A DNA stretch of 64,000 nt from the NCBI GenBank assembly GCA_021927905.1, contig BLLK01000019.1, positions 62,001 through 126,000 of the forward strand, given 5' to 3'. The translations under genes and the position numbers were made by a program. The DNA is from Chaetoceros tenuissimus. Its lineage: Eukaryota; Bacillariophyta; Thalassiosirophyceae; Chaetocerotales; Chaetocerotaceae. Each line of letters opens with the position of its first letter. Position 1 is the stretch's first letter. Under the pieces are notes generated by a model, which saw nothing but the letters and a program-made list of their open reading frames with translations, had not been told where the DNA came from and searched no databases. Positions 1 through 64,000 of the stretch are shown piece by piece.

Positions 1-29
1 ACCTTCAGAGTTTTCGAAGAGACAATAGA

Positions 30-3000
30 ATGCCTGGTAGTGCTAGTACGAACAGCAATACTAGCAACCACAAAAGAGAAGAGCCTAAAAACTTTTTACA
101 AGAAGCCAAAATGAAATTGAGAAGATCTCCTTCTCCTCCTAGAAATCGCTTCAAGAATTCATCTACTAATACTACTGCAGTACCTAGTAACAGTACGAGT
201 CCGAATGAAAACGTGGTCAAGTCTTCACTTCATCATTTGATGCAGACACAGTCCTCTAGGTCATCATCATTGCATCAGAAACAACACGGCAGCAGTCATT
301 CCGTTTCATCCTTTCCTAATGCAAATCAAGAGACTCCGACTCGGAATGTTGTCTCGAATACTACCTCCTCTAGTAATGTCAGAAGCATGACCAAGTCTTG
401 GGGAAGCAAGTCAAACCTGAATAGTGGCAACTATGCTGGAGGTACCATGAGCAATAGTCATTCTTCTTCTAGTCTTCAACAAAATACTGTACCAAGTTGG
501 AAAAAGAATGTCATTGCAAAGGAAGATGACAAGAATTTGAATGCACCAGTCAGTCCAGTACAGAAAAAATCTATCAAGAACAGTGCCTTTCATGCATTTC
601 AGTCCAATGCTGCTTCCAATACTACTACTTCAAAGGCAGTTCCGAAATATACATCTACCATGGCAAAAACTACGTCCAAGAAAAAGGCATCGCCCAAGAA
701 ACAAAAGGAAGTAGTGGAACATACAAATACAGGTGATCAATCCAATGTATGGGTCAAACATTCACTCGTATATTCCATCCTGAATCCGAAACCAACCTAT
801 GGGTCACAATCTTCTACTGTCAGTGAACCAGCACCCATGACTCCGCAGCGGAAACCAAGTTTTAACAGAAGTTATTCTACTACGGGGTATGCTACTCCTT
901 CCACTCCAAGCTTCGTTCCAATGAATTCTACAGCAAAGAAACTCTTTCAAAAGAGAAATGATGATGCTTCCATGAATAGTGGAAATGGAAATGAACAGCA
1001 AACCATGACTGCGAAATGGGGGTGGGTCAAAGCTTTACTATTGAATCATGATGACTTTACCAAAACTTCCAGTAATGCTTCTAGCTCAAGTAGTAGAACT
1101 AGTGCTTCTGTAGAAGATACATCTATTCCAGCATGGAAGAGGAAATTGAAATCGACATCTGCACCACCCAAACCAGATTTTGATTTACCTGCAGATTGTG
1201 TCAAGAGTACTTCGTCCATTTCATCCTCTAGTACTACCTCGAAAACTCCATCTATGGTATCACTCAAAATTATTGATCAAGAATCGGATTATTATGGAAA
1301 GACGGTGGATATACCAATTGAGAAATTGCAATCGAGTAATTCTACAAATATTTTCGGAGAAGAACTTGTCATGGCCAATACTTGGCCGAACTTTACTGTA
1401 TTGCCGGAAGCAACTGCTCCAAAACAAGATTTAAAGACACCTGTTAGTAAATGGTCCACATTTGGCAATTCTTCCAAGACTTTTGAGGAAGAGAAAAAGG
1501 AAGATGCGGAAGATGATTCCAATATTCCAAGTGATTTGACAAATTTGACTCATTTGCATGAACCAGCTGTAGTGTTTTGTTTGAGAAATCGTTATGCAAT
1601 GAATGAGATTTATACCTCAACTGGACCAATTTTACTTGCTTTGAATCCTTTTAAAGAAGTTAGAGGAGTATACAGTGATGAACTCATGAAACAGTATTGT
1701 GTTTATGGACAAGGAGTTGCCTCAGCTAATCGGAAAAAGAGTTTGGAGAAGTTACCTCCGCATGTATATGCTGTGGCGGATAATGCTTATAGAGCCATGA
1801 TGAGGGCTTTGGATGATCATCGCGGGGATGTGAATGGGGATATGAGTGGCATTGTCGATCAATCTATTCTTGTGAGTGGAGAAAGCGGAGCTGGAAAGAC
1901 AGTTACTACCAAAATTATCATGAAGTATCTTGCTGCTTTGAGTAAACGTAGCGGAGCTAAAAAGACTGAAAAGAAGAAGCCACTCAAGAGTATATGGACT
2001 GGAGTACCTCAAAACTTTGCGTCTCCTTCCGATGATGGTACGAATGTGGCTTCTCCTAATACCATTCGTGGAAGAAATATTGAACAACAAGTATTGGAGT
2101 CCAATCCTATCCTAGAATCCTTTGGAAATGCTCGTACCATTCGTAATGACAACTCTTCTAGATTCGGGAAGTTTATTGAGATTAAATTTACCTCAACTGG
2201 CCGTCTTGTCGGTGCTAGTATTGATTCCTATTTATTGGAAAAGGTGCGCTTGATCAAGCAAGCAGATGGTGAACGTAACTACCATATCTTCTATGAGCTT
2301 CTAGCTGGTGCAAATGGTAGTGAAAGAAAGGAGCTATTGCTAGGACGCTTAAGTCCACCAGATTTTGTCATGACAGCATCTGCTTCTGATACCTACAAGA
2401 GACGAGATAATGTTCGCGACGACTCAACTTTTGAGTCTCTTCGTAAAGCAATGGTTACTATGGGATTTGATATGTCTCAACAAAGAGATATTTTACAGAT
2501 CGTCAGTGCGTTGCTTCATCTTTCGAATATTACCTTTGACGAAGATTCTAGTGGCTGTAAACTTAACGGAAGGAATGTCTCTCTAGAACCAGCTTTGAAA
2601 CTTTTGGGTGTATCAGACAAGGCATTAGAGCAAGCTCTATGTTGTGTAAATATTGAAGCTGGCGGTGAAAGGGTAGTGAAGAGGCTATTTCATAACCAAA
2701 GCATCAAGGCAAAGGAGGCTTTGATCAAGTCTACTTACGGTGCATTATTTAGTTATCTGGTGAAACGCATCAATAATTGCATCAATGGAGGTATTTCAGA
2801 GAGTGAAGATGGTAGTGAAGACAAGAAACTTCAACCAGCGGCTTTCATAGGAGTTCTCGATATCTTTGGCTTTGAGTCCTTTGAAAAGAATTCATTTGAG
2901 CAACTCTGTATCAATTACTGTAACGAATCCCTCCAGCAACAGTTCAACAAGTTCGTGTTCAAGCTAGAACAAGCAGAATATGAGAGTGAAGGCATCCAGT

Positions 3001-4439
3001 GGAACTTTATTAGTTTCCCAGACAACCAGAATGTTTTGGATTTCATTGATAAAAAGAGATCTGGTATCTTATCCATATTAGACGAACAATCCTTCTTGAC
3101 TCAATGTACCGATTCAAGTTTTGCTCAGTTGGTATATCAGAAATGTGGAGGAGGTAGATCTGGTCAAACTAATCCATTCAGTGCAAGCTCAAGACAGATG
3201 GCTAATGGCAAATTCAGTATTCATCACTATGCTGGTCCAGTCGAATACGATACAAATGGCTTTTTGGAAAAGAACAAGGACGAATTGCCTAAGGAAATCG
3301 ATGACTTGCTTCATTCAAGTAACAATGAATTCCTTAGAAGTCTCACCAATGAAATGTCTAATACAGAAAGTGAAGACGACAAACCAAGTTTCAGTAAATC
3401 TTCTCTCAAGAGAATCACAGTAGGTGGGCAATTCTCTGTACAATTACAACTTCTCCGCAAAAGGATTGATGCTACCTCGCCACATTACATCCGTTGTCTT
3501 AAACCCAATGACAAACTAGAACCAGACAATTTCGATTCAGCTATCATAGCCGATCAATTACGTTGCGCAGGTATATTAGAAGCAGTAAGAGTCTCTCGTG
3601 TAGGTTACCCACAGCGTTATCTACATGCAAGATTTGTACAGAGATACCAATGTCTAGCTATGAAGGAATTACAGTTAAGACGAAAAGACGCGTCAACTAG
3701 CTTTTCAAGTCCAGTAGGCTTTGGATTCAATGGTGGATTCGTTCCAAAGAATAATACAAGAAGTAATCGAAGCATGAATTCATCTCCGAAACGCGGTAGA
3801 AGTTATCAGCAAAGAGAGGAGAAGCGCTTGAGTAGCGATCAAGAATGTAAAATATTGGTATCTTGCATAGCTAGAGAGTTAATGACAGATAAGCAAGATG
3901 ACAATGAAGACATGTACAACTCGAAGTCGTCAAAATGGAGTTCTCCGAGTAAATCAAGTCGTTACGCACCAATGATTTCGAAAAAGAAACAAGAATTAGA
4001 TTTATTGGCTATTGGAATCCAGATGGGAAAGACAAAAGTATTCCTTCGACAACATGCATTTGAAGCACTGGAAGTTCTTCGTCGCAAGATCCAAAATGAA
4101 GCAGCTACTGTATTGAATTCAGTATTTCGAATGTACATGAAACGCAGGCGCTACACTGTAATTCGAAATGAATATAGAGCAAGAGTTGCACAGAGATCAA
4201 GAATGATTGCAGAAGGAGGGGTTGTCGGTTCTCACGAAGAATTCTATTTAGATGCAGTAAATGCATCATTTGAATCTGCAAAACAATTTGATTTCAAAGC
4301 TGGCGATAAAAAGATTAGTCTTCATAGGGAAGAAGAGTATCGTAGCTGTAAGGATTTCAAATGGATTATGGTCGACAATCGCTGGATGAAAAATGGCGAG
4401 GATGAGGAGGGAAGTGACAATGAGGAAATCAATAACTAA
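30..4439 (+). CDS. Unconventional myosin heavy chain with long disordered N-terminal extension
   Basis: Actin-based motor of 1469 residues. The motor domain starts near residue 500. It shows the P-loop GESGAGKT (about 616-623), switch I NDNSSRFGKF (about 705-714), switch II DIFGFESFE (about 943-951) followed by NSFEQLCINYCNE, and the SH-helix region HYIRCLKPND (about 1150). One weak IQ-like segment, AATVLNSVFRMYMKRRRY (about 1357), is followed by roughly 90 residues with no coiled coil, so a monomeric, short-tailed myosin is inferred. Residues 1-500 are Ser/Asn/Thr-rich and low complexity, and contain two similar short motifs, PSWKK (about 155) and IPAWKRK (about 365). Loop 1 and the converter region carry basic, Ser-rich insertions. 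No in-frame stop lies between base 1 and the ATG, so the true start could be upstream of the window. No intron is needed. Myosin identity is certain; class assignment is not possible by eye. Confidence 0.96.
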   Translation: MPGSASTNSNTSNHKREEPKNFLQEAKMKLRRSPSPPRNRFKNSSTNTTAVPSNSTSPNENVVKSSLHHLMQTQSSRSSSLHQKQHGSSHSVSSFPNANQETPTRNVVSNTTSSSNVRSMTKSWGSKSNLNSGNYAGGTMSNSHSSSSLQQNTVPSWKKNVIAKEDDKNLNAPVSPVQKKSIKNSAFHAFQSNAASNTTTSKAVPKYTSTMAKTTSKKKASPKKQKEVVEHTNTGDQSNVWVKHSLVYSILNPKPTYGSQSSTVSEPAPMTPQRKPSFNRSYSTTGYATPSTPSFVPMNSTAKKLFQKRNDDASMNSGNGNEQQTMTAKWGWVKALLLNHDDFTKTSSNASSSSSRTSASVEDTSIPAWKRKLKSTSAPPKPDFDLPADCVKSTSSISSSSTTSKTPSMVSLKIIDQESDYYGKTVDIPIEKLQSSNSTNIFGEELVMANTWPNFTVLPEATAPKQDLKTPVSKWSTFGNSSKTFEEEKKEDAEDDSNIPSDLTNLTHLHEPAVVFCLRNRYAMNEIYTSTGPILLALNPFKEVRGVYSDELMKQYCVYGQGVASANRKKSLEKLPPHVYAVADNAYRAMMRALDDHRGDVNGDMSGIVDQSILVSGESGAGKTVTTKIIMKYLAALSKRSGAKKTEKKKPLKSIWTGVPQNFASPSDDGTNVASPNTIRGRNIEQQVLESNPILESFGNARTIRNDNSSRFGKFIEIKFTSTGRLVGASIDSYLLEKVRLIKQADGERNYHIFYELLAGANGSERKELLLGRLSPPDFVMTASASDTYKRRDNVRDDSTFESLRKAMVTMGFDMSQQRDILQIVSALLHLSNITFDEDSSGCKLNGRNVSLEPALKLLGVSDKALEQALCCVNIEAGGERVVKRLFHNQSIKAKEALIKSTYGALFSYLVKRINNCINGGISESEDGSEDKKLQPAAFIGVLDIFGFESFEKNSFEQLCINYCNESLQQQFNKFVFKLEQAEYESEGIQWNFISFPDNQNVLDFIDKKRSGILSILDEQSFLTQCTDSSFAQLVYQKCGGGRSGQTNPFSASSRQMANGKFSIHHYAGPVEYDTNGFLEKNKDELPKEIDDLLHSSNNEFLRSLTNEMSNTESEDDKPSFSKSSLKRITVGGQFSVQLQLLRKRIDATSPHYIRCLKPNDKLEPDNFDSAIIADQLRCAGILEAVRVSRVGYPQRYLHARFVQRYQCLAMKELQLRRKDASTSFSSPVGFGFNGGFVPKNNTRSNRSMNSSPKRGRSYQQREEKRLSSDQECKILVSCIARELMTDKQDDNEDMYNSKSSKWSSPSKSSRYAPMISKKKQELDLLAIGIQMGKTKVFLRQHAFEALEVLRRKIQNEAATVLNSVFRMYMKRRRYTVIRNEYRARVAQRSRMIAEGGVVGSHEEFYLDAVNASFESAKQFDFKAGDKKISLHREEEYRSCKDFKWIMVDNRWMKNGEDEEGSDNEEINN

Positions 4440-4903
4440 TTTGCCAGAGCTCGTGTTCATGGTGAATGGGTATAAATCTACAAGTGTTCGAAAAGATGAA
4501 AAAGGCTATTCCAGCAAAGCATTGGACATAAAGAATTACGACTGATTTTATCGAAGAAGATTTTCGTTTGGTAATCTTTTGATAAGGTTTCTTCACTTTT
4601 GCAAATTTAATAGTATAAAATAGAAAGTTAAGAACCGAGAAGCATTTCCTTTAGCAATAAAAAGGAGGTGGAATTGAATTGAGAAAAAAGAAAAAACCTT
4701 TTTCTTATTTCAGAAGTAGTCTACGTACGTTCTAACTATACCATACACTCCTTTTCATTTTTGTGGCTATGTGGCTAGATAATATCAGTAGAAAATGAGA
4801 AGCCAACTCCTAGAACAACAACGAACATTTTCGAAGATGAAGAAACAGTTCATCCTCAAGTCAGTTAGAGATTGATGCGGAAGCATTTTGTTGTTGTAGA
4901 GAA
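4440..4903. other. Intergenic spacer between myosin and LRR-family remnant
   Basis: AT-rich, with no convincing gene. It contains an A-rich stretch around 4620-4710. A short ATG frame at 4796 stops after a few dozen codons and resembles nothing I recognise. Confidence 0.4.
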
Positions 4904-5209
4904 TTGATCTTCTTACATGACCATCAACAAACGCATCAGGTTCTAATTGGCCCTTACGAGGAAAGTTTTGATACCAAAAAGATTCATTGTGAAGACGAAT
5001 TCTCTTTACATAGAATCTGCTCCTCATACTATCCACTGATAGAAGAGATTCATGAAATAGTAAAACATCATGGTCTAGGAGTTTTCGCAAAAGAAGATAC
5101 CATTGGAATCACGCCATCGAAATTTCTAACTATAAATCCTTTCGTCGAAATCAAAGAAGAAGAGATAATCAAGTGCTATATTCTAGACATGATGGGTGAA
5201 TTAATTTAA
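4904..5209 (+). pseudogene. Remnant of LRR/ankyrin-like family: C-terminal module only
   Basis: Residues encoded from about 4990 to 5209 read DEFSLHRICSSYYPL, then GLGVFAKEDTIGITPSKFL and a C-terminus DMMGELI. These match the conserved C-terminal module of the array members (FALHRACSSFQPL, GLKAFREENSAGITPSRYL, MMGEVE). The MRVATVDG start and all leucine-rich repeats are absent, and the open frame begins at a TTG rather than an ATG. I read it as a 5'-truncated family copy or an independently duplicated C-terminal module. It is more diverged than the other fragments, so it is probably older. It lies tail-to-tail with the intact family member on the minus strand 150 bp away. Confidence 0.75.
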
Positions 5210-5359
5210 AAGTATATCAAAAGAATAAAAAGTATCCCTAATTATTCCAATGAAGTATACTATTCTCTATGTTCCAATCATTTCCATGACTATCTCCATC
5301 TTTGCTACTACATATCATCTCAACATTTCAATATCTGAACAGTGTATCTTGTTTCCTGT

Positions 5360-6160
5360 CTATACACATTCACCCATCTGTTTCGTGATGTAGTCGTGAA
5401 TAATATCCATCTCTGTAATGTCTGTAAATGGATTCTCTGCCAAGTAACGAGACGGAGTGATCCCAATGCCATTCTTTTTCTTAAAAGCTTTCAAACCTTT
5501 CTCTTCAATTATAGTCCAAATAACTTCCTTCAGTGGCTGAAAAGAGGAACATGCCCTATGTAAAGAATAGTCATTGCCATCGTTTATATTTTTGAGCCAG
5601 TCGTTTACTCTACGAGAAGTGCGGCTAGGACGATCCCGGGCATCACTAAACAAGTGAGATTCATTCAGTAGCTTTGTTTCTTCGTCAATCATGCGTATAC
5701 CGAATTGAGCTTGTTGTGGAACATGTAGGATAGACAAATTCTTGTTCTTAGAAAATGCATGTGCTCCAATCTCTCTGCATGTTGGCGGAATGAAGACGCT
5801 AGAAAGATCGCACGACAAGAATGCATATGAGCCGATCACTTCTAGGCTGATGGATAGTTTGATATATTCTAGATTCTTGCACCAATAAAAAACACATCTT
5901 CCAATTCTAATCACGGTGTTGGCAAAGATTACTCTCTTGATGTTGTAACAATGGTCAAAAGTAAAGTCTGGAATCTCGGTGACGCCTTCTTCAATGATTA
6001 TCTGCTGCCATGACATTCTTTCTCTAATGTAGTCCTTGCATTCAGCTGATTGATATCTTTCAGGTCTTCTCTCCCATTCCTCATGCAGTTTGCAATTCCA
6101 GAGTTTCTTCGATCCGTCATAAAAAAGAGTCACGAGACCGTCTACTGTAGCAACCCTCAT
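5360..6160 (-). CDS. BspA-type LRR protein with ankyrin-like C-terminal module
   Basis: 266 residues; the only member of the array on the minus strand. It begins MRVATVDGLVTLFYDGSKKLW, the invariant family N-terminus. Residues about 48-150 hold roughly five BspA-like (LRR_5) repeats of 22-23 residues with the pattern IKRVIFANTVIRIGRCVFYWC. The C-terminal module (about residues 188-266) contains YSLHRACSSFQPL, GLKAFKKKNGIGITPSRYL and MGECV. The linker between LRRs and C-terminal module is charged and variable. There is no signal peptide or membrane segment, so a cytosolic or nuclear location is inferred. LRR_5 and ankyrin-like folds are protein-binding; no specific partner can be named. A CRE-like site lies 133 bp upstream (6293-6301). 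The frame is intact. Confidence 0.9.
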   Translation of the reverse strand: MRVATVDGLVTLFYDGSKKLWNCKLHEEWERRPERYQSAECKDYIRERMSWQQIIIEEGVTEIPDFTFDHCYNIKRVIFANTVIRIGRCVFYWCKNLEYIKLSISLEVIGSYAFLSCDLSSVFIPPTCREIGAHAFSKNKNLSILHVPQQAQFGIRMIDEETKLLNESHLFSDARDRPSRTSRRVNDWLKNINDGNDYSLHRACSSFQPLKEVIWTIIEEKGLKAFKKKNGIGITPSRYLAENPFTDITEMDIIHDYITKQMGECV

Positions 6161-6268
6161 AATAGTGTATTTAGTTAGTTTCCCTAGTGCTCACTTTTAT
6201 CTTTTCGCTTCGAACAATACAATAACATTTCAACATGAAAATAAAAGACGTTTTTGGACTGAGAGGAG

Positions 6269-6301
6269 GTTGTAAGGAAAGATAATTCACCACAATGACG
6301 C
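6269..6301 (-). promoter_or_regulatory. CRE-like promoter module of the 5360-6160 gene
   Basis: On the minus strand GCGTCATTG (6301-6293) is followed downstream by CTTACAAC (6276-6269), about 110-140 bp before the ATG. Order and spacing match the ACGTCATTG plus CTTACAAAACTAT module before the plus-strand paralogues. The remainder of 6161-6566 shows no gene. Confidence 0.55.
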
Positions 6302-6566
6302 CAACAAACGTCATTTTAACTTCCTTATGAACAGTCATATTTTGAAAGCAAGGAATCATTCGTTGCAAGCTACCTTTACCATAGATGACGCGACTAAAGT
6401 TTATGCTTAGGCAATATTAGCATAGAAAACAACTTCAACAATCAATGGCTTAGGCCATATTAGAGTAATTACATTATAAGCAAGTTCAAAATATTATTAT
6501 AAAATTGTTTTAAAAATTAGTCTACATGTATGATCCAAAATGTAAAAATTGGTATCATAGCTCTCT

Positions 6567-8381
6567 TTACTTGCTCTTGCTCATTCGTAATACCGTAGGA
6601 TCTACATGTAACATTGCATAAATTGTACTCAAATCATATTGCTTCGAACTAGCTCTCAGTACTGGCACTAGTCCACTTGTTGGATCAGTTATACTCGCCG
6701 CACTGCGATAGGCCATGAGGATATTATTCAAACCAAGATCCCAATCTAATTCTTGCTCCAAAGCGCAATGCAATGGTAATCTTCCGTGAATATCAGGCAT
6801 AGATGCTGCTTCTGCATTTTTTCCAATGAGATATGAAATGGTAGACTGCAATTCATTGCATCTTCCCAAGTAACGAGAAGGAATGTCCGAGTTTAGAAAC
6901 ATGATTAATGGAGTCTCATGTTTCGAACCTCTTTGTTTGAGCAACTCTTGAGGGTAGAGTTTACACAAGCCACAAATGATGGGCAGTGGTGCTTTGCAGT
7001 ATATGGCCGCATGAATGGGATACCAACGACTCGCATCAGTACCAAGATTTTGCAAATGTTTCATGGATCCATGATAAGCACAGCACATGAGTAGGATCAT
7101 TTTCTCCCATATCGATCCTAGTTGCTGAACAAAGTTTAGTAAATCTTCCATGTCATGATCATGTATGGAATATTCGAATAAAACTTGTCCAATGGAAGAA
7201 AGTCCATCGATACTATTGGTAGCATTTTGTACAATATCGAGCATTGATTCGGTACTAACTCGTTCCTGAGTAATCACATCAAATATCCCCTGCAGAGGCG
7301 ATGCTATTTCTCCAGTTTGAGGTTTGTCTTGACGAGTGCTATCATCCATGTTGTAGTCTGCATTCTTTTGTTCATTGCTTTTACTAGAATTGCTAGTCAT
7401 GGATGTACCAAGTATAGCCCTTCTCAATAAATTACTACATCCATCCTTGGTATGCATGGCATGTTGCTTCTTCATCAATCCCTTGGTAGGATCAATCATG
7501 ACAAAGAATTCATTCGACCCAAAGACACGTTCCATACTCCTGAGTATATACTCCACTACCCTAGTGGAACAATGTATAGATTCTACCGCAGCATATAATG
7601 GCGTCTTACGTTTCATATCCAAATAGAGTAAACATTTCGGATTCTGATGAATCAAGTAGGAAATCATTTGTAAATGCTGCATAGCATACTCTCCATCACT
7701 GTTCAAAACCCCCGACTGTATTTCTTCACATGTCAAATTCTCAAACGGAAAGGACCAATTTTGATTCGATTCCTGTTGTACTATATTCGCTAATCGGCAT
7801 GCATCATGAATCGGTAGAGCCTGTTGATAATTCTTGATTAAAAGCGTGTAAGGACTAGCCGTCGCTAACAATTTCAATACTTTGACATTCATCCCTTCTT
7901 CTTTCCTAGACTGATCTTGTGACTCTAGTGTCAAACCTAAATGAGTGACGAACTGATGCAAAGGCGTTTCATTCCAATTATTCACAGTATAAACCACTCT
8001 TGAATCACTTTCCACTAGACACTTGATAACTTGATACTTGACTTGATCCAAATCCGAATTTCCGAATCTTGTAAATTGACATAGACGATGTAAGGCATTT
8101 TCACCGCAACTATCGACCCAATAGACTTTTTCTTTGGACAGTTTGAATATTTTATCTCGAAGATTTTGAGATAAAATTAGTTTGGAGGAAAGAGATACCG
8201 ATGATGATTGTAGGTTGATAAAGTTATTCACTGTTTTGTAGAGTGCTGGGATCTCTTCGGAGGAATGAAAATATGGAAAGGCATAGGGATCATTGACAAA
8301 GGCTGTCGTGTCTGTTGTAGTTGTAGCCATGACAGTGTCTTCTTGATTAGAATTCATGTTATTTGATGCGATGCTGGCCAT
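6567..8381 (-). CDS. Ankyrin-repeat protein
   Basis: 604 residues, one exon, ATG start. Degenerate ankyrin-type units are visible across the chain: NALHRLCQF, ETPLHQFVTHL, ALPIHDACRLAN, KTPLYAAVESI, WYPIHAAIYCKAPLP, ETPLIMFLN and GRLPLHCALEQ, spaced 35-90 residues apart. The first ~45 residues and a stretch near 330-370 are low complexity. There is no signal peptide or transmembrane segment. Ankyrin repeats mediate protein-protein contacts; the target is unknown. It sits inside the LRR/ankyrin-like array but lacks the MRVATVDG start and the LRRs, so it belongs to a different family. Its C-terminal units resemble the LH-ACSS motif of the array only at the general ankyrin level. Confidence 0.85.
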   Translation of the reverse strand: MASIASNNMNSNQEDTVMATTTTDTTAFVNDPYAFPYFHSSEEIPALYKTVNNFINLQSSSVSLSSKLILSQNLRDKIFKLSKEKVYWVDSCGENALHRLCQFTRFGNSDLDQVKYQVIKCLVESDSRVVYTVNNWNETPLHQFVTHLGLTLESQDQSRKEEGMNVKVLKLLATASPYTLLIKNYQQALPIHDACRLANIVQQESNQNWSFPFENLTCEEIQSGVLNSDGEYAMQHLQMISYLIHQNPKCLLYLDMKRKTPLYAAVESIHCSTRVVEYILRSMERVFGSNEFFVMIDPTKGLMKKQHAMHTKDGCSNLLRRAILGTSMTSNSSKSNEQKNADYNMDDSTRQDKPQTGEIASPLQGIFDVITQERVSTESMLDIVQNATNSIDGLSSIGQVLFEYSIHDHDMEDLLNFVQQLGSIWEKMILLMCCAYHGSMKHLQNLGTDASRWYPIHAAIYCKAPLPIICGLCKLYPQELLKQRGSKHETPLIMFLNSDIPSRYLGRCNELQSTISYLIGKNAEAASMPDIHGRLPLHCALEQELDWDLGLNNILMAYRSAASITDPTSGLVPVLRASSKQYDLSTIYAMLHVDPTVLRMSKSK

Positions 8382-8926
8382 TGAGATATTGCCAGGTGAT
8401 GAAATTGAAAAGAAGTTACTCTTAATATTTGTAATTCAAGCTAGGGGAAGGGAAGGAATGCTGCGAGCTAGGGCCAAAAGATATGTTCAATGATATGTAC
8501 ACTAATGAGACTATTTCAACAGGCCTTTTCTCAAAGAACTCTAACCTTCTTTTCTTTGTATAGCAATGAGCTCTTTATGTGATGCAGTTCTCTAATTAGT
8601 TACTTTGATTGCATTCAAAAGGTATCTTTGAAAGTACCACTTGATGATTGAGAATTGAGAAGCTGTCTTTGTTCTTGTGTCAAGGCAGGCGTTCAACATG
8701 TATGTATTCGTTTGACATGAAAGGGGCTATTGATGACGTCACTTCCGTTGAACAAATGGCCTTGCTTACAAAACTATCAATCATTGAAAGAAAAAAAAAG
8801 ATCCAAATCAATCATCTCCTCGATCTGTCCATTACTCGCTCTATTGTTTCAGTTGAAAGATTTGAATAGATAGATGAAAGCATTGTACTCATTTAGAAAG
8901 GAAATTCAAAAACTTGAGAAAAGAGG
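8382..8926. other. Divergent intergenic region
   Basis: Lies between the ankyrin gene (minus) and the LRR-family pseudogene (plus). It holds the CRE/CTTACAAAAC module listed separately. A short open frame at 8648-8869 covers the promoter and has no recognisable product. Confidence 0.4.
8734..8777 (+). promoter_or_regulatory. CRE palindrome plus CTTACAAAACTAT box
   Basis: TGACGTCA (8734-8741), a perfect CRE/bZIP palindrome, is followed by CTTACAAAACTAT (8765-8777). The pair lies about 190 bp before the ATG of the pseudogene at 8927. It is the cleanest copy of the array promoter module. Confidence 0.65.
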
Positions 8927-9810
8927 ATGAGAGTTGCTACTGTTGATGGTCTCGTTACCTTTTCTACGACGGATCAAAGGAACTCTTCAGTCAAAGGCTA
9001 GAAAATGAGCGTGTACTTGATGCATTTGCAAATATTGGCCGTTTTCTCAATCGCGAAAGAACAGTAAATGACTTGGAAGCAATGGATATATCTGATGAAT
9101 GTAAGAGGTATTTCAGAGAGAGACAATATTGGCAGCAGATAATTGTTGTTGATGGTGTTACGGTGATTCCAGAATATACTTTTTGTGGTTGCAAGAATAT
9201 CAAAAGAGTCATTTTTGCAAATACCGTCATCAGGATTAAAAGTTGGGCTTTCTCTCTATGTACCAGTCTTGTTTTTATAAAGTGGTCAATCAGACTAGAA
9301 TATATTGGTAAAGATGCATTTCAATATTGCAATCTTTCAAGCATCTTTATGCCACCGACGTGCAGAGAAATCTGCCAGGGTGCATTTCAATGCAACAGGA
9401 ATTTATCTGTCTTCCATGTTCCACAGGAGACTGATGTTGGTAGAGATATCATCCTTGGTACAGCGATTGCAGGTGCGATTGTAGAAGCATCACCTATGGA
9501 AAGAAATAATCAATTGAATGTTATTGATTTCTTACAAGGAAGACATGACGCAAATGATAACATGAATCAATTGCTCAAAAATATAAATAACGGTGAACAA
9601 TATGCACTGCATAGAGCATGCGCAGGTTTCTGGCCTCTAAAAGAAGTAATACATGCAATCATCCTATGAAAAGGACTCAAGGCGTTTCGAGAAGAAAACA
9701 GTGCAGGGATATCTCCGTCAAGATACCTGAAAGAAAATCCATACACTGATTTCGATGAGAAAGAAATCATTCATGATTATCTAATGAAAAGGATGGGAGA
9801 GGTTGAATAG
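8927..9810 (+). pseudogene. LRR/ankyrin-like family member broken by a frameshift and a stop
   Basis: Starts ATG AGA GTT GCT ACT GTT GAT GGT CTC GTT like its paralogues. One base is then missing near 8958-8961 (GTTACCTTTTC against GTTACTCTTTTC elsewhere), which shifts the frame. The normal frame resumes and is open from about 8965 through the five LRRs and most of the C-terminal module. A TGA at 9667-9669 then replaces a CGA arginine codon present in paralogues (IIL-stop-KGLKAF). Beyond it the module is intact to a normal family stop at 9808-9810. With two lesions and a good promoter, it is a recent pseudogene that may still be transcribed. A sequencing error could explain one lesion but hardly both. 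Confidence 0.85.
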
Positions 9811-10083
9811 AGTAACAATTTAAACATATTCTCAATTGTTTATCAACAACATTTTCAAGTTTGGTCTACATCGAAGGGGCAAGGAGACGTTGTTCATATG
9901 AAGCAAAGACAGAAGCTTTTAATAATTTGTTATTCATCACTGTGCTTTTATGAAAAGAAGCAGTTGGAATAGAAAAAAGTAAACCTTTGTTTCATTTATT
10001 ATAGTTGATTTTTGCTCCAGCAGTAGCATCAGATGATCTGCAAACTCGCATGTCTTCTATTTTAGAAAATTAAAACAGAAGAC

Positions 10084-10092
10084 ACGTCATTG
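10084..10092 (+). promoter_or_regulatory. Orphan ACGTCATTG (CRE-like) site
   Basis: Same context as the site at 18300, but 1.1 kb from the next family ATG instead of about 180 bp. The CTTACAAAAC box is missing. Confidence 0.45.
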
Positions 10093-10888
10093 TGTTGGGA
10101 GATATTGTGTCACGAAGGAACAACTTGGTGTTGTGTCTATTGATTGTAAAGCAGAGCTTCATTTCTGATACGATGTTCAGGACTCTCCTCTGATGATGAA
10201 ATAGCTACAATGCTGCCATTATTATTCCTCGTTCCGCTTTTTCACCATCATCTTTGTCAACCTCGTCCTAACACTACAGCAGCAGCTAAGTACTCAACGT
10301 TTCCTGTCTTTCATATCCTCCATGTCTCATCTACAAGAGAATTCAATATTCATCCCTTCCACAAGCACGAAATCACCAATATTATTTGTCAATCAGCCCG
10401 TAAGTATAAGTATAACAACAAACAACCCGCCCAATTAAGCTACCCGTCAACTACTTGATTCATCCTATGCTGGTAAAAGATACACTTCAAACCCAAAATG
10501 TTCTCCAAAATCTGTATATATTGTTCCGATCAACAAAAGAAAGCAAGTATATGACAATAATCGCGACAGAAGCAGATTCGTCAAGAGTAGTATCCTCGCT
10601 CGTCTAGAACTTGTTGGTCTTTCATCAGCCAAATTGCAACTGAGCTTTATTCCATCTTTTCTTCCACATCCCACATGAAACGACTCTTCAACCATCATAC
10701 GCCATCCTCTCAAAAATATGAATACACATGGTCCAAGTATATAAATACCAACTATGTAGAAGGATCTAGAAGGATCATTATACCGTAGTGTGATGATCAA
10801 TGATGCAGTTATGTATCGCGTTCTATGCTTGTGATGGGCCCTCAAACAATTTCATCCAAAAAATAAAAAACTTTTTGGATCCTCAAAT

Positions 10889-10930
10889 CTGATTGGCTAC
10901 ATTTTTTAGGATCTCAACGCTGATTGGCTA
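10889..10930 (+). promoter_or_regulatory. Two direct CTGATTGGCTA (inverted CCAAT) boxes
   Basis: CTGATTGGCTA occurs at 10889-10899 and again at 10920-10930, a 31-bp spacing (three helical turns), 280-320 bp before the ATG at 11206. ATTGG is the reverse of the CCAAT box bound by NF-Y-type factors. Use as a promoter element is inferred. Confidence 0.35.
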
Positions 10931-11205
10931 ATTCTTAAAAAATATCTTGTGGAATAGAACCATAAGGACCCCCACTTTATCGCGAGAAAGCTAGTAAAAT
11001 CCCCCCTTTCGACCCCTCTTCAAAAATACCACCAGCACCACAGAAAACCATAAAATTCTGCAATTTTTTTGGAAACGTACGTATGTGGCCGGATCCCTGA
11101 CGCATTTACCTCTCTCCCCCGTACCAAACAATTCTCACAATACATTTTGCTGACAATAATTCTACGACCTGAATTTATAAATCCATCACATTCACCTGAA
11201 ATGAA

Positions 11206-12036
11206 ATGAGAATGAGGGTTGCTACTGTTGATGGTCTCGTCACTCTTTTCTACGACGGATCGGAGGAACTCTGGAATCCAATACTAGAGTTTACCTTTCT
11301 AATTACTGGAGGTTCTATCAATTTAGAGCACAATTCCGAGGAAAGAGCAGCTGACTTGGAAGCAATGAACGTACCCGATAGTTGCAAGAGGTATTACAGA
11401 GAGAGACAATCATGGCAGCAGATAATTATTGTCGAAGGCGTCACTGTGATTCCAGAGAGAACTTTCTGTTATTGCTTCAACATCCAAAGAGTCATCTTTG
11501 CAAATACCGTCATTAGAATTGAAAAATGTGCTTTCGCTATATGTCAAGATCTTGTTTTCATAAAGTGGTCAATGAGCCTACAATATATAGGACCTTTGGC
11601 ATTTGAAGCTTGCAATCTTTCAAGCGTATTTATACCACCAACATGTCAAGAAATTTGCAGAGAAGCATTTAATTGCTGCAACAATCTATCTATCTTGCAT
11701 GTTCCAAGGCAGACAGCACTCGGTGAAAACGTCTTTAGATATACAGCACTTGTAGAAGCATCGCCTTTTGATGCAGTGAATGACGACACGAATCAATGGC
11801 TCAAGAACATGAATAACGACGAGGCATTTTCTCTCCATAGAGCATGCTCGTCGTTCCAGCCATTGAAAGAGGTGATACATACAATTCTTCAAGAAAAGGG
11901 ATTGAAAGCTTTTCGTGAGGAAAATAGCGCAGGAATCACTCCATCGCGATACTTACAAGAAAATCCATACACAAATCTGACCGAGAAAGAAATCATTCAT
12001 GATTATCTTATGAAAATGATTGGTGAAGTTGAATAG
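11206..12036 (+). CDS. BspA-type LRR protein with ankyrin-like C-terminal module
   Basis: 276 residues from the first ATG. The conserved family start (MRVATVDGLVTLFYDGS) is the second ATG at 11212, two codons in, and either could be used. LRRs about 70-170 include VIFANTVIRIEKCAFAIC and LSSVFIPPTCQEICREAF. The C-terminal module runs from NQWLKNMNNDEAF to MMIGEVE-type residues (about 190-276). A TATAAA at 11176-11181 is 30 bp before the ATG. Unlike its neighbours it has no CRE/CTTACAAAAC module at -150 to -215; twin CCAAT-type boxes lie further upstream. The frame is intact and the function unknown. Confidence 0.9.
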   Translation: MRMRVATVDGLVTLFYDGSEELWNPILEFTFLITGGSINLEHNSEERAADLEAMNVPDSCKRYYRERQSWQQIIIVEGVTVIPERTFCYCFNIQRVIFANTVIRIEKCAFAICQDLVFIKWSMSLQYIGPLAFEACNLSSVFIPPTCQEICREAFNCCNNLSILHVPRQTALGENVFRYTALVEASPFDAVNDDTNQWLKNMNNDEAFSLHRACSSFQPLKEVIHTILQEKGLKAFREENSAGITPSRYLQENPYTNLTEKEIIHDYLMKMIGEVE

Positions 12037-12388
12037 AACAGGCCAACATGGCAAGATATTTCTCCGATCATCAAACAATGTATGCAGCTTCATCAACTTT
12101 TAAAAATATCAAATAAGAATAATAGATTTTTAGAATTTTATTAACGAATGTGCTTTCATGTAAGGAGCCAGGAGACGCTGTTCATATCAGGCCAAGCAAA
12201 GATAGAAGCTTTTGAAAATTTATTCATCACTGAGCTTTTACATGAAAAAGAAATAGGTACACTTTTGTTTCAATTATACAAGTTCATTTTTAGAGCCTCC
12301 ATTAGATCAGAATAACTCCCATGTCTTTCTATTAAGATATAAATAAAAGACACCTCATTGTGTAGGGAGAAATTGTCTCACTTTCTCA
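12037..12388. other. Spacer with family 3' and 5' flank
   Basis: No gene seen. The stretch 12170-12360 is related to 9880-10100 and 18190-18310 (flanks of other copies), showing that duplication units include the spacers. The CRE equivalent here reads CACCTCATTG (12351-12360), with the CpG lost. Confidence 0.45.
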
Positions 12389-12506
12389 CTTACAAAACTA
12401 TCTCAATATAGATGCAGCAAATTCAGCATAAAAAAGCAACACACCATTACTTTGTTTACTGACGATACTACAGACATCACTCCTAGACTGCTGCTGAACA
12501 TATAAA
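12389..12506 (+). promoter_or_regulatory. CTTACAAAACTAT box and TATA box of the 12531 gene
   Basis: CTTACAAAACTAT lies at 12389-12401 and TATAAA at 12501-12506, only 25-30 bp before the ATG at 12531. The block 12465-12531 is almost identical to 18418-18484, including CTCCTAGACTGCTGCTGAAC. Confidence 0.6.
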
Positions 12507-12530
12507 ATTCACCGCACTCACCACAAGAGT

Positions 12531-13469
12531 ATGAGAGTTGCTAATGTCGATGGTCTCGTCACTCTCTTTTATGATGGATCGAAGGAACTCCTCAATCGAG
12601 ATCTAGAGTATGAGCACCTAATTGCACAGCGGCATGGACGCATGAATCTCAATGCAATGAGACGGCGTGATGGCCATGGTACCGAAAGAACAAATGACTT
12701 CGAAACAATGGACGTATCGGATGAGTGTAAAAGATATTTCAGAGAAAGATATTCGTGGCAGCAGATAATTGTTGTCGAAGGCGTTACTGCAATTCCAGAA
12801 TTCACTTTCAAAGGTTGCATAAACATCAAGAGAGTCATCTTTGCCAATACCGTGATTAGAATCGAACAGTGGGCGTTCTCTTTTTGCAAGAATCTAGTCT
12901 ACATCAAGCTATCAATCACTTTAGAATACATTGGCGAATATTCATTCACCAGTTGCAATCTTTCAAGTGTCTTTATTCCTCCACGATGCAGAAAGATTTG
13001 CAATCATGCTTTTGAAGGAAACACAAATTTGACAATCTTCCATGTTCCACGGGACACCGAACTTGGTAGCATCGTCATCTCAGATACAGCACTTGCAGAA
13101 GCATCACCCGTGGGCAGATTTAATCATTTGTCCGGTCCCGATCGAATATTAGCACTGCAAGCAATGATCAGAGCAGGTAATAGAACAGAACAACAAAGAC
13201 GTGAAGAAAATAACGAAATGAATGAATGGCTCAAGACCATGAATAATGACGAAGCATTTGCTCTTCATAGAGTATGTGCATCATTTCGGCCTTTGAAAGA
13301 AGTTATACATGCAATCATTCAAGAGAAAGGGCTAAAGGCATTTCGTGAAGAGAACAGCGCAGGAATCACTCCATCACGATACCTACAAGAAAATCCATAC
13401 ACTGAGTTGAACGAGAAAGAAATCATCCGTGAGCATCTAATGAAAATGATGGGAGAAGTTGAATACTAG
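12531..13469 (+). CDS. BspA-type LRR protein with ankyrin-like C-terminal module (longest member)
   Basis: 312 residues with the MRVANVDGLVTLFYDGS start (ATG 30 bp after TATAAA). A longer N-terminal linker (residues about 25-65, Arg/His/Met-rich) and a long charged linker (about 190-230, with RAGNRTEQQRREENNEMNEW) account for the extra length. LRRs span about 75-180 and end with FIPPRCRKICNHAF and LTIFHVP. The C-terminal module, about 225-312, contains FALHRVCASFRPL and AGITPSRYLQENPY. The linker is the most variable part of the family, while LRR and C-terminal module are conserved. The frame is intact. Confidence 0.9.
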   Translation: MRVANVDGLVTLFYDGSKELLNRDLEYEHLIAQRHGRMNLNAMRRRDGHGTERTNDFETMDVSDECKRYFRERYSWQQIIVVEGVTAIPEFTFKGCINIKRVIFANTVIRIEQWAFSFCKNLVYIKLSITLEYIGEYSFTSCNLSSVFIPPRCRKICNHAFEGNTNLTIFHVPRDTELGSIVISDTALAEASPVGRFNHLSGPDRILALQAMIRAGNRTEQQRREENNEMNEWLKTMNNDEAFALHRVCASFRPLKEVIHAIIQEKGLKAFREENSAGITPSRYLQENPYTELNEKEIIREHLMKMMGEVEY

Positions 13470-13683
13470 AGTAAAAACTAACACCATAACTTTACTCATG
13501 AATCATAATATTATAAGTTTATCCCTCTCTTCCAAGAAAAGAAAATGCAGCTGACATGAATATGTTTGAAATATCTGTTCTATTTGTTGAAGTTGATGTT
13601 TAATTATTTCAGCAAGAGCTTTTCAAATCATAGAGTTATTAGATGTCTTTTTTCATTCAACAGTTAAAAAGAAGTTTAGAGGG

Positions 13684-13828
13684 GAGTCATTGTCAAAAAC
13701 CTTGTTTCACTTACAAAACTATTCATGACTAAGAACATCGCAACAAGAAAAAGCGCAGCAGTTTTAAAACATACTTCTACCCACTATTTCACGTGGAAGA
13801 TACTCTTTATTGGAAATAGAAATATAAA
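13684..13828 (+). promoter_or_regulatory. Degenerate family promoter of the 13856 gene
   Basis: GAGTCATTG (13684-13692, CpG of the CRE lost), CTTACAAAACTAT-like box at 13710-13722, and TATAAA at 13823-13828, 28-33 bp before the ATG. The remainder of 13470-13855 holds no gene. Confidence 0.5.
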
Positions 13829-13855
13829 GATAATACGGAAGAATGAACCAAGAGT

Positions 13856-14692
13856 ATGAGGGTTGCTACAATAGACGGTCTCGTGACTCTTTTCTACGAC
13901 GGGTCAAAGGAACTCTTCAATGAAACATTTGATGAGGAGTTTTGGTGGCATTATTGTGGCGACGGGATGCATAACGAACATGATTGGGAGGACTGGAATC
14001 TATCTAATGAATGTAAGAACTATTGGAGAGAGCGACTCTCTTGGCAGCAGGTAATTATCGTCGATGGCGTTACGGAGATTCCAGAGAAGACTTTTACAAG
14101 ATGCTTCAAGATCAAACGAGTCATCTTTGCAAACACCGTCGTAAGGATTGGAAGATATGCTTTCCTTTCGTGCAAATGTCTCATCTTTGTGAAATGGCCA
14201 ATAAATCTCGAATATATTGGGCTCAAAGCTCTTTCTCAATGCTATCTTTCGAGCATCTTCATTCCTCCGACATGTAGAGAAATATGTGACTATGCATTTG
14301 AAGGCAACAACAATTTGTCTGTTTTGCATGTTCCACGGGAAACTGAACTTGGTGAAAAAATCATCTTTGGTACAGCACTTGCAGAAGCATCACCTATTGA
14401 AACACAGCATCATGTTGGTTGGTACGATGAAGGGAATGACGACATGAATCAATGGCTCAAAAATATGAATAACGACGACCAATTTGCTCTTCATAGAGCA
14501 TGCTCGTCGTTTCAACCTATGAAAGAAGTTATATATCCAATTATATTACAGAAAGGTCTCAAGGCATTCAAAGAAAAGAATAGTGCTGGAATCATTCCGT
14601 CAAAATACTTGCAAGAAAACTCCTACACTGATTTGACCGAGAAAGAAATCATTCATGATTATCTCATGAAGATGATGGGAGAAGTGGAATAG
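13856..14692 (+). CDS. BspA-type LRR protein with ankyrin-like C-terminal module
   Basis: 278 residues starting MRVATIDGLVTLFYDGS. The acidic/aromatic linker (FDEEFWWHYCGDGMHNEHDW) differs from all neighbours. LRRs about 52-155, with LSSIFIPPTCREICDYAF. The C-terminal module, about 195-278, contains FALHRACSSFQPM and AGIIPSKYLQENSY. The frame is intact. The downstream spacer to 15120 is duplicated behind the 18484 gene, so this gene and the next form the older half of a two-gene duplication. Confidence 0.9.
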   Translation: MRVATIDGLVTLFYDGSKELFNETFDEEFWWHYCGDGMHNEHDWEDWNLSNECKNYWRERLSWQQVIIVDGVTEIPEKTFTRCFKIKRVIFANTVVRIGRYAFLSCKCLIFVKWPINLEYIGLKALSQCYLSSIFIPPTCREICDYAFEGNNNLSVLHVPRETELGEKIIFGTALAEASPIETQHHVGWYDEGNDDMNQWLKNMNNDDQFALHRACSSFQPMKEVIYPIILQKGLKAFKEKNSAGIIPSKYLQENSYTDLTEKEIIHDYLMKMMGEVE

Positions 14693-14983
14693 AGGAATTA
14701 TTATGCCGCTAAAAAAAGATTTTCATAAATCATTGTATTTTTATATTATATTGAAGCAAGATACAGCTTTTATAAAGCAAAGATGGAAGCACTATTGATA
14801 TCATCCCTCTTAGACGATGGCTTCTTTTACGTACGTCTTTTTAAGAAAGCAAGGAAAATAAATTTAAAACGTATAAAGGTTACTATTTTTTTTCAACAGT
14901 TTGAGTCGGGTTCTTATTAACTTTAGTAGAACATTGAAGGTTCAGGATTTCTCGTATGACTTTTTACATTGAAATTACAAGTA

Positions 14984-15023
14984 GACGTCATTGTCCGAAA
15001 TTAGCTCTCTTACAAAACTATTA
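14984..15023 (+). promoter_or_regulatory. GACGTCATTG plus CTTACAAAACTATTA module
   Basis: GACGTCATTG (14984-14993) and CTTACAAAACTATTA (15009-15023), 126-165 bp before the ATG at 15149. Nearly identical to 19634-19673. The spacer 14693-15148 otherwise contains no gene. Confidence 0.65.
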
Positions 15024-15148
15024 CAAAGATCTTCAGCGAACAGCGAAAACAATAACAATGCAGCAGCACCTCCTTACCATTTACTATCATAAAAAAAAAT
15101 CTGACTTATAATCCTAAGGACCTGAATATATTATTTTATTGAAAGGAA

Positions 15149-15973
15149 ATGAGGGTTGCTACAGTTGATGGTCCGAGAGAACTCTACAATATGGAACTAG
15201 AACATGAATGGCTTGGTAACAGGGGACATGTCTTGGATGCTAAGAATAATAAAAGAATGGAAGTTGAGTCATTGAATGTATCAGATAGATGTAAAAAATA
15301 CATCAAAGAAAGACTCTCGTGGCAGCAGGTAATCGTTGTCGATGGCGTGGAAGAAATTCCTAGAGAAACCTTCTCTTGGTGTCTTGAACTCAAAAGAGTC
15401 ATCTTCGCAGATACCGTCATCAGAATTGGAAAATTTGCTTTCTGTAATTGTGAAAACCTTGTTGTCTATATCAAATGGTCAATCATTTTGGAAGTTATTG
15501 GCCAGTCTGCATTCCGACATTGCAACCTATCGAGTGTCTTTATTCCTCCGACATGCGAGCAGATTGATGGGAATGTATTTGCGTACAACAGGAAGTTATC
15601 TATCTTGCATGTTCCACAAGATGCTCAACTTGGTAGATGCGTGTTTGCTGCCACAACAATTGCAAAATCGTCACCTTTGCATGTAGATAGAAATGGTTGG
15701 TACAGTTATTCAGAAAGTAATGACATGAATGAATGGCTAAGGAGTATGAATGACGATGACCAATTCAATCTCCATAGAGCATGCTCCTCGTTTCAGCCAA
15801 TGAAGCAAGTTATTTATGCAATCATCCTACGAAAAGGACTCAAAGCATTTTGTGAAGTAAATTGTGCTGGAATCACTCCGTCAAAATATTTGGGGGAGAA
15901 CCCATACACAGATCTGACCGAGAAAGAAATCATCCATGATTACCTAATGAAGATGATTGGCGAAGTTGAATAG
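15149..15973 (+). CDS. LRR/ankyrin-like family member with an 8-residue N-terminal deletion
   Basis: 274 residues. Closest to the 21360 gene. MRVATVDG runs straight into PRELYNMELEHEW, so the otherwise invariant LVTLFYDGS segment is missing. Comparison with 21360 shows a 24-base in-frame deletion flanked by short GGT-C repeats (GATGGTC / GACGGTTC). LRRs (about 55-155) and C-terminal module (about 190-274) are complete, ending MIGEVE. One extra valine (NLVVYIKW) relative to paralogues is a 3-base insertion. The gene is open, but loss of the family's most conserved segment may disable it. Confidence 0.85.
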   Translation: MRVATVDGPRELYNMELEHEWLGNRGHVLDAKNNKRMEVESLNVSDRCKKYIKERLSWQQVIVVDGVEEIPRETFSWCLELKRVIFADTVIRIGKFAFCNCENLVVYIKWSIILEVIGQSAFRHCNLSSVFIPPTCEQIDGNVFAYNRKLSILHVPQDAQLGRCVFAATTIAKSSPLHVDRNGWYSYSESNDMNEWLRSMNDDDQFNLHRACSSFQPMKQVIYAIILRKGLKAFCEVNCAGITPSKYLGENPYTDLTEKEIIHDYLMKMIGEVE

Positions 15974-16429
15974 AGTTATCTGAGATATATAGTTTCATCT
16001 GTATTGCAATTGAAGGCTCTCCAAAAGATGAAATTTCTGGTGGCTGAGACTACTGTATTTGATATTCTATTATTCTTCAAGGAGCGAAGGTTTTCGTGAA
16101 TTCATTTGTTCAATATATGGCAGCTAGAGAGAACAAGTATTTTATATATATATATACTCCTGAATCAAATACTAAAGTAGAGTTGTTTGTACTGATAATT
16201 GCAGTTTCTTTCATGCAATGAACGAATTTTTCTCCAGCCTATTGCCAGTAATCTTGTTATATCCAATTTACATAACAAGTAAATAGATGATACTTTGATG
16301 AGTCGCCCAGTGAGTGGCATATGCTTAAAATCTATTCTAGGAACCCTATAAAATTGGAAATGATTAATGCTCTATCGAGTAGTAATGGATAATTTGTAAA
16401 ATGTAAAAAAAGATTTGTATCAAAACTAG
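15974..16429. other. Spacer, 3' flank shared with the 16586 copy
   Basis: No gene seen. The first 170 bp resemble 17414-17590 (AGTTATCTGAGATAT followed by related sequence), so the 3' flank was duplicated with the gene. A TA-rich run lies at 16140-16160. Confidence 0.45.
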
Positions 16430-16470
16430 ACGTCATTGGTATAGAAACGGCCTTACTTACAAAACTATCA
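16430..16470 (+). promoter_or_regulatory. ACGTCATTG plus CTTACAAAACTATCA module
   Basis: ACGTCATTG (16430-16438) and CTTACAAAACTATCA (16456-16470), 116-156 bp before the ATG at 16586. Confidence 0.6.
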
Positions 16471-16585
16471 CAGGACTTTTAAAGATCCATCACTGATCCA
16501 TCAGATCAGCACAGCACACAGTGAGCACACACAGCTAGTATGGAAATAAAGGAAAATAGTTTACATTGAAGAAGAAATTTTAGAA

Positions 16586-17413
16586 ATGAGGGTTGCTACA
16601 GTAGACGGTCTCGTGACTCTCTTCTACGACGGATCGAAGGAACTCTACAATGATGAACTACAGCAAGAGTGGTGGGATGCCCGGAATCATTCAAGAAATC
16701 GACGTTTTCTTGAAAGTGCTAAGAATTGGGAATCAATGGATATATCTGATGAATGTAAAAGATACTGAAAAAAACGACAATCGTGGCAGCAAATAATTGT
16801 TATGGAAGGCGTCACGGAGATTCCAGACAAAACTTTCATGAGATGCTACAATGTCAAGAGAGTCATCTGTGCAAATACCGTCGTAAGGATTGAATGGTGG
16901 GCCTTTTTTGGTTGCAAAAGCCTTGCTTATATTCAGCTTTCCATCACATTAGAATTCATTGGAGATTCCGCCTTTGTTGGATGTGATCTTTCAAGTGTCT
17001 TTATTCCACCAAGATGCAGAGACATTAACTTCGGGGCTTTTGCATTCAACACAAATTTATCTATTTTTTATTTACCACATGATACTGAACTCCCTCAGAG
17101 TATCATTCATAATACAGCCCTTGCAAAAGCCTCGCCTTTCCAAGTAGAAACGATTGGTTGGCACATGAATGAATGGATCAAGAATATAAATAACGACGAA
17201 GCTTTTGCTCTTCATAGAGCATGCTCCTCGTTTCAGCCATTGAAAGAGGTTATTCATGCAATTGTTCTAGAAAAGGGGTTGAAAGCGTTGAGAGAAGAAA
17301 ACAGTACAGGTATCACGCCATCAAAATACTTGAAAGAAAACCCTTATACTGAATTAAGCGAGAAAGAAATCATTCATGATTATCTTATGAAAATGATGGG
17401 AGAAGTTGAATAG
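16586..17413 (+). pseudogene. LRR/ankyrin-like family member with a single in-frame TGA
   Basis: The full-length frame (276 codons) starts MRVATVDGLVTLFYDGS and ends MMGEVE. It is interrupted only by TGA at 16766-16768, where paralogues read RYFRERQSW (here RY-stop-KKRQSW). The frame is the same before and after, so one substitution event breaks it. LRRs follow (VICANTVVRIEWWAFFGC, LSSVFIPPRCRDINFGAF) and then an intact C-terminal module. The protein is either truncated to 60 residues or restarts at the ATG at 16802, which would give a 203-residue protein without the N-terminal motif. The promoter is preserved. Confidence 0.8.
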
Positions 17414-17618
17414 AGTTATCTGAGATATGTTGTTTTATCAGTATTCTAATTGAAGGTTCTCCAAGCAATGAAAATGCTTCTAGCTGAGGTGACTGTATTC
17501 AATATTCTTTTCTTCAAGGGAGGTTTTCATGAATATATTAGCTTGAATAGCAAACAATCTGTGATAGCTAGAGAAACAAGTAAATTATCGAGACAATAGT
17601 GAATCAAGTAAAGTAAAG

Positions 17619-17922
17619 TTGTTTGAGATTATAGCTCGTGAACAACGAAGAATTGCAGCTAGTAATAAAATAAATCATTGGCTCAAGACAATAAATAATG
17701 ATGAGAAATTTGCTCTACATAGAGCATGCTCTTCGTTCCAGCCCTTGAAACAAGTTATCAATGCAGTCATCTTACAGAATGGTCTGAGAGCCTTTAGAGA
17801 AGAGAATAGTGCTGGAATCACTCCATCGCGATACATACAAGAAAACCCCATACACTGAATTGACTGAGAAAGAAATTATCCATGATTATCTCATGAAGAT
17901 GATGGGAGACGAAGTTGAATAG
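17619..17922 (+). pseudogene. Extra copy of the family C-terminal module, frameshifted
   Basis: From about 17660 it reads INHWLKTINNDEKFALHRACSSFQPL, then GLRAFREENSAGITPSRY. One extra C in a CCCC run (about 17846-17849) breaks the frame in ENP-YTELTEKEI. After it the other frame continues to a family-like stop at 17920-17922. LRRs and MRVATVDG start are absent. It lies 250 bp behind the end of the 16586 copy, as a tandem duplicate of the last third of the gene. Confidence 0.75.
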
Positions 17923-17927
17923 AAGAA

Positions 17928-18144
17928 CAATCAGGAGCAATTTGCTCTCCACAGAGCATGCTCCTCGTTCCATCCATTGAAAGAAGTTATACATACAATT
18001 ATTTCACAGCGAGGACTGAAGGCATTTCGAAAAGAGAATAGCGCAGGAATCACTCCATCAAGATACTTGAAGGAGTATGTGATTTAACGGAGAAAGAAAT
18101 AATTCGTGATTACCTAATGAAAATGATTGGAGAGGTTGAATAGA
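17928..18144 (+). pseudogene. Second extra copy of the family C-terminal module, internally deleted
   Basis: Begins immediately after the previous fragment with QFALHRACSSFHPL and GLKAFRKENSAGITPSRYLKE, then loses the ENPYTDL segment through a small deletion near 18075 that shifts the frame. It ends with the family-type GEVE stop at 18142-18144. Together with 17160-17413 and 17660-17922, this makes three consecutive C-terminal modules in 1 kb. Confidence 0.7.
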
Positions 18145-18299
18145 GTAACAAGTTCATTGATATAATGAATCTTTTATAAACAATTGACTAACAAGTTTGC
18201 TATTTTTTTTTATTTATTCAAGTTGAGTTTTACTCCAGCAGTAGCATCAGATCATCATAATTCGCATGTCTTCTTATTTTGGAAGTTAAAACAGAAGAC

Positions 18300-18459
18300 A
18301 CGTCATTGTGTTGGGAGAAATTGTCTCACTTTCTCACACTTACAAAATTATCACTATATGCACGCCGCCACGACCGCCGCCACAAGAACACCGCCATTAC
18401 TTTGCTTACCGACGATACTACTACAGACTTCACTCCTAGACTGCTGCTGAACATATAAA
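18300..18459 (+). promoter_or_regulatory. Family promoter of the 18484 gene
   Basis: ACGTCATTG (18300-18308), CTTACAAAATTATCA (18339-18353) and TATAAA (18454-18459), 25-30 bp before the ATG at 18484. Near-identical to the 12531 and 10084 flanks. Confidence 0.6.
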
Positions 18460-18483
18460 ATTCACCGCACTCACCACAAGACT

Positions 18484-19302
18484 ATGAGGGTTGCTACTAT
18501 TGATGGTCTCGTGACTCTCTTTTATGACGGATCGAAGGAACTATGGAATGAAAATCTAAATTGGGAGCGGTCGATTGCACTTTTGACCGGTGTAAGAGCA
18601 AATGACTTGGAATCTTCAAATGTTTCGGATGAATGCAAGAGATATTTCAGAGAGAGACATTCTTGGGAGCAGATAATTATTGTCGATGGCGTTACTGAGA
18701 TTCCATACATGACTTTCGGTTATTGCAGGAATATTAAAAGAGTCATTTTTGCAAACACTGTGATCAGGATTGAACGAAATGCTTTCTATCATTGTGAAAA
18801 TCTAGTCTTTATCAAGTGGTCAGTTAGCCTAGTATACATTGGAAAAAGTGCCTTTGAAGAATGTAATCTTTCGAGCGTCTTTCTACCACCAACATGCAGA
18901 GAGATCTGTGACAGCGTATTTTATTCGAACAGGAACTTGTCTATCTTGCATTTCCCACAGGAAACTGAACTTGGTGAAAAAATCATCTACTGCACAGCGC
19001 TTGCAGAAGCATCACCTAATGCAAATTTTCCTTTTTATTACAGGAATAACGACATGAATCAATGGCTCAAAAATATGAATATTGACAACCAATTTGCTCT
19101 TCATAGAGCATGCTCCTCATTCCAACCGTTGAAAGAAGTTATAAATGCAATTCTTATACAGAAAGGATTAAAAGCATTCAAAGAAAAGAATAGCGCGGGT
19201 ATCACTCCATCAAGATACTTACAAGAAAACCCTTACACTGATTTAAGTGAGAAAGAAATCATTCATGATTATCTCATGAAAATGATTGATGAAGTAGAAT
19301 AG
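18484..19302 (+). CDS. BspA-type LRR protein with ankyrin-like C-terminal module
   Basis: 272 residues with an MRVATIDGLVTLFYDGS start 25 bp after TATAAA. LRRs about 55-155, with VIFANTVIRIERNAFYHC and LSSVFLPPTCREICDSVF. A short linker (NANFPFYYRNN) precedes the C-terminal module (about 188-272, FALHRACSSFQPL, AGITPSRYLQENPY, MIDEVE). The promoter matches the 12531 gene, whereas the 3' spacer matches that behind 13856. The locus therefore looks like a mosaic of two ancestral units. The frame is intact. Confidence 0.9.
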   Translation: MRVATIDGLVTLFYDGSKELWNENLNWERSIALLTGVRANDLESSNVSDECKRYFRERHSWEQIIIVDGVTEIPYMTFGYCRNIKRVIFANTVIRIERNAFYHCENLVFIKWSVSLVYIGKSAFEECNLSSVFLPPTCREICDSVFYSNRNLSILHFPQETELGEKIIYCTALAEASPNANFPFYYRNNDMNQWLKNMNIDNQFALHRACSSFQPLKEVINAILIQKGLKAFKEKNSAGITPSRYLQENPYTDLSEKEIIHDYLMKMIDEVE

Positions 19303-19414
19303 ATTAATTATTACGCCGCTATAAAAACATTTCATAAGTCATTGTATTTTTCTATATTGAAACAAGATACAGCTTATAAAGCAAAGATGGAAGCACTATT
19401 GATAGACGATGGCT

Positions 19415-19520
19415 TCTTTTACGTACGTCTTTTAAGAAAGCAAGGAAAATAAATTTAAAATAAAGGTTACTATTTCTTTTACGTACGTCTTTTAAGAAAG
19501 CAAGGAAAATAAATTTAAAA
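19415..19520 (+). repeat. 60-bp tandem duplication containing ACGTACGTC
   Basis: TTCTTTTACGTACGTCTTTT followed by the same ~27 further bases occurs at 19415-19460 and again at 19475-19520, period 60. The equivalent spacer behind 13856 (14821 onward) has only one copy, so the duplication happened after the segmental copy. Confidence 0.8.
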
Positions 19521-19633
19521 CGTATAAAGGTTACTATTTTTTTCAATAGTTTGAGTCGGGTTCTTATTAACTTCAGAAGAACATTGAAGGTTCAGGATTT
19601 CTCGTATGACTTTTTACATGGAAATTACAAAAA

Positions 19634-19673
19634 GACGTCATTGTCCGAAATTAGCTCACTTACAAAACTATTA
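19634..19673 (+). promoter_or_regulatory. Family promoter module displaced from its gene
   Basis: GACGTCATTG (19634-19643) and CTTACAAAACTATTA (19659-19673) match 14984-15023. The downstream gene's ATG is at 21360. Subtracting the 1.56-kb insertion and duplicated site would put the module about 168 bp upstream, the normal family distance. Confidence 0.65.
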
Positions 19674-19781
19674 CAAAGATCTTCAGCGAACAGCGAAAAC
19701 AATAACAATGCAGCAGCACCTCCTTACCATTTTTACTATCATACAAAAAATTCTGACATTATAATCCTAAGGACCTGAATA

Positions 19782-21321
19782 GTTAGTAAGAAATCTTTAC
19801 ACATATTTATTCTATATTAAATAGGTGCCTATCGGCCCGAAGGTGGATAGGATGAAGAAAAACTCCTACCCTGGATGGGGAGGAGAAAAGGGAGGTGCCA
19901 TGTACCGAGTAATGAGTTGTGGGGAGATTGTCCCCATCAAGGACTCATATGCTTTGTGCCATTCCTTTAACCCTTTCCTAGACGGGAGATCGCCACTTTT
20001 TTGGCGATAAAAAAAAGAACACACACAACATTACCAAACACATCGTCCCAATTCCATCACTTCCAACAAATAAAATTACACCAAATTTCATCAGTAGTCT
20101 ACTATGTACCTATTTGAATGGATGGTGCGCTCGGATTAAGATTTTGTGCATTGTATTTGATAAAATATAGGGTTAGGGTTAGGCTTGCTTTAGGGTTCTC
20201 ATTGAATTTATGGAGAAGACTATGAAGATATGTGCAAATCAAAGGAAATATAAATTCAATGAACATAAACAGCATATCAATAGGAAGCTGATAGTATGAA
20301 GAACGAATGGAAAACGAGAGAACCGGGACTTTTGAGCTTTATTGTACCATAAAAACGTTGTAAAAATACATGTTGAATCTGAAGATTTTGTAGAAATGGA
20401 CCTCTTTTGGAAAATGGCGTGAAATGATCGAAAAATAAAGACTGAAAGCAATACAACAATCCACATTCCTCCATTAATACATAAGGAAGGGGTATCTATC
20501 TTGGTTTGCTTATGCAATGCCATAGGATGCTCAGTTTCAATCTATACTATGGATCGCCCGGGTTCTGAAAATCTCAATTTTGGCGATGAATTTCAATGGA
20601 TTTTGGAATTTGAGCCATTTCGGCTTCAAATCACTGATTCGCCCAGATCTCTCGATTCATATCCAATAAACAAAGCATTTAGAAGCAGAATAAATCAACA
20701 AAAGTATAGATTTGACTTTTAAACAAAGAAATGTAAAGGTCAAACAAAAAATAGCAACTTTTTGTATTGCGTTTTTCTAGGACATTTTGACACTACTGTC
20801 AATACACATTGGAAAGTAATGTTGTAATAACTCAACAAAAAATTAAATTTCGAAGCTATAAAATTACACAAGCATTAGAAACAATATGTTTAGGAATATA
20901 GAGTACTTGGAATAAGTAAAATTGACCAATTACAAGTGATATTATGATTTTTCTGAAAAAGGCCACTTTTGGCCCCCTCGTCTAGGAAAGGGTTAACCGT
21001 GTTAGTGGAAGTGATGCTGCATTTTTGATGTCGCCGGTGAAGAATTTCTTTAAACGTACGTCGTCTGGGAGTAGATGTCTGCGGGACATGATACTGTTGA
21101 TTTTCGCTAGTATTGAGTCACGGTCTCTCGTATATGTCTCCAGTTTTGATATATTGTGGAGATAGTCGTTATGTAGTTGCCATCTGTTCAGAGTAAGGAA
21201 TACCGTATTGGTGATTACCTTTCTCGCCCAAAATATGCCTTTTAAGTGCTTCGCGATGTCTTTCTTTTCTTTGCGAAGGCGATTGTACCATAGCTGCTGT
21301 GCTATTTCCCACCGCATGGAC
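19782..21321 (-). mobile_element. 5'-truncated LINE-like retroelement with 18-bp target-site duplication
   Basis: The uninterrupted paralogous spacer at 15111-15140 shows the empty site. Here ATCCTAAGGACCTGAATA occurs at 19764-19781 and again at 21322-21339, flanking 1540 bp of foreign sequence. A minus-strand frame at the right end (21323 downward, about 110 codons) has WYNRLRKEKKDIAKHL, LNRWQLHNDYLHN and later LLPDDVRLKKFF. This resembles the tail of reverse-transcriptase proteins (W-N-LH type) in style. Retroelement assignment rests on that resemblance, the 5' truncation and the long direct repeat. I see no poly(A) tail at the 19782 end. Confidence 0.65.
19967..20996. mobile_element. piggyBac-like non-autonomous element at a TTAA site, nested in the LINE-like element
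   Basis: The left end TTAACCCTTTCCTAGACG (19967-19984) is a perfect inverted match of the right end (20979-20996). Both ends begin with TTAA, as in piggyBac elements, which target TTAA and have CCC-type tips. Each tip is followed by a small palindrome (CGCCACTTTTTTGGCG; GGCCACTTTTGGCC). The interior (about 1 kb) has no transposase frame and shares segments with 51193-52230, such as CAAAAAATAGCAACTTTTTG. It also holds a TAGGGTTAGGGTTAGG run at 20168-20183. It is a deletion derivative needing a transposase in trans. Confidence 0.8.
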
Positions 21322-21323
21322 AT
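20982..21323 (-). pseudogene. Retroelement C-terminal fragment interrupted by the piggyBac-like element
   Basis: The minus-strand frame reads to within the inserted element and stops in its terminal repeat (TAG in CCTAG). Removing the element and one TTAA would change the last residues after PLTRL and bring a TGA about ten codons on, which looks like the original end. It begins at the truncated 5' end of the retroelement and has no start of its own. The ATG near 21317 is fortuitous. It resembles reverse-transcriptase protein tails but has no catalytic motif. Confidence 0.6.
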
Positions 21324-21359
21324 CCTAAGGACCTGAATATATTATTTTATTGGAAGTTA

Positions 21360-22205
21360 ATGAGGGTTGCTACAGTAGATGGTCTCGTGACTCTCTTTTA
21401 CGACGGTTCGAGAGAACTCTACAATATGGAACTAGAACATGAATGGTTTGGTAACAGGGGACATGTCTTGGATGCTGATACTAACAAAAGAATGGAAGTT
21501 GAGTCATTGAATGTATCAGATAGATGTAAAAAGTATATCAAAGAAAGACTCTCGTGGCAGCAAATAATCGTTGTCGATGGCGTGGAAGAAATTCCTAGAG
21601 AAACCTTCTCTTGGTGTCTTGAAGTCAAAAGAGTCATCTTCGCTAACACCGTAATCAGGATTGGAAAATTTGCTTTCTGTAATTGTGAAAACCTTGTCTA
21701 TATCAAGTGGTCAATCTTTTTGGGAGTTATTGGCCAGTCTGCATTCCGACATTGTAACCTTTCGAGTGTCTTTATACCTCCGACATGCGAGGAGATTGAT
21801 CGGAATGCATTTGCATACAACAGGAATTTATCTATCTTACATGTTCCCCAAGATGCTCAACTTGGTAGATGCGTGTTTGCCACCACAACCATTGCAAAAT
21901 CGTCATCTTTGCATGTAGATAGAAATGGTTGGTACAGTTATGGAGAAAGTAATGAAATGAATCAATGGCTCCTCAACATGAATAATGACAACAAATTCTC
22001 CCTTCATAGAGCATGCTCCTCTTTCCAGCCATTGAAGGAAGTTCTATATCCAATTATTTCACAGAAAGGACTGAAAGCATTTCGAGAAAAGAATACTGCT
22101 GGAATCACTCCATCAAAATACTTGAAGGAAAACCCATACACTGATTTGACCGAGAAAGAAATTATCCACGATTATCTCATGAAAATGATGGGTGAGGTAG
22201 AATAG
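21360..22205 (+). CDS. BspA-type LRR protein with ankyrin-like C-terminal module, promoter displaced
   Basis: 281 residues with a complete MRVATVDGLVTLFYDGS start. Sister of the 15149 gene, about 90% identical by eye. LRRs about 62-165, with LEVKRVIFANTVIRIGKFAF and LSSVFIPPTCEEIDRNAF. The linker is SLHVDRNGWYSYGESNEMNQ and the C-terminal module about 197-281. A TATA-like GAATATATTATT remains 10-25 bp before the ATG, but the CRE module is now 1.7 kb away beyond the retroelement. The frame is intact; expression may be lost or rewired. Confidence 0.9.
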   Translation: MRVATVDGLVTLFYDGSRELYNMELEHEWFGNRGHVLDADTNKRMEVESLNVSDRCKKYIKERLSWQQIIVVDGVEEIPRETFSWCLEVKRVIFANTVIRIGKFAFCNCENLVYIKWSIFLGVIGQSAFRHCNLSSVFIPPTCEEIDRNAFAYNRNLSILHVPQDAQLGRCVFATTTIAKSSSLHVDRNGWYSYGESNEMNQWLLNMNNDNKFSLHRACSSFQPLKEVLYPIISQKGLKAFREKNTAGITPSKYLKENPYTDLTEKEIIHDYLMKMMGEVE

Positions 22206-22472
22206 AGATATAAACACACTTTTATAATAAGACTTTTATAAGATCATTATATTTTTTCTATATATTGTTTCTATAAAGTAAAGATGGAAGCTCCTTTAAC
22301 ATTGTAGCTCCTAGACGACAGGTTCTTTTGCTCACGTCTTTTCTATAAAGGAAAATAAATATAAGCTGTGAATAGATTACTATCTGCTTCAACAGTTTAA
22401 GTTGACTTTGTATTTATTTGAGCAGTAACATCAAAGTTTCTTGTGCATTTCTTTTCATTGGAAATTACAGAA
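22206..22472. other. Spacer behind the 21360 gene
   Basis: No gene seen. It is related to the spacers at 14700 and 19310 (AAGATGGAAGC, then TAGACGA and CACGTCTTTT-type segments) but more diverged. Confidence 0.4.
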
Positions 22473-22512
22473 GACGTCATTGTTCGAAAATATCTTACTT
22501 ACAAAACTATTA
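22473..22512 (+). promoter_or_regulatory. GACGTCATTG plus CTTACAAAACTATTA module
   Basis: GACGTCATTG (22473-22482) and CTTACAAAACTATTA (22498-22512), 162-201 bp before the ATG at 22674. Confidence 0.65.
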
Positions 22513-22673
22513 CAAAAATCAGAGGAGTCGAGAGTCGAGTCAAAACAGCCAATATCCATCAAAATGTGTGCATCGTACTATTCTCCCCATACCACACTGA
22601 ATTCTCACAATAGTTTTTGTTCAAGATAAGCCTAGGAACCATAAATATATATTTCACATGCATCTAAAAGAAT

Positions 22674-23464
22674 ATGAGGGTAGCTATTGTTGATGGTCTC
22701 GTGACTCTCTTCTACGATGGATCGAAGCTGCTCTTCAATTGGGGACTAAATTTGGAGTGGCAGTTTTCCTTTGGTGGAAGAACAAGCGATGAATGCAAGG
22801 AGTACATTCGAGAAAGATGGACATGGCAGCAGGTTATCGTGATGGAAGGCGTGTCTGTTATTCCAGAAGGTACATTCTCCCTTTGCAAGGGCATCAAAAG
22901 AGTCATCTTTGCCAATACCGTCATCAGGATTGAGAAAAATGCTTTCTATCTTTGCAAAAGACTTGTTCATATAAAGTTTCCAATCAGTCTAGAATATATT
23001 GGCCCATATGCATTTGAAGAATGCAACCTATCAAGCGCCTTTATTCCTCCAAGATGCAGAGAGATTTGCGAGAGCGCATTTCAATGCAATGAAAATTTGA
23101 CAATCTTCCATGTGTCATCTATCGTACAGCACTTGCAGAAGCATCCCCTTTTGAGGTAGTATCAGATGAATCAGATGAAGATGAAGATGAAGGGGAAGAG
23201 AGAGCTGATCCTAACATGAATATTTGGCTCAAGAATCTGAATAACGACGATGCATACGCTCTACATAGAGCATGCTCTTCGTACCAACCTTTGAAAGAAG
23301 ATATACATGCAATCATCCAAGACAAAGGAGTAAACGCATTTAGAGAGAAGAATAGTGCTGGAATCACTCCATCGCAATATTTACAAGAAAATCCGTACAC
23401 TGATTTGAAAGAGATGGATTTCGTACGTTATTATCTACTGAAAAAGTTGGGTGAAGTGGAATAG
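22674..23464 (+). pseudogene. LRR/ankyrin-like family member with a deletion-frameshift after the LRRs
   Basis: The N-terminal half (22674-23159 frame) is normal: MRVAIVDGLVTLFYDGS, five LRRs to LTIFHV. About 30 bases encoding the PRDTELGxxI segment are then missing near 23115, and the frame shifts. The other frame resumes at IYRTALAEASPFEVV. It carries an unusually acidic linker (SDESDEDEDEGEE) and a complete C-terminal module (NIWLKNLNNDDAYALHRACSSYQPL) to the stop at 23462-23464. A 19-base GT-AG pair at the junction is too short to be an intron. The product, if made, is a 161-residue LRR-only protein. Confidence 0.8.
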
Positions 23465-23513
23465 AAAGGTAGATTGCAGTTCAGCTTTTATAATTGTTTG
23501 ATGGAGAAAATCT

Positions 23514-23522
23514 ACGTCATTG
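23514..23522 (+). promoter_or_regulatory. ACGTCATTG site of the 23735 gene
   Basis: ACGTCATTG, 213 bp before the ATG. The CTTACAAAAC box is not conserved here. Confidence 0.5.
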
Positions 23523-23734
23523 TTTCAATTTCTATATAGATTAAAACTTTACGTAGTATAAACGATTTTACTGCAGCTTTTGATGTGATATGATAGAATT
23601 GTCGATTTCCATCTTTTAGTCCCATCGTGATGCAAATCGTGAAGCTATATTTCTCAGTCAACTTCTTTCAAAATTCAACATGTATTCTTCGTTGCAGATT
23701 CATTTACTCACAAATTGATTAGCCAGTTTTGAGT

Positions 23735-24619
23735 ATGAGGGTTGCTACAGTTGACGGTCTCGTAACTCTTTATTATGATGGATCAAGGGAACTCTACAAT
23801 CGTGAACTTCATTCAGAGAGATTTCTTGCATATGCTGAACACGGTCGACTCGATGAATATTTAAATAGAGGCCATTCCGGAAGAGTAGATGAAAGGAAAG
23901 ATTGGGATGACTTGGAAGAAATGGGTGTATCTGATCAATGCAAGAGATATTTCAGAGATAGGCTTTCTTGGCAGCAGGTAATTATTGTCGATGGCGTCAC
24001 TGAAATTACTCGTCTTACTTTCAGTGATTGTGAAAACATCAAGAAAGTAATCTTTCCAAATACATTGATTAGAATCGAACGATGTGCTCTCGCTGGTTGC
24101 AAAAAGCTTGCCTTTGTAAAATTGTCAATGAACCTAGAGTATATTGGAGAGTATGCATTCTCTGGATGTGATATTTCTAGCGTCTTCATTCCATCCACGT
24201 GCAGAGAAATTTACGACTTCGCATTTCTTTCAAACAAGAACTTGTCTATCTTCCATGTTCCTCAGGATATTCAACTTGGTGATAACATCATTGGGTATAC
24301 AGCACTTGCAGAAGCATCGCCTTTCGATGCAACAGCAACTGAAAGGTATGGACAGGCAGTGAATGACAACATTAATCAATGGCTCAAAAATATGAATAAT
24401 GGCGAAACATTTTCTCTTCATAGAGCATGCTCGTCATTCCAGCCATTAAAAGAAGTTATTCACACAATCATCCAAGAGAAGGGGTTGAAAGCTTTTCGCG
24501 AAAAGAATAGCGCGGGTATCACTCCATCGAGATACTTGAAAGAAAACCCGTATACTACTTTGAACGAGAAGGAGATCATTCGTGAGTATGTTATGAAAAT
24601 GATGGGAGATGTTGAATAG
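23735..24619 (+). CDS. BspA-type LRR protein with ankyrin-like C-terminal module
   Basis: 294 residues from the ATG at 23735; two further codons upstream begin with TTG and are not used. The start is MRVATVDGLVTLYYDGS. A long charged linker (about 25-70, with GHSGRVDERKDWDDLEEM) precedes LRRs at about 80-180 (VIFPNTLIRIERCALAGC, ISSVFIPSTCREIYDFAF). The C-terminal module is about 208-294 (FSLHRACSSFQPL, AGITPSRYLKENPY, MMGDVE). It is the last member of the array and has an intact frame. Confidence 0.9.
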   Translation: MRVATVDGLVTLYYDGSRELYNRELHSERFLAYAEHGRLDEYLNRGHSGRVDERKDWDDLEEMGVSDQCKRYFRDRLSWQQVIIVDGVTEITRLTFSDCENIKKVIFPNTLIRIERCALAGCKKLAFVKLSMNLEYIGEYAFSGCDISSVFIPSTCREIYDFAFLSNKNLSIFHVPQDIQLGDNIIGYTALAEASPFDATATERYGQAVNDNINQWLKNMNNGETFSLHRACSSFQPLKEVIHTIIQEKGLKAFREKNSAGITPSRYLKENPYTTLNEKEIIREYVMKMMGDVE

Positions 24620-24803
24620 AGTAGTCGACCTTATAGTAACTCTCGCAAAGAAATAATTCGTTCTGCTAAGTTCATTGCCTGCGATAGTTATCGAAATACT
24701 TTAGATTAGCATTACATAGTGAATGATAAACTTATAATCATATAATCCAAATCATCTATCCCCTAGTCAAAATGGAAACAAATAGAATCATAACAATTCA
24801 AAC

Positions 24804-25914
24804 TTATAGCGGAAGACCATTCATCTCCTTCTCAAGGTCGTTCAATCCAGAGTTTCCCCAGTCATTCCATCCAGTTCCCTTCACAGTCGCATATGCAAGG
24901 GTAGCAGGTACAAGACTTCCAAAGAACCAATTTGGCTTAATCGCAGCACCAAACAACTTGACAAGAGTAGGGAATACAAATGGCTCAAACCATGCACTGT
25001 TGGTTCCAACATAGGTATTGTAAACCTCCTCTTTGAAAGTCGCCATACGAGATCCCTTGTTGGCAGGATTGAAAATCGCATCCCAAGCTGCAAAAATCAC
25101 AACACCAGTAAAGATAAAGAAAAAGGTATGTGCTACAAATGCCGCTGGAGTTTCTGCAAAACTAATGGCAGTTCCCAAAAACTTTTCAAAAATGGCAGAA
25201 GAAGCATGATCCGTAACCGCAAGAGCCGCAGCAACTCCTACAATATGTTCGGTACGAGTTCCCCAAAATTTTGATCCAACCTTTCTTCCAATGATTTTAT
25301 TAAACATTCCATAATCCATTTTTTGGAATGGATGTTGAATGAAATTGGATAGAAAGTCCGCGATACAGTATGTGTAGAATGTAGTTCCTACTGCTTTGAT
25401 ACATTCACAGGATAGTGCTGCTGATTGTGTCGCTTGTGCATTTGCTGCGATTGCAGTTGCTGGCATTCCTGCTGTAACCATGGATACAGTTCCAAGTGCT
25501 CCTGCTACCTTTGTAAGAGACTGTTAATAGATGGAGAGAAAAGATTCCGTGAGTTTATGAATGGTGAATCAGACATGAAGAATCTGTCATATCGAGAAAG
25601 ATATAGATACATGTCATATGTGATGCATCACAAACGTACCTTGAGCGCACGCTTGCGCTTGGAAACAACTGGCTGATTAGCAGCAGCCATGTTGAGAGCT
25701 ACTGGAGATCTATAGATATAAAAAAGAAGGTATATGTTAGCATCTCATGCAAAGAAAAAGATTCACAATGTAGCTTTCTCACTTCTTGAACACCTCCAAT
25801 CATCACACGAAAACTCGATTCATATCGGACGTACCTTGGAGCAGCAACTCCAGAAGGAGCAAAAGCACTAGCAGATGCAAGAAGACAAGCAGAAAGAATA
25901 GCAGAGAATTTCAT
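24804..25914 (-). CDS. Plastid-targeted multi-pass membrane protein, three exons
   Basis: Spliced model: exons 25914-25835, 25709-25640 and 25508-24804, with introns of 125 and 131 bp, all GT-AG and phase-consistent, giving 284 residues. The first exon reads MKFSAILSACLLASASAFAP, a classical heterokont plastid leader (signal peptide, cleavage before Phe at ASA-FAP, then a basic transit region ending ..RKRALK). The mature part has several hydrophobic segments (AAALAVTDHASSAIF; FVAHTFFFIFTGVVIFAAW; FGSLVPATLAYATV). I do not recognise the family, and a conserved unknown of algal plastids is inferred. The leader exon would be missed by a single-exon annotation. It is divergent from the kinase gene, with a CRE palindrome between them. 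Confidence 0.85.
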
Positions 25915-26048
25915 GATTTGATAAAATATAAAAGAAATGAATATCCGTTGAAAGAAAAATCAGCGATCGAAACAATGATCAACTGCCATTTTCATTCATT
26001 TTCTCGATTTGCATTGGAATTGTGTGGCCTGAATTGCATGATACAAAA

Positions 26049-26056
26049 TGACGTCA
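26049..26056. promoter_or_regulatory. TGACGTCA palindrome in a divergent promoter
   Basis: A perfect CRE palindrome, 135 bp from the plastid-protein ATG (minus) and 228 bp from the kinase ATG (plus). In diatoms such sites are known as CO2/cAMP-response elements bound by bZIP proteins; use here is inferred. Confidence 0.45.
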
Positions 26057-26283
26057 GAATAATGAGGCAAAAAGGCTTTTTCGAATCTTGGTTCTGGCTA
26101 TTTTAGGTATACGTTAAGCGAAACTTTTTTCCTTCTCACATTTCAGACGAGGAGGAAGAAGTACTACAGACAGCCAGTCATTCAATCTAACAATAATAGC
26201 TTCTCTAGCTAGAGATATATTTAGAACCTTTCTTACGAATACAAGCAACCATTGTATCAATCAATAAACCAAATAACAAATTC

Positions 26284-28544
26284 ATGGAAGGAATTCAAAA
26301 ATTCTTTGGAGAAATGAATTCCATCAAAACATCGGTTCGAGGAGTTGAAAATGAATACGAAGACAATCCCGAAGAAGGACTCACCATTATTCCTGAAAAT
26401 ACAAAGAATGTAAATTTCGCACGAGGCTTTACTCCAAGAAATTCCATTGAAATGAATCCCAGTTTTGCTCAGAGTGAACGATCGGCTGTGTCTCATTTAT
26501 CATTTGGGAGTGATCACCGAGGCAAACTCATTAATTTAGCAGCACCTGTCAGTAATACCAATGGAGGACTTGGTAATATGGACGATACACAGCATTTAGT
26601 CAAGGGCAAAGGAATCTTGGCTTCACGAAAAGATGTATCTGTCGATCCAGATGAATTTGCATCAGGATGTAAATTACTACAAGCCTGTGCTTTGGGAAAC
26701 TTACCATTGGTCAATAAACACCTTCAACAATATCCTCATCACATTAATTTTAGAGATTATGACAGACGTACAGCGTTGCATGTTGCTGCATCTGAGGGAC
26801 ATTTACACATTGTCATTCCACTCGTAGAGAGATATAATGCTTCCATCAATCGAAGTGATCGATGGGGTGGGTCGCCGTTGGATGATGCTCATCGTCATCG
26901 ACATGCGGAAGTGATTCATTATTTGAGGAGTAAAGGTGGTTCGACGGGTAGTACCGATCACACCACCAATCTCATTACTGCTGCTGCCGCTGGAGATGTG
27001 GATGAATTGAAGGTACTCTTATCTGGGTTTGAAGTTGGAAATAGTAGTCAAAAGGGTTCCAGTCAAAAGGGTAATAGTCAAAAGGGCAATAGTCAGAAAG
27101 GCAATAGTCAGAAAGGCAATAGTCAAAAGGGAGGTGTCATGAATCGTATACGCAAAAATAGTGATGCATCCGCGACTATGAACAATAGTAATCCTATTCT
27201 ACATACAACAAAAGTGGACATTAATGGAGGAGATTATGACGGGAGAACGCCTTTGCATGTTGCTGCTGCTGGAGGACATGTCATGGTATGTAGATTTCTC
27301 ATTTCCAAAGGGGCGAATGTCAATGTGGTGGATAATTGGAATTGTAGACCATTGGATGATGCCATACGAATGTCAAGAGTTGCAGTTATCAAGCTTTTGA
27401 AGGAAAATGGTGCGGATGTAGGTACTGGCAAACATCTGGATGATTCGGGCAAGGGACGTCAATCGCAAGATGAAAAGAATCTCAAAGTCGAGTTTTCAGA
27501 ACTTGTTGTGGTGGATAAAATTGGGTCAGGGGCATTTGGAGAAATCTTTAAATGTAAATGGAGAGGAACACTTGTGGCTGCGAAATGTATTCGAAATACC
27601 AAAATTATTGAATATTGGAAAGAAGACAACCTCATCGCTAGTGTAAGGTCCCATGGAAGTGATACAATGGGTGCAGAAGAAGTTGAAGACGCACTTCGTG
27701 ATTTCCGTGAAGAGACTAGTATTTTGCGATCACTTCGTCATCCAAATATTGTAATGATGCTTGGATATTCCACAACTGAAAACTTTGAGGTAATGATTTC
27801 GGAATTAATGAGATGTTCCCTGTTGGACGTCTTTACCTCGCATATTATTCATCGAACCAAAATGTCTCGAAAGAAACAATTGACCTATGCCCAACAACTT
27901 GCAAGAGGTATGAATTATCTTCATAACTGTCGACCACCAGTGATTCATCGTGACTTGAAACCAGCAAATTTGTTGATTGATGCATCTGGAACTCTCAAGA
28001 TTTCCGATTTCGGTCTTGCAAAAGTTCGTCCTGATCCAAGTTTACAACAAACGGATACCTTTCGCATGACGGGTGAGACTGGCTCGTATAGGTATGACGT
28101 CAATTTTCTATATCATTCAAGTCTCTTCTCTCTTTTTCTCACGCCATCTTACATATCTTTTGCCCCTAACCCTAACCCTACATTCAAAGGTACATGGCTG
28201 TAGAGGTATTTCGACACGAGGATTATACCGAGACAGTTGACGTCTACTCTTTTGCAATGATCTTTTACTACCTATTAACAGGTAGACCTCCATGGGAAGA
28301 ATTGAATGGTCTTACAGCTGTAACCAAGGCGGCTACTCAAGCAGATCGTCCAATTGTAGATAGGGGTTGGGATAGTCAAGTTTCAAATTTGATGCAACGT
28401 TGCTGGGATGAAAATCCCAATGCGCGTCCATCGTTTGCCTTTATTCTAGAGGAGTTACAAAACTATTCAAAGAAAGCTCTCAAGCTTGATATTGATAACA
28501 TTGGACTTGAAGATGATAAGAAACAGTGCTGCGTCATAATGTAA
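26284..28544 (+). CDS. Ankyrin-repeat TKL-type protein kinase with C-terminal CaaX box
   Basis: Two exons, 26284-28091 and 28190-28544 (98-bp intron, phase 2), joining GSYR-YMAVEVF exactly at the activation segment; 720 residues. Two ankyrin pairs (RTALHVAASEGHLHIV about 163; RTPLHVAAAGGHVMV about 320) flank an (S/N)SQKG minisatellite at about 251-284. The kinase domain has the glycine loop GSGAFGE (about 414), VAAKC lysine, catalytic HRDLKPAN (about 555), DFG (about 575) and AVE in place of APE. DVYSFAMIFYYLLTGRPPWEE is typical of TKL/Raf-like kinases. The chain ends KKQCCVIM. CVIM is a good CaaX farnesylation motif with an adjacent cysteine, so membrane anchoring is predicted. Catalytic residues are complete. 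Confidence 0.92.
27034..27135 (+). repeat. 15-bp coding minisatellite (S-Q-K-G-N/S)
   Basis: About six in-frame 15-base units (AATAGTCAAAAGGGC and variants) encode repeated NSQKG between the ankyrin pairs of the kinase. Third-base variants show partial homogenisation. Confidence 0.85.
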
Positions 28545-28642
28545 ATCAATAATTGTTTTTGTTGGTGGGGTTGAGGATGCCAATGTTCAAAGTATCCATC
28601 TATGTTTACATTCAAAACTCGAAAGTAATGAACTTTAACTAG

Positions 28643-29293
28643 TTATACCTTAAAGCCGAAAGATAAAGTACAATAGTAAGAAAACACATGGGATTTTTGA
28701 AACATGCATTCATATATTATATAAATTATTATGATGTAATTTTCCATCCCAAGTCCAAACAAGGCCCCGAAGCATGAATTATCAACCGTCCAATCATACC
28801 TAATATTTCCAAGTCCAATCACACGACCTCCTTCTACTTGGGAACGCCATGCCCATCGATTGAAGGAAAGTAAAGTTTCCGGTACGATATTATCCTCTGT
28901 CCAGAATAACTTGTTTCGTAAAGCTTCTGGAACATGTTGTGGATTGGGATTGGATCCAAGTAAATCTTTAATCAGAGTATCCTTGTCTTTACTAATTCTA
29001 GACCTTGTTTTCTTTGAACCAGGGACAATTCTATGCAGAGGTTTACAGAACCAACAACGATTCTACCACCAAAGAAGCACACAATACCATTTATCAAAGA
29101 ATGTATGTTTTTGAGGAGGATCGTATACTTTTGGTGGTGCTGGATTTTTCGATAAGAATTTCTCCCAGTTGATCAGTTCGAATCTTTCATTTGGAGGGTT
29201 CCAATAAGATGGATCTAGATATTGTTTAGGAAATTCTTGATCCAAGTTATACTCCTTTGGACTGTCTTGATTTGTTTTGCTTTGAGGGTTCAT
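28643..29293 (-). pseudogene. Unrecognised gene with a single in-frame TAG
   Basis: From ATG 29293 the frame reads MNPQSKTNQDSPKEYNLDQ, then FELINWEKFL and FFDKWYCVLLWW, to a TAG at 29065-29063. The same frame then stays open for 139 more codons (NRCWFCKPLHRIVPG, KDTLIKDLLGSNPNPQHVP, LSFNRWAWRSQVEGG) to TAA at 28643-28645. Composition after the stop is clearly protein-like until about 28740. A 39-bp GT-AG pair would remove the stop in frame, but it is too short for introns here (69-131 bp elsewhere). I favour a nonsense mutation, with a misread base or micro-intron as alternatives. The last 30 codons (IIIIYIIY) look like untranslated sequence. Tail-to-tail with the kinase. Confidence 0.55.
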
Positions 29294-29776
29294 GATTGTT
29301 TATAAGAGAGTACAATTCTTCAAGTCTCGAAGTGAAAGTGAGAGGCTTCTTTTTCTAGTCGGAAACTTAGCCTCTGGTCTTCTCTCTCTGTCCGAACACA
29401 ATAATGTGACAGCAACCACTCGCCTGCCTATTGTAGCCTCGCATCATATAAATCATTGTTCTAACACTAGCAGATTGCGTTAGGAATATCTAAATTTAAT
29501 TAATACACTGCTTCGATACCAATGTAGAAAACAAAATCAGTAACAAGAACGATCCTTTGTCTTTGACTTGACTTTGTATCTTTTAGCTGTTTTGACAGTA
29601 GGATGAGTAGGATGAGTAGGACGATATCCAACAACTACAAAACGACAACGAAATGAAAATGCTGAAACACAACACAACACATGTTCATGCTGCTTCCTTA
29701 TTTGATCTCTTGAAGTTCATCAATTACTGGCTAGTAGACTATCTCTCTCATCTATCTACATCACTATACAGCAATC
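29294..29776. other. Divergent promoter region
   Basis: No gene seen. It lies between the interrupted minus-strand gene and the BSD gene. It contains a short tandem TAGGATGAG repeat near 29600. Confidence 0.4.
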
Positions 29777-30841
29777 ATGGGTCAGGAAGTCTCGACAGTT
29801 TCAACAGAATCTTCATTGACTCCTCAAGACGATGCAACCAAACAAGAAGTGACCGTTACTACAAATAATGATACTCCTGTTGACGATGCATCCAATGGAA
29901 ACTCTACTTCCAATAACAAAGAAACAAACAAAGAACTCACAGTCAAAACACAGAGTACACCAAAAGCCAACAACGAGTACACATTCAATCAAGTATTCAA
30001 AACCAAAGATGGGACTCAATCACCCGATGAGGACTCCTCTCTCTCCTCTGAAGAATCGATCATTCTATCTCCATCGGCATCGCATTCCACAGCCACTCCT
30101 CTCAAATCCTTTCAAACGATTTTCACATTACCAAATAGTGAATTGATGGAAAGATTGGAGAGTACGACATTGACCAAAGAATCGATTCTACAAGCCAACA
30201 ACATTATTGCTCAATACAATCTATCCGATGAGACATGGTATCACAACAATGATTCAAAAGAAGATAATCAAACTGCCATTGCAATTTATCTACTTCAAAA
30301 CTCACCTGAATTGAAATCTTTGAGATTTAAACTCGTACCCTCGAAATTAAAAGAGGATGCATTCTGGTACTCCATCTTCTTTTTATGCATGACAAGTCAG
30401 GAACAATATGAACTTGTTCATACGAGTGATGGAGAGTGTTCTGAGAAAAGTTCAAAAGAGTTGTATAAACTTGTCAAGAGTCAAAGTCAAGACATTGTCA
30501 AATTGCAGCAAAAGATTGAAGAGTTGCAGTTGGAGTTGAAAGATGCGTTGGAGAATCAACCGAGAGTAGTGACGCAACCTATTGTAGATAACCTACCTTG
30601 CGAGGATACGACTACAAAGAGTCATACAGGAACATGGATTATGGAAAAGGAATCGATTGAATTTCTACAATTGGATGAAGAAATTAAAAAGAAGTTGAGA
30701 GATGGGAAACAGAAACGATTACAGGATGTACATGAACAAATGAAGTTTATTCTTGATAGTGATGATGTACAAGATTCGAGAGGGAAATGGGATGGTTGTG
30801 GTTGTGATAAGTATGGTGGGGAATGTGGTGCGGAATTTTAA
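29777..30841 (+). CDS. BSD-domain protein with N-myristoylation-type start and coiled coil
   Basis: 354 residues, one exon. MGQEVSTV fits an N-myristoylation signal (Gly2, Ser6), so membrane association is possible. Residues about 15-110 are low complexity, acidic and Ser/Thr-rich. Residues about 160-215 form a BSD domain, recognised by SPELKSLRFKLVPSKL followed by FWYSIFFLC (the FW-xx-FF signature). A coiled coil follows at about 225-265 (KLVKSQSQDIVKLQQKIEEL). The tail, WDGCGCDKYGGECGAEF, is Cys/Gly-rich. BSD domains occur in TFIIH p62, synapse-associated and BSD-containing trafficking proteins. With a lipid-type N-terminus, a trafficking/membrane role is more likely than TFIIH. No introns. 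Confidence 0.8.
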   Translation: MGQEVSTVSTESSLTPQDDATKQEVTVTTNNDTPVDDASNGNSTSNNKETNKELTVKTQSTPKANNEYTFNQVFKTKDGTQSPDEDSSLSSEESIILSPSASHSTATPLKSFQTIFTLPNSELMERLESTTLTKESILQANNIIAQYNLSDETWYHNNDSKEDNQTAIAIYLLQNSPELKSLRFKLVPSKLKEDAFWYSIFFLCMTSQEQYELVHTSDGECSEKSSKELYKLVKSQSQDIVKLQQKIEELQLELKDALENQPRVVTQPIVDNLPCEDTTTKSHTGTWIMEKESIEFLQLDEEIKKKLRDGKQKRLQDVHEQMKFILDSDDVQDSRGKWDGCGCDKYGGECGAEF

Positions 30842-32511
30842 CTAGAGAGAGGTGACAATACTTTGGTATCAGTGCAAGGAAGAGGTTGGTGAAAAATTAT
30901 ACAAGTGAATAGGAATTCAGGATAAACTTTTTGAATTTTTGTTTTTAAAAATATAGAGTGTAACTTGCTTCATCTTTTGAATCCATCGTTTCTCTGTTCA
31001 TTTCAACACTGCTAATTTATGATCTTGAAGGAGTTTAGACTATGCTTCTTCTTCTTGAATCTTTTCCTTTAAATCTTGGTATCTTCGCCATGCTATAGTA
31101 ATTTCTACCACCTTGATTCTCACAATGGATCTACAAAATCAAAGGAGAGAAGTACAGGAGCCTAGGAAAAGTAGTTCTACTTCTACCAGGCTTATACATC
31201 ATATTGGTCCAAAAGTTATCCGATGTAAAGTAGAGTATATACATTTCCTTTCTCCTCATTCGAGATGAAGTACTACTTCGCCTTTTCGTTTCTTTTCTCG
31301 CCTAGTTCCAAGTACTTGCAGTAGTTACGATATATCCCCCTTTCAAATGTGAAAAGATTCATGTCCATGCGGATATCACTCAACGCCTATCGACTTTGAT
31401 CTCTTGGATTCATATCTCTGCTGGCTGGCTGTGGAAGGTACCTATGGTTCCATCTATTTTCAAGAGAAAGTGGGTGAAAGATAGATGTATCCATCCATGG
31501 AACTATTTCCAAACAGTTTCTAGTGAATGAGAATGAGTTTCTGATTGGTGTCCCCTTTTTACTTCTCTATATTTCTAGACAGTATCTAGACATGTCGCCT
31601 TTCTTCTTCGATCTATTCACCAGCAGGCTAGAAGATGATGCTCATATGTTAAAGGGAGGAACGTGCTGTATGAGTTGTAAGTATCACATAACCTTTCCAC
31701 ATACAGTCCTCTATCGAGTGCAGTGTCACGCCATTCTTCCAAGTAGAGAAAATTCATTTAATTCAAAAAGAAGTTGGAGTCGAACATTGCAATTGCAATC
31801 TCATTCCTTGCTGGAAAGAACTACTTGCTACTCCAAGTAACACATAATTACGTAAGCAACCGAGTCCGTGAATCAACGTCACACCTTCCAGCGAAACAAG
31901 TCGCATCATCGGATTAGAACTTTCTTTTTTCATGTTGGTATCGGAAGAGAAAGTTCATTTAGTCGTCTTTGTATGTCACATATCGGCTTGCGCGGTCTTG
32001 TTGTTTGGATGGTGCACCTTGCTTCTGGCTACTCGCACGTTGTACTTTTTTTCATTTTGAAGGGAAACAAAAGACTTTCCGATTCAGCAGGATTCAGCTA
32101 ACTTAGAATCTTTCAGATACTTACCCATCTGGACAAAATTTTCAACGCACCTTTCTACATCTTTAAAGCTTGCCACAGCCATTCACTCACATTTTGCAAC
32201 AAATATATGTTGCTTATAAAATCTATTATGAATTTATATCAAAATGAAATAATTTCTACTTCTTGAATAAATATATTTCTTCCTTTCAAAGCACGATTTA
32301 GAGTGTTACAAAATGTGACATGATTGCTTTCAATAGTAGACACGAGCTACTTGCATAAGAGTTATCTTCAACGATTCATCGGATGTAGTTGGTATGAGCT
32401 GCTCTATAAGACTATGACTCCGATGAAAAGCCACGGAGTACAAAGAGGCCGACAAAACTTCGAGTGGCTTGCAGCAGTTCATGGATTAGTTCATGCTTAT
32501 ATTTTCAGATC
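30842..32511. other. 1.67-kb spacer with no firm gene
   Basis: Two plus-strand frames (31523-31840 and 31868-32101) have no recognisable protein character. On the minus strand, 31132-31040 could be the last exon of a spliced gene. It follows a TTTTGTAG acceptor and reads VRIKVVEITIAWRRYQDLK..EEEA before TAG, but I cannot find its upstream exon. Confidence 0.35.
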
Positions 32512-34745
32512 ATGGCTTGTTTTCAACAAACTTTTCTTGTGCTCTTCTTGGCTTTGCTTTGTGTATCAACTATTGATGCAGCACATTTACGTAGAAATGC
32601 ATCACTACGTAAAGGAAGCAAAGGTGAGACTCTTTTGCTTTCCATTTTATGTGTTTTAGATAGGACTGCACTTGCTCACATATGTTACTTATCTTCTTTC
32701 TCTAGATAAAGAGATCGATCTCATTGAAGAAACGAGAAAAGCAACAGCCTACTCCGATGATATCACCGATGATGACGATACTACTACTGCACTAGATGAG
32801 TTCTTTGAATGTACCGTAGCAGTCACTGCAGGATCTATGGAAATTGAAATTCCATCCGCAAAAGATGTGTTGACCTGTGATCGACCTTCTTCTCATCCAC
32901 TAGGTGAAGCTGTATTTGAAATCATTGGAGAAGAGTCTATCCTTGATGAATTCTTTCAAGATGTTGATTTGACACATGGAGATGTTACCTTGAATGTATC
33001 CTCCAAGATTGTCAATCATAATGGAGAAATTGATATCAATCGTCATACACTTGATCAAGTGTATATTACTTATACCGGAGATCAAAGAAGAAGAGATTTA
33101 TCTGGTAATGGAGTGGACACTCGCAACGTGCTCGTAATTCGTGTCAGTGATGATAGAAAGAGAATTGATGCTAGAGCGAAAGTATCAAAAACTGCAAATA
33201 CTTTGAGAGATGACTTTTTTGCATGGGACAATAATAACTTGGTACGTATATTACAATGCATGTTTGCATGTATTATATATTTATATGGGTTCATTCTCTC
33301 ACGTGTTTTACTTTTCATAGAGAACCATTTACAACAGATGCTCCAATAAACAATTGAAAATCAAACCAGTGACACAAGGACAAGCTTTTGATGGAGTCAT
33401 TGATATTGACCTATACGATCTCGATCCAAACTTTAAATGCAACAATGATAAAAACTACGTTCAACTCGGAAACAAAGCATTGGAACATCCAGCTGTGAAA
33501 GCTCTGAAAAATGTTGTAGATCATAGAATTGTAGTTTTGCCAAATCAAGGATGTGTGGATTTTAGAGGTGCGGCTGCATGGGCAAGAGTCAATGGAGATC
33601 TTTCTTGGATGCAATCGCAATATGCTGCCATGCCAATTGTACAAGTTCATGAATTTGGACATATGCTTGGATTCCGTCATTCAGGAACAAAGATTAGTGA
33701 GACGCAATACCAAACCTATGGAGATGGAACTGGATACATGTCCAATAAGGCGCCATGGAATAGTGAAGGTGCAGATATGTGTTTCAATGCAGCTAAAACT
33801 TGGTACAGTGGTTGGTATTCTCAATACGATGAGGATGTACGAACCAATATTGGGAACTTTTCGGCGAAAACATTTAAAATGACTCATATCGATGATGTCA
33901 AGAATGAAAAGTCCAATACTTCTTCCAAGGTTGTTTTGAGATTGTCCAATTCAAAATCCAACTCCAATAATCAGCATTTGTTTGTCAATTACAATAGAGC
34001 CAAGGGAATGAACAGTGGAGTCATGCATCACAAAGACGAGGTTACCATCGTATGGCAAGCTGGAAAGAGTGGAGAAAGTGTCATTTTGAGTGACCTCACT
34101 GTTGGTCAAACCTATACCAACTCTACTTGGGATAGCAATGGAAAACTTTATGTTCATTTTGATAGAACTGAGAACAATGGCGAGATTGCAGTTGTAGAAG
34201 TCAAGATTGGAGGCAGTGGATATTCCGAGCCAGAACCTGGTCCATCCAATCAATGTGTAGATTACAAGCAAAGCAATGGCGCTCAGTGGTACGATGCAGA
34301 TGGAAGCTATTACAACTGCGACTGGTATGGAAGCAATGATTCCTACTGTCCGTCTTATGGAAACGGAGGAAAGAACTTTGGAAGGACGGCAAATCAAGCT
34401 TGCTGTGTTTGCGGAGGAGGCTCAGGTGGAGGAAGTAGCAACGTCTCCAATCCAAGACCAACTCCAAGTCCAACTCGCTCCCCTACACCTCGACCAACTC
34501 CAAGTCCTACACGAGCACCTACGAGATCACCTACGCCCGCTCCAACGCCTCAAAAGAACAACGACAAGAATGGAAACAATGCCAAATGTAATGATATTCC
34601 AAATTGGTACGACCAAGACGGAAGCTACTACAACTGCAACTGGTATGGAAGTCAAGCTTCACATTGTTCCTTATATGGAAACCTCAAGGGTCAATTCAAT
34701 AAAAATGCAAACCAAGCATGCTGCGCCTGTGGCGGTGGCCAATAA
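32512..34745 (+). CDS. Secreted gametolysin-type (peptidase M11) metalloprotease, three exons
   Basis: Spliced model: 32512-32623, 32706-33241 and 33321-34745, introns 82 bp (phase 1) and 79 bp (phase 0), 690 residues. The N-terminus [20 protein letters not shown] is a signal peptide. A propeptide-like acidic region and the M11 catalytic domain follow, with the zinc motif [11 protein letters not shown] (about 326-336, HExxHxxxxxH) and a downstream Met segment before [15 protein letters not shown]. Two C-terminal cysteine modules ([28 protein letters not shown] and a second copy) are joined by a PTPSPTR-rich linker. M11 enzymes degrade algal cell-wall or matrix proteins (gametolysin). Here an extracellular matrix-remodelling role is inferred. 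Catalytic residues are present. Longer frames beginning at 32672 and 33354 start at TTG inside an intron or exon. Confidence 0.9.
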
Positions 34746-34998
34746 ATTCCTTTGTTCCTTTTCGAATGTATACTTTGTACAAACATTTTGCTAGCATAGA
34801 AATAAAGATAGAGATATCTAGAGACTTACTTTTCATTTTATTTATATTAAAAATCTCAACTTTTCCAAGTATTTATTACTTCGAGAAAAAGAATAAGGTC
34901 CAATACTTCGCATCACGTTTTATGCTTTTCCCTTTTTATTTGGATTTGATGAGTCGTGGTTTATCCGAAATGGCTCGAAATGTTTGTGCCTACGTAGC

Positions 34999-35205
34999 TA
35001 GATTTGAATTTGATATTTACCCATGACGCTTCTAGGCGGAAGATTTAAGTGTTTCTTTTGTCTAGGTTATTGCTCAAAATATTTACGCACTATGATCGTA
35101 GATTTGAATTTGATATTTACAAATGACGCTTCTAGCAGAAAGATTTAAAAAGTGTTTCTTTTGTCTAGCTTATTGCCCAAAAATGTTTACGCACTATGAT
35201 CGTCA
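34999..35205. repeat. 100-bp tandem duplication overlapping a gene's last codons
   Basis: GATTTGAATTTGATATTTAC starts at 35001 and again at 35101. The units stay about 90% alike through to GCACTATGATCGT. The second unit includes the stop and last five codons (DDHSA) of the minus-strand gene at 35187, so the duplication copied the end of that gene and its 3' flank. The rest of 34746-35186 has no gene. Confidence 0.8.
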
Positions 35206-37499
35206 TAATCCTTTACCAATGATGTATCAATCAAGCCTTTCCAATCATTCGCCTCAATGAGATTTCCAATTTCATCATCGACCGAAATGTTATTCTTTGA
35301 CGCCAAGCTATCACTCGTAGTACTCCAACCACTTTCATCGTCTTCACTACTCATTATAGAATAGTTGCTTCTTGATACTGACGAATCTTCTTGCAATGCA
35401 AGAGACCTAGTGAATCTTTCGTCACTATCATCTTTTCGAAAGAGAGATACCTTTCCTTTCCATCCCTTCTTTAGTCTTTCTGGTGTATCTAATACTGGTC
35501 GATCTTCAATGGTAGAATGACGACTACTCGAATTGGAAATATCATCAGGCATCATAATATCCTCCTTCAATGGCATCTTTTTTGTTTCTAAAGTCTCTTT
35601 GGATTCTCGACTATGAGGACTTGGACCAGAGATACTTGACAAACTTTCGGCATGCTGCCAAGGGCCAGAAATGAAATCCACAATGGTTTTGGAATTCCCA
35701 ATTGGAGTACCCGATCCATTTTCTTCGTCTACTTCATACGATGAGTCTAACCTCGATGCATCTGAATCGGATACCGAACTCACTTCATCAAAGGCATTGG
35801 CAGTAGCACCAACTGCATTCCATCCACCACCAGTATCTATAGTGATATTCACATCATCAGTATAGACGGAACTATTGGATTCACAGAAGCTCTCCGAGAT
35901 CATACTCTGTTTGACAAAGTCAGACATGCTACCAGCAAACAAAGACTTGGATTCTTGATTCATCATATCACCCACAAAGATGGACTTTGCTTGCAATAAG
36001 TTTGATTCTTGTCCTTCTTCTAAGCTATCCAAATCCATGTTCAGATTCTTGGTGAATAGTTCATTTGCAACTTCTTCCATGATGGATTCCTCTTGTGAAT
36101 GCCCATGCTCATCTACAGGTTGTTTACGTCTACTTGCTACAAAAAGCGTTGCAAGTACAATGATGGCACTTGCCACAGCGATTCCAGCTTTACCCTCATC
36201 TCCGAGGGAGGTCGAAGTAGTTCTGTTAAGAATAGAATCATCGATCCATTGAAGATATTGTACCTCCTTCACTTGCTCATTTTCTACAAACGATAGGAAG
36301 TTGCCATTTCCCATGCTCGCTTCCATAGAAGACCTTACAGAGGTTTCTACACTGTCTAGAGAATGAGTATCGGGATTCACCAATAGAGTCACTTGCGAAA
36401 TCATTCTTTTACAGTATTGCGATTCAAAAGTATCTGGACAGGCAACATCTTGGTTTTGAAAATGTTGAATAGCGTTATTCAAGTCTGGATGCAACTTTAC
36501 TAATCTTCTTGAATTGGTATATGAAATTTGCATATTTTGCAATAGCACTTGTTGAATTGCTAATGAGAGTTCATTTAGAATAGAGTCATCATTCTCACTA
36601 AGATCATTCACCAATCCGATAATGTATGCAAAGTCTACTTGATATTCTTCTGTAAACGTTGGTGATATGGAAGGGCTCTCTGTAGACATGGTAGGTATAT
36701 TGGACGATGTTAAACTCGGCCTCAAAGTTGGTGCCATTGTGGGACTGAGAGTAATTGGACTGCCCGTGACCTCGTCGCTTTCATCTTTATTGGTGCAATT
36801 CAAATGCTGTTCTAAACATAGGTTACAGTATTCGCAATTCTCAGGACAAGTACTCTCACAGGTAATCTTTCCTTCGTTCATCAACTGCATAGCCGAAGTA
36901 CATTCCTGATTGACCAATACATCAAATTCCCATTCCTGAGAATAGCTCTTACAATTCTCAATATCAAATTCTACCAAGGGTGCTCCAGTCGGAGTGAAAT
37001 ATTCCCATTCGGATACAGGTGAAGGCGTAGGCTCATAAGTACCATAATCATTCTTAATATGACCACCATGATACTCTTCTCCAAGAGTATACAGAGCATT
37101 ACAAAAGCCATCGACACGAGATTCAAACTCTGGACTGTATCTATCATCTACTTGATATCCAAAAGTTTCTTGATTCACATTATCTCGACAGGATACATCC
37201 GCATCACAGACAAACCTGGCAAATGCAATTTGTATAAATGGATTCAAAGCTTGAAAAGCCGTTTCATATTCTTTAGCACATATTTTGGAATCTATACAGT
37301 ACTCCTCTAGAAAGGAAGTGATTTCATGTTGAGTAATGATGGCGTCATCTTTGTCAAATGAGTCAATGGCTTTTATACAGCTGTAGATGAAATCTTTTTT
37401 GATGGAGTTTCTGTGATGACGGAGAATGAATGACTCTTCTTCTGCTGTTGATATTTGAATCAGTGATGATAAGAGGACTGCAATTGACAAGAGTTTCAT
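35187..37499 (-). CDS. Type I membrane protein, diatom family with FARFVC luminal domain
   Basis: 770 residues, one exon. Signal peptide MKLLSIAVLLSSLIQISTA. The luminal N-terminal domain (about 20-150) contains LNPFIQIAFARFVC, then VSCRDN and FCNALYTLGEEYHGG. The same pattern occurs in the 44140 gene. A Cys cluster follows at about 205-235 (CESTCPENCEYCNLC), then an SPTMAPTLRPS linker and a second extracellular domain. One transmembrane helix, GIAVASAIIVLATLFVA, lies at about 437-456. The ~310-residue cytoplasmic tail is Ser/Asp/Glu-rich with many potential phosphorylation sites. No known domain is recognised; a cell-surface receptor or adhesion protein is inferred. Confidence 0.8.
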   Translation of the reverse strand: MKLLSIAVLLSSLIQISTAEEESFILRHHRNSIKKDFIYSCIKAIDSFDKDDAIITQHEITSFLEEYCIDSKICAKEYETAFQALNPFIQIAFARFVCDADVSCRDNVNQETFGYQVDDRYSPEFESRVDGFCNALYTLGEEYHGGHIKNDYGTYEPTPSPVSEWEYFTPTGAPLVEFDIENCKSYSQEWEFDVLVNQECTSAMQLMNEGKITCESTCPENCEYCNLCLEQHLNCTNKDESDEVTGSPITLSPTMAPTLRPSLTSSNIPTMSTESPSISPTFTEEYQVDFAYIIGLVNDLSENDDSILNELSLAIQQVLLQNMQISYTNSRRLVKLHPDLNNAIQHFQNQDVACPDTFESQYCKRMISQVTLLVNPDTHSLDSVETSVRSSMEASMGNGNFLSFVENEQVKEVQYLQWIDDSILNRTTSTSLGDEGKAGIAVASAIIVLATLFVASRRKQPVDEHGHSQEESIMEEVANELFTKNLNMDLDSLEEGQESNLLQAKSIFVGDMMNQESKSLFAGSMSDFVKQSMISESFCESNSSVYTDDVNITIDTGGGWNAVGATANAFDEVSSVSDSDASRLDSSYEVDEENGSGTPIGNSKTIVDFISGPWQHAESLSSISGPSPHSRESKETLETKKMPLKEDIMMPDDISNSSSRHSTIEDRPVLDTPERLKKGWKGKVSLFRKDDSDERFTRSLALQEDSSVSRSNYSIMSSEDDESGWSTTSDSLASKNNISVDDEIGNLIEANDWKGLIDTSLVKDYDDHSA

Positions 37500-37956
37500 T
37501 GTTGAAGATATCTAGTGATGTTATATAATATACGATAGTATGAAGATAGCTAGCAAGATATGTCAGAATCTCTTTACTAGTACAATGACATGGACTGCTT
37601 GAGTGTTTCTTCTAATAACTTTGATTATAAAAGGACTTGCTGTGAGAATGCTGAAGTTTGATTACGTCGCACAGTGTGTTATCGGATCGAGAGTTCAACA
37701 ACAAAATGAAGGCGGAGTGGAAAAAGTGAAATTTTAAATCTTGTCACGAACGTTTAAAATAGAGACATTTAGTCATTTAGATTTCAATAATGACTTGTTC
37801 ACGTTTGTGAATCGCTAGTAAGGCGCACATAGCCTTTGAATTAGAATTCTTTGAATGGTTGAGAGCAGTTATAATTACATACTTTGATTTTTCACTACGA
37901 ACCAAGCGAACAGTTCTTTTGATTTTATAATATATTTATATATATATATTATATAT
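37500..37956. other. Spacer
   Basis: No gene seen. TA-rich run at 37927-37960 near the 3' end of the esterase-like gene. Confidence 0.4.
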
Positions 37957-39479
37957 CTAGTCACCATAGAACGATTTCATGGTTTGAGCTATTCGATTAC
38001 CAATGATCAAATAAGATGCTGCATCATAGTGATAGTAAGGCGATAACATCTTGTTTTCCTTTGGAGTGACTCCAGTGTTTACCTTTTTGGAAAAGGGATC
38101 ATTAGCTACAAAATTTCGTTGTGCTTGAAGAACGTCAGGAGAAAGACTAAATGCCCATGTGCCAACTTCTACAATAATGACTGGTATCTCACTTGGTTGT
38201 GAAAACTTTGCACCGGTAACATTGTAAATTTCATTTCGAACATCTGAAACAAATTCTGTTAGATTGCCAAAGTAATCTTGTGCTGAAATATGTTCCCATG
38301 CATCGTTTTCTCCTTGAAACCATACAAATGCCTCCAACGTATCTTTTGTGGCATGGATTGCGTCTCTCAGTACAGTCCAATAATTACTTTCATCTTCACT
38401 GTTTTCATTCTTTTTCATCCATTGGCGTAAAGTGCTTCCGCCTCTGGCTACTTTAGTAATTCCAATCTGTCTATTTTGAAACATTGTATCAAATGTTGGA
38501 AACCGATGTGCAAACATGAGTTCCGGACCAAAAGCAGTATGCTTATAGCCACATGCTTCTGGTCCAACTAACCTCTCACAATCCAATATTTCATCCTCTT
38601 CTGGTTCTGTAAAGGAGCAATAGGCATTCTCTTTGGTCGATCTATTCTTGATGAATTTCTTGGTGGTAAAAAGAGACGACGCCATTCCTCTTGCAGTTCT
38701 TTTACTTGGTACTGACTTTTTCTGTGGAGTGGAGAGTATTAGAGAAGTGAGCTCTTCAATTGTTTCCGTTTTATTCAACCCCTTTCTAATTATCATTCGG
38801 ATATCATGAAACATATTGTTCATGTTATCACTTGAATGTCCTTCCATATTACTCTGACCTGCAAATAGAAACCGTGGGATATCAACATAAGTATGTGTCT
38901 CATATGTTTCATAAAATGATTCAAGTGGTTCAGCTAATTGACATCCCCTCGCACATTCATTTGACTGAATTGGAGATGGACATGATAATGTATCTTGACA
39001 TCCATGACACAAATCAAACGGGCTATGAATGAGGGGATTCATGTAATTGCAACTGTCTCTAGAGTTTCCCTCCTCACAAGATCGTTCACATTCACCAAGA
39101 GTTTTGGAATAAAAGGCAATCTGACAACCGTTGGCGCATGACAGTCTTTTATCAGTAGATGTGTTAACTTTTAGTATTGACAGAGGTTAGTACACCATAA
39201 TATGATTAGACTATCATGAACAGAGAAGAAACTCAAGAGGTCTTACCCAAGTTTCCATCATCATCAAAAGTGGCACCACAACAATATCCTTCCAGTTCAC
39301 ACAAGTCTAAGCATGACTGGAGAATAGACTCATCTAAGTACGTTCCACATCTTCTATGTAGACGATGGGTGTATTCTTTGAACCATGTCTTCAAATTTCA
39401 AAAGTGATTCATCAGTAGCTCTGATCAGATCAAGGAGGAAGCAGATGGAGAGAAGTGAAAAAGCTCGAGAAGAATGCAT
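37957..39479 (-). CDS. SGNH / sialate O-acetylesterase-like protein with Cys-rich N-terminus, 5' end uncertain
   Basis: The main exon is open from 39167 to 37957. It shows the SGNH block I FAGQSNMEGHSS, an ARGGST block, the WFQGEND block typical of carbohydrate-esterase/sialate O-acetylesterase (SASA) proteins, and a C-terminal YHYDAASYLIIGNRI segment. Upstream of the internal ATG 39042 the frame continues through cysteine-rich sequence (LSCANGCQIAFYS, CERSCEEGN, LCHGCQD). A 79-bp intron (39246-39168, GT-AG, phase 1) then links it to CGTYLDESILQSCLDLCE and GYCCGATFDDDGNL. Before that, ATG 39479 opens a signal peptide (MHSSRAFSLLSICFLLDLI) in another frame. A 1-base indel near 39380-39410, or an unseen exon, must join them. 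Secreted carbohydrate deacetylase function is inferred. Intact or pseudogene is unresolved. Confidence 0.75.
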
Positions 39480-39939
39480 GATAACTTTTACTAAACTCAT
39501 AAAATTGAATAAGGTTTTATCGTTTATCTATGAGTAGTTCTAAAACTTATTTAGAGTGTTCCATGTTCCACTGTTCTCTCGATTTCAACAGAAAACAAGA
39601 TGTGAGGAATAGAATTAGGAGTCTTTTACGAGAAATTTCAATGTTGACTCTAACGAATTTAGCCGAAGTCGAAAGATTTTTCCTAGAATCTTTTTATTCC
39701 ATTTTTTATTCTAAGCCTCTAACTTCTCGAAATCATTTCTTTTCTTTCTTTAATTCTTGCCATTTTACTTCAAAATGAATCAATGCTTCTAACGACTCTA
39801 GATCTACATTTACTACGATCATTACTTTACCTCTTCAAGTTGTAGAAAATTGGATCATAGAGTATATTTTATTATATAGTTTTTCAATTGAATATGATAT
39901 ATAAAATTTTATGGAATGAAACTACTATTCTCTTTGTCT
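39480..39939. other. Spacer, 3' flank of the receptor duplication
   Basis: No gene seen. 39635-39790 matches 41710-41885 (AAGCCTCTAACTTCTCGAAA, then TTTTACTTCAAA), showing that the receptor duplication unit extends about 300 bp beyond the coding region. Confidence 0.55.
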
Positions 39940-41502
39940 TCAGCATGAACTCTCTCCACCATAGCTTAGTGGATAATTATCCTCATAACACTTGCGACCA
40001 CTTGTCGATTCTGAAGGAAAACTAACTCCTAAGGAGTCGCTCTTACTCTGGCTGCTTCGATAATTATAATACTGAGGTCCACTTGTCGACCTCAAAGGGT
40101 GACTAACCCCACCAGACTCAGGTGCAAAACTCACACCAACAGATGATACCGCATCACCTATATTGTACGAAACCTCCGGTGAGGCAAACGAAATACCTTC
40201 ATACTTTTCGGCCTCGACCGAGCCAGCCTTATCATCTGTGATTTCGTCCATTTCAATCTCCATCATTGCCGCTTCCATCATTGCCACTCTACGTTCACGA
40301 ACGTCATCAATTTCCAATTGAACCATTGTAAAATTCTCCAAACAAATATCGTCATGATGTTCTCCAGAAAAAAGCACTACCGACAATGCTTCACAAATAG
40401 GCATGTCACTTCTTTTCTTTGATCGGCGCATATTGTGAATTTTGTGATACAGAAAGATGCATAGAATAAAGAAACCTTCAAAGTTTTGCAAGAAAATTCT
40501 TGAGTATACTCCGGCTCCTTCCTCGACCTCATTTGAGGACAAAGCTATAGCAGCTGGCATATAAATGATGAAGAAGCTGAGAATATAGAGCATTGCTTGA
40601 AAAGCTACGATTCGTGAGAATTTCAAATGATCACGAGTAGTACCATTATCTTGAGAAGTATTGGCAGCATCAATCGCTCTGCTGTTTGTATCCTGAGACG
40701 CGGAAACATTTGGAGAAGTTGTCGCATTGCTGTCTTGAACCGCAGAGGAGGTACTGTTGACTCTCATGCTTCTCTCAAAGCGATAAGTATTGATGATTAT
40801 GGCCAACATGCATATGATCAATAGACCAAAGACAGCGCACACTGTATACAGTGTGACCGCATTATTTGTGTTATATCCTGCTTCTGTGTAAAGAAAGCTA
40901 CCATTATCATAGCATTCTTCTCCATCTGGAACCCAGGTGCAATGTATAGGATATCTGGCAGTATAGCAATGCGCGTTGAAAGGATCCGCATGATAAAACT
41001 CATCTTTCAAACATATCAAGGACCCAGTAAGACTTGTTACTAGTGAGAAGATATAGAAGAATGGCTCAATGTATCTAGATATAGTTCTAGCTTCCAGCTT
41101 GAACACAAGGACGCATACATAGTAGATTGCCAACCATACATTACAAGGGAGAAAACATATCTGAGAAAAGGTAACCAAAAACCCCTGTGCCGTACAAGTC
41201 GCATCATTCCCTAGCATCGGACCTTTGAATGGGTAAACGTTATCCTTTGGCATCGGTAAAGTACCAGCACCTACAGATATGTTTGCTATGAATATCATTG
41301 TTACAAAAAAGGCTATGATGCGATGATAGGTAGTTCTTAGTCTCTCCTTCGATCGATAGATGACATACAAAATAAGTAGACATGAGATAGCTGAGATGAT
41401 GTTGGAGAAGAGATTCAGATAGAAACTAGTCCAGTTTTGGGCATCATTGTAAATTAATTCTGGTATGTAGTAGTACAACCAATCTGGTAGAAAGACTTCC
41501 AT
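39940..41502 (-). CDS. Seven-transmembrane receptor (GPCR-like), tandem copy 1
   Basis: 520 residues, one exon, start MEVFLPDWLYYYIPEL. Seven hydrophobic segments cover about residues 27-350. Examples are LFSNIISAISCLLILYVIY, IIAFFVTMIFIANISVG, a segment after KLEARTISRYI, LYTVCAVFGLLIICMLAII, FQAMLYILSFFIIYMPAAI and FEGFFILCIFLYHKI. Extracellular cysteines (CTAQGF; HCTWVPDGEECYDNGSF) suggest the usual loop disulphide. The ~150-residue cytoplasmic tail is acidic then Ser-rich. The layout resembles cAMP-receptor/secretin-like GPCRs described in diatoms; ligand unknown. About 85% identical by eye to the next gene. Confidence 0.85.
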   Translation of the reverse strand: MEVFLPDWLYYYIPELIYNDAQNWTSFYLNLFSNIISAISCLLILYVIYRSKERLRTTYHRIIAFFVTMIFIANISVGAGTLPMPKDNVYPFKGPMLGNDATCTAQGFLVTFSQICFLPCNVWLAIYYVCVLVFKLEARTISRYIEPFFYIFSLVTSLTGSLICLKDEFYHADPFNAHCYTARYPIHCTWVPDGEECYDNGSFLYTEAGYNTNNAVTLYTVCAVFGLLIICMLAIIINTYRFERSMRVNSTSSAVQDSNATTSPNVSASQDTNSRAIDAANTSQDNGTTRDHLKFSRIVAFQAMLYILSFFIIYMPAAIALSSNEVEEGAGVYSRIFLQNFEGFFILCIFLYHKIHNMRRSKKRSDMPICEALSVVLFSGEHHDDICLENFTMVQLEIDDVRERRVAMMEAAMMEIEMDEITDDKAGSVEAEKYEGISFASPEVSYNIGDAVSSVGVSFAPESGGVSHPLRSTSGPQYYNYRSSQSKSDSLGVSFPSESTSGRKCYEDNYPLSYGGESSC

Positions 41503-42047
41503 TACTGCGAAAAAGAACTGTCAAGAAATTCTACAATATATGTTTGCTTAGTGTATGTTGCTTAGTAATTGTTGTGGGGTTCAAGTTTCTGCTATTCTCT
41601 GTTCCCTCCTGACCAACCATCTTGTGAGTGAGTCAAAAAGTACGTACGTGAGATGGATGAAGTTATAGTAGCTAACGGTTAGGTAACGTAACCTGATCTG
41701 ACACGGACAATGGGATTTCAATCTTGACACTTACGAATTTAGCCCAAGTCAAAAAATTCAAAATTCTTTTTATTCCATTTTTGCATTACTTATCTACTTA
41801 TTCGAAGCCTCTAACTTCTCGAAATTATTTCTTTTTCTTTCTGCAATATTTTACTTCAAATTGAGTCAATAATTGGAACGATCTACTTTTATTTTTCAGA
41901 AATAATTTCTTATTCATGATACGATCAAATTACTTTGTTACCTGCTTTAGTTCAGGTTATTGGATAATAACATATTTTATTGTTTAGTCACATTATTTAT
42001 AACGTATAAAAAAGATATAAGGAATGAGACTACACTTGTTTTTGGAT
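41503..42047. other. Spacer between receptor copies
   Basis: No gene seen. 41710-41885 is the duplicated 3' flank of the upstream copy. Confidence 0.45.
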
Positions 42048-43607
42048 TCAGCATGAACTATTTCCACCATAGCTTAGTGGAAAATCGTCATCGTAATACT
42101 TTCGACCACTTGTCGATTGTGAAGGGAGGCTTACTCCTATGGATTCGTTCTCTTTGCTGCTTTGATACTTATAATACTGAGGTGTATTTGTGGATCTCGA
42201 AGGGACACTCGCACCTAAAGATTCAGGTGCAAAACTCACTCCGACAGATGATACCGCATCACCAAGATTGTACGAAGCCGCCGGTGAGGCGAATGAAAGA
42301 CCTTCATACTTTTCGGCCTCGACAGAGCCAGCCTTTTCATCTGTGATTTCGTCCATTTCAATCTCCATCATTGCCGCTTCCATCATTGCCGCTCTACGTT
42401 CACGAACGTCATCAATTTCCAATTGCACCATGCTTAGATTCTCCAAGAAAACATCGTCATGATTTTCCCCAGAGAAGAAAATCACCGACAATGCTTCACA
42501 GATAGACATATCACTTCTTTTCTTTGAGCGGCGCATATTGTGTACTTTATGATACAGAAAAATGCATAGAATGAAGAAGCCTTCAAAGTTCGTCAAGAAA
42601 ATTCTCGAGTATACTCCAGCTCCTTCCTCTACACCATCTGTGGCCAAAGCTATGACTGTTGGAATATAAATGATGAAGAAACTAAGAATATATAGCGTTG
42701 CCTGGAGAGCTACGATTCTGGAAAATTTCAAATGAGCAAGAGTAGTACCATTATCTTGAGAAGTATTGGCAGCTTCGATCGTTCTGCTGTTTGTATCCTG
42801 GGACGCGGAAACATTTGGAGAAGTTGTCGCATTGCTGTCTTGAACCGCAGAGGAGGTACTATGGACTCTCATGCTTTTCTCAAAGATAAAAGTATTGATG
42901 ATTATTGCAAACATGCAAATGATCAATATACCAAAGACAGCGTACACGTAATACAGAGTGGACGCATTGTTAACGTCGAATCCTTTCTCTGTGTAGAGGA
43001 AGCTACCGTTATCAAAGCACTCTACTCCATCTGGAACCCAGGTGCAATGAAAAGGATATCTGGACGTGTAGCAATATGCGTTCAAAGGATCCGCGTGATA
43101 AAACTCATCTTTCAAATATATCAAGGACACAGTAAGACTTGATACTATTGAGAAGAGATAAAATAAAGGCTCGATAAATCTGGATATAGTTCTAGCTTCC
43201 AGTTTCAAGACGAGTACGCAGACATAGTACATTGCCAACCATGCATTGCAAGGCAGATAACATAACTGAGCAAAGGTGACGGCAAACCCCTGTGCTGTAC
43301 AGGTCGCATCATTTCCTAACATAGGGCCTTTGAACGGGTACACATTATCCTTTGGCATCGGTAAGGTGCCAGCACCTACAGATATGTTTGATATGAAAAT
43401 AAATGTTGTAAAAAAGGCAATGATGCGATGATAGGTAGTTCTGAGACGTTCCTTTGATCGAAAGATGACATAGAAAATAACTAGGCATGAAATGGCTGAG
43501 ATTATGTTTGAGAAGAGGTTCAGATAGAAACTAGTCCAATTTTGGGCATCATTGTAAATCAGCTCTGGTATGTAGTAGTATAACCAATCTGGTAGAAAGA
43601 CTTCCAT
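42048..43607 (-). CDS. Seven-transmembrane receptor (GPCR-like), tandem copy 2
   Basis: 519 residues from ATG 43607 (MEVFLPDWLYYYIPEL). Seven extra codons upstream begin with TTG and are excluded. Same seven-helix layout, loop cysteines (CTAQGF; HCTWVPDGVECFDNGSF) and tail (RERRAAMMEAAMMEIEMDEI). Differences cluster in helices 4-5 (LFSIVSSLTVSLIYL), the second extracellular loop and the Ser-rich tail end (SLPSQSTSGRKYYDDDF). That pattern fits ligand or coupling divergence. The offset between copies is 2105 bp, a direct tandem duplication. Confidence 0.85.
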   Translation of the reverse strand: MEVFLPDWLYYYIPELIYNDAQNWTSFYLNLFSNIISAISCLVIFYVIFRSKERLRTTYHRIIAFFTTFIFISNISVGAGTLPMPKDNVYPFKGPMLGNDATCTAQGFAVTFAQLCYLPCNAWLAMYYVCVLVLKLEARTISRFIEPLFYLFSIVSSLTVSLIYLKDEFYHADPLNAYCYTSRYPFHCTWVPDGVECFDNGSFLYTEKGFDVNNASTLYYVYAVFGILIICMFAIIINTFIFEKSMRVHSTSSAVQDSNATTSPNVSASQDTNSRTIEAANTSQDNGTTLAHLKFSRIVALQATLYILSFFIIYIPTVIALATDGVEEGAGVYSRIFLTNFEGFFILCIFLYHKVHNMRRSKKRSDMSICEALSVIFFSGENHDDVFLENLSMVQLEIDDVRERRAAMMEAAMMEIEMDEITDEKAGSVEAEKYEGLSFASPAASYNLGDAVSSVGVSFAPESLGASVPSRSTNTPQYYKYQSSKENESIGVSLPSQSTSGRKYYDDDFPLSYGGNSSC

Positions 43608-44139
43608 TGTTATAAATAGTACTTTCAATAATTCAACAATATATGTTTTGTTGCCGATGATTTTAGGCGATAGTATTAGTTAAAGTAGTTCAGCTCTAGC
43701 TAGCAAGGGCAGTAGTGCTAATGAGACAGGCATTTGTGTTGTTCCTGACCACTCAACTGGATCAAAGAAGTACGTGAGTGAAGAATTGTACATTTATTTT
43801 GTACATACGGACTTTGTTGTAAACTCCTACGGTTTCTACGACAATCGTCAGCGACTAAATATGTAGTAAGTAGGTCATAGATATCGTACAAAAGCTGAAT
43901 AGTGGAACACTTGCGTCACGTAGTACGTCACAAAGATAAAATTACTCCAGGACTACGTAGGAACCAGTGGTATGGATGATGCTCATCATCACAATTTATA
44001 TCCAAATAAAAAACTCAGCATCGAAATTTTTGCCTTGTTTGAATGGATATGCATTATTATGTACCTAAGTATATCTTGTATTTCAAAAATATAGTTCAAA
44101 ATTATTCAAAATCAAAACCATACAGTTATGGTAAAAACT
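43608..44139. other. Spacer
   Basis: No gene seen; AT-rich, with ACGTACGTCA-type sites near 43917-43932 (CACGTAGTACGTCAC). Confidence 0.35.
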
Positions 44140-45453
44140 TCATTCCACTTCTAAACTACTGATAGATTCCGATTGTTCCCCTCCAAAATTGCTTCCCATT
44201 ATTTCTTCATCAACTTCTGCCATATCTTCTTCTTCTTCTTCCAAATGACTTTGTCTTTCCCGTTGCTTCAATTGATACTTTTTCACTGTAAACAATATCA
44301 ACAAAGTAATCAACATGATTCCCAACGTCGCAATGACTACAATTGAATCTGAATCTACATTGTTTTTTTGAGGTGATGGATCGCTACCTCCATCTGGTGT
44401 CCCTCTACTGCCATCATCCTTATCAGTGGTGCTTGTGGTAGTATTGGTAGATATACTTGCTGTAGTATTGGTAGTTGATGATTTGATGGATGGTGCAGAT
44501 GAGACTACATTTGTAGGGATAAAACTCTCTTCCAATGATGGAGAAATACTAGGCATAAAAGAAGGGAAGGTACTTGGCATAAAAGTCGGACTCACAGCAT
44601 CCGGATCAACATACAAAATTTCCTTTACGTCATTCTCAACACCAGTATCCATTTCCAAGTCATTCAACTGTTGTATAAAGGTTCCAAGATCCATAGATTC
44701 TTTCACGATAGAGTGAACTTCCTTTGTAACATCTTCAACTGTAAATCTACTTGGATCGGCATACATTTGCATCCTACTTGATAAAAGCACGCAGCTTGTG
44801 GAAATTGTAAATTCATCAGGACATGAAGTAAATTGATATTCTGTATATTGTACAGCCTCATCCAAAGAAGGCGGAATACTTTGAAGTAATCTATCACCCG
44901 ATCTTCCAAGTGACCTTACAATAAATGTTTTCCAATACATGACATTGTACAAAACAGTCGATACACCATTCAAAGTATCTCCATGATCGACCATAAAGTC
45001 TCCTTCAATCTCATGATCAAACCCCAACAAGAAATAGAGGTCGACATGATATCCTTGCAGAGTTTCTCCATGAAACTCTTGTCCGTGTAAATAAAGAGCC
45101 ATGCATAAATCTTGCACTTTTTGTTCCAACTCATCATCATCTGGTCTAATGATATATCCGAGTTCTTTATCACCAGTCAATATGTCCAGTCGACACTGTT
45201 CATTGCCTCCACATACAAATCTAGCAAATGCAATTTGTACAAATGGATCAAGAGATTCAAAAGATGGTGCTGCAGTGTTAGTGCCTGTCGAGTAGGAATG
45301 TAAAAACGTTGATAAATCTTGTTGAGAAATGAAATTATCAGCATATTCCGATGTGAATTGAGAGATGCAAGAAGATACAAAGGAAGACGAGACTCGTGTC
45401 ATCGTTTGTAGTATAAGCAGGAGGGAAATATAAAAGGCTTTTCTGGGTATCAT
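44140..45453 (-). CDS. Type I membrane protein, shorter member of the FARFVC family
   Basis: 437 residues, one exon. Signal peptide MIPRKAFYISLLLILQTMTRVSS. The luminal domain shares LDPFVQIAFARFVCGGNEQC and LCMALYLHGQEFHGE with the 35187 product. It continues through VQYTEYQFTSCPDEF (counterpart of AIQHFQNQDVACPDTF there) to a Ser/Thr/Pro linker (SPTFMPSTFPSFMPS). One transmembrane helix lies at about 370-392 (SIVVIATLGIMLITLLIL), followed by a 45-residue acidic tail. It lacks the Cys cluster and long phospho-rich tail of its larger relative. Family-specific function unknown; cell surface location inferred. Confidence 0.8.
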   Translation of the reverse strand: MIPRKAFYISLLLILQTMTRVSSSFVSSCISQFTSEYADNFISQQDLSTFLHSYSTGTNTAAPSFESLDPFVQIAFARFVCGGNEQCRLDILTGDKELGYIIRPDDDELEQKVQDLCMALYLHGQEFHGETLQGYHVDLYFLLGFDHEIEGDFMVDHGDTLNGVSTVLYNVMYWKTFIVRSLGRSGDRLLQSIPPSLDEAVQYTEYQFTSCPDEFTISTSCVLLSSRMQMYADPSRFTVEDVTKEVHSIVKESMDLGTFIQQLNDLEMDTGVENDVKEILYVDPDAVSPTFMPSTFPSFMPSISPSLEESFIPTNVVSSAPSIKSSTTNTTASISTNTTTSTTDKDDGSRGTPDGGSDPSPQKNNVDSDSIVVIATLGIMLITLLILFTVKKYQLKQRERQSHLEEEEEDMAEVDEEIMGSNFGGEQSESISSLEVE

Positions 45454-46097
45454 GATGGATTAAAAGTGGTTACTACTGCTGATAGAATAGAATAGAATGA
45501 AGGAAAGAATGCGTACACCAGTCAATACTTTTTCGTTTTGTTCTTTGGTCGTTGCTGTTTTTGGTGGCTGCGGATAAGCGTTCCTGGATAACGTCACTTT
45601 AACCACTCTTTCTTACTCACATTTCTAAAAATGAATGACCTTTCTGGAAACTATTATTCCACAATACCCAATCTGCAATAGTTGGCAATAGTAGAAACTG
45701 CAATATTTGAAAAAAACATACAATTCAATAGGTATTTCAAATTTTAAATGCTACATCGAGAGGCTGAAAATTGACATCTGTCATACAAGATATTGACACG
45801 CTCTTCATGTCTTGAAAGAAGAAGCGTTGAGAAGAATGAAGAAAAAAAGAATAATAAACACAAAAGGTGTCATCTAGTATCATCATCTCTACAGTACTCT
45901 TCTCTATTTCAGTTCCATCTGTAACACTTTTATGAGAGATACTTGGAAACATTTAAAAGTTCCAGCTGTAATTTATATAGGAACCAAAGAAAAGTTCTTT
46001 CTTTGCTTCTATAGCTTTTGAAGGCATCATAATATACCAAAGCTAGCGAACCGCGACACCGCCAGTATATTCTTTTCATCTGGTGAAATTCTAAGCA
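45454..46097. other. Divergent promoter region
   Basis: No gene seen between the minus-strand membrane protein and the C2 gene; short frames here look accidental. Confidence 0.4.
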
Positions 46098-48873
46098 ATG
46101 TCAGATAGTCAATCCAAGTCATCCTCTTTGGACTCAATGGAAGAATTACTCTCTAGTGAAAATATCGATGAGGCAGTCAAGGAAGTCTTGAATGAAGATT
46201 CTGGGATCGCTTTAATGAATAAAGAAGATGAGAACAACAACGAAGATGAGTCTCAACTAAAGAACAAGAATGAGAAAGAACAACAAGAAGAAGAGTATAT
46301 CAAGGAGACACCTTCATCAGATGACAATAAAGGTTCTGAACCAAACGCGTCTTTAGCCCCAGTACCATCGCAGCACCAGTCATCATCACCTCTCCCGTCG
46401 ACATTTAAAGATCAGACTCGAAAATTGACTTCCTTCTTTCAAGACCTCAAACAGTCTCCCAACCGGAAACAATCTTTATTGAAAAAGTGGAACAATAACA
46501 CACAAAAACAGACTCAGTCTATTGAATCCATCGAACATGAAGATGGACTACTGATTCAAATACAAGCACAAAAAATGAGAATCAAACCATTTCTAAATGT
46601 ACAAATGACTGAATCGGAATTGTGGAATGATATGTTACTACCATCTACATCCTTTTCCAAGCCATTTACAACTTGTACGGATGAACCAATTGGATATTTG
46701 AATGTAGAAATATTGACAATCATGGGTCTTGGAAAATTCTCTAGTCGGAAACCGAATCCTTGTGTTTATGTATGTACACCCTATTGTGCATTTGTGAGTG
46801 ATGTCATTCCACAAGTCAAATCGCCTATATTTCCCAGTGATTCCAAACGAGCAGTTCGATTTCCGATTTATAAAGGATATGAGAAACTGTATATAGGTGT
46901 CTTTCATATTTTGGAAGACAAGGATGAATTTTGTGGAAGGGTTCGTATTGGGATTGGAACGTTGTTACCTCACAAGGTTTACGATCATGTGTATTCATTG
47001 AAAGAGAGTACATCGGTCTATGATTCCAAACCGAGAGGAGTTGTTAGATTGAGATACTCCGTGGAATGGAAGGAGGAGCGAAATGTTGTTTGTAGTTATT
47101 TGCCCACCAAGATGGATATTATGGGTTTGTGGTCTGATCCTGAGGATATAGAATATACCTCGACCATTCCATGTGCGGATGCCACTTTTCGAAATCTAAT
47201 ATGTAAGTTCTTTCTTGAAATGTTGCCGATCACCTTCTCATCTAGATAGAGTTTACTTTGTTCACTGACTCATCTTGTGCACGCCGTATCTGTTTACGCC
47301 GCCCATTGCAGATACCATTTACGGACAAGATTTGCCATCCAAGTTCTCAAGAAAAGCATTTCGAGCCACTACTCGTGAAATGGGACTATATAAAGTTCAT
47401 CTGCGACATGTTGTAACTTCAACAGTGACGGATATCATGCTGTATCGAAAACCACTTTTATCTTTGTATACATTTACAGCATGGATGTTATTGGTATATT
47501 ATAGCCTCATGAATTGTGTCCCAAGTTTTATTGTCTCGATTGTGATTTTTATCTTTATTGAGAATTACATCGAAATGGAAAAGGAGCAACAGGATAAAGA
47601 AGGAAGAAATACTGATCAAATAGGATTCAAAGACATAGCATCAATGTTGGTGTATGGAACTAGACATACGAAAGAAGAAGCTAGAGCAAGTCTTCGAGGT
47701 GGCGAAAAGGATAGTAAAGTTGCTAAAGAAGCGGATTCTAATACAACATCCATCATGTTTGCTGATTTAAATTCTTACAAGCAATATATGAGTCAATGTC
47801 GACAACCAAAGGATCATCATCAGGAGTTTCCTTTCTCGAATGCAAATTTCCATCGACAAGGTTCGATGGGCGACTGTATGGTGACAACACCTACAGGCAA
47901 ACGAATGAATATGGGAATTGTTAATTATGACTTGGCCAATGCTAGTATTCATAGCGAAGATGAAGTAGTTGAGAAAGAAGAAGAGATATCGGTGAATGCA
48001 CCAGAGATAGTAAATGATCGTCCATGCGGGCCAGAACAGAATGATGAGGTAGATACGAAGGAAGGACACTTATTTCGAAAGAACTTGTAAGTAGTACAAA
48101 AGCATTTGTCCTAATTAAAATGATCTCTATACTGAGCTTACCTTCTTTACTACAGCGAGGAATTGGAAAGCAAATTGCACAAAGTGACTGGAAATGCATT
48201 TCACAAATATATTGCAAGAGAACTTAATGTTGAAAATGCGAAACCTCTAAAGAATATGCCAGAGGCACCTGCAAAGTTTTCCAATCCATTGGCTGCACTG
48301 ACACAGACTTTTCTTGAGCCGGTTATGAAAGCAATTGAAGTTTATCTCTATAGTATTCGCTCTGGATTCAATGCATTCACTTGGAAAGACCCTATTTTAT
48401 CTTTTTGGGTACTCATCTTTTTGATATTAACATGCTTCACACTAATTGTATTCCCATGGAGGCTCTTCTTTTTCTTGATCGGCTTTATTGGTTTTGGACC
48501 GCAGAATCTTTTTGTAGGATACTTGTCGGAGAAGAGAGCAAAGTCAAGTCTATCTGCCAAAAGCTTTGAGTTAGATAAAGAGAACGGGGAGGCAAAAGTA
48601 AACAACAAGACAAAGGAAGTAGAGCCTGAAGCTTCGACCGATCCATCTTTACTATTTAGTGGACCTTCAACAGTGAAACATGGCAAACGATCGGATCATG
48701 GAAAGTTATATGAAGTAATTGTTCCTTGCAATCGCCTTGACTCTGAACGCTTTTATCATAATCCATATCCATTACCTCAAGTAGAAACAGTCACGGCAAC
48801 AACTACCATGGAACCAAAATCATCGGATGCTCAGATGTCATCAGGAAAGGCAAAGAAAGATAAGAATGTATAA
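46098..48873 (+). CDS. C2-domain multi-pass membrane protein (MCTP-like), three exons
   Basis: Spliced model: 46098-47202, 47312-48086 and 48156-48873, introns 109 bp (phase 1) and 69 bp (phase 2), GT-AG, 865 residues. Residues 1-165 are acidic and Ser-rich. A C2 domain occupies about 196-320 (IGYLNVEILTIMGLGKF, NPCVYVCTPYCAF, LYIGVFHILEDKDEFCG). Two hydrophobic hairpins follow: LYTFTAWMLLVYYSLMNCVP with IVSIVIFIFI, and SFWVLIFLILTCFTLIVFP with LFFFLIGFIGFGPQNL. C2 plus C-terminal hairpins is the plan of MCTP/ferlin-like ER-tethering proteins. Classical Ca-binding aspartates are not obvious, so Ca-independent lipid binding is possible. Confidence 0.85.
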
Positions 48874-48986
48874 GCTCTACAAAAAAGGGTAAGAAAAGTA
48901 GAAGTAAAGTAGGAAACAACACCAGTGTATTTCAAAAGTGTAGCTTTATTCATTTATATCTTTTCATGTAGCTTTTATTCAAATTC

Positions 48987-50147
48987 TTAGTCAGATTTCT
49001 CCTTCTTGTCCCCCTTGGAGCTCTTTGCAAGTGCAGCAATAACTACTCCGGAAAACATAATGATGAGTGGCTCAATGGTCCACATCAAGTCCCCAGCAAA
49101 GTTACCGCCCCAGTCAGCCTGTGAGTTGGAATACTCAAACATGAGCTTTCTCACCATTTGTGGCTGAGTCTTTTCTTCAGTAAAGTAGTACGCAAGAATT
49201 CCCATAGCATATCCATACAAAGCAACAAAGTTCAAAAGAAAGTATACAATGTGACGGTATCCTTCCATACGAGTAGTCTTGACAGAAACATCAATCTCAT
49301 CTCCCTTTGCTTCATCTACAAGAACGTAGTCCTTTGCATTAACCTTTTTCAAGTCGGCCTCTACTCCTTCAACAGCCTTTTCAAGCATCTTTGCTTCTGC
49401 ATCTCTATCAGCGTTAGTCTTTGCTCCCTCACTCCAAAACGGCTCAAAGTCAGGATTGACAATCATGGTGTAATTAGAATAAGACAACCATTCATTCTTG
49501 AGTTTCTCATCATTCTTTCTAGAAAGATATTTTCCCTTCTTCTCAATAAAAATGTCTGCAGTTTTGAAAGCCTTCTTTGCATCCTTGTACATGTAATACA
49601 AAATAGGGAACAAACCAAACTCAGCAATTTCAATAGCATGAATGAGTCCTGGAACTCCTCCGATCCACTTTGCTTCAGTGATATGAAGAGAATTAGCAGC
49701 GAGCCAAATAAAAGTAATGGCAATCAAAAAGATGGCAAGACCGACAAACGTTTCCCTGAGTGCATTATCTGCTTCTTCCATGATGGAAGCAGTGACAATC
49801 TTTCTACCTGCTACAGTGACTTCATCTTCCTTCTTTTTATCGTCCTTTTTCGCATTCAAGTCTGCAAGTGCCACAGCGACTCTGTTCAATCGGAGCAATT
49901 TGTAAAGACCAGAGTTGAACAACATCTTCCATCCTTGGACAGCACCGGTTACTGCAGCGTATAATTGAGCGATGCAAATGAGTACTTCAAGCGGAGTAGT
50001 TTGAGAAAGGTATGGACCTGGCAATGTGTAGAATTTCGCAGTGAATGCAGGATCCCATAGGTCAGTGTCTGGAAGGAGATTGAGATCCTTTACACAGCAA
50101 AGACCGTTACGGACAAACTGTACAATTACATCCAGGGTCACGTCCAT
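48987..50147 (-). CDS. Polytopic membrane protein of unknown family
   Basis: 386 residues, one exon. About five or six hydrophobic segments: LEVLICIAQLYAAVTGAVQG (about 53-72), FVGLAIFLIAITFIWLAANS (about 134), LIHAIEIAEFGLFPILYYMY (about 166), IVYFLLNFVALYGYAMGILA (about 298) and PLIIMFSGVVIAALAKS (about 360). A charged soluble loop separates the fourth and fifth (about 190-295). A short lysine-rich loop (KKDDKKKEDE) and a KSSKGDKKEKSD tail are probably cytosolic. I recognise no family, and no signal peptide or plastid leader is seen. Low third-position AT relative to neighbours (many GCC/GTC codons on the minus strand) suggests a highly expressed gene. Confidence 0.75.
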   Translation of the reverse strand: MDVTLDVIVQFVRNGLCCVKDLNLLPDTDLWDPAFTAKFYTLPGPYLSQTTPLEVLICIAQLYAAVTGAVQGWKMLFNSGLYKLLRLNRVAVALADLNAKKDDKKKEDEVTVAGRKIVTASIMEEADNALRETFVGLAIFLIAITFIWLAANSLHITEAKWIGGVPGLIHAIEIAEFGLFPILYYMYKDAKKAFKTADIFIEKKGKYLSRKNDEKLKNEWLSYSNYTMIVNPDFEPFWSEGAKTNADRDAEAKMLEKAVEGVEADLKKVNAKDYVLVDEAKGDEIDVSVKTTRMEGYRHIVYFLLNFVALYGYAMGILAYYFTEEKTQPQMVRKLMFEYSNSQADWGGNFAGDLMWTIEPLIIMFSGVVIAALAKSSKGDKKEKSD

Positions 50148-50434
50148 TGTTGAAGTAAATATATATATGAGATAAGTTGTAGAAATGAATGGATGTTTCT
50201 TATCTATGGTTCTAGTTTAGAATAATGAAGAGTACAATCAATGATGTTTGTTCAATGCAAATACGATGATGTGTAAGGAAAATTGCGCGAAGACTTGTGT
50301 GGTTCTCGATTGACCATTGAATTTCATATTCTTCCTCTTTTCTTTCCTTTTCTACTTCCTGCCGACAAAGAGAAGGATGCAGACTTGGACTCCGTACGTA
50401 CCAAGAGAAAGGACAAAATATGACTTTTCCTTAA

Positions 50435-51187
50435 GGAGCGCCGCGCATCGCAATACACAATATCACAATACAGCTACAATACAGTATTTCTTACACGTCA
50501 ACTGGTGTCAATAGGACAATTTGACATTTTCGCATTTACAAATTTAGATTCCATTTGATTTGCAATAAATCTACTCCGGATACTCTACTAGAGCGCTAGT
50601 CTAGTCTTATTAAATACAGACACACGAGAAATCATTAAAAAAGACTAGTTCCAATCTTACAACTATTTAATAAAATTTAGAATTGATGCGGACAAATAGA
50701 TTTGTGCAGAATCAAATTAGAAAACTTACTGGAAGTGATAGTCACGATATTCAATGATATCACCAGGTTTCATTGTTGGCTTGTAGGTGGACCCAATTTT
50801 TGATATAGAATAAGCATAAGGGGTACTTTTGTTATCAATTTTCTGTGATTGAAGTATTTGAATGCAAAATATCGGGTGATGATAAGCTTTCTTTTGTAGC
50901 TTTTGGTAAAAATGAAGGCATACTCGTAGGTTGATAGATCATACCTCAAAAATGTAGTAAAGAGTAAGAAGTAATTTTAATTCTTGTAAAGAATATCTTG
51001 TATCTTAAAAAGAATTGATTTCAATAGAGTATCCTGTTGAAATAATGAGCGAAAGTGTTTTGTTTTATTTAACAATTTGCTGACGTCGTGAAAAGTCTTA
51101 TCCCTAGCTATTGACACCAGTTGACGTGTAAGAAATACTGTATTGTAGCTGTATTGTGATATTGTGTATTGCGATGCGCGGCGCTCC
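50435..51187. mobile_element. Non-autonomous DNA element with 80-bp perfect terminal inverted repeats
   Basis: 50435-50514 is the exact reverse complement of 51108-51187, starting GGAGCGCCGCGCATCGCAAT. The 590-bp interior has no reading frame of note. Flanks TTTCCTTAA and GCATTTTAA are not identical, so no clear target-site duplication is seen. Size and structure suit a MITE or fold-back element. The superfamily cannot be assigned. Confidence 0.8.
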
Positions 51188-51192
51188 GCATT

Positions 51193-52230
51193 TTAACCCT
51201 TTTCTGCCCAGTTGGGACTAAAAAAATCAGCTTTTCACGAACAAACAACAACATATCCTTAACACAAGCACTACTCTAAATACATAATGAAAACTTCAAT
51301 CTCTTCCAAATTTTAAACATACATACAAAATATTCTCAGTAAGTAGGGAGTGAAGTCAGTTTTTTCCTATATATGAAATTACTAACAAAATTCGCCGTTA
51401 TAGCACGATGAGTGGTTCTGAGATCAGTTTCAGCGATGATTGTACTTAAGGCTATGTATCTGATGACAGAGTTGCACAATCCACATGCCCAATACCTCCC
51501 GGTGAACTTGATGTATTAAGGAATGATTTGGAAGCGAGACCTGTGGAACTTGTAGGTCAATCCATCGAATACTCAAATTGTGAAGATGAGCCTTCAAATG
51601 GGATTGAAAAAGAGCACTCATCTGTTGACAATGAAAGAGTCTATATCACTTACAATATGCTTATTCTTAGTACAAATTTGATTGAAGATCATTACAATGG
51701 TATTCTTATATCAGTTGGGCATATCAGATGGTACCATTGTTTATTTTTCTGGCTATTAGATCGATTTGTAGATCTACTCAGTGTAACATAAAAATCTCGA
51801 TTTTGGCGATAAATTTCATAGACTGTAGGAATCGCTCTATAGCGTCTTCAAAACCCATCTAAGTTCCATATCTCTCGACTCATATCGTTTCAACAATGTT
51901 CAGAGAAGGATTTTGAGCTATCAAATGTATTCATATCACCTTGTAATGCATATAAATTCGCGTCCCCAAAAAATAGCAACTTTTTGTATTACGTTTTTTG
52001 TATGACATTTTGACCCCATGACTGGACGTCATTGGAAAAATGTGTATTGAAAGTATAGGATATCTCATCAAATACATGTATGAAAATAAATGTATTTTGC
52101 ACACGCACCCAACACATATAGAGAAGAAAAATAACGTAATTGGAATTACTCAAATTGGTCAAATATCGATCATTTTAGGATATTCGCTAAAAATTGAGCA
52201 GTTTTGAGCAGCTGGGCAGAAAAGGGTTAA
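51193..52230. mobile_element. piggyBac-like non-autonomous element at a TTAA site
   Basis: TTAACCCTTTTCTGCCCAG (51193-51211) is mirrored perfectly at 52212-52230. It shares tip TTAACCCTTT-YCT and interior segments (CAAAAAATAGCAACTTTTTG near 51967; CGATTTTGGCGATAAATTTC near 51803) with the element at 19967-20996. A remnant N-terminal frame starts at 51409 (MSGSEISFSDDCT, then stop), and the open frame at 51528-51791 has acidic residues. Both are consistent with leftovers of a transposase gene, but no DDD catalytic core remains. Confidence 0.8.
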
Positions 52231-52702
52231 GAAATCTTCATGAGAAGGAGTCAAGGTGAGAATGCAGTCAGTGGTGTTGTCACATCTAGCGCGACACGTG
52301 GCCGTTCCTCCTATCCTCACGTGTTTTTAGAATTGAAATAATAGAAAAGAACAATGAACAAACAGTAGAGTTTCAAACATCTACGGAATTGATTTTATTG
52401 AGCATTCTATTGTAGATATATAGCTGATAAAAACATGAAGAGCGCATAGTTGCTAGATGCGTAGATTGTACTATAGAATGTAGTAGTGACGAAAAGAAAA
52501 ACAATAGTTCAAGCAAGTTAATGCTGATCTTATTAGATTGGATTGAGCTATGTACACAAAATTGCTCACTAGAACTTGTAATATGAATTTGTATCCATGA
52601 CTGAAGAAAATCTACACTGAGTAGATGCTACAAAAATTTTAGTAGGCCCCAAAAGACGAAAGAAAGAGCAGTTGCTTGTTCTCTCTCGACAGGAGTTTGA
52701 AA
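52231..52702. other. Spacer
   Basis: No gene seen between the piggyBac-like element and the first copy of the basic family. Confidence 0.4.
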
Positions 52703-53242
52703 TCATTTTCTTTTGACTATTGGCTTGCTTTGGTGTATCATCCTCTGAAGAACCTTTTGATTTACATTGAATTTATAGGATAGGGTTGATACCTTGGCCT
52801 TGACACATTTCTTCTTTTTATCTTTACACATCCTCATCACTCGAACATTGACTACTACCTCCTTTCGTTTAGGATTCTTCTTGAGTTCAGATAGAACAGA
52901 GTCGGCAATTTCCTTTAATCCTAGCGTTGTCGAGTCCATAAGCCTATCAATAGGGGTCCTTATGGTCGTTGTGGTAGCAGGTGCAATAGCAGAAGAGGTC
53001 CTTGTATCACTAGCACCAGTACGAGTCGTTGACCTTACTATCTCCTCGTCACCTATCAACCTTTCAGGATTGATATTACTATCACAAGACCTATTCAGCT
53101 TCTGTCTAGCTAGTACAATACTCGAAACTTTCTTCTTCATGGTTAGATTCATATTGAATGATTGTGCACTGGCTGGTGGATTGATTTCTGAATTTCTATT
53201 TTTTATGGTAGACAGGTCAGCCCTTATCTTTCGCGGCTCCAT
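52703..53242 (-). CDS. Unrecognised basic protein family, copy 1
   Basis: 179 residues, one exon. The variable N-terminus (1-105) is Ser/Thr/Asn-rich. The conserved core begins LMDSTTLGLKEIADSVLSEL and continues KKNPKRKEVVVNVRVMRMCK, KKCVKAKVSTLSYKFNVNQK and VLQRMIHQ. The core is strongly basic with alternating hydrophobic strands and a final helix-like stretch. No known domain is recognised. A nucleic-acid-binding role is possible from composition only. It is a tandem relative of copies at 53623 and 54841. Confidence 0.65.
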   Translation of the reverse strand: MEPRKIRADLSTIKNRNSEINPPASAQSFNMNLTMKKKVSSIVLARQKLNRSCDSNINPERLIGDEEIVRSTTRTGASDTRTSSAIAPATTTTIRTPIDRLMDSTTLGLKEIADSVLSELKKNPKRKEVVVNVRVMRMCKDKKKKCVKAKVSTLSYKFNVNQKVLQRMIHQSKPIVKRK

Positions 53243-53622
53243 ATTTCAACCTTTTCTTCACGCTGCCCTTGAAGCTGGCATTCATAGAGACCCACTATCG
53301 TGAGAAAACCTAAAATGTCCTTTTTGAAGATGAGAATGTCTGAGAGGAATGCATACTGACAATGACGAAAGGTTGAAATTTGTGACAACGGTGTTCTGGT
53401 TCATGAAAATACATTTCACATTTGATATTTAATTGTTCATGTAGACCTAGTCAAGTAGTAGATATTTTTTGATTTGGTTCATAAAAAGTTTAAATTTACA
53501 AAATTGAGCTTCGATCAACAAAAACGCTCTTGAATCTTATATAATAGCTAGCTATGTACATGTCGTCATTCATATTCTAACGACTCCCTGGCTGCCTCCT
53601 GAGATATAATCTTTACATTTCA

Positions 53623-54045
53623 TTAGATACTGACTTTCCTTATGCTTTCCTGCTTCTTTATCATCTTCTGTAGAACCTTCTGGTTCACTTTCAGCCTATA
53701 CGATAGCTTGGTTATCTTTGCCTTGGTATAGCATTTCTTGTTCTTGTTCTTGTTCTTGTCCCTGCATAATCTCATTACTCGTACATGGACTACAACTTCT
53801 TTCTTTTTGGGATCCTTTTGAAGTTCTGAGATGACAGAGTTTGCAATCTCTTGTAGTCCTAGAGTTGTCGAGTCCATAAGACTGCTATACATGTTCTTTG
53901 AGGAGGAGGTAGTTACAGCAGAACAATTGTTCTTATCACTCAATGTAAGAGCGTTGAGAGCATTTCTAGTACCATCTGTATCGAGAACCGATTGATTTAA
54001 TGCAGTATTAGAAGATGCATTTGTGTTTGCGATATATGAAAGCAT
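53623..54045 (-). CDS. Unrecognised basic protein family, copy 2
   Basis: 140 residues. The core LMDSTTLGLQEIANSVISEL and KKEVVVHVRVMRLCRDKNKN is very like copy 3. A short (NK)n-type expansion, KNKNKNKKCYTKAK, results from a CTTGTT hexanucleotide run at 53739-53758. It ends VLQKMIKKQESIRKVSI. The N-terminal 58 residues are unique and low complexity. Function unknown. Confidence 0.65.
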   Translation of the reverse strand: MLSYIANTNASSNTALNQSVLDTDGTRNALNALTLSDKNNCSAVTTSSSKNMYSSLMDSTTLGLQEIANSVISELQKDPKKKEVVVHVRVMRLCRDKNKNKNKKCYTKAKITKLSYRLKVNQKVLQKMIKKQESIRKVSI

Positions 54046-54840
54046 TGTTGGTTGTTTTATTAGTTAGTTTGGTTGCAAATTTGCCTTTTCTGTTTTTATG
54101 TGAAGAATATTCCTATCTCTTTGATAGATTCTCTTCAGGCCTTCCAATTTTGTCTGCAGCATCTGATTCGCCATGCGGACCGAATGAGAAGTCAAGAATC
54201 GTTTAATAATCACAAAGGCTGTTCATCTCAGAAAGTAGGAATTCTCTATGGAATGAATATCATTACTATGCATGAAGACCCGTTTGAAGAGTGTGCACCA
54301 CACTTCTCATCTCTCTTTACAATTTGCATCTTTTTCATATCTTATTTCTTATTGTTCTACAATACTGGATAAAATATTGGTATGCATTCTGAATTCAAAT
54401 TTACTCTGGGAAGCCAAGGATTTCAATTATAAAAGTATTCATTCCCGTTGAGGCGTAAAGCTCCTTCAACACTGAAGTCGTTCTTGATATCTTACCAACA
54501 ACTATCTGTCTTTTAATTCATATATCATACTTTGACGTACTTGCCTCTTTTTTTGATGGAGGGACTTGGCGTAGTATCATCAGTTACTTTCCCCCTTTGC
54601 TAGGTGATGGACCACTAGAACTGTTACATCGTCATGAATTAAAGTGTGAGTTTAGAACACTGTCGTCGTGATTACCCAAACTCGAGCGAGGAGTGAAAAG
54701 TTTTAGGATTTGCAAGATTCAACTGAGTTGGAAACACTACTTTTATTTTCTTCGTTCAGAATGATACTCATTTGATCTCATGCAAATAACTTGGAAAAAG
54801 ATAAAACGAATTTTCAAAGATCTATTTCTCTATTTTATCA
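54046..54840. other. Spacer
   Basis: Nearly 800 bp; short plus-strand frames at 54015-54372 have no recognisable features. Nothing else supported. Confidence 0.35.
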
Positions 54841-55236
54841 CTAGATACTACTGACTTTCCTTATTCTTTCCTGCTTCTTTATCATCTTCTGTAGAACCTT
54901 CTGGTTTACCTTCAACCTATACGATAGCTTGGTTATCTTTGCCTAGGTATAGCACTTCTTCTTGTCCTTGCATAATCTCATTACTCGTACATGGACTACA
55001 ACTTCTTTCTTTTTGGGATCCTTTTGAAGTTCTGAGATGACAGAGTTTGCAATCTCTTGTAGTCCTAGAGTTGTCGAGTCCATAAGACTTCTGCACATAC
55101 TGGAGGTTGCAGTCGCATTTTCTTTGTCATGATGTTCGCGAATACTGAGAGAGTTGAGATCGTTGATAAGAGAAACTGTTTTACTTTGCGAAGCAAAAGT
55201 AGATGATGAATCTGCGTTTTGGATAAAGGAAACCAT
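54841..55236 (-). pseudogene. Unrecognised basic protein family, copy 3, stopped by TAG
   Basis: Starts MVSFIQNADSSSTFASQSKT, then the conserved core LMDSTTLGLQEIANSVISEL to KKCYT. There TAG replaces the AAG lysine codon of copy 2 (CYT-stop-AKITKLSYRLKVNQK). Beyond the stop the frame is perfect to the natural end (KVSSI then TAG at 54843-54841). A truncated 97-residue protein is possible. About 90% identical to copy 2 over the core by eye, so the duplication and stop are recent. Confidence 0.75.
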
Positions 55237-55902
55237 TGCTGCTGTGTGTGATTGCTATTATGATTCTTTGTGAAAATTTGCGTTTTATTTTTTTATGAGA
55301 CATAGGGATACTTATGCATATTTTTCTTTCTCATTTTTCTGTTTTCCGCCTTCCCGATCACGTCTTCAACATGCAGTCCGAATCTTCATACCAGAAGCAA
55401 CTGAACAAAATGTGATAAGGAAATATCAAGTAGGGGCGTTCTATTCAGAAAGTGGGAATTCCCGCCATCTTTATTGTTCCAGATAGATGAAGACCCGTTT
55501 TTTATCATACTGCTGCTTCTAAAAAATGATGATTTAAAATATAGAATTGTTACTTAGAGATGGTGTGGTGCGTATAGACACCTGATTTTCTTCACCAAGC
55601 GATCTCTATGCAGCTTTCCCTACGTTGCGAAGGCCAAAAATATCAGTTTAAGAAGCATGTATCGAGCGTTTCTGTGTTACTGTATGGTGCAGACGACAAT
55701 TGCTACTAATAAGTTATCTTCTACCACCACGATGATCAATATCTCTCATTTCAATGTTTCTGCTACGGCGTTCATGATATTTATTAGTACGTTCTATGTA
55801 TGCATTTGCACCTTTTACATTCCATTTCCATAAATAACTCCTGGCTTGTTGAATACTTTGTTGTTCTGTTTGTCGAGAAGTGAAATGTTGTCCTTGTCCT
55901 AA
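55237..55902. other. Spacer
   Basis: No gene supported. One short plus-strand frame at 55295 appears accidental. Confidence 0.35.
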
Positions 55903-56538
55903 CTAGATACCCTTTGCAACTCCTCCATAAGGAAACTTAGTGGACCCAAAACTTCGAAGAACTTTCAGAAGACGATCACTGCAAACGTGTCCCTGCTTAT
56001 GATCATGGTGATGATGCTGTAAATGATGTGCGCGCATCTTCTCTCCATTCTCACCACCTTTTTCACTTTTCTTCTTCACGACATCCACATGATTCTCTTG
56101 AATTTCATTCATAATATAAATATCATTAGGAATATCACTCTCCAATCTGCTTCTCAATAACTCAATCACTTCTGCTCTTCTGATAACCTCCTGTTTGTTT
56201 GCATTGTAACATTCACACTGTATGTTCGGCACATTATTCTCAAGCAACTCAATCAAAATACTATTTGCTTCTCTCGTACGTAAATGATAGTATCCCGTTG
56301 CACCATTATCTATAGTACCCCACACATAATCGGAGTATAAATTATGCACTTCAAAAGGGGGAGTCAGAGGCGGTGTGTCATCTTGTACAAAGCATGGATG
56401 CTTATCGTCCACTTTATCTGTAGGTTTTAGCCATGCTTGAAACGTGATTGGGTATACTGTGAAAGATGATGCTAGAACTGGTGCAACTGTTTGTATTTGC
56501 TTGTTGATGTCCATGTATGTAATTGCGGTCGTTGTCAT
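55903..56538 (-). CDS. Unrecognised protein with His-rich tail
   Basis: 211 residues, ATG start. Residues 1-150 look globular (FTVYPITFQAWLKP, PPFEVHNLYSDYVWGTIDNG, EVIRRAEVIELLRSRLESD). A Lys/Glu-rich hinge and HHLQHHHHDHKQGH (about 171-184) follow, then LLKVLRSFGSTKFPYGG. The His cluster could bind metal. No signal peptide, membrane segment or known domain is seen. A single-exon gene is plausible; confidence is limited by lack of homologues in the window. Confidence 0.55.
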   Translation of the reverse strand: MTTTAITYMDINKQIQTVAPVLASSFTVYPITFQAWLKPTDKVDDKHPCFVQDDTPPLTPPFEVHNLYSDYVWGTIDNGATGYYHLRTREANSILIELLENNVPNIQCECYNANKQEVIRRAEVIELLRSRLESDIPNDIYIMNEIQENHVDVVKKKSEKGGENGEKMRAHHLQHHHHDHKQGHVCSDRLLKVLRSFGSTKFPYGGVAKGI

Positions 56539-57009
56539 TGTTGGTTGGATAATTTCGAATTAATCGCTCGTTTGCGTCTTTGATTTTGATAAGGTTCATA
56601 TGAGATAAAGATTAGGTTCACATATTAAACATAACTTTGCAGTCGTGAAGAAGTTGATTGCATATGCAACCAACAATCAACAAGATGAAAGGTGGAGTGA
56701 TGAGAAGCATCTCATCTCGAAAGAATGCATCAATCAAATGTGATCATGTGACAGTATTTGGTATTTGGTATTTGGCGCGACTAAGTGAGAACCCCTTCTA
56801 TATGTGAAAAAGATAGAAAAGAGAAAGGGATGCAAAAAGATACTTCAAAGAACATATCTGTCTCATTATTCTCGAGCAAAAAGTTTCATTTGATCTAATT
56901 CAATTCAATTTGGTTCATGAAAAAGGACCCTACATGTTTTTTTTTGCTTCATCGAGACGAGAAAGCCTTTGATTGATACGTTTTCACGAACAGATACGAG
57001 AAAGAGAAC
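56539..57009. other. Divergent promoter region
   Basis: No gene seen between the His-rich gene and the deformylase. A T-rich run lies at 56936-56946. Confidence 0.4.
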
Positions 57010-58269
57010 ATGAGATCCAAAAGAATGTCGTCATCTTATGCACTCCTCTGTTGCTTGGAAATGTTTCTACTCGTGATCACTGTGAACTCATTTCAAATAG
57101 CAAATCATCATGGTAGGATTTTTAAACAGAAAATAACACGATTGTCTGCAACTACAAGAAGGAAGCATCTCGAAAATATTTCAAGTATAATCTTTTCATC
57201 AGCAGCATCACCCCTCATTGCATCAGCCAAAGATAGTGAAATAAACCTCGAAAACTTTTCATACAACAGTCAATGGACTGGCACAGCACTGAAACTTTTA
57301 TCTCCCAAGCAAGCATCAGAACTTCCAAATGATGTATATGATATGGGTCGATGGCCTGATCCTATTCTTCGACGACCAGCCACTCGTTCCAATATAAATT
57401 CTCTAGATGTATACTCCATCGCAAAGAAACTTCGTATAACTGCCAGAGTCAACAAGGCAGTTGGGTTAGCAGCTCAGCAATGTGGAATAGACTTTTCAAT
57501 CATATTTTTAGATGATGCAAAATATTTCAAATCGCCAAAAAGGAAAATGATGGATGAAGGAGGATTATTTTTAATCAATCCACGAATCATTGATCGTTCA
57601 TCCGAGATGGACATGAAAGTATGGAGGGAAGAATGTCTTGTTCTCCCTCCATCCTTTCGAGCAACGGTACTACGAGATGCAAAAGTTTTGGTGCAGTATG
57701 AAAATCTTGAAGGTAATACAAAAGAAATTTCTTTACATGGAGAACAAGCGCGGTGTTTACAGCATGAATTGGATCATGATAGAGGAATTTTGATTACAGA
57801 TCATGTTTCATTGGAGGATCTCGAAAATGATGTAATGAGGAACATTGAATCCACTGGGCATGATGAAAGGCAATTGCTTGCTTATAGTCGCTTCATCGAT
57901 GATCCTATAGATAATGGAAGTGGAAGTAAAGATTTATTCTTGACAAAGAATGAAGAAGGAAAATTTAGTGATACATTTCGAGAGTGGGTAGTACCTCCTG
58001 CAAATGCAGAAGGGAGCGATACTTCTACGAACTCATCACCTACGAATTTTAATACTAACTCAAACACAAATCAAGCTCCAGTAGTTGAGGAGTGTGACGA
58101 AGATTGTAAACAAAAGAGATTGGAAAGAATCAAAGAAAGACGAGCCATGATGCAACAATCGCGGAGTACTGGTAGAGCTGAAGTATTTGAACTTTCAAAA
58201 CAAAGGGCTGCACTATATGGAACAACGTATCAAGGAGCTTCTTGTCCACCTGGAATACCATGCATCTAA
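57010..58269 (+). CDS. PDF: Peptide deformylase, organelle-targeted, with C-terminal extension
   Basis: Removes the N-formyl group from newly made plastid or mitochondrial proteins. 419 residues, one exon. The hydrophobic N-terminus (YALLCCLEMFLLVITVNSFQ) followed by a basic region fits a plastid bipartite leader with Phe at the cleavage site. Motif 1 is VGLAAQQCG (about 151-159), motif 2 EECLVLP (about 207-213; the metal-binding Cys209 is present, the usual Gly of EGCLS is Glu) and motif 3 QHELDHDRG (about 251-259; metal ligands His252 and His256, catalytic Glu253). About 110 residues beyond the domain are Ser/Asn-rich, then ECDEDCKQKRLERIKERRAM and CPPGIPC, longer than usual. Active-site residues are complete. 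Confidence 0.92.
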   Translation: MRSKRMSSSYALLCCLEMFLLVITVNSFQIANHHGRIFKQKITRLSATTRRKHLENISSIIFSSAASPLIASAKDSEINLENFSYNSQWTGTALKLLSPKQASELPNDVYDMGRWPDPILRRPATRSNINSLDVYSIAKKLRITARVNKAVGLAAQQCGIDFSIIFLDDAKYFKSPKRKMMDEGGLFLINPRIIDRSSEMDMKVWREECLVLPPSFRATVLRDAKVLVQYENLEGNTKEISLHGEQARCLQHELDHDRGILITDHVSLEDLENDVMRNIESTGHDERQLLAYSRFIDDPIDNGSGSKDLFLTKNEEGKFSDTFREWVVPPANAEGSDTSTNSSPTNFNTNSNTNQAPVVEECDEDCKQKRLERIKERRAMMQQSRSTGRAEVFELSKQRAALYGTTYQGASCPPGIPCI

Positions 58270-58525
58270 TTTTTCTATACATGAAAATTTTACCCACGTA
58301 TGTTGTGCTATTTTAATTTAAAATGTTACCCAATCTCTTCTCTCTTCATACAACCTCGTGTTCATCTCATGAAAATTCTCCAAATAAGTTCTAGTTGGCA
58401 TTCAAGATGAATTCCTTTGAAGTAGGCCTAAGTTCGTCATCTGCAGTCAATTTCTATACGTTTTTCTACAACCCACAATTGCCATTATCCTTACAATTTC
58501 TATTATGTGGCTGCACTATTACTAA

Positions 58526-58978
58526 CTACTTTTCTATATACAGCTTGCATATACAAAGTGAGCCGTTTTGCCGCTTCTGATTCCGATGTAAGCGCTCATT
58601 GATGCTTTGACACTGATGAAACTGAAGGAGAAGAGCCTGATGGAGAAGAGAAGCAACCTCTCGCTCGCAATGAAGACATCCGCCACAAGAGCATTTAGGC
58701 ATGAAACTTAAGCGAGTCGAGCTCTTCAAGAAAGAAACTCAGCACAGCCGATGAGGATCGCACTCAATGATATTGCTTTTTGAAGGTACTAGTCCTTTAT
58801 GTGTTTTGCACAAGAATTTCGATAATGCTTTGGTAATTGAATGGCCATTGCAATCTTGTTCTTTGCCTGAATCAACTTTAAGCTCATGCTCAAAGCACCA
58901 AATGACATGAGGGCTCTTTCTAGTGTTATGAAGTTCAAGCTTTTTGGAGGGGTTTCGATCACTGCGATTAGCTGACAT
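58526..58978 (-). pseudogene. Small protein frame with one TGA, possibly a diverged member of the 60-63 kb family
   Basis: From ATG 58978 the frame reads MSANRSDRNPSKKLELHNTR, then NGHSITKALSKFLC and SNIIECDPHRLC, to TGA 58739-58741. The same frame then continues with SFMPKCSCGGCLHCEREVAS to 58526. NRSDRNPSKK and NIIECDP recall INRSNQSNKK and NIIEYNP of the 63021 protein, in the same order. That resemblance is weak, and a chance open frame is the alternative. Confidence 0.3.
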
Positions 58979-59849
58979 GTTATTCTACATAAATAATTTT
59001 TATGATATCATTGCGGTATAAAAACTGAATTCAATTGTATTCCTATTCTCATTTGCAGTAATGTTTCGGGATATAGTAAGAAGGCTACTTCAAATGAGAA
59101 GTTAAAAATGCTGATGTGACTGAGAGGATGAGTCACTTTATGACAAGATAAGAAGTGTGCGCATTTGTTTTATTTCAAGCAATAGAAAGAATCGAACATT
59201 GGACCAGACACTTACATTGCTGCTATAAAATATTCAGAGATCTTTTACTCTGATAAATTAGAATAGATGTTTTCGAAATACAGAATCAAATGCAACAAGA
59301 ATCATTCTACTTGAAGTTCAAGTGTCACTTTACTATGCTGTATGGGAATGAAAATAATATCGTAGAAAGCCTTAGAAAAGAATCGAGCGACCAAACCAGC
59401 TTCCTTCTTGATAATAATCATATCAAAGAGAAAGCATCTCTCTTGAAAGAATTGAATCAAAATGAAAGCATTACTGCAGAAGTGAATAACAAACCTCCTG
59501 AAGAAGTAAATTCCTCATCATAGCATAGGGGCATCAAGAAATAAGATCAGTGCGTGTGTTATGTATTTATCATATGCATCTTCCAAATATTGAAAGTTAC
59601 CCATATCTCAATGGCGCTCTTTGCATTCTATCCCCTCTTCTTTATTTTGTTTCGATGGACTAGCATTCGTTCGTGGTTGCAATGTTTCGTCAAAGTACAT
59701 TAACTCGCTGGATTCATTCCTTGAGAGAGGGTTCGGGAGATGATTCGAAAAGAGAATTTTCATTGAAAGAAGAATCAAAAAGTGCCGGCATATTTGTGGA
59801 AGGAAGGATAATATTAGAACCATCCATTTCATCGATAAATATAGTTGCA
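58979..59849. other. Spacer with repeat-unit remnants
   Basis: A 77-codon plus-strand frame (59290-59523; LRKESSDQTSFLLDNNHIKE) is of uncertain reality. The 59695-59865 region resembles 60900-61080 and 62690-62790 (AGAGGGTTCGGGA, then GTGCCGG-type segments), the flank of the tandem family. Confidence 0.4.
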
Positions 59850-60197
59850 TTATACTATACCCTTAGTTATATTGTTTCCCACTTTCAGTAGAAACTGAAC
59901 GATACTATAGTCTTTTTCACATGGATCGTACTCAATCAAGTTTCTGTGCTTAGTACTAGATTTATGCATTGCTGTACTAGTAGAAGATGACGAGGAAGCA
60001 CTTTTTCGATCTGATGGATGATATGATGATATGAATGAGTTCTCAGATGCTACTGCTTCTACCTCCGTACTGCTCCGGCAGCATAGCTCGTCTTCGTGAA
60101 ACAATATGAAATTTGAAAGAGAAGCGTCATAGTTACTGTATCTGCGCCTTTTATTGCACTTCTTGTTGCTCTGATGTGATCTATTGATGATAGCCAT
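59850..60197 (-). CDS. Unrecognised small tandem family, copy 1 (diverged C-terminus)
   Basis: 115 residues: MAIINRSHQSNKKCNKRRRY, ASLSNFILFHEDELC, a Ser-rich middle (SASSSSSTSTA), NLIEYDPCEKDY, then a C-terminus (SIVQFLLKVGNN) that departs from copies 2 and 3, which continue YEPLDFEKDWSKDL. A deletion has replaced the conserved end, so this may be a decaying copy. A basic N-terminus (NKRRRY) could be a nuclear signal. Function unknown. Confidence 0.5.
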   Translation of the reverse strand: MAIINRSHQSNKKCNKRRRYSNYDASLSNFILFHEDELCCRSSTEVEAVASENSFISSYHPSDRKSASSSSSTSTAMHKSSTKHRNLIEYDPCEKDYSIVQFLLKVGNNITKGIV

Positions 60198-61257
60198 GAT
60201 GTCGAAATATAGGAGGTCCAGCTAGGTGTTTTTAACGCTGTGGTGGATATTTTATGAGACCACGAGAGTTATATTGACTATTGATTGAGACGTTCAAGAA
60301 GAAGCGTTCTCGAGTCGAGAAGATCAAGATATCCATGTGATCGTTCTTAGAATGATATGTCACAGTTGGGCTTCGCAAACATGAATTCAGTTACTACATT
60401 AGCCTATTAGTCCGACCGCGCACTTGCAGGAAAGTTGGATCAGATAGGAAGTAATTTACTTCGTTACATCATTTTCACATCCATGCACCTTACAATACCA
60501 AATTGAACAATTCAAAACGTTCAGATGTATGTAGATGCAGAATACATGCACATTAAGACAAAGTTCTGATGCAACTGATTTCGATTACAATTCGATCCTT
60601 TGGAGCACTTTCGAGTGAGAAGCCTAGAAATGATCGATCTTACTTGTCGGATGAGAAAAGCTTAAAAATACACAAAAATAGCTCTCATAATGTAACACGG
60701 AGTCACGATACTCTCACAAAAAATGATGTAGTGAACTTCCATTCCTTGATACTTTGATAGGGTCTACATGAACACAAAGATAAAAATGAGTCTATTCGAG
60801 TCAATGGAAGCACTACCGAGTTTCGTATATGATATTGTATGATTTTAATGTATTTTAATAGACTAGCGAGTTCATCCACTCTGTTTTCTTCTCTATTTTC
60901 GATTGCCTCCATGAGAGGGTTCGGGAAGCTGCTTTGAGAAGAGTGAGAATGAGAAGTAAAAGCCTTTTCTCCAGCTATGTCTGCTAGAAAATGCCGGGGA
61001 TCTTGTGGAGGATTGGATCGATTCAGAACCTCTGATCCTTAGATTGCCCTTCTTGCAAAGCTTGATTTCTTGACTATATAAATGAAGGTAAACAGTTAAT
61101 GAATAACAAAACATTTCTATATTTAGTGTAGTATGCAATATTCACATCCTTGGAAGCATAAAGAAACTCATCTTTTTGTATCCCAGTATTATTCATTTAC
61201 CCTTTTATTGTCTCTCTGCAATCGTAGGCCTTGTCGTAAGTTGTAAGTTAGCGCTGA
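60198..61257. other. Spacer, part of the duplication unit
   Basis: No gene supported. 60980-61205 aligns with 62720-62995 (GGATCGATTCAGAACCTC; TATCCCAGTAT), marking the 3' flank shared by copies 2 and 3. Confidence 0.5.
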
Positions 61258-61654
61258 CTAACTTCTCTTGAATTTCTTGCGCTCTGAATGATCTTCGTTG
61301 GAATCCAAGTTGGAACAGATATTTCGCATGTGAATTTCGTAATTCTTCTTCAAATCTTTGCTCCAGTCCTTTTTGAAATCGAGAGGTTCATAGATATCTT
61401 CGTATGGATCGTATTCAATCAGATTGGCGTACTTGCTACCACATTCATGTGATGTACTGATAGGAGACAATGAAGAAGAACTTTTTCGATCCAAAACATG
61501 ATACAGTATAATAGGCTTGTCACATTCTAATGCTTCTTTCTCGGTTACAACTGTGGCCGCATAGCTCGTCTTCGTGGAACAAGATTACATTTGAAAGTGA
61601 AGCGTAATTGTTACTGTATCTGTGCCTCTTGTTGTTTTGATTTGATCTATTCAT
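61258..61654 (-). pseudogene. Unrecognised small tandem family, copy 2, frameshifted
   Basis: From ATG 61654: MNRSNQNNKRHRYSNNYASL, NVILFHEDELCGHSC. A one-base shift near 61560-61570 then breaks the frame. The other frame continues EALECDKPIILYHVLDRKSS, ANLIEYDPYEDIYEPLDF and KKDWSKDLKKNYEIHMRNI to the stop at 61258-61260. Copy 3 has the same residues in one frame (QSLECDKLIIQYHASDRK), so the shift is in this copy. Confidence 0.7.
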
Positions 61655-63020
61655 GATATGATGGTTTTAAAATTATGAAGTTGAACTTGATCGAATTATG
61701 TGAACAGCGGCGATCAACGTAAAGTGATTTTCAAAGTTTGACGAGAAGTGTACTCGCAATGAGAAGGCTAGGGGGCATCCTTTTTTAAGTTGTGACATTC
61801 TCATGTCAGAGTTGGCATTGAAACTACGCACTTCATGAAGCAATTGCATGGAGGTATTACTCATTTGGATAAAGTAATTTATATTGAATGTAACAGCTGA
61901 AACAAATATTATTGTAATTAATTTTCGCTCTACGACATCGTTCTTGTTCAAACAGACCATTATGTATATAGTTGCTACTTTTGCTTGTCAGAGTAGTAAT
62001 ACAACTGTGAAACACCTCAAACCTTTAGCCTATCTTTGATCATTTGCATTCAATTGTAGATGCCCTTTTTTCGAGATGTGAATGTGAAATCATGATGTAA
62101 CAGTATTTCGAAGTAATACATTTCTTCCATTCACCAACCTCTTTTCTAAATGTACAGAAAAGAAACCATCTCTTTAAGCACATACTCGAAATATTGTAAC
62201 ATGAACGCTTACGCAAGATTGTAAGCAGGTACTATGAGGAAAGGATGCCATTTACGCAATCAAATGGTCTCAGAAATACAGGTCAGCCCTAACTGTCTCA
62301 TTGAGTGTGATTATTACAAGATGCGATGCCATTCACGAATCTTTCAGAGATATTAACTAGCTGCTTCATGAGCTTTCTTCTTCTTGCTTGCGTAGATAGC
62401 TCTACATTGATTTCTTTCATGTAGCCAGACATTTTATTCTCTCAAGTGTAGAGACGATGAATTCATCTCTTGAGCTTCGACATTTAGTCATTAGCGCAGC
62501 GAAAGCATATCTTGGAGAGTATACTCGCAACATTGTAAGAATGAGAACTACTTCTTTTGGCTGCCTACTACGATGCCCTATCCTCGTTTCTAATTTGTAC
62601 TGCAAAAGATGAAAGGAAATGTTTTAAAAAGCATCTTTTAACCGATTGAATGACTTTTCAAGAAATACTTGAACTTGATTTCGAGTCGGTTGGCTTGCCT
62701 GAAAAGCCTTCCTAGCTATGTCTAAAATGCCTCGAAAAGTGCCGGTAAAGTTGCGGAGGATAGGATCGATTCAGAACCTCATGATCCTCATATTGATGAT
62801 GAATGATACTTCTTCCATGGTTTGATTTCTTGTCTATATACATTAAGGTGAAAAGTCAATGAATGCAACTCATTTCTATAATTGTTAGAGAAGTAGGAGT
62901 GTGCAGTATATACATCGATGAACGCATCAAGACCTCATCTTTTAGTATCCCAGTATCGATCTTCCCCCCTTTTATGTTTACTCTACAACAATCGAAGGCC
63001 TTATCGTAGGTTAGCACTGA
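61655..63020. other. Spacer, part of the duplication unit
   Basis: No gene supported. 61715-61815 aligns with 63492-63590 (GAAGTGTACTCGCAATGAGA; TGACATTCTCATGTCAG), the 5' flank of copies 2 and 3. 62720-62995 is the 3' flank. Confidence 0.5.
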
Positions 63021-63431
63021 CTATCTCCTCTTATATTTCTTGCTCCCTAAATGATCTTCGTTGGATTCCAAGTTGGAAAAGACATTCCGCATATGCATTC
63101 CATAAGTCTTGATCAAATCTTTGCTCCAATCCTTTTCGAAATCGAGAGGTTCGTAGATATCTTCGCATGGATTGTATTCAATGATATTAGTATACATGTT
63201 TCTGCATTCATGTGATGCAGATTCACTAGTAGGAGACAATGAAGAAGCAAGTTTTCGATCCGAAGCATGATATTGTATGATGAGTTTGTCACATTCCAAT
63301 GATTGTTTCTCGGGAAAACTTTTGGAGCATAGCTCGTCTTCGTCGAACAAGATAACATTTGAAGTAGAAGCGTAATTGTTACTGAATCTACGCTTCTTGT
63401 TGCTCTGATTTGATCTATTGATGATGTGCAT
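63021..63431 (-). CDS. Unrecognised small tandem family, copy 3 (intact)
   Basis: 136 residues: MHIINRSNQSNKKRRFSNNY, TSNVILFDEDELC, a Ser-rich segment, NIIEYNPCEDIYEPLDFEKD and WSKDLIKTYGMHMRNVFSNL, with a basic end (GSKKYKRR). It is the only complete member of the three-copy family and defines its sequence. There is no signal peptide or membrane segment. Two basic patches may direct it to the nucleus. Function unknown. Confidence 0.6.
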   Translation of the reverse strand: MHIINRSNQSNKKRRFSNNYASTSNVILFDEDELCSKSFPEKQSLECDKLIIQYHASDRKLASSLSPTSESASHECRNMYTNIIEYNPCEDIYEPLDFEKDWSKDLIKTYGMHMRNVFSNLESNEDHLGSKKYKRR

Positions 63432-64000
63432 GGTATTGAAATGATGAAGTAGAAACTATGATCGAATTAGGTGCACGGCGTTCAACGCAAGCAAGATGGT
63501 TTTCAAAGTTTGGGACGAGAAGTGTACTCGCAATGAGAAGGCTAAGGTATCCTTTCCACTTGTGACATTCTCATGTCAGGGCTTGCTGGATATCTCATCG
63601 AATGCGGAATACATCGACCGCTCATTGAACTACGCACTACTCAGCTACTGCTTGATATTATGTAACATAAGTGACTGGTGGAAGTATTATACTTATTTGG
63701 ATGAAACAATTTATAATGAATTACAGCCCGAACAAATATTAGTTATCATTACTTTTCTTCCTGTATAGTTGCCACTTAGTATACTAATACAACTGTGATG
63801 CAGAAAATCTTTCTTTTATTGTCGATCTTTTGCATTCAATTGTAATCGATGATGGTAGGTTTGACGCCTTTTTTCGCGATATGAATATGAAATCATGATG
63901 AAAAAGTATCTCGCAGTAATGCGTTTCTTTCTAGCACCCACTCTTCTCTAAATGAATAAAAAAGAACCTATCTCTTGAAGCACAGCGTTAAAGTTCGGCA
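63432..64000. other. 5' flank of copy 3 to window end
   Basis: Shares its first ~170 bp with 61660-61820. The open frame at 63496-63768 runs across this duplicated flank and is not supported as a gene. Confidence 0.4.

Follow-up and report, generated by a model that had tools for sequence, protein, structure and literature searches.

The window analysed here, a 64,000-nt stretch of a Chaetoceros tenuissimus contig, carries at positions 4976-24619 a tandem array of 14 related gene copies, eight open and six broken, which agrees with the count of about 14 in the preliminary description (Table 1). The lesions differ among the six broken copies. Between the copies at 15149-15973 and 21360-22205, identity is 98% at the 5' end and drops to 79% close to the 3' end. 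Gene conversion among copies is likely. The N-terminus had been called invariant, which it is not; the motif occurs as MRVANVDG, MRVATIDG and MRVAIVDG, is shortened in one open copy, and is absent from the three C-terminal fragments.

Table 1. Array copies, lattice codons and upstream elements in the window.
Feature	Position	Strand
C-terminal fragment (broken)	4976-5203	+
Open copy, 266 aa, inverted relative to all other copies	5360-6160	-
Broken copy; frame lost inside N-terminal motif, in-frame stop inside C-terminal module	8927-9810	+
Open copy; ORF finder start at 11206	11212-12036	+
Open copy, 312 aa, longest linkers	12531-13469	+
Open copy	13856-14692	+
Open copy; N-terminal motif short by eight residues	15149-15973	+
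Broken copy; single in-frame stop ahead of the LRRs	16586-17413	+
C-terminal fragment, frameshifted (broken)	17622-17922	+
C-terminal fragment, disrupted (broken)	17926-18143	+
Open copy P0001, 272 aa; modelled using AlphaFold2	18484-19302	+
P0001 lattice codons 75, 76, 79, 80; 98, 99, 102, 103; 121, 122, 125, 126; 143, 144, 147, 148; 165, 166, 169, 170	18706-18993	+
Open copy	21360-22205	+
Broken copy; frameshift near start of last LRR	22674-23464	+
Open copy, 294 aa	23735-24619	+
CGTCATTG upstream of inverted copy 5360-6160	6293-6300	-
CGTCATTG 163 nt upstream of copy 15149	14986-14993	+
CGTCATTG 155 nt upstream of broken copy 16586	16431-16438	+
CGTCATTG 183 nt upstream of copy 18484	18301-18308	+
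CGTCATTG 199 nt upstream of broken copy 22674	22475-22482	+
CGTCATTG 220 nt upstream of copy 23735	23515-23522	+

BspA-type leucine-rich repeats (LRRs) were confirmed in all eight open copies using Pfam LRR_5 (PF13306), with E values of 2e-21 to 7e-18 and scores of 65-77 bits against a gathering score of 27.7. No other Pfam family was found in these copies at E up to 0.1, and signalling domains (ROC, RING) were absent from all eight in the Pfam search. Copy P0001 was modelled using AlphaFold2 with a pLDDT of 96.1, and the best fold and sequence matches of the head were BspA/TpLRR structures, the fold comparison of the full model covering residues 1-199. A viral origin was considered and rejected; no relative was found in viral contigs, and the best viral fold matches were other LRR proteins. 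A simple hydropathy scan of the copies found neither a hydrophobic N-terminus nor a clear membrane segment; the 19-residue hydropathy peaks at 1.71 in one or more copies, slightly above the mark of 1.6 usually applied to membrane segments. The copies look soluble and intracellular.

The C-terminal module had been described as ankyrin-like, a kinship on which the searches gave mixed results. Pfam Ank matched neither three window modules (E up to 10) nor 37 aligned modules (E up to 1), hhalign comparison of the module with single ankyrin proteins, including two ankyrin-containing proteins of the window, gave no match (myosin as control), and an HMM search of the window ORFs with the module reached a 604-aa ankyrin protein at E 8 only. 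The module profile does align to the start of the ankyrin array in the ROC-bearing paralog L096 (residues 76-132, at 3e-6 with no more than some tens of ORFs searched), where the match overlaps an Ank_2 match at residues 107-177. Assignment of the module to a known domain was dropped, nothing lying above the Pfam cut-off. A PDB sequence search with the module gave one short EF-hand-family match (E 0.003), followed by coatomer alpha (E 0.4-1) and tankyrase ankyrins (E 0.6-1.3). Modelled alone, the module had a pLDDT of 59.9 and was left out of the fold searches.

A common promoter had also been proposed. The upstream element CGTCATTG is real, occurring 10 times in the window against 1.6 expected, with eight of these occurrences inside the array. 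It is not universal, and a single conserved promoter element was rejected, as the exact element is present in only 24 of 76 upstream regions (0.6 in shuffles). A weak motif model likewise picked out a pattern in shuffled sequence, though one of lower information.

Ortholog group OG0000 of C. tenuissimus comprises 385 paralogs, 376 of them with LRR_5 (Hongo et al. 2021, PMC8613185), and the window copies, which share organism and domain with it, very probably belong to it. The passages of that paper on the group give counts, without architecture, lattice, selection, fusions or function. The abstract of the paper mentions nine other strains. The expansion of the family is already published, and what is new is the lattice under selection, the head fusions and the enrichment of CGTCATTG. 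For genome-wide comparison, 60 intact copies were retained by length and end filters from 97 family-like ORFs, with identical copy L070 removed; one further analysis used 113 of 120 listed proteins. The nearest relative lies on the same contig for 45 of the 60 copies (mean 13.5 and maximum 26 in 2000 shuffles), and 27 of 101 genome matches sit in frames shorter than 240 aa. The family is shaped by local tandem duplication and decay.

Across the 60 copies, 20 highly variable positions stand on a conserved scaffold, four in each of the five LRRs, flanking the conserved F (or its equivalent) of each repeat. The earlier wording of constant ends with a variable middle is too coarse, since conserved residues alternate with hypervariable ones in the middle. 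In the AlphaFold2 model of P0001 this lattice falls in predicted loops joining the short second strand of one LRR to the first strand of the next. Omega was about 1.8 at the lattice and 0.2 at the remaining LRR residues. The uniform purifying selection named beforehand as the contrary outcome was not found; omega = 1 at the lattice was rejected on two trees, and dN/dS was 0.07-0.26 for the conserved ends and scaffold. The site test, an in-house FUBAR-like script (not HyPhy) with kappa fixed at 2, called 12 of the 20 lattice sites diversifying, against 1, 0 and 0 of 20 in neutral simulations; the lattice had first been spotted as entropy in the same 60 sequences. Synonymous divergence was high (pS 0.22-0.54 in 18 of 19 pairs, 0 in one), and the pair bootstrap of lattice pN minus pS ran from 0.0003 to 0.154, barely excluding zero, with 2.5% of resamples at or below it. 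A second subfamily (13 genes, leaving out L026, which is the same gene as in L082; 16 of 20 lattice codons definable; entropy from 118 of 120 proteins) gave dN/dS of 2.24 at the lattice and 0.30 elsewhere in 6 pairs. Adenine-biased targeted mutagenesis was rejected as a source of the variation, since adenine frequencies of 0.25, 0.43 and 0.28 at the first, second and third positions of the lattice codons are not extremely biased. A published gene count thereby becomes a concrete prediction of a binding surface of about 20 residues per protein.

Some paralogs carry the head together with other domains. A ROC domain shares one open frame with an LRR head at 7 of 10 ROC loci, and ROC was present in all five long-frame stretches from paralogs; a KAP NTPase does so at all three KAP loci. 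Six genes encode the head, a coiled coil and a finger of RING or RING-like type in one open frame. RING C3HC4 scores above the Pfam cut-off in two of these (L091 and L100) and below the cut-offs in L069, L086 and L087, of which L087 has lost RING ligands, and no RING-family match was found in L088 at E up to 1. No LRR was found at two of six places with a RING-type tail (L089 and L090). The tie between the stand-alone heads and the fused receptors is, as judged from sequence, one of homology, not of interaction.

In plant, animal and fungal NLRs a variable repeat sensor is fused to a nucleotide-binding switch, and the fused heads of C. tenuissimus can be likened to these; the switches found here are ROC (with COR) and KAP, and NLRs carry NB-ARC or NACHT. 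The BspA-like proteins of Trichomonas are parasite surface proteins, whereas the C. tenuissimus copies are predicted to be intracellular. The Trichomonas proteins are likewise a large eukaryotic expansion of BspA-type LRRs (PMC6701047). Species-specific LRR genes of Tetrahymena, also a protist, form a massive young family with tandem duplication and ectopic recombination, although they are made of arrays of 90-bp exons, unlike the C. tenuissimus heads (PMC6564038); 'BspA' and 'positive selection' are absent from the main text of that paper. The LRR-ROCO candidate immune receptors of brown algae, also stramenopiles, have repeated LRRs, diversifying selection at four positions per repeat and ROC-COR GTPases (PMC11378527). 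The heads studied here likewise have set positions in every LRR under diversifying selection, but they are BspA-type, mostly without ROC and in single open frames, whereas in brown algae LRR exons are shuffled and spliced to generate the variation. The sites under selection are on the concave face of the strands in brown algae (PMC11378527) and in predicted loops before the strand in C. tenuissimus. In that source no species among the diatoms, the oomycetes and one thraustochytrid exceeds four ROCOs, against 10 ROC-bearing loci matched here.

The earlier suggestion of a rapidly evolving recognition or regulatory repertoire is borne out at the sequence level by diversifying selection at the lattice, local duplication and short-frame matches, the expansion itself being prior knowledge. 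The array makes up one local cluster within a family hundreds strong. In the copies tested, the roughly 20 fast residues stand at fixed positions of a conserved scaffold and likely provide an intracellular recognition head with its target-binding face, an account with about even odds. The repeat proteins likely do the recognising in a system of immune-like defence or self-recognition, and the best reading is a repertoire of intracellular recognition proteins comparable to NLR or LRR-ROCO receptors and probably immune in role. Each copy would bind a different target through its lattice, and the conserved ends may couple the head to common partners. Most copies would be stand-alone heads acting as sensors, adaptors or decoys, or else a reservoir of specificity for the fused signalling receptors, in which target binding may lead to GTPase or NTPase signalling or to ubiquitination. 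If, speculatively, the heads bind molecules from viruses or other parasites, the family would be an innate immune repertoire; neither 'leucine' nor 'LRR' occurs in the main text of the virus-infection transcriptome paper. A fuller version is offered tentatively, as somewhat doubtful: an NLR-like immune repertoire with one interchangeable head, in which several hundred stand-alone LRR-ANK heads, their loop-edge lattice diversified by selection and gene conversion, would supply a reservoir to receptors of the LRR-ANK-ROCO, LRR-ANK-KAP-NTPase and LRR-coiled coil-RING types encoded by the same genome. Such a repertoire would be the first receptor system of this kind described in a diatom, could explain strain-specific virus susceptibility, and would show diatom sensor-plus-switch receptors built from other parts. 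Hundreds of selected heads shared with ROCO, KAP and RING proteins would provide a testable candidate for virus-strain specificity and bear on how diatoms recognise viruses, parasites or each other inside the cell.

Other explanations were weighed against this repertoire of recognition heads. The heads might be substrate receptors of ubiquitin ligases that select many endogenous proteins for degradation, with no immune role, which we consider unlikely. Receptors whose substrates are conserved endogenous proteins do not usually show diversifying selection at the binding lattice, and ROC and KAP are not ubiquitin parts; for such a role speak the six genes that join a head to a coiled coil and a finger of RING or RING-like type, the 120 scored genome matches to the L100 RING, some of them adjoining LRR clusters, and the RING-type fingers among eight domains notably commoner in this diatom than in the other organisms compared (PMC8613185). 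Mating-type or clone recognition in place of defence is improbable for copies that appear soluble and intracellular. Their number, in the hundreds, is also larger than most mating systems employ, although the same birth-and-death pattern is common at allorecognition loci. Also in its favour, a set of 11 sex-regulated genes with Ka/Ks > 1 in Pseudo-nitzschia multistriata includes two LRR receptor-like kinases (PMC5485032).

Relaxed constraint, with loop residues of BspA-type LRRs free to vary in a neutrally expanding tandem family, would fit the 27 short-frame matches and the marginal bootstrap support for lattice pN above pS. In LRR_5 repeats generally, these surface positions are the variable ones too. 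The rejection of omega = 1 on both trees, the site counts that neutral simulations did not reproduce and the lattice dN/dS of the second subfamily make this distinctly improbable. It is very improbable that hybrid Nanopore/Illumina assembly and the merging of haplotypes produced many of the copies and lesions artificially. MaSuRCA and HaploMerger2 were used on a genome with 1.56% heterozygosity, and identical copies do occur (one pair on C27 and one on C17/C29); outside these two pairs, however, the closest of the 60 copies differ at at least 22% of synonymous sites, far above allelic divergence, and the six window lesions are all different.

Metagenomic relatives were rejected as strain data, as the nearest relatives of the control gene CTEN210_00268 were mostly at 72-81% and the metagenomic proteins may therefore be from other species. 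Compared with 164 reference entries, some of them redundant, the 58 proteins had a median identity of 66.5% to their closest entry, with five at 80% or more and two at 90% or more. In 55 of these proteins the scaffold had a median identity of 0.77 to the closest reference and the lattice one of 0.15.

The window array had been described as about 14 tandem copies, 8 open and 6 broken, and both counts held: 14 family copies were recovered by tblastn, with a complete open frame in 8 and lesions that differ among all six others (three are C-terminal fragments, and in two of these the frame is lost as well; two are frameshifted, one of which has an additional stop; the last carries a lone in-frame stop). 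Pfam LRR_5 was the sole family matched by each open array copy (E up to 0.1). Direct repeats extend over stretches upstream of copies, and the window contains 10 occurrences of CGTCATTG versus 1.6 expected (maximum of 5 in 100 shuffles). Eight of these 10 occurrences lie within the array, and six of the eight are ~130-220 nt upstream of a copy and oriented along it, the inverted copy included.

Coordinates of the array, its copies, and nearby or related features (window positions unless a contig is named)
Feature	Location	Strand	Observation
Tandem LRR array	4976-24619		Family copies recovered by tblastn
Ankyrin-repeat protein	6567-8381	-	604 aa, within the LRR array (Ank_2 3e-8)
Conserved block	10043-10113		With CGTCATTG at 10085-10092; follows broken copy 8927-9810, no copy directly behind
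Upstream region of copy 15149	14887-15082		Copy itself at 15149-15973
Modelled copy	18484-19302		AlphaFold2 model
Upstream-like block	19537-19732		96% identity to 14887-15082; next copy 1.6 kb off; perhaps relic of a lost gene
Ankyrin-kinase frame	26284-28203	+	One frame, ankyrin-like repeats then kinase-like domain (by eye)
Membrane protein pair	39940-41502; 42048-43607	-	Tandem, similar multi-pass proteins, 7TM-like by eye
L068; L070	C17:241493; C29:499182		Identical protein pair
L084	C17:1196900-1197500		L069 LRR-RING frame extends into a further cysteine-rich motif with weak likeness to IBR (E 0.009, under cut-off)
L085	C17:1263900-1265550		Second-subfamily LRR protein, long basic tail, nuclear-localisation-signal-like by eye
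RING matches	C16:1618-1706k; C16:3218-3356k; C13:182-185k		Included in 120 scored genomic matches to one RING finger

In an alignment of 60 distinct intact copies, 17 N-terminal residues (N-motif) and 80 C-terminal residues (C-module) are strongly conserved, and two linkers (about 18-47 and 179-191) differ among copies in both length and sequence. The LRRs follow the pattern xx-(T/A)F-xx-C, with N replacing C in the fourth and, in the fifth, I/F/V replacing F and T replacing C. Little or no variation is seen at the F and C positions across LRRs, except at the fifth-LRR F position and T; the four x positions per LRR, which together form a lattice of 20, have entropies of 3.1-3.8 bits and 13-19 amino-acid types. 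The LRR part resembles bacterial BspA/TpLRR structures. DSSP on the AlphaFold2 model (mean pLDDT 96.1) placed all lattice residues in coil, after the short second strand of one turn and before the first strand of the following turn. Equivalent loops of a solenoid are stacked side by side, and therefore the 20 lattice residues should form a single stripe, going by LRR geometry. A hydropathy scan of the 60 copies found no hydrophobic N-terminus (near-start 19-residue mean at most 0.96) and no clear membrane segment (top value 1.71, median 1.19).

Selection was examined with a site-rate grid over 277 codons using a call threshold of P(beta>alpha)>0.9, which was passed by 20 codons, with the reverse at 206. 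Twelve of the 20 are lattice positions, one is residue 82 beside the lattice, and six are in linkers, one of these being a column missing from the reference copy; the call at codon 62, which is nearly invariant, is probably spurious. When the phase around F was scanned, beta>alpha was obtained at offsets -3, -2, +1, and +2 only (24 offsets tested). A common lattice omega of 1.8 versus 1 gave 2dlnL of 27.7, or 27.3 with a tree built from the other LRR codons, for which omega was 0.2; high synonymous divergence and gene conversion are caveats to all the selection tests. When neutral evolution was simulated three times on the same tree, calls arose at 1, 0, and 0 of the 20 lattice sites and at 3, 3, and 1 of the 257 non-lattice sites. 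In a tree-free test with 19 independent close pairs, dN/dS was 1.34 for the lattice, 0.26 for other LRR codons, 0.07 for the N-motif, 0.16 for the C-module, and 0.62 and 0.97 for the linkers; the bootstrap interval of lattice pN minus pS was 0.0003 to 0.154, so this test alone is marginal. A second subfamily of LRR genes, starting with MRVQTEEWxRFIPGVRMYKGKKTLFYNGE and examined once the lattice was already defined, gave a lattice dN/dS of 2.24 versus 0.30 (6 pairs, 13 genes), and the same periodic entropy appeared in an alignment of 118 reference and metagenomic proteins of this subfamily.

The nearest relative is on the same contig for 45 of the 60 copies (at most 26 in 2000 shuffles) and within 100 kb for 44 (at most 19). 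Identity between copies 15149 and 21360 is 98% at the 5' end and drops to 79% toward the 3' end; in that region, other copies are roughly as similar to them as they are to each other. This pattern fits conversion or unequal crossing-over. L068 and L070, and likewise L059 and L060, a zero-divergence pair on contig C27, are very recent copies or else assembly duplications.

In the N-motif copy L069, the same frame runs on through an acidic segment and a coiled-coil-like segment to a RING-like finger (Pfam score under cut-off). Its RING tail is present at six places in the genome, four of them with an LRR head (L069, L086, L087, and L088), the last three heads being of the second subfamily and L087 having lost ligands; L089 has ankyrin-like repeats in lieu of the head (Ank 0.003, under cut-off), and no LRR was seen within the stretch read at L090. 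Canonical RINGs were found in L091 (6e-10) and L100 (1e-10), and for L100 we infer an LRR head from the common 567-aa frame. A number of the 120 RING matches lie in ~600-aa frames on contig stretches shared with LRR arrays; the RING-finger group is a second large expanded family and may be a partner of the LRR family.

The 705-aa frame of L092, of which 539 residues were read, joins an LRR head, through a stretch judged ankyrin-like by eye, to a KAP P-loop NTPase whose match carries on in L094. The four KAP matches in the genome were grouped into three loci, and at all three the KAP domain and a head agree in strand and open-frame length, with coordinates in register. A ROC domain scored over cut-off in all five stretches that follow heads in very long frames (L095-L099) and is preceded by ankyrin matches in L095-L097 (over cut-off in L096 alone). 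ROC-bearing loci number 10, versus the maximum of four ROCOs per species that the consulted part of PMC11378527 gives for diatoms and for some other SAR groups; at these loci the part behind the head was read and the head itself is known from matches. The family query placed a same-frame head at at least six (with 150 of 475 candidates scored), and an LRR_5 match adds a seventh. COR-A exceeds its cut-off in six of those seven frames and falls short of it in the other. The preliminary label of the C-terminus as ankyrin-like stands in part: the stand-alone C-module profile matches L096 exactly at the start of the ankyrin array (very small search), but stand-alone copies had no Pfam ankyrin hit.

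The most economical reading of the family is a recognition head, in which constant ends would serve common partners and the selected lattice, on a constant solenoid, would face targets; most genes would encode the head by itself, and a few would fuse it with a GTPase, an NTPase, or a ubiquitin-ligase finger. NLRs have a similar division of labor. The proposed rapidly evolving recognition or regulatory repertoire has partial support and can now be stated far more precisely: the window copies would work like a variable sensor head, with membership among ROCOs, RING proteins, or NLRs not claimed for them. Brown-algal LRR-ROCO candidates, as far as covered in PMC11378527, split labor in the same way, but their selected sites are on the concave face and their LRR exons are shuffled, whereas the C. 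tenuissimus sites are in single frames, in predicted loops before the strand. Both DNA and RNA viruses infect and lyse C. tenuissimus, according to the consulted parts of PMC8613185 and PMC7996518, and therefore viruses are plausible targets, with no copy tied to a virus; the main text of the virus-infection transcriptome paper has no mention of leucine-rich repeats.

Protein names identify the source organism as Chaetoceros tenuissimus. The expansion itself is already known from the gene count in PMC8613185, where one C. tenuissimus ortholog group has 385 paralogs, 376 with LRR_5, and where the abstract and sections 5, 9, 11, and 14 do not address family architecture or function. No earlier description of the anatomy, selection, birth and death, and fusions turned up in searches of an open-access library. 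With the N-terminal query, the 41-Mb assembly yielded 101 matches, of which 74 are in open frames of at least 240 aa, and a second-subfamily member gave at least 147 genomic matches (144 of 540 candidates scored).
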